A stretch of DNA of 36,661 nt, from IMG/VR virus record IMGVR_UViG_3300037847_008249, positions 1 to 36,661 of that record. One strand, given 5' to 3'. The notes beneath the pieces are model-generated. The model had not been told where the DNA came from. It saw nothing but the letters and a program-made list of their open reading frames with translations, and made no database searches. Below, piece by piece: positions 1 to 36,661 of the stretch. Position 1 is the stretch's first letter. Every line of letters begins with the position of its first letter. The translations under genes and the position numbers were made by a program. The stretch is from a virus.

Positions 1-500
1 GTAGCTGTTCCTACTAAATGAAACCATTGGTTTGTTGGTAATACAGGACTACCAAATTTAGAAGATATTAATTGTCTACTTTTACGACTTCCACCTATAT
101 TAACCCCCCATACAACATTACCTTCTCCATTAGCGTTAACATATATGGTATTATAATCTGATAAATCTGTAGACATTATTCTAGCATTAGTATCTAATGA
201 AACGTCTTGTCTATTCACCCAACATTCATAAGTAATTGCATTAGCAACATCTCCTTGGGTTAAATCACTTGGCGGATATGTGATAAATTGCCCTTCATCT
301 GTTGTAGGATCATGAGTAAAATCCCAAAATCCACCATTATTTCTACTAAAAGTAGTATTATCTAAATTATCTAAACTTCCTATATAACTAGGTGTAGCCG
401 GATTATTTACTGTAGAAGATCCACTTACATAAGAACGTAGAGATCCAGCATCGGCTGCTAGAACTAATCCATCTGTTATTAAATGTGGTCCTGTATACAT
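1..500 (-). CDS. LamG/concanavalin-like adhesin, C-terminus missing (partial)
   Basis: The frame is open from an ATG at 500 to the window edge, giving about 166 residues. It begins MYTGPHLITDGLVLAADAGS, the same opening as the two genes upstream (GP-x-hydrophobic-T-x-x-L-x-x-A-x-D-x-x-S). It continues with FWDF and with WFHLVGTAT, which fits the W-x-H-hydrophobic strand of LamG folds. The start codon overlaps the upstream stop as TAATG. It is most likely a third member of a tandem family of phage fibre or adhesin proteins that bind host surface glycans; that binding role is inferred from the fold. The C-terminus lies outside the window. Confidence 0.8.
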   Translation of the reverse strand, partial: MYTGPHLITDGLVLAADAGSLRSYVSGSSTVNNPATPSYIGSLDNLDNTTFSRNNGGFWDFTHDPTTDEGQFITYPPSDLTQGDVANAITYECWVNRQDVSLDTNARIMSTDLSDYNTIYVNANGEGNVVWGVNIGGSRKSRQLISSKFGSPVLPTNQWFHLVGTA

Positions 501-1192
501 TATAATCCAAATCTATTTTTAAATGCGTTATAATTTTGTTCTATTTCTTCTTGAGTTAGTGTTCTATTATAAACATGTCCAATTCCTCCTTTACAATCAG
601 TATAATAAGGTCCATATTGGTCACCCCAAAATTGGAAATCAGTTGTAAAAGTATTTGCGGCACCAGATTTAGCCGTTGTATTAGCTGTTGTTAAAGTACC
701 ATCTTTAAAACCATAAAGTCGGGTATTAGTTCCATCATAAGTTCCAACGGCATAAATCCATTTTCCCGTTTCAACATAAGCACCAATAGTAGTGGAATTA
801 CAAGTAGTTGTATCGTTATAAAATCTTAAACTAGTATTATCCGCTACTAAACCTAAATTTCTAGTACATCCATAATTTAAAGTACCAATTAAACCTCTTA
901 AAGAAGCTAATGCATCCATTTTAAACCAAACACCTAAAGAAAAATTAGTTTGACCTTGAATAAGATCTATAGCCGCATCTGCAAAATCACCTACATAATC
1001 ATTACTACCATCAAAATCAAAAGTACCATGATCATTAGAAGTAAAACTAGGTGAACCATAAATTTCTCCATCTAAATTACCTGAAAGATCAAATAAGATA
1101 TTTCCACTACCAGGATATGATTTTGGAGAAGCTGTATCTAAAGCTAAAGCTAATCCTTTTGTTACTAATTTTGGTCCTCCTGCTGTTCCCAT
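500..1192 (-). CDS. LamG/concanavalin-like virion adhesin
   Basis: This 230-aa protein starts MGTAGGPKLVTKGLALALDT, followed by SPKSYPGSGN and LFDLSGN, an opening familiar from LamG-containing structural proteins of marine T4-like phages. Further LamG-like pieces are GTFDFDGSNDYV, FSLGVWFKMD, GKWIYAVGTYDGT and HVYNRTLTQEEIEQNYNAFK. It ends in KNRFGL, matching SRFGL in the next gene upstream. It probably forms a beta-sandwich on a tail fibre or capsid decoration and binds a host surface polymer; this is inferred. It has TAATG junctions on both sides, so it is probably translationally coupled. Three scattered Cys residues are unusual for a beta-sandwich adhesin. Confidence 0.85.
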   Translation of the reverse strand: MGTAGGPKLVTKGLALALDTASPKSYPGSGNILFDLSGNLDGEIYGSPSFTSNDHGTFDFDGSNDYVGDFADAAIDLIQGQTNFSLGVWFKMDALASLRGLIGTLNYGCTRNLGLVADNTSLRFYNDTTTCNSTTIGAYVETGKWIYAVGTYDGTNTRLYGFKDGTLTTANTTAKSGAANTFTTDFQFWGDQYGPYYTDCKGGIGHVYNRTLTQEEIEQNYNAFKNRFGL

Positions 1193-1896
1193 TATAATCC
1201 GAATCTTGATTTTTGTGCAAGAAAATTTTGAGCTGCTTCCTTTGCATTAAGTTTTTTATTATAAAAATAAATTGGACCCATATATCCTGACCATTGGGAA
1301 GAAGTAGTATATCGTGTACCTATTCTATAGTTTATACCAAAATCTTCATCTGCTGAAGTAGATGTTGAAGTTGAAACTTCAACCCCATTTAAATATAGTT
1401 TAGAACCGTCACCATCAGAACAGGCAACCATATGTATCCATTGATTTAAAAAATCAGAAGCCGAAGCATTATAGGGATCTTCAAAATCATAAGTTAATTT
1501 TTCATTCCAATTTATATTATCTGATGTATAATTAGATAAAAACCAAGTACCACCATCATTTCTACCATCAGTAAAGTAATGAGTACCACTGGAATTTTTA
1601 TAAAACCATATACAAATGGTTGAAGCAGTTGCAGTTCCTAAATCACCATCTATATTTATTCCACTCCCCCCGTCAAAATCAAAAATACCACCATGAAGAC
1701 TGCTATAAATAGGAAAATTAGCTGTATTAGGTGTGTGGGTACCAGTACCTGGGTTTCCATTTGCACCAGAACAATTAAATCCAGATATTAAACAAGTTGC
1801 TGATGTATCACCACTTTTAAAACATTTAGGTGATCCAGCATCAATAGCAAATATCAAGTTCTCTGTTACTATATTAGGTCCTCTTGTAAATCCCAT
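1192..1896 (-). CDS. LamG/concanavalin-like virion adhesin, head of the array
   Basis: This 234-aa protein opens MGFTRGPNIVTENLIFAIDA and carries GGIFDFDGGSGI, TICIWFYKN, WIHMVACSDGDGSKLYLNGVEV and YNKKLNAKEAAQNF before a terminal KSRFGL. The strand order and the YLNG turn are typical of LamG domains. It is the promoter-proximal gene of three paralogues, preceded by the ATATTTATAATAAA element 7 nt before its ATG. The N-terminal segment is Cys-rich (KCFKSG, TCLISGFNC), unlike its downstream paralogue, suggesting divergence for different receptors. The adhesin role is an inference from fold and context. Confidence 0.85.
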   Translation of the reverse strand: MGFTRGPNIVTENLIFAIDAGSPKCFKSGDTSATCLISGFNCSGANGNPGTGTHTPNTANFPIYSSLHGGIFDFDGGSGINIDGDLGTATASTICIWFYKNSSGTHYFTDGRNDGGTWFLSNYTSDNINWNEKLTYDFEDPYNASASDFLNQWIHMVACSDGDGSKLYLNGVEVSTSTSTSADEDFGINYRIGTRYTTSSQWSGYMGPIYFYNKKLNAKEAAQNFLAQKSRFGL

Positions 1897-1903
1897 TTAA
1901 TAT

Positions 1904-1917
1904 TTTATTATAAATAT
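1904..1917 (-). promoter_or_regulatory. Putative late promoter/start element, exact copy
   Basis: The coding strand reads ATATTTATAATAAA, ending 7 nt before the ATG at 1896 and abutting the stop codon of the upstream nuclease gene. It is one of four exact copies in the window, all with 7-9 nt to a start codon at the head of a transcription unit. Confidence 0.6.
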
Positions 1918-2684
1918 TAGACAGTTCTTTTTACAATAGTAGGAAAAGATGTAGTAGCAGGCTTATGTTTTGGATTTTCTAAATCAAATAAAGTTTTTAC
2001 TGATTTGAATATTTCTAAATTCTCCTCCTGAGATCTAGATGATACGGACATTTCCCAATTTTTACCTTTTATTTTTTTACCAGATTTATCTTGTCCTCGA
2101 GATTTAGATTTTAACCAAAGTACACCTACATGATCAGCTTCTTTACCAAAACATTCTTTATACATTTGAGCATAAACTGCACCTTGTAAATCATATGTTG
2201 TTTGTAGATGATTAGATGTTTTAAAATCTATGACCCATAATTTATCATCTATTTCACAAATAAGATCACATGTACCAGCAACTTTAAGTTCATCTGAAAA
2301 TAAATGTACTTCTGTTTCTATTAATGTTGGTTTATATGTTTCCCAAAAATCTACAAAACGTAAAAACATTTGCCATACTAAAGGATCCATTTTAGGATAA
2401 CCATGTTCATTTAAATATTTAATTTCTTTACCTTCAAAATATTTTTCTATAAGTAAATGTGTAGCAGTACCTTCCTCACCCGCTTTTTTAACAATCCAAT
2501 CAGCACTATAACCTACCTTTTTAAGCCAATCCTCAAAATGTCGTCCTTTAGGATAACTACTTAAAACATAAGTTACAGATGGGTAATATTCACCATGTCT
2601 TCTATAATATCTAGAATCTGGTAATGTAATTTGTTTGTGGTCATCAGATAATTCAATTATCCTTTTATATGTTTTTTTAATCAT
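1917..2684 (-). CDS. PD-(D/E)XK superfamily nuclease (RecB/Cas4-like)
   Basis: This 255-aa protein shows the RecB-type nuclease motifs in order. They are GTATH (about 72-76), a Glu in TEVHL (about 125), GTCDL with the metal-binding Asp at about 140, VIDFKTS (about 152-157) and QGAVYAQMY (Q at about 167). Such enzymes cut DNA with a divalent metal and in phages act in recombination, genome processing or host DNA breakdown. Which of these applies cannot be told from sequence. Its ATG overlaps the primase stop as ATGA, so the two are probably co-translated and may act together in replication or recombination. Confidence 0.85.
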   Translation of the reverse strand: MIKKTYKRIIELSDDHKQITLPDSRYYRRHGEYYPSVTYVLSSYPKGRHFEDWLKKVGYSADWIVKKAGEEGTATHLLIEKYFEGKEIKYLNEHGYPKMDPLVWQMFLRFVDFWETYKPTLIETEVHLFSDELKVAGTCDLICEIDDKLWVIDFKTSNHLQTTYDLQGAVYAQMYKECFGKEADHVGVLWLKSKSRGQDKSGKKIKGKNWEMSVSSRSQEENLEIFKSVKTLFDLENPKHKPATTSFPTIVKRTV

Positions 2685-3610
2685 ATTGCTAGTTTATACT
2701 CCATAAGGGATGAATAAGTTAATGGAGGTGTTTTTTGGATTAATTTTGTGAAATTTTTAAAACCCATTTCACTTGGATCCTTATCTTGCATATCTACAAG
2801 ATAGACTTCTTTACCTTCTGCCATAAGATTTTCACAAAAACGTAAAGCTTGTTTTATTGCATCCTTATCTAATGCAATATAAATTTTATCTACTAATGAA
2901 GTAACTATTTTCTTCATTAAACTTTTTTGTATATTTTTACCTAGTAATGGAATAGCATTTCTTTTTATAGCTATAGCATCAAATAGCCCTTCACATAGAA
3001 TTATTGGTACATTCCAATTAATTAAATGTTCATTAGAAATTATATCTCTACTAACGGAAGGATTTCTATATTTTACATAAGGTTCCTTCTCAAAACTACG
3101 AGCTGTAAAATAGTTTAGTCTACCATCTGCATCATAAGTTGGAATAATAATCATATTAGCATATAAACCATCTTTACAGTAACCAATATTATATTTTAAA
3201 ATATCGTATTTACTAATATTTCTCTTTTTTAAGTATGCTAACGCGTGTCTTGCAATTATATCGCTTGAACTAACGTCATTTAAACGTATAAATTCATTAG
3301 GCAATGCAATAGTATTGATAACTTTTGTATCCTTAATTGATTTAGATGTTTTAACTAATGACTTTAACTCTGTAAACTTATCTGCAGATGCTTTTAATTG
3401 TTTAAATAAAGAATATATAGTAGTACCTCTAACATCACACGCCCAACAGTGCCAAGGATTTTTTCCTTCACGATTTTCAGTTAAATTAACCTCTAATTTA
3501 GGTTTATGATGATTACAAAAAGGACAATGATATGCATAATTGTTTCGAGCAGTTGGCTTGCCCGAACCCAATACAGAGTTCACTAAAGTAACTAATAACT
3601 GGTTAACCAT
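2681..3610 (-). CDS. DnaG-type DNA primase (zinc finger plus Toprim)
   Basis: This 309-aa protein has an N-terminal zinc-binding segment, HCPFC at 28-32 paired with HCWAC at 54-58, for template recognition. A Toprim catalytic core follows: ILCEGLFDAIAI with the catalytic Glu at about 207, IALDKDA (Asp 248/250) and DKDPSEMG (Asp 276/278). The segment YFTARSFEKEPYVKYRNP resembles the DnaG RNA-polymerase domain. It should lay RNA primers for the phage fork. It is short compared with cellular DnaG (about 580-600 aa) and has no obvious C-terminal helicase-binding domain. Its stop overlaps the nuclease start (ATGA). Confidence 0.88.
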   Translation of the reverse strand: MVNQLLVTLVNSVLGSGKPTARNNYAYHCPFCNHHKPKLEVNLTENREGKNPWHCWACDVRGTTIYSLFKQLKASADKFTELKSLVKTSKSIKDTKVINTIALPNEFIRLNDVSSSDIIARHALAYLKKRNISKYDILKYNIGYCKDGLYANMIIIPTYDADGRLNYFTARSFEKEPYVKYRNPSVSRDIISNEHLINWNVPIILCEGLFDAIAIKRNAIPLLGKNIQKSLMKKIVTSLVDKIYIALDKDAIKQALRFCENLMAEGKEVYLVDMQDKDPSEMGFKNFTKLIQKTPPLTYSSLMEYKLAI

Positions 3611-3634
3611 AAATGTTAATGTACAAAATTAAGT

Positions 3635-4111
3635 TTAATCTGACAAAAAATCTTTAAATTCTATATCAATAAAATCTTTTGTAAAGAATTTACCTAGAAT
3701 ATTATCATTAAAAAATTCATCAGGCTTTTCTAATACCTGATAAATCATTTGGTATTTAGTTTCGTAGTAAGTTAATAATTTTTTATTAGGTGCAAGTTTA
3801 AGAATAATACGTTCAAATTCATCTTTTTTTCCTTCTAGTAATAAATTTTTTATTTCTTTTTGAGAACCATAATATCTTAACCAATCCGATTCTTTAACTA
3901 CTAATTTATATGATGGGCGACGGCCTACTGCTTTTTCTAATCTTTGTAATTCTCTCTTACCGATTTTTTGTTTTCTAGTATGGTATAATACCTTTTTACC
4001 AATATAAGATTTATTAGTAGGTTTATGTGTAACTATATAAACAAATCCAAAAGTGTTTTCAGGAAATTGAGTGACATCGCCTATTTCTTTAGTTTTATAG
4101 GTCCAACTCAT
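3635..4111 (-). CDS. GIY-YIG family endonuclease-like protein
   Basis: This 158-aa protein contains GFVYIVTHKPTNKSYIGKK at about 22-40, the VYI and YIG strands of the GIY-YIG nuclease fold. They are followed by DWLRYYGS (about 76-83) and a candidate catalytic Glu in YYETKY (about 117). The D-W-x-x-YYGS signature is shared with T4 Seg-like and other phage GIY-YIG proteins. It could be a free-standing homing endonuclease or a DNA-processing enzyme. Only one domain is visible and no DNA-binding module is recognisable. It sits between the primase and structural genes and carries a diverged copy of the late element upstream. Confidence 0.8.
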   Translation of the reverse strand: MSWTYKTKEIGDVTQFPENTFGFVYIVTHKPTNKSYIGKKVLYHTRKQKIGKRELQRLEKAVGRRPSYKLVVKESDWLRYYGSQKEIKNLLLEGKKDEFERIILKLAPNKKLLTYYETKYQMIYQVLEKPDEFFNDNILGKFFTKDFIDIEFKDFLSD

Positions 4112-4122
4112 AGAGTAAAGGT

Positions 4123-4136
4123 TTAATGATAAATAT
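4123..4136 (-). promoter_or_regulatory. Putative late promoter element, diverged copy
   Basis: The coding strand reads ATATTTATCATTAA, close to the consensus ATATTTATAATAAA, with 11 nt to the GIY-YIG start at 4111. The substitutions and longer spacing make it a weaker candidate than the exact copies. Confidence 0.35.
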
Positions 4137-4166
4137 AAATAAAAATTTTTAAGTAGACAAATAATT

Positions 4167-5168
4167 TTATCTATCTATATTAACTAATATAGTTGTATCA
4201 GTAGTTGGAGATGATTGAAGTGGTGTGGCTAATTTACCAACTGCAAGTAAATTAAAGTTATCATCATATAAACCTACTGTAGTTATATAAGGAGTAAAAT
4301 AAGAACTTGTAGCAAAACCTAAAGGTGTACCAACTGAAGCTGTATTTTCCCAATCAATATTACTACCAGAAAAAACTGTTGGAATTTGACTTCCTGTAAT
4401 TATTGTTGGGTTAGTTGTATAATTAAATTCGTCTTCATTTATTGTTGCTTTATATTGTGTTTCAAATATTTTATATGAACTAGAAAAAGAACAAGTTACA
4501 TTATTATAAGGGGCATTAAATTTAGATGCTAAATTAAGTACTGTACCATCAGATTTAGAATTAAAAAATGTAATTATCCCATGGTCATAAATTATATTAC
4601 CCATAACATAATCCCCAGTTGAAGCTTGCTTTAATCTACCTTCACCATCATCTATTAATTGTTTTGATGTATCAACACTATCACCCCAAACAAAAGAATT
4701 TGGTTGAATATAATCACCAAATAATTTTTGAGGGATTGAAATTACATTTAATTTAGCAGCTGAATGAGTATTAAAAAATTTAGAGGGCCAAAGGGTTGTT
4801 TGTTCGTAATTGTAATAATTAGTTTGTTGGGTTCTACCAATTAGTCTATCACCAAAACTTGTTGCACCTAAAACTACACTAGCCGTTGTTGCATTACCAG
4901 TAAAACCCCCACTACCAGAAATATAGTTTGAATAATATAATTGTTGTATAGATGAAAATAGTAAAACTTGTGGAATTTCTGTGGTTCCTTCTGTTGTTCC
5001 TCCAGTTAAATCATTTTGATTACCAATATAATTACCTTGTTTTGATTTAAGATATTGAATACCTACGTTAGAACTTGTTGCTTCACTACCAATAAAAGAA
5101 AAACTTTTATTTACCTCAAATGGAGATACTATTAAATCTTGTGCGTTGAATTGTTTGTAAGCGCTCAT
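4167..5168 (-). CDS. Virion structural protein, paralogue A
   Basis: This 333-aa protein is rich in Ser, Thr, Gly and Asn, typical of beta-rich phage tail proteins. It starts MSAYKQFNAQDLIVSPFEVN. Its C-terminal region has FNYTTNPTIITGS, TVGLYDDNFNLLAVGKLATPLQ and a final ILVNID. The same arrangement recurs in the next gene upstream, so the two are paralogues. No enzyme motif is visible. It lies downstream of the giant tail protein and is probably a tail or baseplate-attached component; the exact role is not recognised. Confidence 0.75.
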   Translation of the reverse strand: MSAYKQFNAQDLIVSPFEVNKSFSFIGSEATSSNVGIQYLKSKQGNYIGNQNDLTGGTTEGTTEIPQVLLFSSIQQLYYSNYISGSGGFTGNATTASVVLGATSFGDRLIGRTQQTNYYNYEQTTLWPSKFFNTHSAAKLNVISIPQKLFGDYIQPNSFVWGDSVDTSKQLIDDGEGRLKQASTGDYVMGNIIYDHGIITFFNSKSDGTVLNLASKFNAPYNNVTCSFSSSYKIFETQYKATINEDEFNYTTNPTIITGSQIPTVFSGSNIDWENTASVGTPLGFATSSYFTPYITTVGLYDDNFNLLAVGKLATPLQSSPTTDTTILVNIDR

Positions 5169-5173
5169 TCATT

Positions 5174-6253
5174 TTAGAAATCTAGTTTCACTCTAATTAG
5201 AGCTTCTTTTGTAAAATCTTTTTGTATTGGTTTTGATAATTTAGCTACAGCTAATAATTCATTTGAATCGTTATACAGACCTACTGTTGTTGGGAATGTT
5301 TGTGGATTATTGATAAAATATGAATAAATTACTTCACCAGTTGAACCAGATATAAATGAAGGATTTTCTGTATAGTTAAATTCACTATTTCTTGCTCTAA
5401 TAAATACATAATCCGAGGTTAATGTTTCTTGGGAATTTAATTTAAAAGCAAAAGGATTAGTTACACCTGCTGTTTGTACAGGTACGGATCCTGAAATAGC
5501 ATTATAAAGTTTTGTTGGATTATCACCACTAGTATCACTACCAGAAACAGTACCAATATTAATTCCACCACCAGTTGCTGTATTATCAACTAAAGCAGCT
5601 GAATTTAAAAGTATTGTAGAGATATCTGGAAGAAATATTCCATAAGAACCAGAAGTTGGTGTGTAACCAGTACCACCATCATATGAAGAACCATCTGAAC
5701 CAGAAATAATTTGATAGGCTCTTTGAGTTCCATAATAAGTTGGTAAAGTTACCATATTAGAATCATCAGTTAAATGAATAGCATTATAACTTGCAGCTGT
5801 ATTACTACTTGATAAAATTAAATTTAAAGAACCAGGTAATAAAGCTTGTTTATATCTTGCTCTTTCAATACTAATTACATAAAAATCATTATTATTACCA
5901 CTACCTGTAAATGAAGTTCCAAATATAAAATTAGATTCTTCATCTTCTAATACTAAAGTTCTATATTGACCATAAATTGTAGTAGTAGGTGAAACATTAG
6001 GCACAGATGAGTCAAAGTTTATACCTCCACCACCTAGTTTATTACCATAAGCAATTTGAAATTGTACAGAAGCAGTATCTTGAGTAGAAGGAGCGTTGTA
6101 AACACTTAAATAATAAGGACCTGATACACCTTCTTTTTGTATTGATGAAGTATAATATTCATTTAAAGAAGGAGAGTTATTACTCCAAACTGTAGAAGTT
6201 ACTGAATCTGAACTTACTACAAAATCTTCCGAGTCTAAAGGTTTAAATGCCAT
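5174..6253 (-). CDS. Virion structural protein, paralogue B
   Basis: This 359-aa protein opens MAFKPLDSEDFVVSSDSV and ends with FNYTENPSFISGS, TVGLYNDSNELLAVAKLSKPIQ and LIRVKLDF. It thus mirrors paralogue A at both ends while the middle has diverged. The centre is Ser/Gly/Thr/Tyr-rich with no catalytic motif. The conserved ends may dock on the tail while the middle is exposed, but that is inference. Five nucleotides separate it from paralogue A and six from the 222-aa gene, so the three probably form one unit. Confidence 0.75.
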   Translation of the reverse strand: MAFKPLDSEDFVVSSDSVTSTVWSNNSPSLNEYYTSSIQKEGVSGPYYLSVYNAPSTQDTASVQFQIAYGNKLGGGGINFDSSVPNVSPTTTIYGQYRTLVLEDEESNFIFGTSFTGSGNNNDFYVISIERARYKQALLPGSLNLILSSSNTAASYNAIHLTDDSNMVTLPTYYGTQRAYQIISGSDGSSYDGGTGYTPTSGSYGIFLPDISTILLNSAALVDNTATGGGINIGTVSGSDTSGDNPTKLYNAISGSVPVQTAGVTNPFAFKLNSQETLTSDYVFIRARNSEFNYTENPSFISGSTGEVIYSYFINNPQTFPTTVGLYNDSNELLAVAKLSKPIQKDFTKEALIRVKLDF

Positions 6254-6259
6254 AATCTA

Positions 6260-6928
6260 TTAAGTTAATGATTGTTTAGTTATTGTTACTGGGATAGTTA
6301 ATCTTGCTCCACTATCTAATCCTACTACTGTAAGGGTTGATCTTAATTGGGAATTTGAACCAAATAAAGTATTAACAGTAGTTGCAGTAATATTAATTTG
6401 TGTACCTATTACTGTTTTAGAAACACTAGTTCCAATTGTTTCAGTAGCATTTTCATTAGCTGCAGTTGCGGCCTCAGATTGAATTCCTTGTCCTGAAAAA
6501 TTACTCATTAATCTTACATCACCAATTGTAGCACTATAACCTGATGTTTCGAATGTTTGTTCATTACCTAAATAGTTAAGTGTTTGTGGAGTTATAGATA
6601 ATTGAGCTCCTTGTTTTAATGTAATAGCTGCATAACCTAAGTCTAATACAGGTAATTTAGCTGTACCTCTTGGTAATGTTGTAAGTTTATATTTCATTAT
6701 TTGAAGCTCATCTGGAAATGCTTCTAATAGAGGCATGTTATCAATTGCTTCACCATAATATGCAGAACCAGATGGGTGATTAGGATTATATAATGTATAA
6801 TCTATTTCATCATCTCCTAATGCAAATTGTGTAATTTGAAAAGAACCGTCATTTCTTGCTAATAATTCTCTTCCTTTTGTAGTTAATATAGCATCAACTG
6901 TTATTACTGCGTTATTTAAATATCCCAT
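6260..6928 (-). CDS. Conserved virion structural protein (T4-like marine phage type)
   Basis: This 222-aa protein begins MGYLNNAVITVDAILTTKGR, followed by ELLARNDGSFQITQFALGDDEIDYTLYNPNHP. I recognise this block from structural proteins of many marine T4-like phages, but its biochemical role is not established. The rest is beta-rich with a Thr/Val-rich end. It is first in a unit with the two paralogues downstream and is preceded by a late-type element 8 nt before the ATG. It is most likely a tail or baseplate component. Confidence 0.75.
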   Translation of the reverse strand: MGYLNNAVITVDAILTTKGRELLARNDGSFQITQFALGDDEIDYTLYNPNHPSGSAYYGEAIDNMPLLEAFPDELQIMKYKLTTLPRGTAKLPVLDLGYAAITLKQGAQLSITPQTLNYLGNEQTFETSGYSATIGDVRLMSNFSGQGIQSEAATAANENATETIGTSVSKTVIGTQINITATTVNTLFGSNSQLRSTLTVVGLDSGARLTIPVTITKQSLT

Positions 6929-6936
6929 TTTGTTTT

Positions 6937-6968
6937 TTTATATAAATATTGTTATATGTTATAAATAT
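6937..6968 (-). promoter_or_regulatory. Putative late promoter element, two imperfect copies
   Basis: Two copies of the ATATTTATA core occur 19 bp apart. The coding-strand ATATTTATATAAA (6937-6949) lies 8 nt from the ATG at 6928. A second ATATTTATAA (6959-6968) lies further upstream, just past the stop of the giant gene. The proximal copy has the same spacing as the exact copies elsewhere. Confidence 0.5.
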
Positions 6969-6976
6969 GTATTCTA

Positions 6977-9900
6977 TTAAGACTCTATTATTCCTTTAGA
7001 AATTAACTCATTTACTATTATTGAAGCACTTTGTACTAAGTATTCTGTTGGGAAACTTGGGTATAAAATACCTGGAGTAGTAGCAATTTCTAATTCACTA
7101 AATGAACCTGTGTAACCATCAGCATTTGGGTTATTAAGTGCACCACTACCTGTTAAGGCAAATGAACCTGTACCAACAACTAATCCTTCTGAAATGCTAG
7201 CACTAGCTAAAACACCATAAGGGAATGGATAATCTAATAAAAGATTATTAGCAGAAACTTTTGGTCTTCTTACTAAAAAGAAATCTTTATTTACTGTTGT
7301 AGGTACTACACCATCTAATCTAATTTTTAATTGTCCAACAAGGTTATCTGCACCTGGAGCACCAGAACTTGAAATATTTTCTGATGGAGCAAATACTTCG
7401 GTTATAGTATAAGTGAATGATTCATTATTACCAAATCTAATTTCATCACCTTCTTGTAATTCTAATGGATCTTCTATTCTACCAAAATTTGTACCTACAG
7501 GTTCTATTCCACCAGGGAAGTATTGAGAAGAACCAGGAATATAAGCTATTTCACCTTGCCTAAATGAAGTACCATAAGCTTCATTCATATTAGAAGAAGA
7601 CATTACTAAGAAGTTACTACCTGAATTAGCAGAAGAACCTGTATAAACCCAAAATGGTGCTTGAGCCTTATTAGCTTCATCAAGTAAGTAATCAGCAGCT
7701 CCCTGAACTCTAATAATAGTAGGTGTCATTGCACCTGTATAGGTATTTGGGAAAAAGAATCCTTGCTGATAACCACCTGAAGAATCTACAAAATTACCTG
7801 TAAGCCTCCATCTAATAATATCTGAAGTACTTAATGTTCTATTTCCAGTATTACCTCTTATAATCCATTCAATTCCTATTATTGGTAAATGTTGTTTTGG
7901 TCTTGTTTCTCTAATAATACCTAAGTCATACATGGTTTCATACATTTCCCAATCAACAGAAAATTGTAAACCTTTTTTAAATACAGCTCTCGTATATTTA
8001 TAGTTATTTTGAATAGCACCCTTACTTAAATTAATATCTGGGTCTTCAATTAATTCATAATCAAACCAACCATATTGATCAACATCTTTTAATAAAGTTA
8101 CCCCACCTATATCAGTATAAATTTTTGCATCAATTCCTTCTAAATTAAAAGGTGCTACTGTGTTTAGTGTAGAACCTGTATACATTCTAAGTTGAACTCT
8201 TAATTCATCTCTTCCCCCTCTTTCATTAATAGCAGTAGTAACAAATGAATGTTGGAAAGAAATTACTTGATCCGAAACAAAATCACTATCGGTTATTTGA
8301 ATACTACCTGTTATACCTGTACCAGCATAATTAGATCCAGAATAAACTAATTGTGAACCCGCTGCAGAAGAAGTTATTGCTGGATTTAACCAGTAATCAA
8401 CTGTTGTTACAGGTTGTGATGTATTAGCTGTGGTTTCACCTTCTCCTGCACATCTATAAAATCTTATATTTTGTGAATCCTGATTATCATATCTAGATAT
8501 ATAGCCAGAACCTGAAAGGGGTATAGTATTAGTATAATTATCTCCAGAATTTTGAGAATACATTATTGGAGAATAATATTTCATTATTTTTTTAATTTTT
8601 AATAATTCATTAGTACCTACAAATTGTTCTTTTCCCTGTTTTAAAGCTAATTTTGCTGATGTTTCTTCTGGGAATACTGCTTTAAATGTATCAATACTTA
8701 AAGCTTCTAAAGAAGGAGGTAAGGCATTACCTTGTTCATCAATTAAATAATTTAAATTAACTCTTGTTACACCATTGATATTAGGATAAGGATCTGATAA
8801 ATCATTAAAATAACCGAAGAAGGCATTTCTTAATTCAACAGTAGGATTTTTACCATAAGTCCCTTCATCTCCAATACTCCAAACATTTAATAATCTACTA
8901 GTAGATTTTGAACCAATATATCTTGGTATAATTGAAGAAGTTGCAGTATAATTAGAATCAGGTACAGCGGCTTTTACTGCTGTATTATCTAAAATTTGCT
9001 CTTGGTTAACTGGTATAATTGGGCCAGATTCATTATTATAATCTACTCTCATTAAGAATGAACTATCTCTTTGAGCATTAAAGTTATTTAATAATGGTTG
9101 ACAATCTAAAGCTAAACTAAAAGGTAAAATATTAGCACCAAAATAGGTTGATATAATAATACCCGTATCAGTTGGTTGACCTCCAAAATCACTTATCTGG
9201 ACAGGTGGAACGGTTCCTGAATTTTTTGCCCAAATAGAAGCGGAGTTAAAAATACTAGCTGAAAATTCTCTAATAACCATACCTGAACCTAAATTAAATT
9301 TATCAACTTTAACAGTCCATCTAAATACATCTCCAGCTTTAAAGTCACCATTATAAAAAGATGCTGATATAACAGCTAGTTTATTTGTTTGATTAGCTAA
9401 AGGATAAAAAGGCATTTGAACAATTAAATCCCCGGCATCAGCAACTGTAATAGGATTATTTTGTGATGTAGGTTCGTAAATATTAGTTTTTCTTAAAACA
9501 ACTGAACCTGTTACGTTAAATGTATCTAATCCACTACCTGCTAATCCACCAGAAGAAGTAATAAATATAGTTGATCTGTCGCTATTGTCTTCAAATTCAA
9601 AAGTTTGTTCTTGTTGTTGAATACCTTGTAAAACACCTCCAACAATATTACTCATAGAATATTCTACAAAATACATATCACTTGCAGAATTAATAGTATG
9701 GTTTGCACTAGTTGGATCATTATCAAAAATATCTAATATAGGAGAAGAAGCAAAAGATAATTCTAATCCATCATAAATTGATCCAGAATAACCATCACTT
9801 GATGACGCAGCGCTAAATACAGATGAGGTTATTGTTCTTTCACCCCAAGAACCAGTTACTTTAAGGAAAACATCAATAATACCTGTATTATATCTATCAC

Positions 9901-12900
9901 CAGAAGGTGTTGTTTGAGCTACATAGGGTTGTAAATTACTAACAGAACCTTTATAAGCATCAAATCTTAAAACATCTTGTGCTGGTGAAAGTCCTGCTGG
10001 CCAGGATACTGTAGTTATACTTCCTCCAACACCACCACCTTGGGTTGAATAAGATAAAACATCAACTTTAGCATTAAAATCAGTTATATAATAATTAAAG
10101 TTATTTGGGGCTTCTATTTTTATACCAATAAAGGCTGCACAAGGATCACTAGTATCATAAACTTGTGGCGAAGCCGTTGTAGTATCTGGTGCATAAATTG
10201 TTAAGGCATCATTATTAACATAATTAGAAAGGGTTGCAATTCCTGAAGAATTAGCTTTTTGTGCTGATCCAGATACGTTAATTAAAGTATTACTTTCGCT
10301 TTTAACATTTTCTCTTTTAACAAACAAAGATGCAGTAAAGTTTTCTCCAGCATTTTGAGATCTAACAGTAAAGTCTACTGATTTAAATCTAACTGCTCTA
10401 ATATAATTTGAGTTAGCTGGAACTGAAAAACCTGATACAGTTTCGGCATATAGTGCCATTTTTGCATCAATATTATCAATAGTAAATCCAAAGAAACCAT
10501 CATCACTATTAGTACTACTTAAGGAAGCTGAATAACCAGCACCAGGAAAATAACCATCAATATTATCATTATAACTTTGGAAATCATCATTTGATCCACC
10601 AAAATCACTACCTGAAAGTGCTACATAAACTGGTATTGATGAAGCAGTAGTAGGAGGGGTACCTGCTAACTTAAATGAAGGAAAGAAAAAGTCTAATGAA
10701 GCGGTACTTCCCATATTAAGTTTTGGATGTCCACCAGTTAATCCCGCTAAAGAACCAGAATTACCAGGAATTTGAGTATTATAACTTTCAATAAAAACTT
10801 GAGAACTAGGTAAATCTACAATAGCAGGTGAGGGGAAGAAAGATGCATTTGTATCTGCTACACTTCCTGCAGTACCTGCTGTTGCTCCTTTTCCAAAACC
10901 TTGTTGATTTAAATTAGCTACTACTCTAGTACCTTCTGTTAATGAAAAAGTAAAATAAGAACTTCCATCCTTAGAACCAACATAAAATACATCACCTGTT
11001 AATATATTGCCATTAGCCATTTCATCAGTAGTAACTGCTACAGTTAAAGCAGGATCAGTAAATAAACTTGTTCCATTAATCATAAATGGTTCATCCGCAT
11101 ATACTGTTAAATCATTATCTCCAGAATCAGGTGCATCGCTAATACCTTCTGATACCGCTGCTGCTTCTGAAGCAAATCCATTACCACTATTAGTTCTTAA
11201 ATAGTAAGCATAACTTGTAGTTGATAAACCAGGACCAATAGTAAAGTTTTGATTTGTTAAACCAGGACCTGAATGTTTTGAACTTGAATGATAAATACCA
11301 CTAGCTGTAACTGCTGTTGAAGCATTAGGATCAAATGAAGAACTATATTTTAATGATGCTGTTATAAAGTAAGGAACGTTAGGTGTATAGTCAATTGTAT
11401 AAGCAGCTGAGGTAAAAGTAGCTGAACCATTAGGAATAACATTAGTACCACTTTTTGAATTACCAGCTCCACCTATATTAAATTCATAACCCCTATCTGT
11501 TGGTTTATTAACTACACCATTCCAATTTTGGATCATTTGCTCCTGAGCTAAAGTTGTAATGTCAAGAAATACGTTTTGATTATTCAAATCATTACCTATT
11601 ATGTCTCCTGCTCCGATCGTACCATCAGCATTTCTTGCTGGTCTGGTGAAATTGGTTTTTGCTTGAAGACCCCAGTTCATAGCACCTTTATTTGCAGCAG
11701 AACTTGTTATTGGGAAAAATTCTGTTCCATCAACTACTTTGTAGTAATTATTACCATTAATTCCTTCGGCAGTTGAAATATTTAATAAAACAAATTGATC
11801 ATAAATTACCTTAGAAGTAATAACATATTCAGTATAAGATAAGTCAAATGGTACTGTTGCATCAGGTAATAAGATTCTTAAAGTGCTTTCATCATCTAAA
11901 TATTCAATAACTTCAACACCATTAACATCTGATTGGTTAAGTTTTATTGCTACAACTTGTTGAATGTTGGGTTGACCTTGATTAGTTATTTGTGATGCTA
12001 TCCAAGCCTGCCCACTTCTAGGATAATTTCTTTGATTATAAAATTCATCTCTTGAAATTACGGAATCAATACCAGATGGTAAAGAAAAGAAGAATGGTTT
12101 AAAGTTTATTGCATCATCATTAATAGATAAATAAGGTGTACATTTACCAATTGATTGAGTTGTTACAGTTACTAAAGATCCACTAAATTGACCATCATAA
12201 AATTCTGATTGATCATCATGAATAGTAAATTTTGGTCCAACATAAGAAGCACTAATATATTGAGAACTACTTTGGTTAAAAAATGTTGTATTAATGACTG
12301 AGTTGTCAAAAGATTCACTCCAACTTTGAGTTAATAAAAATTGATTAGATGGTGTTGATGAAGCCGTTGTTATCAACATTTCTTGAGTAATAAAAGCTTG
12401 GAAAAAACCACCAGTACCACCTAAAGTTGTTCCATCAATAATAATTGAATCTCCCACTTTATAATTTGGTGTACTTCCAGAAACAACACCTGGGAAAGTG
12501 TCTCCATTTACAACTAAATTAACAATTTCATTTACAGGAAAACCAGCATCATTTGAAACGAAAGAAGCAACTTGTATTGGGAAATTACCACAACAATCAG
12601 TTATTAAAGTTGCACCAAAAAAGTCTTCATCATCACCTGAAACTCCAACAAATTCATTTACCATAGAAGAGGTAAATTGTAAATGGTTAAGTGAACCACT
12701 AAGATTATTAATGGCAAAGAAATAGGATTTTAATCCATTATATCTATTAAATGAACCACCAGGTCCACCTGTAAATTTATAAATAGAAGAACCTGAAGTA
12801 GCATATTGGGGTTGATCAGAAGAACCTGTATGATAGTCCTTAGGGAAGGGCTTTACTGAACCACTATATTGATGGAATGAGGATGTAACTTGGGCAGGTC

Positions 12901-15900
12901 TTAATCTATTTCTTTCTAAAATATGTTGTTTTACTACAACCCCTGAAGCTAAACTTGTTCTTGCCGGAGTAAAATCTTGAATCATTTTAAATAATGAGTT
13001 ATCAAAGAATTTAATTAATCTAACAAAGTCAGCTATATTATAACCTCTTATATATTTTTCAAAATAGGCATCTCTTAAAATATCTAAATCTGGATAGGTA
13101 TAAGAAGATGAGGAAATTTGTCTTGGATCGCCTATATAATCACCTAAATTAAAATAACCTAATTGAGCATTTATATCATCATTAATTTGATTTGTTGGTG
13201 AAAAAGAAACTTCTAAATAATTAACATTAGGAGTATAACTTTGACTTACATATGAAATTTGTTGAATAGATTCTATAGGTGAAATAACATCACTAGTATT
13301 ACTTGATGAATTAGGTAATGTACTAGTAGACGTTTCATAACCATAAGGTGATTCTGCTAATATAACATTTTCAGAGTGTATTTTTTCAGTAATTCTATTT
13401 TTTATACCTGCTGGTACTTGATCTTGATAAACATATTCTCTATTAATAACAAAGGGCCCATTAGCAAAGAAATTACTATTATTAGCAAAGGATTGAGTTA
13501 TTTGAACTGCAGATCCAGTAATTCTTGGGTGTATAGAAGTTCTACTTGCTGTGTTTAATTGTGTTCCTAAATCGGCTCTAAAAATTAATTGATCAGGTGT
13601 ACTATCTACACCATTACCTTCAATTGAAAATGGATTAGCAGTGTAATCATAAAAATTACTTTGTGAAATTTCTTGGTTCCAAAATCTATATTCCTGGAAA
13701 GCACCTGAGAATGGTTGATAAAATTTACCTCCAAATCCTACGTTTGATGAGGTATTTAAAAATGCAGTATCATTTCTAGTCCATCCCCTAGCGTCATAAC
13801 CTAAAATTTCACTTGATCCAGTAAACCCAATTACTCCGTTTATTTGATTAGCCGCTAATATAGAACCTGTTACATTAGCACCTGTTGAACTACCAGTATG
13901 GTTTAATTGAACTGACCACCAATTACCATCAAAAAATGGTAAATAAATACTAGCTGAAAGGGTAGGGCTAAGATTAGAAGCTGGTATAAATTTTAAAGTA
14001 CCGTAATTATCATAAATACTTGGTACAGATCCAGAAAATGAAGCACTAGTAAATCCAGATCCTGTATATTCTAATACTAGTAAAGAACCTGTAGTTGAAT
14101 CATCTCGCTTTGCCATCCATAATGATTGTGAATATCTAATATCAGAGCTAGCAATATTATTAGAAGCTGTAGGTATTCCAGCTGTTTTAAATCTAAATTG
14201 AACACATAAAGGAACATTATCACCATTATAATCTTCCCATTTACTATTAACTTCGAAGGAAGAAGAAACTAAACGATTAGCACTAGGTGTTGTATCATAA
14301 GCAAAATTAAAATTATGTTGTTTTAAATCATAATCATGAGCTTCATTTCTATCTTTACCACCAAATTCATTAATTCTTAATATTGTATCAGGAATACCAT
14401 AAGAAGTTATTAATGCCCTAAGGCCAGTTACTGTACCTTTTGTTTTAAGTAAGTAAGGTATATTATGGTAAATTCTTTTATATACTTGCTTTTGAACATC
14501 ATTTAATGGGACAACATCATTAGAGGCTGATATTTGAGTATTTACATACTCAAACCCAGTTTCAGTTGGTAAACTCCCAGTCATATTAGGGAAAGGGAAT
14601 AAACTTCCTGAAGGTGTTAAACCTAAAAATGCTGTATATAAATCATCAGTATTAAAATTGTTAGAGTATAATTTAACGGCAAAATCTCTAATTGCATCAG
14701 CTACTAAGTCCTTTGAAATACCAAATTCTAATCTATTATCCGCATTAAATTTATTTGAAATATCTTTTGTATAAACCCAAACATTATCATAATATTGACC
14801 AACCATATCAACAAACAGTTCATAACCTTTATTTTGAGGATCTTCTCTTAAATATTCTGGAATTGAGTAAAATAATCTATCTCTATTATCTTCATCATAG
14901 TTTGAAGCAGATAAAGCTTGACCACCATAATAAGTGCTACCAACTACCGAATTACCAACCCATTCTAAAGCTTGTGTACTTGTAGAGGGTGCTAAAATAA
15001 ATGGGGGTTCAGAATTTACTTTTGGATAAGAATAAAGAGAACCACTATTAAAATAAAGAAAATATTCATATCCATCAAAATTTTTAATTATATCGTCAAT
15101 TTGATTTTGTATAACAGCTTTACTTGAACTATATGAAAATGAGGCAGTTGTGTTACTAGTAATTGGTGTAATAAAGCTTTTTAATTGTAAACTTGCTGAT
15201 TCAAGTAATTCTACTTTATAAACAAAATTTTCTAGTCTTGTTTGAGCAGAAGAAAAATTAACAAAATTTGAATAATTTTCATAATTAATATTAATATTTA
15301 TTTCTTTTTCATTAAGTAAACTTTTTATCTGATTAACTGAACTAGTAACATCAGATTGTAGTAAAGTATTAAAGGAAAACGTTTCACCCCCAACAGAACT
15401 TTCTTGTGTTATATTTAAATTATAATTAGGTCCTGATAGATAAACTAGATTATCCTCAATAATTGGTTCAAACGGAAAGGAAACTTGATACCCTTGAGGT
15501 GAAGATAATTCTTCAACTACCCATAATTCATTTTTTAATGAAAAATTAGAAGGTAAAGGTTCATAAAGTTTAACTAAAATAGTAGGATCAATTCCCTCAT
15601 TAAGATCTAAACGTAAATTATTAGCAATTACAGTTTGATTTTCACCAAAATTAAGATAAAAATCAACAAAATATTCCGATTCCTCTCTATAATCTATAAA
15701 TGCTTCCGAAGAAGAAATAATAAGTTCCGGATCAATAACAGTAGAATCTAATCTTATTTCTTTTCTATCCGAGGAAATTTCAGATATATAATATTTTTGG
15801 GTTAAATTAGAAGCTAATCTTCTCCTATAAAATGAATAAATAATATTATAAGTGCTTAAATTAAAACCTGCATTAATAAGATCATTTTCTGGATTAATTA

Positions 15901-16117
15901 AAATGTCTCCATTTCTTACATCATAATTTAATAATGGTACTGTAGTAGTTGGGAATAATAAATTTTGTTGTTGGTCATAGATATAATATTCAATATAATC
16001 AAAGTTTGCATCAAAAGAAGTATCTTCTATTGTTGTTAAAATTAGTTGATTATCTGCCTGTGAGTAATTTTGATACTCAAAAGTTGTAGGATCAATTGGT
16101 GATATTTTTACACTCAT
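6977..16117 (-). CDS. Giant baseplate/tail structural protein, 3046 aa
   Basis: This single uninterrupted frame makes up a quarter of the window. About residues 540-600 contain RIYHNIPYLLKTKGT and LRALITSYGIPDTILRINE, resembling the conserved core of P2 gpI-like and related baseplate proteins. A LamG-like sandwich follows at about 600-830 (LCVQFRFKTA, WSVQLNHTGS, FQEYRFWNQEIS). Around 1025-1080 are IADFVRLIKFFDNSLFKMIQ, DFTPARTS and VVKQHILERN, also recurrent in giant phage tail proteins. The remainder is Ser/Gly/Thr-rich beta repeat-like sequence without enzymatic motifs. It follows gp6 and gp25 genes, so a wedge-periphery or baseplate-to-fibre role is likely. Cleavage during assembly is possible but not visible. 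Confidence 0.85.
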   Translation of the reverse strand: MSVKISPIDPTTFEYQNYSQADNQLILTTIEDTSFDANFDYIEYYIYDQQQNLLFPTTTVPLLNYDVRNGDILINPENDLINAGFNLSTYNIIYSFYRRRLASNLTQKYYISEISSDRKEIRLDSTVIDPELIISSSEAFIDYREESEYFVDFYLNFGENQTVIANNLRLDLNEGIDPTILVKLYEPLPSNFSLKNELWVVEELSSPQGYQVSFPFEPIIEDNLVYLSGPNYNLNITQESSVGGETFSFNTLLQSDVTSSVNQIKSLLNEKEINININYENYSNFVNFSSAQTRLENFVYKVELLESASLQLKSFITPITSNTTASFSYSSSKAVIQNQIDDIIKNFDGYEYFLYFNSGSLYSYPKVNSEPPFILAPSTSTQALEWVGNSVVGSTYYGGQALSASNYDEDNRDRLFYSIPEYLREDPQNKGYELFVDMVGQYYDNVWVYTKDISNKFNADNRLEFGISKDLVADAIRDFAVKLYSNNFNTDDLYTAFLGLTPSGSLFPFPNMTGSLPTETGFEYVNTQISASNDVVPLNDVQKQVYKRIYHNIPYLLKTKGTVTGLRALITSYGIPDTILRINEFGGKDRNEAHDYDLKQHNFNFAYDTTPSANRLVSSSFEVNSKWEDYNGDNVPLCVQFRFKTAGIPTASNNIASSDIRYSQSLWMAKRDDSTTGSLLVLEYTGSGFTSASFSGSVPSIYDNYGTLKFIPASNLSPTLSASIYLPFFDGNWWSVQLNHTGSSTGANVTGSILAANQINGVIGFTGSSEILGYDARGWTRNDTAFLNTSSNVGFGGKFYQPFSGAFQEYRFWNQEISQSNFYDYTANPFSIEGNGVDSTPDQLIFRADLGTQLNTASRTSIHPRITGSAVQITQSFANNSNFFANGPFVINREYVYQDQVPAGIKNRITEKIHSENVILAESPYGYETSTSTLPNSSSNTSDVISPIESIQQISYVSQSYTPNVNYLEVSFSPTNQINDDINAQLGYFNLGDYIGDPRQISSSSYTYPDLDILRDAYFEKYIRGYNIADFVRLIKFFDNSLFKMIQDFTPARTSLASGVVVKQHILERNRLRPAQVTSSFHQYSGSVKPFPKDYHTGSSDQPQYATSGSSIYKFTGGPGGSFNRYNGLKSYFFAINNLSGSLNHLQFTSSMVNEFVGVSGDDEDFFGATLITDCCGNFPIQVASFVSNDAGFPVNEIVNLVVNGDTFPGVVSGSTPNYKVGDSIIIDGTTLGGTGGFFQAFITQEMLITTASSTPSNQFLLTQSWSESFDNSVINTTFFNQSSSQYISASYVGPKFTIHDDQSEFYDGQFSGSLVTVTTQSIGKCTPYLSINDDAINFKPFFFSLPSGIDSVISRDEFYNQRNYPRSGQAWIASQITNQGQPNIQQVVAIKLNQSDVNGVEVIEYLDDESTLRILLPDATVPFDLSYTEYVITSKVIYDQFVLLNISTAEGINGNNYYKVVDGTEFFPITSSAANKGAMNWGLQAKTNFTRPARNADGTIGAGDIIGNDLNNQNVFLDITTLAQEQMIQNWNGVVNKPTDRGYEFNIGGAGNSKSGTNVIPNGSATFTSAAYTIDYTPNVPYFITASLKYSSSFDPNASTAVTASGIYHSSSKHSGPGLTNQNFTIGPGLSTTSYAYYLRTNSGNGFASEAAAVSEGISDAPDSGDNDLTVYADEPFMINGTSLFTDPALTVAVTTDEMANGNILTGDVFYVGSKDGSSYFTFSLTEGTRVVANLNQQGFGKGATAGTAGSVADTNASFFPSPAIVDLPSSQVFIESYNTQIPGNSGSLAGLTGGHPKLNMGSTASLDFFFPSFKLAGTPPTTASSIPVYVALSGSDFGGSNDDFQSYNDNIDGYFPGAGYSASLSSTNSDDGFFGFTIDNIDAKMALYAETVSGFSVPANSNYIRAVRFKSVDFTVRSQNAGENFTASLFVKRENVKSESNTLINVSGSAQKANSSGIATLSNYVNNDALTIYAPDTTTASPQVYDTSDPCAAFIGIKIEAPNNFNYYITDFNAKVDVLSYSTQGGGVGGSITTVSWPAGLSPAQDVLRFDAYKGSVSNLQPYVAQTTPSGDRYNTGIIDVFLKVTGSWGERTITSSVFSAASSSDGYSGSIYDGLELSFASSPILDIFDNDPTSANHTINSASDMYFVEYSMSNIVGGVLQGIQQQEQTFEFEDNSDRSTIFITSSGGLAGSGLDTFNVTGSVVLRKTNIYEPTSQNNPITVADAGDLIVQMPFYPLANQTNKLAVISASFYNGDFKAGDVFRWTVKVDKFNLGSGMVIREFSASIFNSASIWAKNSGTVPPVQISDFGGQPTDTGIIISTYFGANILPFSLALDCQPLLNNFNAQRDSSFLMRVDYNNESGPIIPVNQEQILDNTAVKAAVPDSNYTATSSIIPRYIGSKSTSRLLNVWSIGDEGTYGKNPTVELRNAFFGYFNDLSDPYPNINGVTRVNLNYLIDEQGNALPPSLEALSIDTFKAVFPEETSAKLALKQGKEQFVGTNELLKIKKIMKYYSPIMYSQNSGDNYTNTIPLSGSGYISRYDNQDSQNIRFYRCAGEGETTANTSQPVTTVDYWLNPAITSSAAGSQLVYSGSNYAGTGITGSIQITDSDFVSDQVISFQHSFVTTAINERGGRDELRVQLRMYTGSTLNTVAPFNLEGIDAKIYTDIGGVTLLKDVDQYGWFDYELIEDPDINLSKGAIQNNYKYTRAVFKKGLQFSVDWEMYETMYDLGIIRETRPKQHLPIIGIEWIIRGNTGNRTLSTSDIIRWRLTGNFVDSSGGYQQGFFFPNTYTGAMTPTIIRVQGAADYLLDEANKAQAPFWVYTGSSANSGSNFLVMSSSNMNEAYGTSFRQGEIAYIPGSSQYFPGGIEPVGTNFGRIEDPLELQEGDEIRFGNNESFTYTITEVFAPSENISSSGAPGADNLVGQLKIRLDGVVPTTVNKDFFLVRRPKVSANNLLLDYPFPYGVLASASISEGLVVGTGSFALTGSGALNNPNADGYTGSFSELEIATTPGILYPSFPTEYLVQSASIIVNELISKGIIES

Positions 16118-16127
16118 ATTTTAACTT

Positions 16128-16703
16128 TTAATAACCTCCTCCACCACCACCTGAAGCACCTCCACCAGTAGCTCCACCTGCACTTCCGCCAGTTGAAGTT
16201 GTTCCACTTCCTGCACCTGAACTTAATCCAGAAGTAGATGTATTTTGTGATGTTTGAGTATCATTAGATAATGTTGTACTTGTATTAATTAAATTTTGGT
16301 TTGCAGCATCAAGTTCTCTTTGTAATACATCTAATGCCACATTAGTATCTTCATTTCCAGAAACGGAAGTTGCGGATTTGGCAAGTTCCATTTGAGCATT
16401 AAGTAAATCTGTTCTTAACTGGGCTATTTCAGCTTGTAAAGCTTGAATTTCACTTTGTATTTCATCAAAATTAATATATTCACCACTTGTTCTTATTAAA
16501 TATTGATGTGAATTAGTTTCACCTAATGACGGTATATCATAAAAAAGAGAATTGTATAGGGCAAAGAATTCTTCAACATTAGGTTGGGCTATTAATTGTT
16601 CGGTGGTTGTAACCGTTCCTAATTCACTAAAACTTGTATCAATTGTTTTAATGTATTCAGCCTTATTATAAACATTTTTTTGTAAATCTACTACGTTCTC
16701 CAT
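16128..16703 (-). CDS. Coiled-coil protein with Gly-rich C-terminal tail (tail-associated)
   Basis: This 191-aa protein has an N-terminal globular part with FFALYNSLFYDIPS. A predicted coiled coil follows at about 75-140 (INFDEIQSEIQALQAEIAQL and on), then a low-complexity Ser/Thr/Gly tail ending GGGASGGGGGGY. The Gly-rich end resembles that of the gp6-like protein two genes upstream (GGGATGGY). It may be an oligomeric connector between the wedge and the giant protein; that is inferred from position. Its ATG overlaps the preceding stop as TAATG. Confidence 0.7.
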   Translation of the reverse strand: MENVVDLQKNVYNKAEYIKTIDTSFSELGTVTTTEQLIAQPNVEEFFALYNSLFYDIPSLGETNSHQYLIRTSGEYINFDEIQSEIQALQAEIAQLRTDLLNAQMELAKSATSVSGNEDTNVALDVLQRELDAANQNLINTSTTLSNDTQTSQNTSTSGLSSGAGSGTTSTGGSAGGATGGGASGGGGGGY

Positions 16704-17860
16704 TATCTATTAATTACTTTAAAGTAATAATTATCATCTTTTATTATTGTACTACCACTAATTGTTGTTTGAATTAAAATTTTATAATATCTTTCAGGTT
16801 GTAAACCATTCATATAAATATCAAAATAATTACTTGTAGCATCACAACTAATTTTAGTAAACTTTGGATCAAAATCAATTAAAGTTTCATTAGTATCTAA
16901 ATCTTTTACTGAATACATTGATGCACTATTCAAATAATGATTGAGTGTATCAACTGAAGCTGTTTGGAAAGTTCTTGTTGGAAAATCAGGTCTAACATTA
17001 ATTCTAAATCTATTAATACTTTCACTATAAAATAATCCAGGATTACTATCTAAAGCAGCATAAAAATCTGTTGTTTGTATTGGTGGTAAAGAACCAGTTT
17101 CAAATGATTGATCATCCCATTTTATTTCTAAAACTGGTGGATAAATTGTATTTGTATCAACAGAATAAAATTGCATAATGGGTTGTATTGCATCTGCAGT
17201 AGAAAATTCTATTGCATCTTCCCACTTAACAATGAATCCATCATTTACAATATTAGTATAAGTTCCAGCTATATTTTTAGAACTAGAATACCAAGTTTTA
17301 ACTATATCTGTAACATTAATGTCAAGATCTTTTTGTGATCTTAAAGTAAAAGTTTGTGTAGCTTCTATTTGTGCATTTACGTCTAAAGAACCTGTATACC
17401 AATTAGCGCCACCTTGGTTATCACTACCTGACCAAGATGCAGTAACATAAGCATTACTTGGGGCTAAATCCCAATTAGCACCTCCTGAACCAGAAAATGT
17501 TCTAGCTTTCCAACTACAACCATTAGTTGTTATTGGGGAATCTAAGTAAGTACCTGTACCATTTCTCCAAGAACCCGAAATTGGATAAGTTTCAATAACA
17601 CTATCATGATCAACACCTTGTGCATTTGCAATATAGCATTTAAGACTACTTGAAAATTGTGTTCCACCAACTTTATTATCAACAATACTTTCAATTTCAT
17701 TTTGGTCAAATTCAATTAAATATCTAAAAACTTGAGGGACTGGGTTTATATTAACATTAAGGTTACCTACTTCAATAATAGCATCAATACCAGTATTCAT
17801 ATAAGGATAAAATGAATAAATAGTCGCGTCTTGTAATGGAAAAATTTTATATACTGCCAT
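16703..17860 (-). CDS. DNRLRE/CBM96-like domain virion protein
   Basis: This 385-aa protein starts with LQDATIYSFYPYMNTG. It has SGSWRNGTGTYLDSPIT, GCSWKART and GGANWDLAP, then LDINVTDIVKTWYSS at about 180-195. This pattern (D-A-T-I, S-W-x-x-G-T-G, V-T-x-x-V-x-x-W) matches DNRLRE-type carbohydrate-associated sandwich domains of bacterial surface proteins. The C-terminal part (from about 250) looks like a separate beta domain (FYAALDSNPGLFYSESINRF). Between gp6 and the coiled-coil gene it is probably a baseplate accessory that may touch host glycans; binding is inferred. Confidence 0.7.
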   Translation of the reverse strand: MAVYKIFPLQDATIYSFYPYMNTGIDAIIEVGNLNVNINPVPQVFRYLIEFDQNEIESIVDNKVGGTQFSSSLKCYIANAQGVDHDSVIETYPISGSWRNGTGTYLDSPITTNGCSWKARTFSGSGGANWDLAPSNAYVTASWSGSDNQGGANWYTGSLDVNAQIEATQTFTLRSQKDLDINVTDIVKTWYSSSKNIAGTYTNIVNDGFIVKWEDAIEFSTADAIQPIMQFYSVDTNTIYPPVLEIKWDDQSFETGSLPPIQTTDFYAALDSNPGLFYSESINRFRINVRPDFPTRTFQTASVDTLNHYLNSASMYSVKDLDTNETLIDFDPKFTKISCDATSNYFDIYMNGLQPERYYKILIQTTISGSTIIKDDNYYFKVINR

Positions 17861-17870
17861 AATTTAAATT

Positions 17871-19760
17871 TTAATATCCTCCTGTTGCGCCCCCTCCAAA
17901 GGCATTAAATGTACCTGTACCTAAACTAACTACTCTTCCTTTAATATCTGTATTTGGATATTTTACTTCAAAAATACTTGGGTCAAGGGAAGGATAAATA
18001 ATACCACCTTGTGTTGCTCCTGCAATATCATAAGCATATTGTGAATAACCATTACTAGTACCTGCTTTATTAATAATTCTTAAATCCTGAACTGTTTGAA
18101 CACCAGGAATTGCATCTAAAAGTATTGTAATTTCTCTTAATATTATTGGTTGATTTATTTGCCACTTATTTGTGTTAAAATAATCTTGTACTGCCGTTAT
18201 ACATCTTGCTAATACATCACTATTAATATTATTTGGTAAAGTTATTATATCAAATTCAACACAAATATTAACTATAAATGCATCTTTAATATTAACTGTA
18301 TCACCTATCATTCTTGATTGATTAAGATAAGTAATTAAATTATTTTTAATTGTAGTACTTGTTGTAACTAATTGATTTGACTGGTTATAAGCTAAAACAT
18401 AAAGATCTAAAATAGTATCGGGATCCTTTACACTTGGTTTTGTAGTAAAAGCTTTTGCAATAACACCAAATTTTGGTGGCATACTTAAAGCTCTAATAAG
18501 ATAATCATCAGCAGTAACATTTCTCTGTTGTGTGTTATAATTTGATAATGCATTTTGTCTTATTTCTTCAACTGTATCACCATCACCACCACCACTAGCT
18601 GCTAAAGGATTATTAACTGCAGTAGAATCAAAAACAAATTGAGCCGTTGTTGTATTACCAATATTAGAGTCCTTAAATTTAACCCCCGATTTATCTAGAT
18701 TAATAATTGTATTAGAATTTACATTAGCTGAAGTACCACCTCCAACTAAATATCTTACTGTTAAAGTTGTATTACTTGGGGCTGTTCCATAAGTATTAGT
18801 AAATACAAAATTAGAAGGTGAATAAGCAGTATTTAATTTACTTTGCCCAAAAGGTAAACCTATACCCACGTTATCTGGATTAGGGGTAATTTCCTCATCC
18901 ACTTGTAAAGCCTCACCTGCACCAAATTGGATTTGTAGAGTTGATTGGTCTAAAAATCTAGTTATAAATCTCCTATTTGTTGATTTAGTTCTTAATATGT
19001 AAGGAGCATCATTATTTTCATAATTATTTGGATCATTAGTATTTGTATTTTTAATACTATCAAAAATAAAATCTTGAGCTAAATAATCAACTTCATAATA
19101 TTGATTATTATCACTATCAACTATATCAATAATTCCACCAATATTCGCAGCTGATAAAGTTAAAGTAGGGAATGATTCATAATTACCTAATGTATAAGAA
19201 GTTGTTTGGATAGTTCCTGATGTACCCTTTCTTGATTTTTTTAATAAATAAAAAGTAGGTTCTCCTGAAGATATAGCTGCCACAGTAATTTCTGTAGGAT
19301 CACTTGATGATGATACTGAAAAATCAATTGCTTCGTCAATTACATATGATTTACCATCTCGTGTTGTAGTTGTAGTATTAGCGTCAATTATCAAAGCATA
19401 ACTAAAATCAGGTACGGTAAGTGAAGCTGATACTTTTGAAGGTATTTGTTGATAAAAATCTAAATCAACTGAAGCAAGACCCGTAACTTTAGGTTTATAA
19501 CTAAACATATAAGCTAAATCATATAAATTTTCAAATTGTTTAGCATATTGTAAATAAGTTTCCTGGATTTGGTTATCTAAGTAAAAAGATAAAACATCAC
19601 TAACATAAGCAGCTTGTTCTATAAACATCATACCAGGTGAAGATGGGCTAAAATCCGTATAAGTATTTGGGAAATAAGTTTGAGAATAATTTATTAGTTG
19701 AGCCCTAATATCATTAAAATCCCTACTTAAATAAGATATATCTTTATTTAATAAAGCCAT
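17871..19760 (-). CDS. gp6: Baseplate wedge subunit, T4 gp6-like / baseplate J family
   Basis: This 629-aa protein begins LNKDISYLSRDFNDIRAQLI with FSPSSPGMMFIEQAAYVSDVLSFYLDNQ, a typical opening for gp6-like wedge proteins. GDTVEEIRQNALSNYNTQQR and VTADDYLIRALSMPPKFGVI match the J-family core. T4 gp6 (660 aa) forms the dimeric ring clamping the wedges, so the length fits. The C-terminus ends FGGGATGGY, an unusual Gly-rich tail. Its ATG overlaps the gp25 stop as TAATG, and the gp25-gp6 order is that of T4-like marine phages. Confidence 0.92.
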   Translation of the reverse strand: MALLNKDISYLSRDFNDIRAQLINYSQTYFPNTYTDFSPSSPGMMFIEQAAYVSDVLSFYLDNQIQETYLQYAKQFENLYDLAYMFSYKPKVTGLASVDLDFYQQIPSKVSASLTVPDFSYALIIDANTTTTTRDGKSYVIDEAIDFSVSSSSDPTEITVAAISSGEPTFYLLKKSRKGTSGTIQTTSYTLGNYESFPTLTLSAANIGGIIDIVDSDNNQYYEVDYLAQDFIFDSIKNTNTNDPNNYENNDAPYILRTKSTNRRFITRFLDQSTLQIQFGAGEALQVDEEITPNPDNVGIGLPFGQSKLNTAYSPSNFVFTNTYGTAPSNTTLTVRYLVGGGTSANVNSNTIINLDKSGVKFKDSNIGNTTTAQFVFDSTAVNNPLAASGGGDGDTVEEIRQNALSNYNTQQRNVTADDYLIRALSMPPKFGVIAKAFTTKPSVKDPDTILDLYVLAYNQSNQLVTTSTTIKNNLITYLNQSRMIGDTVNIKDAFIVNICVEFDIITLPNNINSDVLARCITAVQDYFNTNKWQINQPIILREITILLDAIPGVQTVQDLRIINKAGTSNGYSQYAYDIAGATQGGIIYPSLDPSIFEVKYPNTDIKGRVVSLGTGTFNAFGGGATGGY

Positions 19761-20167
19761 TAGTTAAAATTTAATTCTATAGTATCATTTATACCTGTAT
19801 TAGGGATACTATAAGTTATTTTAATTATTATTGTATTTTCATTTACATCTCTTAAAACTTCTACACTTTCAACTGAAACGTCAGGAAAGTTTTCAAAAAG
19901 TTTATCTTGTATATCTTCCTTAATAAAATCAAAATTATCTTGATTTATTTGAGTAAATATATATTCTCTTAACCCCGCCCCAAATAATGGGTTTTCAATT
20001 CTTTCACCTGGATTAGTTAAAAAATAATTAATTAAATTATTTCTTATAGCATCCCTTGTTTGATAATTAGGAGTAAAAACCCCAGGGTCACTAAAAGGTA
20101 TATCAACCCCAATAGCTACTCTAGGTCTTAAATCATTAGGATATACTCTTCTTGCCCCAAATGCCAT
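19760..20167 (-). CDS. gp25: Baseplate wedge subunit, T4 gp25-like (GPW/gp25 family)
   Basis: This 135-aa protein is the usual size of gp25. Family features are DIPFSDPGVFTPNYQTRDAI, RNNLINYFLTNPGERIENPLFGAGLREYIF and the C-terminal strand region VESVEVLRDVNENTIIIKITYS. The NPGER-x-x-x-P-x-F/Y-G-x-G-L-R-E motif is characteristic. gp25 nucleates sheath assembly at the baseplate rim and contacts gp6, whose gene follows directly with a TAATG overlap. Confidence 0.95.
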   Translation of the reverse strand: MAFGARRVYPNDLRPRVAIGVDIPFSDPGVFTPNYQTRDAIRNNLINYFLTNPGERIENPLFGAGLREYIFTQINQDNFDFIKEDIQDKLFENFPDVSVESVEVLRDVNENTIIIKITYSIPNTGINDTIELNFN

Positions 20168-20169
20168 AA

Positions 20170-20517
20170 TTATCCTTTACTATTCATTAAACCCATAATT
20201 TGATCCATACTAACATTTCCTTGAGGTAAAGTACCATTAGCGGAAGTAGTATCAACTGGACCATTAACTTGTAAAGGTACATCAGCCGAAGTAGCACTTA
20301 AAGTACCATTAGCTCCGGGCATCATACCATTTAAAACATTCATCATGTTTTCTCTTAAAACTTTTTTATCTTTTTCAGGTAATGGTTTACGTGCAACTGT
20401 CTCTTGTACTACTTGTTTTGGTGCACGAACAGCTTCAATTAGAATTTCTTTCATTTCTTCTTGAATGGCTTCTTTTACTGCCTCTTTTATTATAGTTTTT
20501 AATTGACTTAATTTCAT
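20170..20517 (-). CDS. Small helical protein at the head of the gp25-gp6 unit
   Basis: This 115-aa protein has an amphipathic charged helix at the N-terminus (KLSQLKTIIKEAVKEAIQEE and on to about 35), an RKPLPEKDKKVLRENMMNVL helix and a low-complexity C-terminus. Proteins of this shape sit next to gp25 in other marine T4-like phages, but I cannot assign a function. It may be a scaffold or chaperone for baseplate assembly. Two nt separate it from gp25. It is preceded by an exact late-type element 9 nt before its ATG, making it the probable first gene of a seven-gene late unit or shorter. Confidence 0.7.
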   Translation of the reverse strand: MKLSQLKTIIKEAVKEAIQEEMKEILIEAVRAPKQVVQETVARKPLPEKDKKVLRENMMNVLNGMMPGANGTLSATSADVPLQVNGPVDTTSANGTLPQGNVSMDQIMGLMNSKG

Positions 20518-20526
20518 TTTAATTGA

Positions 20527-20540
20527 TTTATTATAAATAT
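20527..20540 (-). promoter_or_regulatory. Putative late promoter/start element, exact copy
   Basis: The coding strand reads ATATTTATAATAAA, 9 nt before the ATG at 20517, in the 30-nt gap after the 681-aa gene. It heads the gp25-gp6-giant protein run. Confidence 0.6.
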
Positions 20541-20547
20541 TAACCTA

Positions 20548-22593
20548 TTAGGCTTTTAAATTATTTTGTTGTATATAAAATATTAGTTCATCAATCAATA
20601 CTTGATCACTTGAACTAAAAGATAGTTCTCCTTTTAATAAAGTAACACCTCTAGCATCTTTGGCAATAGCACGTCTACGTTTTAAAGTTCCAACAGGGTT
20701 TGAATCATCAGTTTCAACACTAAAGAAAAAACCATTAGTACTAGAAATAATTGGATTACCATCATCTTCTTCCTCTTCTGCTAAATCAAGTAATTCCTGA
20801 TTAATAGCTTCTAAACCTAAATCATCTTCTTCTGCACATTCTTGAAGTAAACCATCAATTGATTTTAATAAAGCTACAACGGTAGTTGTACCAGCAATAA
20901 CAAAAATTAAATTTGTAAGGATAGCTTTATTTAGATCAGTATTTGTTTTTGATAATTCTTCTAACTTTTCATTAATTCTTTGTAATCTAGCTGTAGTTGA
21001 GTAAGGTTGAGAAAAAACTAAACCTCCAAAATCTTTTGCTGGTGGAGTACCAATTGCTTGGGGAAAAGGAAGTGCATCTAAAGATAATCTAAAACCTTTT
21101 AATAATTGACCTAAAATTAAAAATGCACCAGCAATAGCGGTATTAGCTATTATAGTTTTATAGATATTATTTATTTGTCTAGTTACTCTATTTCTTCTTC
21201 TTATTACGTTTTCTAATTCGCCTGGGGTTGGGCAAGTTTTTCTATTAGCTTCTGTTATTTTAGTTATACCAAATGCCAATAATAAACCAATAACTAAAGG
21301 TATAAGTTTTGATTTTATTACATTAGTTAATTTATTTAATGATACTTTTCTTTGAGATAAAACCCATTCAACCTGATTAAGAGCCACATTATTAATAAAT
21401 TCCCCAGCCTCATCAATAGCTCTATCATATTCAATTTTTAATTTTTTAGTTACTGCATCAAAAGTAGTAACTGTTTTAACACCTAATTCAGTTTTTACTG
21501 TTTTATCACCATTTAAAATAATAAAAGTACCTGGTGTATAACCCGTTCCGGCAATTCTTTCATCATCACTATCTCTTTCAGCTGACTTTCTTGATAAAAT
21601 AGCAACATCCAAGGTACATTTTTGAGTACTTGGTATTATTGGAATATAAACATTAATTGTAAAAGTCCCATCTTTACCAGTAATAACATTTTTAGTTGGA
21701 TCATTAGGGTTTCCTGTTATTCTTTTAAGATTAGTAGGTGATTCCTCCTTATCTTTATCATATTCAGGATTTTTGAATTCTTTAACAGGTACATAAACCA
21801 GGTTATTAGGGTTAACTTCTAATCCAACTCCTTCTAGTTCTTTAACTGTTTCACTTCTTTCTAAAAGTCTCCCTAATTGTTTTATTTTTATTGTAACAGT
21901 ATTTCCAAGTAATTCAGATCTATAATTACTTATTTTTTCAGCATATTGAATTTGAGTAGATTTAGATAAATTATTATAATTTTCACTACTTATATTTCCA
22001 ATCAAATCTAATTCCTCGGGTGTTAAAACTTTTTCAGCTGCAGAAGAGGGATTAAGATCTTTAAAATCAACATTAGATATGTCTGGAAATGGGTTTGGGT
22101 TAACTCCAAGAAAAACTTCAGCACCAACTATTGGTTCACTTGTTATTGAATCAATTATTTTTCCGTTAATAGTAAATTTAGTTGTTTCAGGTCTATTGCT
22201 TCTTAATTTTGCAAATAAAATAGCTATCTCAGCACCTATTCTGGTTCTTTGTTTTTCTAAATTTTCAACACCTGCTTCTTCTAATCTTTGTTGTAGTCTG
22301 TCTTCTCTAGTTTCTTTTCGAATTTTTCTATTAGCTTTTCTTAATTCTCTTCTAGCCTCTCTTAATTGTCTTCTTTCTTCTCTTGTTGTGGTATTTTCTC
22401 TACCTTCAAAAACATCAGATAAATATTTACTTAAAGTAGCTTCAATAAAACTAAGATCTAAAAGAGGATATCTTTTTTTATAATCATTAATTTTTTTAAT
22501 TATATCACTTTCATTAATTTTATCTGAGACTAATTGTTTACCCTTTTCAGAATTTAAATTTTGTTGTGATATAGAATTAAGATCAATTGCCAT
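20548..22593 (-). CDS. Baseplate-cluster protein with membrane-like helices and a carboxypeptidase-regulatory-like domain
   Basis: This 681-aa protein has an Arg/Glu-rich coiled-coil segment at about 65-115 (REERRQLREARRELRKANRK). Next comes an FTINGKIIDSITSEPIVGAEVFLG strand pair at about 137-160, completed after a long insertion by GKDGTFTINVYIP at about 300; together these look like a carboxypeptidase-regulatory-like beta sandwich. Three hydrophobic stretches follow: LIPLVIGLLLAFGITKI, NTAIAGAFLILGQLL and LTNLIFVIAGTTTVVALL. An acidic patch and a short beta tail end the protein. Membrane-like helices are unusual in a baseplate gene cluster. It could be a tape-measure-like or membrane-penetrating component; the function is not recognised. 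Confidence 0.7.
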   Translation of the reverse strand: MAIDLNSISQQNLNSEKGKQLVSDKINESDIIKKINDYKKRYPLLDLSFIEATLSKYLSDVFEGRENTTTREERRQLREARRELRKANRKIRKETREDRLQQRLEEAGVENLEKQRTRIGAEIAILFAKLRSNRPETTKFTINGKIIDSITSEPIVGAEVFLGVNPNPFPDISNVDFKDLNPSSAAEKVLTPEELDLIGNISSENYNNLSKSTQIQYAEKISNYRSELLGNTVTIKIKQLGRLLERSETVKELEGVGLEVNPNNLVYVPVKEFKNPEYDKDKEESPTNLKRITGNPNDPTKNVITGKDGTFTINVYIPIIPSTQKCTLDVAILSRKSAERDSDDERIAGTGYTPGTFIILNGDKTVKTELGVKTVTTFDAVTKKLKIEYDRAIDEAGEFINNVALNQVEWVLSQRKVSLNKLTNVIKSKLIPLVIGLLLAFGITKITEANRKTCPTPGELENVIRRRNRVTRQINNIYKTIIANTAIAGAFLILGQLLKGFRLSLDALPFPQAIGTPPAKDFGGLVFSQPYSTTARLQRINEKLEELSKTNTDLNKAILTNLIFVIAGTTTVVALLKSIDGLLQECAEEDDLGLEAINQELLDLAEEEEDDGNPIISSTNGFFFSVETDDSNPVGTLKRRRAIAKDARGVTLLKGELSFSSSDQVLIDELIFYIQQNNLKA

Positions 22594-23867
22594 TATATTG
22601 TTTTTACAATTTTAGATTTATAAGTCTCAATACTATTAAGTAATTGATCTGTTGTTTCTTTAAGTGAACCTGCTGCTAAAGTACTAATTTTTAATTGTGG
22701 TTCACCTGTTAATTTTTCACTTAATATTTGTAATTTTTCTAATAATAATTTAAAATCTTCTAAAAATACATCTCCCTTAACTACAGATTGTGAAGCTTTA
22801 GTTCCACCTAATTTTATATTATTTTTAGCACTTTGTATTACTATATCACCTTGTTGAGAATATAAACCTATGGGTCCTATTGATCCAATAGAAATTGAAG
22901 TTTGTGAATTTAATATTATACTATCAGCTTTTGAATTAAATACAAGTCTATCAGAATTTAAAATAACTTGACTTCCTTCATATGTTTGAACATTTTGAGG
23001 GGGTTGTGAACTTACAGTTGGGTTATTTGTAATTGGTGTTATTAAAGGAATTGCCTGATTAGAAGTTAAGTAAATAGATGAAAGGTCCCTATTAATATCT
23101 TCAACTATAGGAAAATAACCTGTTGGCGATGCATCTTCAGGTTGTCCATTTCTAATAATAGTTATAGGTTCGCCATCTTCACCTGTAGAGGACCAATCAT
23201 TTTGAAAAATATCATTTTGAATTCTAGCTGTGCTACCAAATCTAATTGAGTTCCCCCATCTTCCTTCCATAATAACATCACCAGCATAGGAAAATAATGG
23301 ATGAATATTAGCTCTTTCAAAAAATGAACCACCAATTTGGGGAGAATTATAATTATAATTAACAACTTCTTCAGTTGATTTTCTAGTTTGTCCTTGTTCA
23401 ATAGCTTGATAAGTTTTATTTTCTGTAGATTGAACAAAATTACTTGTATTAAGATTAGGATAGGCATTTAAATGCTGATTATTCCAAATAGCAATTGGAT
23501 TTAAGTAATAATATTGTTTTATATTACTATTTTGATTAATTTGTTTATTAGGTAAATAAAAAAGAATTACTACCTCATCAACTAGGGGATAATTTTTAAT
23601 ATTAGGTAATAAAGGTGTGGCAAATGTTCTAGTTGAGGAAACAGGTAAGGGTGCAACGCCTATAGGTTCATATAAAATAGCACCTATACCACTATAACCA
23701 CCAACTAAATCAAAATCAGGATGAGTATCATCCAAAATAATATCAGTTACTCTAGCAGTTATTACCTGTAAGGATAAAGTATTTAAATCCTCCTGAAATC
23801 TACTATTGTTTTCTCTATTTTGATTTAATGTTTTATTAACAGAAGCAAATCCAAATCTATGAGCCAT
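22593..23867 (-). CDS. gp5: Baseplate hub/spike subunit, T4 gp5-like (no lysozyme domain)
   Basis: This 424-aa protein has an N-terminal OB-fold-like region (LQVITARVTDIILDDTHPDF, ending VDEVVILFYLPN) as in gp5/VgrG spikes. GDVIMEGRWGNSIRFGST follows at about 195-212, the conserved block of gp5 homologues in marine T4-like phages. The C-terminal SDRLVFNSKADSIILNSQTS and GDIVIQSAKNNIKLGG segments look like spike beta-helix repeats. No lysozyme catalytic domain is visible between them, unlike T4 gp5 (575 aa). It should form the trimeric membrane-piercing hub. It overlaps both neighbours (TAATG downstream, 11 nt upstream). Confidence 0.85.
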   Translation of the reverse strand: MAHRFGFASVNKTLNQNRENNSRFQEDLNTLSLQVITARVTDIILDDTHPDFDLVGGYSGIGAILYEPIGVAPLPVSSTRTFATPLLPNIKNYPLVDEVVILFYLPNKQINQNSNIKQYYYLNPIAIWNNQHLNAYPNLNTSNFVQSTENKTYQAIEQGQTRKSTEEVVNYNYNSPQIGGSFFERANIHPLFSYAGDVIMEGRWGNSIRFGSTARIQNDIFQNDWSSTGEDGEPITIIRNGQPEDASPTGYFPIVEDINRDLSSIYLTSNQAIPLITPITNNPTVSSQPPQNVQTYEGSQVILNSDRLVFNSKADSIILNSQTSISIGSIGPIGLYSQQGDIVIQSAKNNIKLGGTKASQSVVKGDVFLEDFKLLLEKLQILSEKLTGEPQLKISTLAAGSLKETTDQLLNSIETYKSKIVKTI

Positions 23868-24213
23868 CTTTATTTTGTTCGAAATTAGTGTTAAGTTTAT
23901 CTAATTCAGCCATTAATTCTTCTTTTTCTTCTTCTGTAATACCTAATGAATCTTCGCCACTACTATTATTAAGCGCACGTTGTACTATAGTAGCCATTTT
24001 TATTAATTGTTCATCGTTTCTTACACCAATTTCCATATATTCTTTTATAAGTGGTACAATTAAAGTAGCGTCACCTATATCATTAATAAGGGGTTTTAGT
24101 TCAGAAATTAAACCAGTTATTTGTTTTTCTTTTTTTTTCTGGTTGTCATAAATTTCACTAAGTATATCAGAGAACTTTTTCTTTTTAAATACTATATTGT
24201 CTAGTGATCCCAT
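23857..24213 (-). CDS. Conserved small protein upstream of the gp5-like gene
   Basis: This 118-aa, highly charged, mostly helical protein starts MGSLDNIVFKKKKFSDILSE and has GDATLIVPLIKEYMEIGVRN in the middle and a Glu-rich end. Short helical proteins occupy this site in other T4-like marine phages, but I know no assigned function. It overlaps the gp5-like gene by 11 nt and carries an exact late-type element 7 nt before its start, so it leads the gp5 unit. It may be an assembly factor. Confidence 0.7.
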   Translation of the reverse strand: MGSLDNIVFKKKKFSDILSEIYDNQKKKEKQITGLISELKPLINDIGDATLIVPLIKEYMEIGVRNDEQLIKMATIVQRALNNSSGEDSLGITEEEKEELMAELDKLNTNFEQNKDGS

Positions 24214-24220
24214 AATGTTT

Positions 24221-24234
24221 TTTATTATAAATAT
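24221..24234 (-). promoter_or_regulatory. Putative late promoter/start element, exact copy
   Basis: The coding strand reads ATATTTATAATAAA, 7 nt before the ATG at 24213, in the short gap after the sigma-factor gene. It heads the gp5-like unit. Confidence 0.6.
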
Positions 24235-24249
24235 GGATATAGAAAAAAT

Positions 24250-24954
24250 TTAGAATCTAGCGTAGCCGTTTTCTAAATAAAAAATATATTGGGATTTAAA
24301 AATTGTATGTAATTTATCAGCTATTTTAGTTATTTTAGGAGTCTTTACATCTACCATTTCTCGTATGTAAATGTATAAAGCTTTTTTATTAAATACCTCT
24401 AAAGATTCTCTTTTGCGAAATAATTCTAAAATTGCATCAGCTATTTGAGCATCATTCTTTTTAGGGAATAAATCAAATATATTTTCAGAAACATATTCAA
24501 TAAAAAGATCCATATATTTATCTAAATCACTTTTTATTCTTTCATCCCCAATTTTATATGAGTGGTCAGAACCATCTTTAGTTAATACATCTACTTCAAC
24601 TTTTTTTATTTTTTTATTATAATTTTTAGTATTATATAGTATTAACCAACGTTTTACAATAGTACCAAAATAAGAATATGCCTTTGCCCCCCTACTAGGA
24701 TCAAATAAATGCATTTTAGATAGAAGAAATGTAATAATTTCATGTTGTAAATGTTCTAAATTTTCAACATCTGTATGGTAAAATTTAAAGGTATGAATTA
24801 TATTTTGAGTAAGCTTAAAAAAAGCAAAATGTATTTCACGTTCATATATTTTACTTCTTATTTCGGGATCCTTAGTATTATTATATAATACTATAGCGTT
24901 TTCCGTGTCCTGAGTAAAGTAGTTTTTACTCTTTTTTCTTCTTTTTCTGGGCAT
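24250..24954 (-). CDS. gp55: Late-transcription sigma factor, T4 gp55-like
   Basis: This 234-aa protein has a basic N-terminus (PRKRRKKSKNYFTQ) and the core LFDPSRGAKAYSYFGTIVKR at about 83-102, followed by WLI. This is the region-2-like segment (F-D-x-x-R-G-x-x-A-x-x-Y-F) of sigma-70-family proteins as found in gp55 of T4-like phages. T4 gp55 is 185 aa. It should redirect host RNA polymerase to late promoters, with the ATATTTATAATAAA elements as candidate targets. Its own gene lacks that element nearby, consistent with expression before the late genes. Confidence 0.85.
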   Translation of the reverse strand: MPRKRRKKSKNYFTQDTENAIVLYNNTKDPEIRSKIYEREIHFAFFKLTQNIIHTFKFYHTDVENLEHLQHEIITFLLSKMHLFDPSRGAKAYSYFGTIVKRWLILYNTKNYNKKIKKVEVDVLTKDGSDHSYKIGDERIKSDLDKYMDLFIEYVSENIFDLFPKKNDAQIADAILELFRKRESLEVFNKKALYIYIREMVDVKTPKITKIADKLHTIFKSQYIFYLENGYARF

Positions 24955-24957
24955 TGG

Positions 24958-25236
24958 TTAGGAGTTGCTTTTGAAATTTGATAAATTTTGTTTTATTTTT
25001 TTTATTTCATTAAAAAACCAACCTATTTCCTCATCATCTCTCCAAACCTTTTTTTCATCTAATTCTTCTATACGTTTTTCCGAATAACTAATATATTCAT
25101 TTATTTTATCAATAAAATCTCTTTGGGAAACAATAATATCTTCTGCTTGTTCATTTTTAGTTAAAAGGTTGAAAGTCGTATATCCAAGGATAACGACTAA
25201 TAAACCTGATACTACTAATAAAATTTCTAAAATCAT
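24958..25236 (-). CDS. Small single-pass membrane protein with coiled coil
   Basis: This 92-aa protein has an N-terminal membrane helix (ILEILLVVSGLLVVILGYTT) followed by a charged helical part (DFIDKINEYISYSEKRIEEL) ending in basic and Ser-rich residues. The layout resembles the rightward 135-aa protein at 30534. It overlaps the HD gene stop as ATGA and precedes the sigma gene by 3 nt. No function is recognised; membrane anchoring with a cytoplasmic or periplasmic coiled coil is the most that can be said. Confidence 0.7.
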   Translation of the reverse strand: MILEILLVVSGLLVVILGYTTFNLLTKNEQAEDIIVSQRDFIDKINEYISYSEKRIEELDEKKVWRDDEEIGWFFNEIKKIKQNLSNFKSNS

Positions 25237-26006
25237 AAATTATCTAGCATATTTTTTAAACCAGGGCTAGAAACTGAATTAAGTGCCTTGGATTTAGTAC
25301 TAGTTTTCGACCTTAATGTAAATGGCTTTTTTTGCTCCTCCACGCTATTTTTTCCTTTTAATTTAGGTAACCATTCTTGCTCAAATTCTATACGTGCTGC
25401 CATTAAATCTGCTTGGTGTAAAATATATGGGAGTGATGTACGTGGTTTTTGTTCTGGTAGGAATGTTTTAAGATATTTAACATTAGCATCATCATATAAA
25501 CCATCATGAGTTTGAATAGCTATCATTTCATTAAATGAATATGTAATATCATGCTGTTGTAATAAAAATAAACCCCTATCAGGTACAGAACAAAATGCTA
25601 ATTGTTTATTAAACATATAATCTTCACCTAATTTATCTTTTCTCCATTGGTCCGTCTGAGGTATATAAGCATCATGGTCTTTATCTCCTAATTTACCTAA
25701 ATCATGATTAATAGCTGAAAATACTAATTCCTCTTTTGTAAATGTAGTCATATCACAACCCATTTCTTCCCACATAGAATATAATTTAAGGGATCCTTCT
25801 ACTACTCTATTTACATGAGCAACATAACCTCCTGGAAATGCTCCATGGTATTCTTTTTTATGAGCAGCTGGCATTAATATAACACGTTCTTCATAACGTT
25901 TATAAAAATTAAGTAATTGTTCTCCTCTATTTCCTGGGATATGTACTTTTATATTGTCTAAGAATATTTCCCAATTTGATTGAATTTGTTCTGCTGATAA
26001 TTTCAT
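25233..26006 (-). CDS. HD-domain metal-dependent phosphohydrolase
   Basis: This 257-aa protein carries the HD superfamily metal ligands in order: His 64 in GGYVAHVNRV, His101-Asp102 in INHDLGKLGD, His167-Asp168 in IQTHDGLYD and Asp200 in LHQADLMAARIE. Such enzymes hydrolyse phosphate esters of nucleotides, cyclic nucleotides or nucleic acids. The substrate cannot be read from the sequence. In a phage it could alter nucleotide pools or remove a defence signalling nucleotide; both are speculation. It has a Ser/Lys-rich tail after residue 225 and overlaps the next gene as ATGA. Confidence 0.85.
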   Translation of the reverse strand: MKLSAEQIQSNWEIFLDNIKVHIPGNRGEQLLNFYKRYEERVILMPAAHKKEYHGAFPGGYVAHVNRVVEGSLKLYSMWEEMGCDMTTFTKEELVFSAINHDLGKLGDKDHDAYIPQTDQWRKDKLGEDYMFNKQLAFCSVPDRGLFLLQQHDITYSFNEMIAIQTHDGLYDDANVKYLKTFLPEQKPRTSLPYILHQADLMAARIEFEQEWLPKLKGKNSVEEQKKPFTLRSKTSTKSKALNSVSSPGLKNMLDNL

Positions 26007-26207
26007 TTATGATCTAGTATTAAGTTCTGATGGAGATATAGGTTCTCTTTCAATCATACTTTTAACATCATCTAAAATATCCTGAGCTTTATTAATATTT
26101 TCCTGATATGTTTTTACTGGTTCTTTCGTGTTGACTATTCTTTTTAAATTAGATAGGATAGCATCCACATTTTCTAATCTTCTGATTATTAATTCTCTGT
26201 TTCTCAT
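26007..26207 (-). CDS. Small helical protein, unknown
   Basis: This 66-aa, charged and fully helical-looking protein starts MRNRELIIRRLENVDAILSN. It ends one nt before the HD gene start, so the two are almost certainly co-expressed. No domain is recognised. Confidence 0.6.
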   Translation of the reverse strand: MRNRELIIRRLENVDAILSNLKRIVNTKEPVKTYQENINKAQDILDDVKSMIEREPISPSELNTRS

Positions 26208-26224
26208 TTATTGTTTTTATTAAA

Positions 26225-26294
26225 ATTACAGGGCGTTCCATAACCCTAAATACCTTTATTTTCCCAACCCTTCTTATTCCAAAAACCCTGTAAT
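26225..26294 (-). repeat. 9-bp inverted repeat with G-run loop in a leader region
   Basis: ATTACAGGG (26225-26233) and CCCTGTAAT (26286-26294) are perfect inverted copies separated by 52 nt. They lie in the 127-nt gap upstream of the 66-aa gene. On the coding strand the loop carries repeated AGGGTT (AAGGGTTGGG, TAGGGTTATGG). No gene fits here. It could be a leader RNA structure or a transcript end; it lacks a long T-run directly after the stem. Confidence 0.45.
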
Positions 26295-26334
26295 AATAAG
26301 GTACGAGATGTATTTTGCTACTCCAAGCTATTTT

Positions 26335-26760
26335 TTAGATTCTCTTTACTACTTCTTGAATATTGTGTAAGTGTGCACATTTTTCATATTCTTCTAATTC
26401 TTGAAAATATATAATTGCACTTTCTAGGGATTCATTGAAAACTTTAGGATCAAAATTTATGATAGCATTTACATCATCATGGTGATCCAATGTAATTCGA
26501 TTAATATAACTCCAAGCTCTATTATAAACGGTAAATTCGGATGCTTCTTTAGCTGCACCTACATTATAATTTGGTTGTTCTTTTTTTAAAAATTTTTCTA
26601 ATTTTTTATGGAATACTTGATGATTTTGGATTAATTTAACAAACATACCTATTTTAGCAAAAGGACCATTCATAAAATCCTTTATTTCGGATTTTGTTTT
26701 TTCATCCGTAATTTCTTTACCTTCTACAAATAGTTTGAATATTTTGTCCTTATTTATCAT
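26335..26760 (-). CDS. Hypothetical helical protein
   Basis: This 141-aa, mostly helical, charged protein contains IITFDPKVF-like and HHDDVNAIINFDPKVFNES stretches and a C-terminal LEEYEKCAHLHNIQEVVKRI. No domain is recognised. Its ATG overlaps the thermonuclease stop as ATGA, so it is the second gene of that unit and is probably expressed with it. Confidence 0.65.
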   Translation of the reverse strand: MINKDKIFKLFVEGKEITDEKTKSEIKDFMNGPFAKIGMFVKLIQNHQVFHKKLEKFLKKEQPNYNVGAAKEASEFTVYNRAWSYINRITLDHHDDVNAIINFDPKVFNESLESAIIYFQELEEYEKCAHLHNIQEVVKRI

Positions 26761-27101
26761 CTTTTTCCTCCATCATAAGTTACAGCATGGCCTTCTGTAA
26801 TTAATAAATCATTTAATTTAACATCACCAAAAAATATTTCACCTAAACATCTTCCATATTTACCTACACCTTGAGAGTGTAAGATAAAATTATTTTTATG
26901 TTTTTTAAACATATCAACAACAAACTGTTTAGCGGCTAAACCCCTTGCTTTTTCTTCTAAATCCCTAGTACGAGACTCAGGTGTATTAATTCCAACAAGT
27001 CGTATTCTTATTTTTTTCCAAGTATCAAAACCCAGATCTACAGAAGCATCAACGGTATCACCATCTACTACTCTTCCTAATTTTGCATTATAAATGTACA
27101 T
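26757..27101 (-). CDS. Thermonuclease (staphylococcal nuclease-like, SNase fold)
   Basis: This 114-aa protein is a compact SNase domain with GRVVDGDTVDASVDLG (9-24), IRIRLVGINTPESR (31-44) and GKYGRCLGEIFFGDVKLND (80-98). The expected catalytic Arg34, Glu42 and Arg84 are in place. The Asp usually before T-P-E is Asn39, a variation common in the family. It has no signal peptide, so it probably acts on DNA or RNA in the infected cell, for example in nucleotide recycling. It is preceded by an exact late-type element. Confidence 0.9.
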   Translation of the reverse strand: MYIYNAKLGRVVDGDTVDASVDLGFDTWKKIRIRLVGINTPESRTRDLEEKARGLAAKQFVVDMFKKHKNNFILHSQGVGKYGRCLGEIFFGDVKLNDLLITEGHAVTYDGGKR

Positions 27102-27109
27102 AATTATGT

Positions 27110-27123
27110 TTTATTATAAATAT
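27110..27123 (-). promoter_or_regulatory. Putative late promoter/start element, exact copy
   Basis: The coding strand reads ATATTTATAATAAA, 8 nt before the thermonuclease ATG at 27101, in the 25-nt gap after the 64-aa gene. Confidence 0.6.
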
Positions 27124-27126
27124 GTA

Positions 27127-27321
27127 CTACTTACCTAATTTATCTAATTCTTGTTCAATATCAGTTTTAATTTGTTTAAGAATATTATATTCTTTTACAA
27201 CATCTTTTTTATTAGGATTATCAGGATGATATCTCCAAACTTCATCCATTACGGTTTGTGTAGCAACCAAATCTGCTACTAATTCTGATTTTTCTTGGTC
27301 TAATTTTTCTTGATCAGTCAT
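27127..27321 (-). CDS. Small charged helical protein, unknown
   Basis: This 64-aa Lys/Glu/Asp-rich protein (MTDQEKLDQEKSELVADLVA at its start) contains VWRYHPDNPNKKDVV, a J-domain-like stretch around H-P-D. With only 64 residues and no full J helix set, a DnaJ assignment is not justified. It begins one nt after the T5orf172 gene stop, so it is co-expressed with it. Confidence 0.55.
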   Translation of the reverse strand: MTDQEKLDQEKSELVADLVATQTVMDEVWRYHPDNPNKKDVVKEYNILKQIKTDIEQELDKLGK

Positions 27322-27322
27322 T

Positions 27323-27799
27323 TTATTTAAATTTATTTCCTATTAATGTAATTGCCTGTTTAGCTTCTTCCAAACTTATTTGGAAAAATTCTTTATTATT
27401 ATTAACTCTATAATCTTCTAATTTAGAATGTACTTCTCTTTCAACAGTTTCACCATTAAAACATTTATAAGCCCATTCTACTTTATAAGGTAAAGCTACA
27501 CCAGTAGCAGAAGATATTTGCTTTGCTCTTTCATCTGGTAGTTTTTTAGTATAGCCAATCTTAAGTATATCTGGAGTGGATGGATTGGATAAAATATAGA
27601 CCCATTGATCACCTTCTCCTTTATCAGAATATAAACCTATTTTTTTGGCTGTATAATAAGTAACTTTATCCCAATTATCTCCTCTTTTACTAGGAGTTAA
27701 TGTAAAATATCTAGCATATTCTACACCTTTATTTCCATAATTTTCTTTTAGTGGAATATAATTTTTAGCTTCTTCAGAAGTAATTCTAGTCAAACTCAT
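27323..27799 (-). CDS. T5orf172 / GIY-YIG superfamily protein
   Basis: From the ATG at 27799 this is a 158-aa protein; the frame extends one codon upstream only as TTG. The second half has GDQWVYILSNPSTPDILKIG, then YTKKLPDERAKQISSATGV and a Glu-containing VEREVHSKLEDYRV and EFFQISLEEAKQAI. This is the T5orf172 (Mug113-like) version of the GIY-YIG nuclease fold, with VYI, KIGYT and the R-A-x-x-I-S/N helix. It is probably a nuclease or DNA-binding accessory. Its start overlaps the end of the lipoprotein gene by 14 nt. Confidence 0.8.
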   Translation of the reverse strand: MSLTRITSEEAKNYIPLKENYGNKGVEYARYFTLTPSKRGDNWDKVTYYTAKKIGLYSDKGEGDQWVYILSNPSTPDILKIGYTKKLPDERAKQISSATGVALPYKVEWAYKCFNGETVEREVHSKLEDYRVNNNKEFFQISLEEAKQAITLIGNKFK

Positions 27800-28418
27800 C
27801 AAATATAATTTTAAATTCTTTATTAACTATAACATCATCTCTAAATATAGTTTCAATAAAAATTTTAGCAGTATCACCAACCATTTGATTATCAAAAAAT
27901 ATTTGTTGTTGGGGTGTATAATTATATCTACTATAAGTACCTAAATCATAAACATCTGAATTAGGGTTATATGAATATCCTACTATATTAAGAGGAGGGA
28001 AATTTTGAGCCATATCCTCTATAGTATAAGTAGTATTACCTACAGGAATAGGTGTATCAAAATTACCATCTGTAAAATATCCTAAGGGACTATATAATGG
28101 AACAGTAAAAGTAATACCATCAATCCAAATCCAATAATTTGAATCAAATAGAGTAGACATAACGGGTACTCCATTTACAACATAACCGGGATGAAGTTCA
28201 TCTATTCTACCTTTAATTGTAAAGTAATTATAACCATGATGCTCAATATGCCAATATCCATTCTCATCTTGATAAACACCAGGTGATACTAAAGGATCAA
28301 TCCAAAATTCTGTATTACACTCACCATCTAAACAAGGATAAGCGTAGGAGTGGATCTCCTCCTTACTACAACTAGCAAGGAGAAAACCTAAACCTAATAT
28401 TAATAAAAATTTCTTCAT
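27786..28418 (-). CDS. Phage-encoded lipoprotein with Bacteroidota surface-export-like signal
   Basis: This 210-aa protein starts MKKFLLILGLGFLLASCSKE, a signal peptide with a lipobox (L-A-S-C). The residues after the Cys, S-K-E-E, fit the lipoprotein export signal described in Bacteroidota (Lys plus two acidic residues), which places lipoproteins on the cell surface. The mature part is aromatic- and Tyr/Asp-rich (HIEHHGYNYFTIKGRIDE, YWIWIDGITFTVPLYS) and looks beta-rich. No enzyme motif is visible. Superinfection exclusion or shielding of a receptor would fit but is inference. Its ATG overlaps the DUF932 stop as TAATG. Confidence 0.8.
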   Translation of the reverse strand: MKKFLLILGLGFLLASCSKEEIHSYAYPCLDGECNTEFWIDPLVSPGVYQDENGYWHIEHHGYNYFTIKGRIDELHPGYVVNGVPVMSTLFDSNYWIWIDGITFTVPLYSPLGYFTDGNFDTPIPVGNTTYTIEDMAQNFPPLNIVGYSYNPNSDVYDLGTYSRYNYTPQQQIFFDNQMVGDTAKIFIETIFRDDVIVNKEFKIIFDEFD

Positions 28419-29302
28419 TAGGCATTTACATATTGAAGTGCAACATCAAACATCTTACTATTCAGATCCATATCTTGTTTAAAGTTTTTAATCTGTCTAG
28501 CTTTTCTATGTTTAGTACCTACTGTATAATCAAAATCACCTTCAATAATTTTTTCTTGAATTACATTAAATACACTCCATAAATCATCTCCTTTATCTTC
28601 AGGTCTAACTGGAGTAATAAACTCATCCATATCAATAGTAATTCTTTTTAATTCATCCTCTGGGAATCTAACTGCAAGCATATCCTTAGCAAATTTAACT
28701 ATTGAATTTTGATTCATTTTAGTATCAATCATATTATTCATTGATTCTACTGTTAATGGTAATCTTTCAGTCATTTCAGTAATTTGCTTTTGTAGCTCCT
28801 CAAAATCATAACCCATATGTCTAATAGCAACTTTTTCAAATTCATTAGTTGATATAACTAAACCATTTTCACAAATCATTCTAAATAAACCAGCGGTAAA
28901 TGTAAATGCATTTTTACCATCATGAGAATTAGTTAATAATATTTGTGGGAAAACAGTATCAATTGGGTTTTTCTTTGCGAATGTACCATCAGTTCTTCTA
29001 TAACCTGTAGGAGAAGTAATTGATTCTCTAATGTCATTAGGCATTTGATTAATTACAATATCATCATTTCTAAATACTACTAAATGTTTTTGAAAACCAA
29101 CAGTACTTTTTTGTCTAGCTTTAACCTCTTTAGCATCAATAGCTTTCCATCCTAATAATTTCATATCATCAATCAACTTATAAGTTGGGATATGTGAATA
29201 TTTACTTGATACTTCAGGAGAAGGTTCAGTTGAGAAGATACTTGGTGCCATTGCTTTTAACTCACCTTTACTTAATTCTTGACTTTTTCTTAAATCTAAC
29301 AT
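28418..29302 (-). CDS. DUF932 family protein
   Basis: I place the start at the ATG at 29302 (MLDLRKSQELSKGELKAMAP, 294 aa). The frame continues upstream, but that part runs through the hairpin and promoter-like repeat. DUF932-like features are LGWKAIDAKEVKARQKSTVG, FQKHLVVF, TNSHDGKNAFTFTAGLFRMICENGLV and KHRKARQIKNF. This family is common on phages and plasmids. Its function is not established, although N-S-H-D-G and C-x-N-G-L are highly conserved. It is expressed from a repeated promoter-like element and leads a unit with the lipoprotein. Confidence 0.85.
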   Translation of the reverse strand: MLDLRKSQELSKGELKAMAPSIFSTEPSPEVSSKYSHIPTYKLIDDMKLLGWKAIDAKEVKARQKSTVGFQKHLVVFRNDDIVINQMPNDIRESITSPTGYRRTDGTFAKKNPIDTVFPQILLTNSHDGKNAFTFTAGLFRMICENGLVISTNEFEKVAIRHMGYDFEELQKQITEMTERLPLTVESMNNMIDTKMNQNSIVKFAKDMLAVRFPEDELKRITIDMDEFITPVRPEDKGDDLWSVFNVIQEKIIEGDFDYTVGTKHRKARQIKNFKQDMDLNSKMFDVALQYVNA

Positions 29303-29333
29303 AACTTTTATTTTTTTAATTATTAATATGGGG

Positions 29334-29364
29334 TAAATATACGAAAGGGAGCCTGGGTAGCCAA
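29334..29364 (-). promoter_or_regulatory. Bacteroidota-type promoter, copy 1 of a repeated element
   Basis: The coding strand has TTG, exactly 20 nt of spacer, then TATATTTA. This fits the Bacteroidota -33/-7 pattern (TTG, TAnnTTTG). It is 31 nt upstream of the DUF932 ATG. The surrounding 49 bp (29316-29364) recur at 29672-29720. Confidence 0.65.
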
Positions 29365-29370
29365 GCTCCC
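29347..29370 (-). terminator. Hairpin, probable terminator overlapping promoter copy 1
   Basis: The coding strand can form a 10-bp stem (GGGAGCTTGG against CCAGGCTCCC with one G-T pair) and a 4-nt CTAC loop. It lies 14 nt after the stop of the 91-aa gene and is followed by TTTCG. The T-run is short, so it may attenuate rather than end transcription. The -33 TTG of promoter copy 1 sits inside the stem. Confidence 0.5.
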
Positions 29371-29384
29371 TGCGCATTACTTTT

Positions 29385-29660
29385 TTATTTTTTTACTAAT
29401 AAACTTGGTGAAACTGTGTAAATATCATTAACTCCAAAACCTTTAACTTTAATATTTTTATTATTAATTTTGGTAATTGTGAATATACTATTAGAATCTA
29501 TTTTTCTATGATTAATTCCAACTTTATCTCCTACTCTAAATGAATTCTTAACATCAAAATTAATTTCTGATTTTCTAATAGAATAAACATTTTGAATTTG
29601 AGCTAATTCTGTTTCATCTGCATTTTTAATGAATGCTAACACTTGATCTAAATTTGTCAT
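29385..29660 (-). CDS. Small SH3-like/KOW-like barrel protein, unknown
   Basis: This 91-aa protein has a helical N-terminus (MTNLDQVLAFIKNADETELA) followed by a beta part with SFRVGDKVGINHRKIDSNSI, FTITKINNKNIKVKGFG and YTVSPSLLVKK. The R-V-G-D-K-V and later strands look like a small SH3-type barrel. A nucleic-acid or protein-binding role is possible but not demonstrable. It is transcribed from promoter copy 2 and ends just before the hairpin. Confidence 0.7.
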   Translation of the reverse strand: MTNLDQVLAFIKNADETELAQIQNVYSIRKSEINFDVKNSFRVGDKVGINHRKIDSNSIFTITKINNKNIKVKGFGVNDIYTVSPSLLVKK

Positions 29661-29689
29661 AACCTTTATTTTTAATTATTAATATGGGG

Positions 29690-29721
29690 TAAATATACGA
29701 AAGGCTCCCTGGGTAGCCAAA
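29690..29721 (-). promoter_or_regulatory. Bacteroidota-type promoter, copy 2 of a repeated element
   Basis: The coding strand has TTTG, 20 nt, then TATATTTA, 29 nt upstream of the ATG at 29660. It shares a perfect 33-bp block and a perfect 13-bp block with copy 1, separated by the same 3-nt gap in both (GAG in one, CTC in the other on the plus strand). Confidence 0.65.
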
Positions 29722-29738
29722 TTAGTACGCGGAAGTTT

Positions 29739-30086
29739 TTAAGAAATTGTTAATTCTAAATTTCCTGTACCTCTTAACATTGAAGAACCTGCTGCTACTG
29801 TAGCAGTTGGAGTAAAATTTAAGGCAGTTGTACTGTTAGGTGGAATTACTATTGACCACTTATAAGGACTTGTTATTAAATCATTTTCATCTAATCCAGT
29901 AAATGAACCAAAAGTCCCTTCTGCATTTCTAGCTATACTTCCTGAATAAACTCCATCTGCATTTCTTACTTGTTCCATAGTAAAGTAAACGGTTGCATCT
30001 AGGGAATTACCAAAAAGAAATGTTTTTTCACCAGAAAGTTCTTCTGTTGGGACTCCTTGTCCCCCTAATTGAGTATATGTAGCCAT
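29739..30086 (-). CDS. Small virion-like beta protein
   Basis: This 115-aa Thr/Ser/Gly-rich, beta-rich protein contains TFLFGNSLDATVYFTMEQVR, NADGVYSGSI and SIVIPPNSTTALNFTPTAT. The composition resembles the structural proteins in 4-17 kb. Small capsid decoration or head-completion proteins have this look, but no family is recognised. A palindromic late-type element lies 14 nt upstream of its ATG, and it is transcribed away from the rightward cluster. Confidence 0.65.
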   Translation of the reverse strand: MATYTQLGGQGVPTEELSGEKTFLFGNSLDATVYFTMEQVRNADGVYSGSIARNAEGTFGSFTGLDENDLITSPYKWSIVIPPNSTTALNFTPTATVAAGSSMLRGTGNLELTIS

Positions 30087-30100
30087 AGTTAATTATTATT

Positions 30101-30114
30101 ATATTTATAAATAT
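30101..30114. promoter_or_regulatory. Palindromic late-type element between divergent genes
   Basis: ATATTTATAAATAT is a perfect 14-bp palindrome that contains the ATATTTATA core on both strands. It lies between the leftward 115-aa gene (ATG at 30086) and the rightward 105-aa gene (ATG at 30113, inside the element). It could serve both directions. The rightward spacing is too short to match the other copies. Confidence 0.5.
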
Positions 30115-30430
30115 GAAAAAGCTCCTTATTATTTTATTATTACCTACTTTTTTATTTCTACAAGATTTTAAAGAAAAAGATAAACAACTTCATTTTGCAG
30201 CAGGGGTAGTTTTTGGTTCTTTAGGGTATGATTTTGTTTATCAAAGAACAAAAGATAAAAAGAAGGCTATTTTAGGAGGTATAGCTTTTTCTACTTTAGC
30301 AGGGTTGGCTAAGGAATTAGCGGATTCAGAAATGTATGAACAAAAATTTGATAAAAGGGATTTAATGGCTACTTCAATTGGTGGTATTACAGTTAGTTTA
30401 ACTATACCTTTATTTAATAAAAAAAAGTAA
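30113..30430 (+). CDS. Membrane/secreted protein, YfiM/DUF2279-like
   Basis: This 105-aa protein has an N-terminal signal or anchor (KKLLIILLLPTFLFLQ). DKQLHFAAGVVFGSLGYDFV, AILGGIAFSTLAGLAKELAD and FDKRDLMATSIGGITVSLTI follow. The D-K-x-x-H-F-x-A-G, G-x-x-K-E-x-x-D and D-x-x-A-T-x-x-G-G spacing resembles YfiM/DUF2279-type small membrane proteins. Those have no settled function. It is the first gene of the only rightward cluster, and a role in lysis or envelope modification is speculative. Confidence 0.7.
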   Translation: MKKLLIILLLPTFLFLQDFKEKDKQLHFAAGVVFGSLGYDFVYQRTKDKKKAILGGIAFSTLAGLAKELADSEMYEQKFDKRDLMATSIGGITVSLTIPLFNKKK

Positions 30431-30498
30431 AACGACTCTTTCTCTTCCACATCCCCACATCTATAAATACGTATATATTATCTAATTTTAAAAATTAC

Positions 30499-30529
30499 GT
30501 GGATTACACTATATATTTTCGTATATTAG
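30499..30529 (+). promoter_or_regulatory. Possible rightward promoter related to copies 1 and 2
   Basis: GTG, 20 nt, then TATATTAG share spacing and the TTTCGTATATT core with the leftward promoter copies. It ends only 4 nt before the ATG at 30534, which would make a nearly leaderless transcript, so the call is tentative. Confidence 0.35.
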
Positions 30530-30533
30530 GTAT

Positions 30534-30941
30534 ATGGAATTAATTTATTTTATTAGTGGTATTTTAACGGTTGGAGTTGTTTATGGAGTTAATCTATTAC
30601 GTCATATAAAATCTTCACATACGGATTTACTGGATAAGTATCAATCTCAATCAAATATCTCTTCCCTAAGATATTCTGAGATGGGGGAGATGGTAGATGA
30701 AATGAAGTTATATGTGAATGATATTCAGACTAAATTAGAGAAGGATTCTTATAAAGAAATGGTTACGTTAAAAAAGAAGCTGGATAATAACTCTAAGGAA
30801 GTAAAAGATTTAAGAGACAAACTTGATATTAATATTAATACGGCGGATAGGAGTTTTAGTCAAGTGTTTAATGAAATTCAAACTGTTAAGTCTCAAGTTA
30901 AAAAACTTGGGGAAGATCCTAACTTTATTAGTAGGTATTAA
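30534..30941 (+). CDS. Membrane-anchored coiled-coil protein
   Basis: This 135-aa protein has an N-terminal membrane helix (ELIYFISGILTVGVVYGVNL) and a long charged heptad-like region (MVTLKKKLDNNSKEVKDLRD, then DKLDININTADRSFSQVFNE). The layout resembles the leftward 92-aa protein next to the sigma gene. It is probably an inner-membrane protein with a soluble coiled coil. No function is recognised; a spanin-like role is possible but a two-membrane span is not evident. Confidence 0.7.
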   Translation: MELIYFISGILTVGVVYGVNLLRHIKSSHTDLLDKYQSQSNISSLRYSEMGEMVDEMKLYVNDIQTKLEKDSYKEMVTLKKKLDNNSKEVKDLRDKLDININTADRSFSQVFNEIQTVKSQVKKLGEDPNFISRY

Positions 30942-31034
30942 ATAAGTATATATTTTCCTCGATACCAAAAAGGTTTTAAAAAAAGAAGGTTGCCATTTTA
31001 CTATTTTTAAAAATTTGGTATTAAATAGGAAAAA

Positions 31035-31052
31035 GACCCCCTTCGGGGGGTC
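31035..31052 (-). terminator. Strong intrinsic terminator for leftward transcription
   Basis: GACCCCC, TTCG loop and GGGGGTC form a perfect 7-bp GC-rich stem. On the minus strand the stem is followed at once by TTTTTCC, the classic U-tract. On the plus strand only TCTATAATAA follows. It should therefore end transcripts coming leftward across the 31.2-31.8 kb spacer. Confidence 0.8.
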
Positions 31053-31064
31053 TATAATAATATT

Positions 31065-31193
31065 ATGAAAAGAAAAAAATTTAGTAAATATCTAATGACG
31101 GGAATCCAACTTGCTATTGGAATAAGTGTTACCGTTACTGTAGCTATTCTAATCTTACTACTCTTGGTTACATTTATATCATCTAAAATATAA
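31065..31193 (+). CDS. 42-aa single-pass membrane peptide
   Basis: An ATG at 31065 and TAA at 31191-31193 give a 42-aa peptide with a basic start (MKRKKFSKYLMTGIQLAIGI) and a long hydrophobic helix (SVTVTVAILILLLLVTFIS). The composition is that of a real small membrane protein rather than a chance frame. It starts 13 nt after the terminator hairpin, so rightward expression needs readthrough or its own promoter. Small holin-like or envelope-active proteins look like this; the function is unknown. Confidence 0.6.
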   Translation: MKRKKFSKYLMTGIQLAIGISVTVTVAILILLLLVTFISSKI

Positions 31194-31324
31194 GTATATA
31201 CAATCGATGGTGTAAAGTAGTGTTCGAACCATAAATAGCCCTACACTTTTTTACTCACATATACACGCTATATGGACAACAACGCGCGTGGTATTAATGC
31301 TATATATATGCGTACGGCGGTGGT

Positions 31325-31357
31325 ATGTAAGCGTCATGTAAGTGTAATATATGTAAG
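31325..31357 (+). repeat. Three ATGTAAG direct repeats
   Basis: ATGTAAG occurs at 31325, 31336 and 31351, with 11- and 15-nt spacing, within a GT-rich stretch. The first two are one helical turn apart, as for protein-binding arrays. Confidence 0.5.
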
Positions 31358-31571
31358 TACCCAGGTATCAATATTTATAGGCACGGGTGTTAATAAGTAT
31401 ATGATAATAAGGGGGTAAGGCATAACCCATCGTATACTGAGTTATCACCACCCACATACTCCCCTACCCATACCAATAATTTACAATTTATTTAATAACG
31501 TTTAAATGCAAATATTATATTAGTATTGTTGTATTCACAACGTATTTAATGTATTATTGCGTTATCCTCAA

Positions 31572-31611
31572 TGTTCACTGAATGTTCACGTGTGTATATT
31601 GTATTGTTCAC
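31572..31611 (+). repeat. Three TGTTCAC direct repeats with helical phasing
   Basis: TGTTCAC occurs at 31572, 31583 and 31605, spaced 11 and 22 nt, so all copies face the same side of the helix. A related TATTCAC lies at 31532. Such iteron-like arrays are typical binding sites for a replication initiator or regulator; which one is unknown. Confidence 0.5.
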
Positions 31612-31793
31612 AAATATATACTTGTCGAGTCGAAATAGGTTGGCTTCCGCCACATAAAGGTTAGTACCCCCTTCATTCTATTCCACATAACACCTATATT
31701 TTTGGTCACCTACTATATACTAAACTACCAATATCAGTAGCTAAACATATTTGTATGTCACACTTTAAATATAGTTAGATATATGTTGTGATT

Positions 31794-31919
31794 TTATCTA
31801 TTTGGCTTTCTAAACCGCGTTTTAGTTTGCGGTTTAACACGTTTTTTACGTTGACTACTCAATGTAGGTAGCCAAGCCATCAATTGTTCGTGTATCGCTT
31901 TATGACTGTTTTTACTCAT
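31794..31919 (-). CDS. Small basic peptide (41 aa), tentative
   Basis: An ATG at 31919 preceded by AAAAGTT (as in the DUF932 gene) opens MSKNSHKAIHEQLMAWLPTL, followed by a very basic C-terminus (RKKRVKPQTKTRFRKPNR) and a stop at 31794. The basic tail suggests nucleic-acid binding if the peptide is made. The 3' half contains a perfect 8-bp hairpin (TAAACCGC/GCGGTTTA, 31811-31836), so this stretch could instead be a structured RNA. It starts 5 nt after the next gene's stop. Confidence 0.5.
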   Translation of the reverse strand: MSKNSHKAIHEQLMAWLPTLSSQRKKRVKPQTKTRFRKPNR

Positions 31920-31924
31920 AACTT

Positions 31925-32092
31925 TTATTTGTTTAACATTTCTTTTGCTTCAATTTTTATTACATGTCTATTCCTCATAAACTGCTCTATTGTCCAGTTT
32001 ATATCCTTAGTTTCAATGATCATTTCCCCATCTCGTTCTTCTTCATTACCGATTAACTCAGTATACATTAATTTAAATGCTTTAGCTTCCAT
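31925..32092 (-). CDS. Small acidic protein (55 aa), unknown
   Basis: An ATG at 32092 opens MEAKAFKLMYTELIGNEEER; the frame continues with MIIETKDINWTIEQFMRNRH and stops at 31925. The charged, mixed composition is protein-like, while the overlapping plus-strand frame is a hydrophobic Ser-rich shadow. No domain is recognised. It lies 24 nt downstream of the CxxC protein gene in the same leftward run. Confidence 0.6.
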   Translation of the reverse strand: MEAKAFKLMYTELIGNEEERDGEMIIETKDINWTIEQFMRNRHVIKIEAKEMLNK

Positions 32093-32116
32093 ATATTTAT
32101 TTAGTTTTAGTTAATA

Positions 32117-32476
32117 TTAAAAATCAACATCAAATACTATCTCATTATCGTCTGGCTCACTATCGTCATCATTCCCATTTTCCCCTTCATCATAGTATTT
32201 ATGCCAAAGATCATCATCTTGTTTAAGGCAGCCAATGCACACTACCTTATTACTAACCGTTGTTAGCATTTGATCATATACAAGTAATTCCGCTTCAAAA
32301 TCGGAATCCAAATTTAATTTACTCCAATCCGCTTTATTACCCCAAATTTTTTCCCTACCGTGTTCATCAATTTTATCCTCCATGAATTCAAGGATAGGTG
32401 TGTCTGCAACTACCATTTCTTTCATAACAGTAGGCTTACCACACCACTGACAAAACTTATGTGTTCGTTTTTTCAT
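32117..32476 (-). CDS. Zinc-ribbon-like protein with acidic tail
   Basis: This 119-aa protein has an N-terminal FCQWCGKPTV and a second CIGCLKQDD near residue 88-93, four Cys that can bind one zinc. The C-terminus is strongly acidic (GENGNDDDSEPDDNE). Zinc ribbons with acidic tails often bind RNA polymerase or other host proteins and could mimic nucleic acid; here that is only a possibility. Its start overlaps the end of the 63-aa gene by 20 nt. Confidence 0.7.
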   Translation of the reverse strand: MKKRTHKFCQWCGKPTVMKEMVVADTPILEFMEDKIDEHGREKIWGNKADWSKLNLDSDFEAELLVYDQMLTTVSNKVVCIGCLKQDDDLWHKYYDEGENGNDDDSEPDDNEIVFDVDF

Positions 32477-32648
32477 TTACCTCTTTTAATAACGGACCCC
32501 ACATTAATTGATTATTAATCCTATTTTCAACTACTGACCATTGTTTAGATTCAATAGCAAAATTAAATTGATCAATCTGGAAATCCCTATTATCACCAAT
32601 GCATTCATAAATCTTACCCCTAAACATAAACTGGTATTTACTCGTCAT
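32457..32648 (-). CDS. Small protein, unknown (63 aa)
   Basis: This protein contains KYQFMFRGKIYECIGDNRDF and a mixed helical C-terminus (QFNFAIESKQWSVVENRINN). No domain is recognised. It overlaps genes on both sides (20 nt downstream, 11 nt upstream), which supports it as a real member of the compact leftward run. Confidence 0.65.
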   Translation of the reverse strand: MTSKYQFMFRGKIYECIGDNRDFQIDQFNFAIESKQWSVVENRINNQLMWGPLLKEVNEKTNT

Positions 32649-32793
32649 TACAAGTATCCTTTAGGTCAATATCCTCTTTAGTTATATTATAGTTATCATC
32701 TACCTCTGGGGCAATATGAATTTCATAAATTAACCAACCCCAAAATATAGCAAACACTGCTAATACCACTATTGCTTCTGTTGTTACATCCAT
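32638..32793 (-). CDS. 51-aa single-pass membrane protein
   Basis: An ATG at 32793 opens MDVTTEAIVVLAVFAIFWGW, continuing LIYEIHIAPEVDDNY, with an acidic C-terminus and a stop at 32638. There is one hydrophobic helix near the N-terminus and a soluble acidic tail. It overlaps the next gene by 11 nt. It is one of several tiny envelope proteins in this block; the function is unknown. Confidence 0.65.
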   Translation of the reverse strand: MDVTTEAIVVLAVFAIFWGWLIYEIHIAPEVDDNYNITKEDIDLKDTCNDE

Positions 32794-32844
32794 TTGTATA
32801 TACGTATTAAATTACTGAATTATGTAGTAAAGAGCTTCGATTTT

Positions 32845-33051
32845 CTATTCTACTATAATTGCGTCTTCTATTTGTTTTAATATTAATAATTTACCTCCAC
32901 GTTTCATAACTCTATTTCCTCCTAACTCATGCACATACATCCCTAATACTTTTTGATTAAGGCTTCTATCTCTATTTTGAAATAAATAAACACTTACTTC
33001 TTTTAGTATTTCATATATTTCACCATCACCATAAATAAGGTTATAATTCAT
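32845..33051 (-). CDS. Small protein, unknown (68 aa)
   Basis: This protein starts MNYNLIYGDGEIYEILKEVS and contains GMYVHELGGNRVMKRGGKLL. It is mixed alpha/beta and basic in the middle, without a recognised domain. It overlaps the 45-aa gene by 4 nt (ATGA). The 51-nt gap downstream contains no gene. Confidence 0.65.
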   Translation of the reverse strand: MNYNLIYGDGEIYEILKEVSVYLFQNRDRSLNQKVLGMYVHELGGNRVMKRGGKLLILKQIEDAIIVE

Positions 33052-33185
33052 AGTTTAGAAATTTCGTCTATTTCCTGTTGTAATTTTTGAATTGTATTTC
33101 TACTTTTTACATGAGGATTAGCCTTAAGCTCTAAAATCATATTATTTAATGATAGTATTTTTTCTATTTTTTCTTGTTTTGTCAT
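33048..33185 (-). CDS. Small helical protein (45 aa)
   Basis: I choose the ATG at 33185 (MTKQEKIEKILSLNNMILEL), because it overlaps the upstream stop as ATGA, the usual junction here. A frame extending 33 codons further upstream runs through the neighbouring membrane gene and is not needed. The peptide is a charged amphipathic helix, perhaps a coiled-coil dimer. The function is unknown. Confidence 0.65.
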   Translation of the reverse strand: MTKQEKIEKILSLNNMILELKANPHVKSRNTIQKLQQEIDEISKL

Positions 33186-33451
33186 AATGAATTTATAAAA
33201 TGTATAGTCCAAGCTGTTAATCCATTTAATTGTAATACAACTAAGTTCCACTGTCTGCGAACTGTAACTTGTATTAGTACACAAATGAATCCGATTATAA
33301 ATAGGATAGGTTCAACTGTCCATTGACCGGCCATTAAAAACCCTGCTCCCATATAACCAATTCTTGTACTTAATCTTTCTAAAGGATTTAGTTTTCTATC
33401 TCTAACCATTGCCCTTAATATAGGCATCCATCTTGCTTTAATTTTTTTCAT
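33182..33451 (-). CDS. Small membrane protein with two to three helices
   Basis: This 89-aa protein has a basic N-terminus (KKIKARWMPILRAMVRDRKL) and hydrophobic segments (IGYMGAGFLMAGQWTVEPIL, FIIGFICVLIQVTV). It ends with WNLVVLQLNGLTAWTIHFIN. It is likely an inner-membrane protein. No family is recognised. It overlaps the following 45-aa gene by 4 nt and follows the 48-aa membrane gene by 1 nt. Confidence 0.65.
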   Translation of the reverse strand: MKKIKARWMPILRAMVRDRKLNPLERLSTRIGYMGAGFLMAGQWTVEPILFIIGFICVLIQVTVRRQWNLVVLQLNGLTAWTIHFINSL

Positions 33452-33452
33452 A

Positions 33453-33599
33453 TTATGTAGATAAAAAGCTTAATACTGTTAATATAACAATTATACCTAC
33501 AATACCAATTAAAGCCATTATTGCATGTCCTTCTACTTGTTCTTTTCTTCTACCCTGACGATATTTAATATCTTCTTTTGTTATTTTGTTTCTGTCCAT
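33453..33599 (-). CDS. 48-aa single-pass membrane protein
   Basis: An ATG at 33599 opens MDRNKITKEDIKYRQGRRKE, followed by a hydrophobic helix (MALIGIVGIIVILTVLSFL) and a stop at 33453. It overlaps the upstream four-helix protein gene by 19 nt. The charged N-terminus and C-terminal anchor give a tail-anchored layout. The function is unknown. Confidence 0.65.
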   Translation of the reverse strand: MDRNKITKEDIKYRQGRRKEQVEGHAIMALIGIVGIIVILTVLSFLST

Positions 33600-33940
33600 A
33601 ATACTTGAATACTAATTAATATAAAACATAAAATTAAACTTACTAATGTTTTTGGAGTAATACCTTGTTTAAAGAAATAAGCCACACCTAAAGCATAAGT
33701 AGTAATACCAATTGAAAATCCTACAAATCTAGCTGGCCATAAAAGACCATCAAATGCACCTACTGTATATTTAGTTCCCCAAATATAAAAATAGGATATG
33801 ATTAATCCAAAACATGCTACAATAAATTCATTTTTTCTAAACCAATCAGTTTTAAAAAATTGACCATTTAATTGTATAAAAACAAAAGCATGTCCTACAA
33901 TAAACCAAAATATACCAACTAATAATTTATCAATATTCAT
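33581..33940 (-). CDS. Membrane protein with about four helices
   Basis: This 119-aa protein has hydrophobic stretches at LLVGIFWFIVGHAFVFIQL, EFIVACFGLIISYFYIWG, FVGFSIGITTYALGVAYFF and TLVSLILCFILISIQVLW. Short charged loops separate them. No transporter or enzyme signature is visible. It is 1 nt downstream of a 46-aa gene and overlaps the next one, so it belongs to the small-gene run of envelope proteins. Confidence 0.7.
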   Translation of the reverse strand: MNIDKLLVGIFWFIVGHAFVFIQLNGQFFKTDWFRKNEFIVACFGLIISYFYIWGTKYTVGAFDGLLWPARFVGFSIGITTYALGVAYFFKQGITPKTLVSLILCFILISIQVLWTETK

Positions 33941-33941
33941 A

Positions 33942-34082
33942 TTACCACCATCTCCAAGTTAAACAACAAATGACTAAATATAAATTAAGTTCATTCCAAT
34001 CTTCATCAGCGACATCATCTTTAGAAAAATAAGTAAATCCTAATAATGCACCATCGCCTAGTAATGTAATTCTAAAATCCAT
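33942..34082 (-). CDS. Small protein ending in a Trp-rich strand (46 aa)
   Basis: An ATG at 34082 opens MDFRITLLGDGALLGFTYFS, followed by DEDWNELNLYLVICCLTWRW and a final W. It looks like a small beta protein: strand, turn, acidic D-E-D-W-N-E-L, then a hydrophobic strand. I recognise no named family. It sits between the GIY-YIG gene and the four-helix gene with gaps of 4 and 1 nt, which supports it as real. Confidence 0.6.
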   Translation of the reverse strand: MDFRITLLGDGALLGFTYFSKDDVADEDWNELNLYLVICCLTWRWW

Positions 34083-34086
34083 AATT

Positions 34087-34473
34087 TTAACTATTATATC
34101 TTTTCCATGTTTTTAAAGGATCTGGATCATGATTTAAGTAACATTGACCTACATCAATACCTTTTCTTATCCATTCTCCCTCAAGAGTTAATAATTCTTC
34201 TAAAGTCATTTCTTTAGGTTCAACAATAACTCTCATCTCTAATTTTTCACCTAAAGGACGTCTTAGATTACTTCTAAATACTGTCCAAGAATATTTGTAT
34301 TTATAATTAAATGTTTCACCTTTACGATGAAAGTCATCTGCTGATTCAAATAAAGTATCTTTCTTTCTTGAGGGAGTTAATTTAGCACTACCTCTATATA
34401 CAACTTCATCATTATCAGTTCTAAAGTATTCATAAATACCTCCAAATATTTTTTCTTTTAATTTTGATTTCAT
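34087..34473 (-). CDS. GIY-YIG-like protein
   Basis: This 128-aa protein has FGGIYEYFRTDNDEVVYRGS at about 10-29, the two GIY-YIG strands in a diverged form (GIY, then VYRGSA instead of YIG). A central basic helix with R-S-N-L-R-R and LEELLTLEGEWIRKGI follow, with the Glu in LEGEW a candidate catalytic residue. It is the third GIY-YIG-fold protein in the window. Nuclease activity is uncertain because the second Tyr motif is altered. Confidence 0.65.
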   Translation of the reverse strand: MKSKLKEKIFGGIYEYFRTDNDEVVYRGSAKLTPSRKKDTLFESADDFHRKGETFNYKYKYSWTVFRSNLRRPLGEKLEMRVIVEPKEMTLEELLTLEGEWIRKGIDVGQCYLNHDPDPLKTWKRYNS

Positions 34474-34477
34474 ATAT

Positions 34478-35014
34478 TTAATTTTTATTTAATAAAATAG
34501 GATCATATATCCTTCCATCTTTAATTTGTTTTTCTAAAGGGAATTCAACTAAATTTACAGCTAATTCATCTGGTATTGTTGTTACAGGTATAAATGTTTT
34601 ATTAAATTTCTCCTCAACAACTTTATCATTTATTTTTTTAATAAGAACACCAGATAATTCTGTACAAATATGATAACGTTTAAAATCCATACTTCTAGGA
34701 TATTTAAAAAAATCTACATTATCATAATGCTTAATATCAATTAAAATATTATGTTTATTTAACCCTAAATCTGTTCCAATTTTAAGTAATTCATATAATC
34801 TTATATAATCATAAACAGGACCAGTAAGACAAATATCTATATCATCTGTATTAAGAGGATCTATAGCATATTTTCCTCCCAAATAAACAGAGTAATCTTC
34901 TAAATCTAGTTGTTTAAAATCATTCCACCATTCATTTATTTTTTCTTGTGATACAGGAGATGTCCAGGGTATATTTGTTTCTACAGGACCTACTTTATAA
35001 TAAAAACTATGCAT
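34478..35014 (-). CDS. Nucleotidyltransferase-fold protein
   Basis: This 178-aa protein has YLGGKYAIDPLNTDDIDICL at about 44-63 and LIDIKHYDNV at about 91-100. The Gly-Gly followed by D-x-D (58/60) and a third Asp in I-D-I fit the pol-beta-like nucleotidyltransferase active site. The substrate could be a protein, RNA or small molecule and cannot be read from sequence. Its ATG overlaps the stop of the 84-aa gene by one nt. Confidence 0.7.
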   Translation of the reverse strand: MHSFYYKVGPVETNIPWTSPVSQEKINEWWNDFKQLDLEDYSVYLGGKYAIDPLNTDDIDICLTGPVYDYIRLYELLKIGTDLGLNKHNILIDIKHYDNVDFFKYPRSMDFKRYHICTELSGVLIKKINDKVVEEKFNKTFIPVTTIPDELAVNLVEFPLEKQIKDGRIYDPILLNKN

Positions 35015-35268
35015 TACTTAACTTTTTTTCTACTATTAGCTTTTTTATAGGGATTATTAGGAAACCTTCCATAATTACCCATGCCATCATAATCATATAA
35101 ATCTCCTTGTCCATGTCTTGCATAGTAATTTCTTAATTCAGGATCATTTAATCTTTCTTGTTCCTGACTTTTATGTCCCCACATAATGGCTTTTAATAAC
35201 ATAAACATATAGGCTACAAAAATTGCAAAACCAATAGCAAACATTATTATCATATTTACTGTTATCAT
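35014..35268 (-). CDS. Single-pass membrane protein with basic tail
   Basis: This 84-aa protein has one N-terminal membrane helix (ITVNMIIMFAIGFAIFVAYM). A polar Tyr/Gly/Asn-rich tail with DPELRNYYARHGQGDLYDYD ends in KKANSRKKVK. It is probably anchored in the inner membrane with a cytoplasmic basic tail. It overlaps the upstream gene as ATGA. No function is recognised. Confidence 0.65.
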   Translation of the reverse strand: MITVNMIIMFAIGFAIFVAYMFMLLKAIMWGHKSQEQERLNDPELRNYYARHGQGDLYDYDGMGNYGRFPNNPYKKANSRKKVK

Positions 35269-35489
35269 CTTCTTTTATTTTTAAATTTTTGAGCACCTAA
35301 AGCTCTATAATAATCATTTCTTCTTTGTCTAATACAGATAGCAAAACATAAAATAGAAGGAACCCAAATTCCAACAAATATGCCCTCTAATTGATAACCA
35401 CTAAACCATAACCCAACTGAGTATAAAAATGATAAAAATGATAATACAACAGGATAATATAACTGTAAATATAATTTAATTTTTTTCAT
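35265..35489 (-). CDS. Small two-helix membrane protein
   Basis: This 74-aa protein has two hydrophobic helices (LQLYYPVVLSFLSFLYSVGL, LEGIFVGIWVPSILCFAI) and a basic end (KFKNKRR). The start overlaps the end of a 42-aa gene by 14 nt and its stop overlaps the next start as ATGA. The function is unknown. Confidence 0.65.
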   Translation of the reverse strand: MKKIKLYLQLYYPVVLSFLSFLYSVGLWFSGYQLEGIFVGIWVPSILCFAICIRQRRNDYYRALGAQKFKNKRR

Positions 35490-35604
35490 AATTCATATAA
35501 CTTATTACTGAAGGAAGGCCTGAATAACTACATACTAATTTCTTATCAATAGTGACTTCCTCTATTTCTTCTTCTAAAATATAATGTGCTCCAGACATAC
35601 ACAT
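35476..35604 (-). CDS. Small acidic protein (42 aa)
   Basis: An ATG at 35604, or the second Met at 35598, opens MCMSGAHYILEEEIEEVTID; the frame continues with KKLVCSYSGLPSVISYMNYE and stops at 35476. It fills the gap between two neighbours with a 14-nt overlap downstream, the junction style of this block. No domain is recognised. Confidence 0.55.
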   Translation of the reverse strand: MCMSGAHYILEEEIEEVTIDKKLVCSYSGLPSVISYMNYEKN

Positions 35605-35606
35605 AA

Positions 35607-35978
35607 TTAAGATTTTTTATAACCCTCAGGTTCTAATTGTTCATTACTAACTTTTTTAAACAAAAACGCTTGCATTGGTTTATCAGGATTAGTAACTACA
35701 AATTGTAACCCTTTTAAGTGAAATACTAATTTATAATTTTTGTCATTTTTGCTTACAAAAATGTATTTACCTTTAACTTCAAATTCACCATATGAAGAAC
35801 CATTATCCCATATGCGATAAAAAGTATCAGGTCTATCATCATTAAAATTCATAAATAAACGTTGAGTACCATCAAAATTTATCCATTCACCATAAATGTC
35901 ATCCCCTCCAGGATTTCCTAGCTGTTGAGAGTAACTGAAAGATGTTACTAACAATAGTAATACTAATAATTTTTTCAT
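35607..35978 (-). CDS. Secreted/periplasmic small beta protein
   Basis: This 123-aa protein has a Sec signal peptide (MKKLLVLLLLVTSFSYSQQ) with the S-F-S-Y-S-Q cleavage region typical of flavobacterial proteins and no lipobox Cys. The mature part (IYGEWINFDGTQRLFMNFND, GEFEVKGKYIFVSKNDKNYK) looks like a small antiparallel beta-barrel reminiscent of lipocalin-like secreted proteins. Periplasmic action on the host envelope is inferred. It overlaps the 76-aa gene as ATGA. Confidence 0.75.
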   Translation of the reverse strand: MKKLLVLLLLVTSFSYSQQLGNPGGDDIYGEWINFDGTQRLFMNFNDDRPDTFYRIWDNGSSYGEFEVKGKYIFVSKNDKNYKLVFHLKGLQFVVTNPDKPMQAFLFKKVSNEQLEPEGYKKS

Positions 35979-36205
35979 AACATTAAATTTTTATTTTCTA
36001 AAAACATCCAAAAACGTTCTAACCAAAGATTTATTCTAACATCTTCAATTAAATCATCTCCAGACATACCATTTAATTTTTTACCTGCAACATAGGCTAT
36101 TCCCATATCACAATAATCTCTAGCCTTATCAGGCTCGTTCAATTTAATAAATTCTTTTGCCTTATCCAAGCAATAATGTAAATTTTGTTTTTCTATGTTT
36201 GCCAT
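35975..36205 (-). CDS. Small helical protein, TPR-like
   Basis: This 76-aa protein has NLHYCLDKAKEFIKLNEPDK followed by ARDYCDMGIAYVAGKKLNG, which looks like one tetratricopeptide-type helix pair. A C-terminal RINLWLERFWMFLENKNLML helix follows. With a single repeat the TPR call is weak. It overlaps both neighbours (ATGA downstream, 13 nt upstream). Confidence 0.6.
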   Translation of the reverse strand: MANIEKQNLHYCLDKAKEFIKLNEPDKARDYCDMGIAYVAGKKLNGMSGDDLIEDVRINLWLERFWMFLENKNLML

Positions 36206-36339
36206 AACTTAACTCTATTAGGAGGTACTTGCATTAATTTACCTTTAATTTTGATTAAACAACTACCTCTTTCTGTTAAACCAAAACATTTTTTTCTCAT
36301 ATAATCATCTACAACAATCCAATCTCCTTCTTTAATCAT
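36193..36339 (-). CDS. Small SH3/KOW-like basic protein (48 aa)
   Basis: An ATG at 36339 opens MIKEGDWIVVDDYMRKKCFG, followed by TERGSCLIKIKGKLMQVPPN, RVKLW and a stop at 36193. Short strands with K-E-G-D-W-I-V-V look like a small barrel. It overlaps both neighbours (13 nt downstream, 8 nt upstream). No family is recognised. Confidence 0.6.
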   Translation of the reverse strand: MIKEGDWIVVDDYMRKKCFGLTERGSCLIKIKGKLMQVPPNRVKLWQT

Positions 36340-36472
36340 ATATTTCTTTTAATCTTTTTAAAATAACTAAATTATTACAACTATCACAACACCTACCAGT
36401 TTTAGATATAGGATCTGGGTTATGACCAAAATCTTTAATTTTAATATTGCAAATAACACATTTAATCTTCAT
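36332..36472 (-). CDS. Small zinc-ribbon protein (46 aa)
   Basis: An ATG at 36472 opens MKIKCVICNIKIKDFGHNPD, followed by PISKTGRCCDSCNNLVILKR and a stop at 36332. C-x-x-C and C-C-x-x-C can coordinate zinc. I recognise the N-x-x-P-I-x-x-x-G-R-C-C-x-x-C-N pattern from small proteins of T4-like marine phages, with no known role. It overlaps both neighbours by 8-11 nt. Confidence 0.65.
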   Translation of the reverse strand: MKIKCVICNIKIKDFGHNPDPISKTGRCCDSCNNLVILKRLKEIYD

Positions 36473-36614
36473 CGTAAACTCCTATTTTTATTTCATCAAT
36501 TAAATTTACTAATTGTAATTTAGCAGCTCGTAATTGATCATTTTCCAAACAATCTAATATATCATTTAACTTAAAATAAATTAGTTCTTTATCTAATGAT
36601 CTTTTTTTAGCCAT
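36462..36614 (-). CDS. Small helical protein (50 aa)
   Basis: An ATG at 36614 opens MAKKRSLDKELIYFKLNDIL, followed by DCLENDQLRAAKLQLVNLID and a stop at 36462. It looks like two amphipathic helices and overlaps the zinc-ribbon gene by 11 nt. No domain is recognised. Confidence 0.6.
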   Translation of the reverse strand: MAKKRSLDKELIYFKLNDILDCLENDQLRAAKLQLVNLIDEIKIGVYDED

Positions 36615-36660
36615 GTATCTGAATTAATTTATTAATATCCTCTCTTGATTGCCATCCTAA
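36607..36660 (-). CDS. C-terminal end of a gene entering from the right edge (partial)
   Basis: The frame is open from the window edge to a TAA at 36607, reading LGWQSREDINKLIQIHG. It overlaps the next ATG by 8 nt, like other junctions in this block. It is too short to identify. Confidence 0.45.
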   Translation of the reverse strand, partial: LGWQSREDINKLIQIHG

Positions 36661-36661
36661 A

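Follow-up and report, generated by a model that had tools for sequence, protein, structure and literature searches.

A candidate late promoter octamer and its proposed sigma factor in T4-like phages of Bacteroidetes

The primary sigma factor (sigma-A) of Bacteroidetes recognizes promoters with TTTG at -33 and TAnnTTTG at -7. In phage T4, late transcription depends on the octamer TATAAATA and the phage sigma factor gp55, in which Y97 stacks on A-12, N13 and H95 contact position -9, and T99 contacts -8 (PMC7892883). Late consensus sequences predicted in silico for other members of the T4 family carry a/gC at -13/-12 in Aeh1 and are close to that of T4 in S-PM2, KVP40 and 44RR, and the T4 review that describes them asked in 2010 why a fusion of gp55 with gp33 is not found in nature (PMC2988020). 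Our search of the open-licence literature found nothing relevant on a late promoter of flavobacterial phages or on the octamer TATTTATA that is the subject of this work.

Here we analyzed a 36.7-kb virus fragment (36,661 nt; "the window"), which carries T4-like tail genes, including a baseplate wedge gene (17871-19760) and a gp25-like gene (19760-20167), and in which no tRNA or Rfam family was found. Its annotated relatives were Flavobacterium phage immuto (complete, 160 kb), Mel-JY01 (190 kb, deposited as a Microcystis phage) and an uncultured 484-kb phage; window homologs also occur on many IMG/VR contigs, on which genes were called mechanically.

The octamer in the window

An earlier note on this DNA had proposed that the 14-mer ATATTTATAATAAA is a phage-specific late promoter that heads transcription units at a fixed distance from start codons. 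All four exact copies were found where it had placed them (Table 1), each on the minus strand, which is the coding strand, and the window contained no exact copy on the plus strand and no copy of a reversed control word. Markov models of order 1-3 predicted 0.02-0.04 exact copies on both strands together, in agreement with the note's estimate of about 0.03. The distance from the 14-mer to the ATG was 7, 9, 7 and 8 nt at the exact copies and 7 nt at the variant that the note had listed at 6937 (6936-6949), within the 7-9 nt that it had reported. Its close variants needed some adjustment: the one at 6937 belongs to a region (6936-6968) with two octamers before one gene, the one at 4123 gave way to a better site at 4134-4141, and the one at 30101 lies between divergent genes and has an octamer on each strand, of which that on the plus strand runs into the ATG.

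When up to two mismatches were allowed, the 14-mer was only weakly enriched (19 matches vs 10.2 expected, with 1 of 100 shuffles reaching 19), so that the signal lies in a core and its placement, and its useful definition is TATTTATA plus A-rich sequence before a gene. The essential part is the octamer followed by an A-rich stretch. Sense copies of TATTTATA were present upstream of 7 of the 17 called window genes that have a noncoding upstream stretch, where 0.59 were expected and the maximum in 300 simulations was 3. A matrix trained on immuto ranked the sites of the earlier note at the top, all of them intergenic and in the sense direction, and found no late-type site in intergenic position within the small-gene cluster (31925-36614), where the note likewise had seen no copy. 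A sigma-70 consensus scan was useless in this AT-rich window (61 matches vs 71 in shuffles).

Several sites could be followed into relatives. The tail gene starting at 6928 resembles immuto gp107; both begin with ATGGGATA, and TATTTATAATAAG is found upstream of gp107. The operon behind the baseplate-head site spans 20517 to 16128 and probably continues to 6977. Upstream of orthologs of the nuclease gene that heads the unit containing the sigma-like gene, TATTTATA was kept in 12 of 19 cases, and several of the remainder read TATGTATA.

Table 1. Candidate promoters and the sigma-like gene in the window (matrix, score with the immuto-trained matrix)
Feature	Position	Strand	Details
Late promoter candidate, structural-gene unit 1192-1896 / 500-1192	1904..1917	-	exact 14-mer; octamer TATTTATA at 1909-1916; matrix 13.3, intergenic, sense
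Late promoter candidate, gene 3635-4111	4123..4141	-	TATTTATA at 4134-4141; matrix 12.1; weaker than the others
Late promoter candidate, tail gene unit starting at 6928	6936..6949	-	matrix 13.1
Second octamer before gene 6260-6928	6955..6968	-	matrix 10.0
Late promoter candidate, head of baseplate operon	20527..20540	-	exact 14-mer; octamer in 63/63 distinct orthologous upstream regions
Late promoter candidate, head of 23857-24213, 22593-23867 and 20548-22593	24221..24234	-	exact 14-mer; octamer in 61/67 orthologous regions
Late promoter candidate, unit from nuclease gene 26757-27101 to sigma-like gene 24250-24954	27110..27123	-	exact 14-mer
Divergent site TATTTATAAATA, genes 29739-30086 (-) and 30113-30430 (+)	30102..30113	both	octamer on each strand; matrix 13.4 on both
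Sigma-like protein, 234 aa, proposed octamer reader	24250..24954	-	gp55-type region 2 plus extra C-terminal helical domain
Host-type promoter (Bacteroidetes -33 TTG / -7 TATATTTA), gene 29385-29660	29690..29720	-	TTG-N20-TATATTTA layout as in immuto early genes
Second host-type promoter, gene 28418-29311	29334..29364	-	near-copy of the 29690-29720 sequence

Two promoter classes in immuto and conservation in relatives

Sequence comparison established the motif, its direction, its conservation, its association with structural genes and the presence of two promoter classes. De novo discovery by expectation-maximisation in 89 immuto upstream regions, without the motif being supplied, returned a host-type early promoter as the first motif and TATTTATAaaaAAaaa as the second; the best motif in shuffled sequence reached a log-likelihood of 50, compared with 262 for the first real motif. 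The late class, TATTTATAaaaAA, was found on structural genes, with TATTTATA and then A-rich sequence preceding the portal, terminase, sheath, tube, hub, tape-measure and baseplate genes. The early class, written TATATTTAG, was found on small early-type genes as TTG-N20-TATATTTAGGTATCAATAATTAAAA, which is the layout of Bacteroidetes primary-sigma promoters.

In immuto, the octamer was present in 15 of 32 upstream regions within structural blocks vs 6 of the 73 others (p=1.7e-5), the latter preceding genes outside these blocks, while the early motif showed the opposite distribution (1/32 vs 22/73) and no upstream region contained both types. The 16 aligned late sites had no consensus at the -33 element, which is present in 23 early sites, and they share with T4 late promoters the lack of a conserved -35 element and an AT-rich downstream segment. 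An exact octamer was missing from about half of the regions upstream of structural genes, the major capsid gene among them. Terminator-like hairpins were located directly 5' of several immuto octamers, e.g., those of terL and gp065.

In the window's clade, the octamer was found upstream of 63 of 63 orthologs of the baseplate-head gene (20170-20517) and 61 of 67 orthologs of 23857-24213. Before internal operon genes its frequency was mostly zero and otherwise at most ~10%, with the exception of g26335 (21/51), which is possibly an alternative operon head. At orthologous sites the octamer itself was invariant and many adjacent bases varied. In 48 non-redundant loci of this clade, in which gaps make up 3.4% of the DNA, TATTTATAA in tandem gaps was oriented toward the next gene in 94 cases and in the reverse direction in 3, and it occurred 8 times in divergent and never in convergent gaps. 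This strand bias was weaker in the wider immuto group (94 vs 36) and was 13 vs 1 in the LR clade; because these relatives share ancestry, the motif counts are not statistically independent.

The sigma-like protein

The earlier note had also drawn attention to a gp55-like sigma gene. The product of the gene at 24250-24954 belongs to a family of ~230-aa proteins whose members in immuto (gp118) and Mel-JY01 are listed as hypothetical and which has 479 candidate relatives in IMG/VR in one scan and at least 600 in another; a search of viral contigs with the Mel-JY01 sigma as query returned no relatives. Matches to single sigma domains fell below curated cut-offs: among 37 diverse family members, 22 matched Sigma70_r2 weakly (best 0.0011) and 6 matched the PHROG family "late sigma transcription factor" (phrog_234; 0.0012). 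A family profile aligned with that of seven T4-type gp55s at E=3.2e-4, with an hhalign probability of only 39% in this single comparison; the 100 aligned columns start at the N-terminal Y-x-N-N segment and extend up to and including region 2.4. Ordinary tblastn with T4 gp55 or the immuto protein as query did not link the two, and the signal obtained with the single T4 gp55 sequence was too faint to be usable; the profile-profile comparison did better.

A structure model based on the 37 diverse sequences (pLDDT 77), which replaced a low-confidence first model based on 14 close sequences (pLDDT 49), was all-helical. Its Foldseek matches in the PDB were almost all sigma factors, none below E=0.001; those to two-domain sigmas mostly extended over 200-300 columns, with E above 0.001, and a viral structure library gave one match at 2e-4. 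A C-terminal helical domain (residues ~143-228) was conserved in the whole clade and had no sequence match in Pfam, where Sigma70_r4 was sought; the seven T4-type gp55s (158-185 aa) do not have this domain. The extreme C-terminus, which is the position of the hydrophobic/acidic clamp-binding motif in gp55, varied across the clade. A search of four genomes for the sliding clamp gp45 (PF02916) gave no matches, as did the control search, and a clamp candidate adjoining the clamp-loader genes of Mel-JY01 matched only unknown-function families in a PHROG scan.

The best reading of these results is that the protein is distantly related to gp55 and carries an additional domain at its C-terminus, and it is possibly a natural sigma2-sigma4 fusion. 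In the profile alignment, T4 Y97 aligned with the clade-invariant Y95, and the positions of N13, H95 and T99 differed. We hypothesize, from this one alignment, a matched shift in which A-12 and Y95 would have been kept and positions -10/-9 would have changed along with the residues that contact them. As a tentative extension, the 234-aa protein might be a fused late sigma, combining a gp55-type domain 2 with a region-4-like or gp33-like flap binder, in which the pocket residues contacting -10/-9 changed together with the octamer.

A proposed late promoter, its alternatives and known systems

We consider it likely, on comparative grounds, that the motif serves T4-like Bacteroidetes phages (the marine clade, Immutovirus and relatives) as late promoter and that it is read by the 24250-24954 sigma together with host RNA polymerase. 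The phage-specific late promoter envisaged in the earlier note gains support from the independent discovery of the motif in immuto, its occurrence on structural genes, its direction, its conservation at operon heads, its lack of enrichment in flavobacterial phages with no detected sigma homolog and the sigma-like gene in the window itself; initiation of transcription at the motif, late timing and reading by the sigma-like protein are what we infer. Early genes would be expressed first, from ordinary Bacteroidetes promoters, and gene order suggests that the two host-type promoters in Table 1 could supply the first transcripts. Host RNA polymerase with the phage sigma-like protein would then transcribe the tail, baseplate and head operons from a core of TATTTATA and an adjoining downstream AT-rich stretch, which would melt, with no conserved -33/-35 element and, by analogy with T4, with initiation roughly one helical turn beyond the octamer. 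Since the late-type site at 27110 precedes the sigma-like gene, late transcription may reinforce production of its own sigma. If the T4 geometry holds, the closeness of the promoter to the ATG in the window's clade implies leaders of ~5-10 nt. In some immuto relatives the promoter is still nearer, which would make the baseplate-head mRNA leaderless; at sites 3 nt from the ATG, T4 spacing would place the transcription start inside this codon, implying a shorter spacing or another start.

The octamer might instead be a promoter for the host primary sigma, as an unusual -7 element, or for some other phage or host factor. It shares its initial TA and its AT-richness with the host -7 box TAnnTTTG, and its binding by the phage sigma is a proposal. 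We nevertheless regard this reading as improbable, because the -33 TTG typical of the early class is not seen at the late sites, the two types never occurred together in an immuto upstream region, and five flavobacterial phages in which searches detected no sigma homolog showed no octamer enrichment (0-1 sites vs 0.2-0.6 expected). The best known analogue, gp55 with TATAAATA, likewise combines a single -10-like octamer with a sigma of small size.

Shine-Dalgarno sites are lacking in Bacteroidetes, which favour leaders rich in A. In flavobacteria, ribosomes are responsive to A at -3 and to A-rich leaders (PMC6847099), and this response, along with the position of the window 14-mer 7-9 nt from five ATGs, would fit an A/T-rich translation-start signal that recruits ribosomes at a fixed spacing, an alternative raised in the earlier note. 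However, although the baseplate-head orthologs share a conserved N-terminus, the octamer lies 3 nt from their ATG in many immuto relatives, 5-6 nt in some, ~14 nt in the window, 19 nt in others and 28 nt in the LR clade, where GAGGAG is found between the two. In Mel-JY01, ~30-45 nt separate the octamer or its close variants from the ATG, again with a GGAG-like sequence in between. The fixed spacing is thus a local property of the window and its close relatives and does not extend to the family; this variation and the Shine-Dalgarno-like sequences in two lineages argue against a translation-start signal. The octamer is also absent from early genes whose leaders are equally A-rich, and it is found at operon heads and hardly ever before internal genes. 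Altogether, we give this alternative little credence; the A-run that follows the octamer might nonetheless contribute to translation as well.

It is highly improbable that what functions here is a T4 promoter on the other strand, with transcription leading away from the late genes. Reverse-complementing the octamer gives exactly TATAAATA, and the earlier note had described the orientation as opposite to that of T4, an impression that arises because the octamer is near-palindromic; at 94 of 97 tandem sites such a promoter would be directed away from the start of the neighbouring gene, and the conserved A-rich segment downstream of TATTTATA corresponds to the melted region of a sense promoter. 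Chance clustering, for which the 71% AT content of the window and the mild two-mismatch enrichment might speak, can practically be dismissed, given that four exact copies are present and that relatives show both conservation and strand bias.

If the late promoter reading is right, the octamer would be a concrete late-gene switch for a large group of flavobacterial phages from the sea, most of them uncultured, and the likely late regulator would be named, though public records list it as a hypothetical protein. Late operons would become predictable from sequence. The system would be a natural case in which to test how the specificity of a gp55-type sigma changes at -10/-9, and the long-standing question of a fused late sigma would become testable. 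Leaders that are very short, or missing altogether, are also noteworthy in bacteria that initiate translation independently of Shine-Dalgarno sites.

Compared with known systems, the Bacteroidetes sigma-A promoter is used for early genes in these phages (TTG-N20-TATATTTA) and has the initial TA in common with the late octamer, which differs from it in having neither the -33 element nor the TTTG of the -7 box. Aeh1, S-PM2, KVP40 and 44RR show changes at -13/-12 or none at all, whereas here the change is at -10/-9, and the phages described here differ from them also in their Bacteroidetes-type early promoters. The closest likeness is to the T4 late promoter and gp55: both systems have a single -10-like octamer without -35 conservation, an AT-rich downstream segment, a position at the head of late operons and a small sigma2-type phage sigma (PMC2988020, PMC7892883). 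They differ in that promoters in the window's clade and immuto are very close to start codons and that the sigma-like protein, at ~230 aa, is longer than gp55 by virtue of its C-terminal domain. Contrary to the opposite orientation suggested earlier, the two octamers are identical at 6 of 8 positions on the same strand, sharing TAT..ATA with A-12 and A-8; the central AA (-10/-9) of TATAAATA is replaced by TT in TATTTATA, which thereby departs from the T4 consensus itself.

Octamer spacing in immuto relatives

In L220, L198, L227 and other relatives of Flavobacterium phage immuto, the octamer that precedes the MKLDQLRKIIREEVR gene stops just 3 nt short of the conserved ATG (TATTTATAtatATG), a gap so short that a leaderless late mRNA would be forced for this gene.

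Host-type promoters and the host of Mel-JY01

Two predicted host-type promoters in the window are carried by near-identical blocks, and a hairpin is possible in their -33/-7 spacers. Elsewhere in the window, TTTTCC follows the strong terminator-like hairpin at 31034-31053 when this is read on the minus strand.

TAnnTTTG boxes of the Bacteroidetes type precede many early-type genes in Microcystis phage Mel-JY01 (PP395634.1, L166-L169), with the box found in 16 sense versus 6 antisense upstream regions. The closest relatives infect Flavobacterium, and the true host may be a Bacteroidetes bacterium living alongside Microcystis in culture.

Virion and tail genes

Features of the window
Feature	Position	Remarks
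Virion gene	500-1192	matches virion structural PHROGs
Neighbouring virion gene	1192-1896	matches virion structural PHROGs
3046-aa open reading frame	6977-16117	tail-gene block
~60-nt block, two copies	29311-29375; 29660-29730	approximately GGGAGCCTTTCGTATATTTACCCCATATTAATAATTAAAA plus its upstream part
Strong terminator-like hairpin	31034-31053	AGACCCCCCGAAGGGGGTCT; downstream of small-gene cluster

The two neighbouring genes, whose products start similarly (MGTAGGPKLVTKGL and MGFTRGPNIVTENL), are, by sequence, tandem paralogous virion proteins. PHROG comparison of the long open reading frame gave no match, and gp109, the large gene that occupies the equivalent position in immuto, encodes only 1265 aa compared with 3046 aa in the window.
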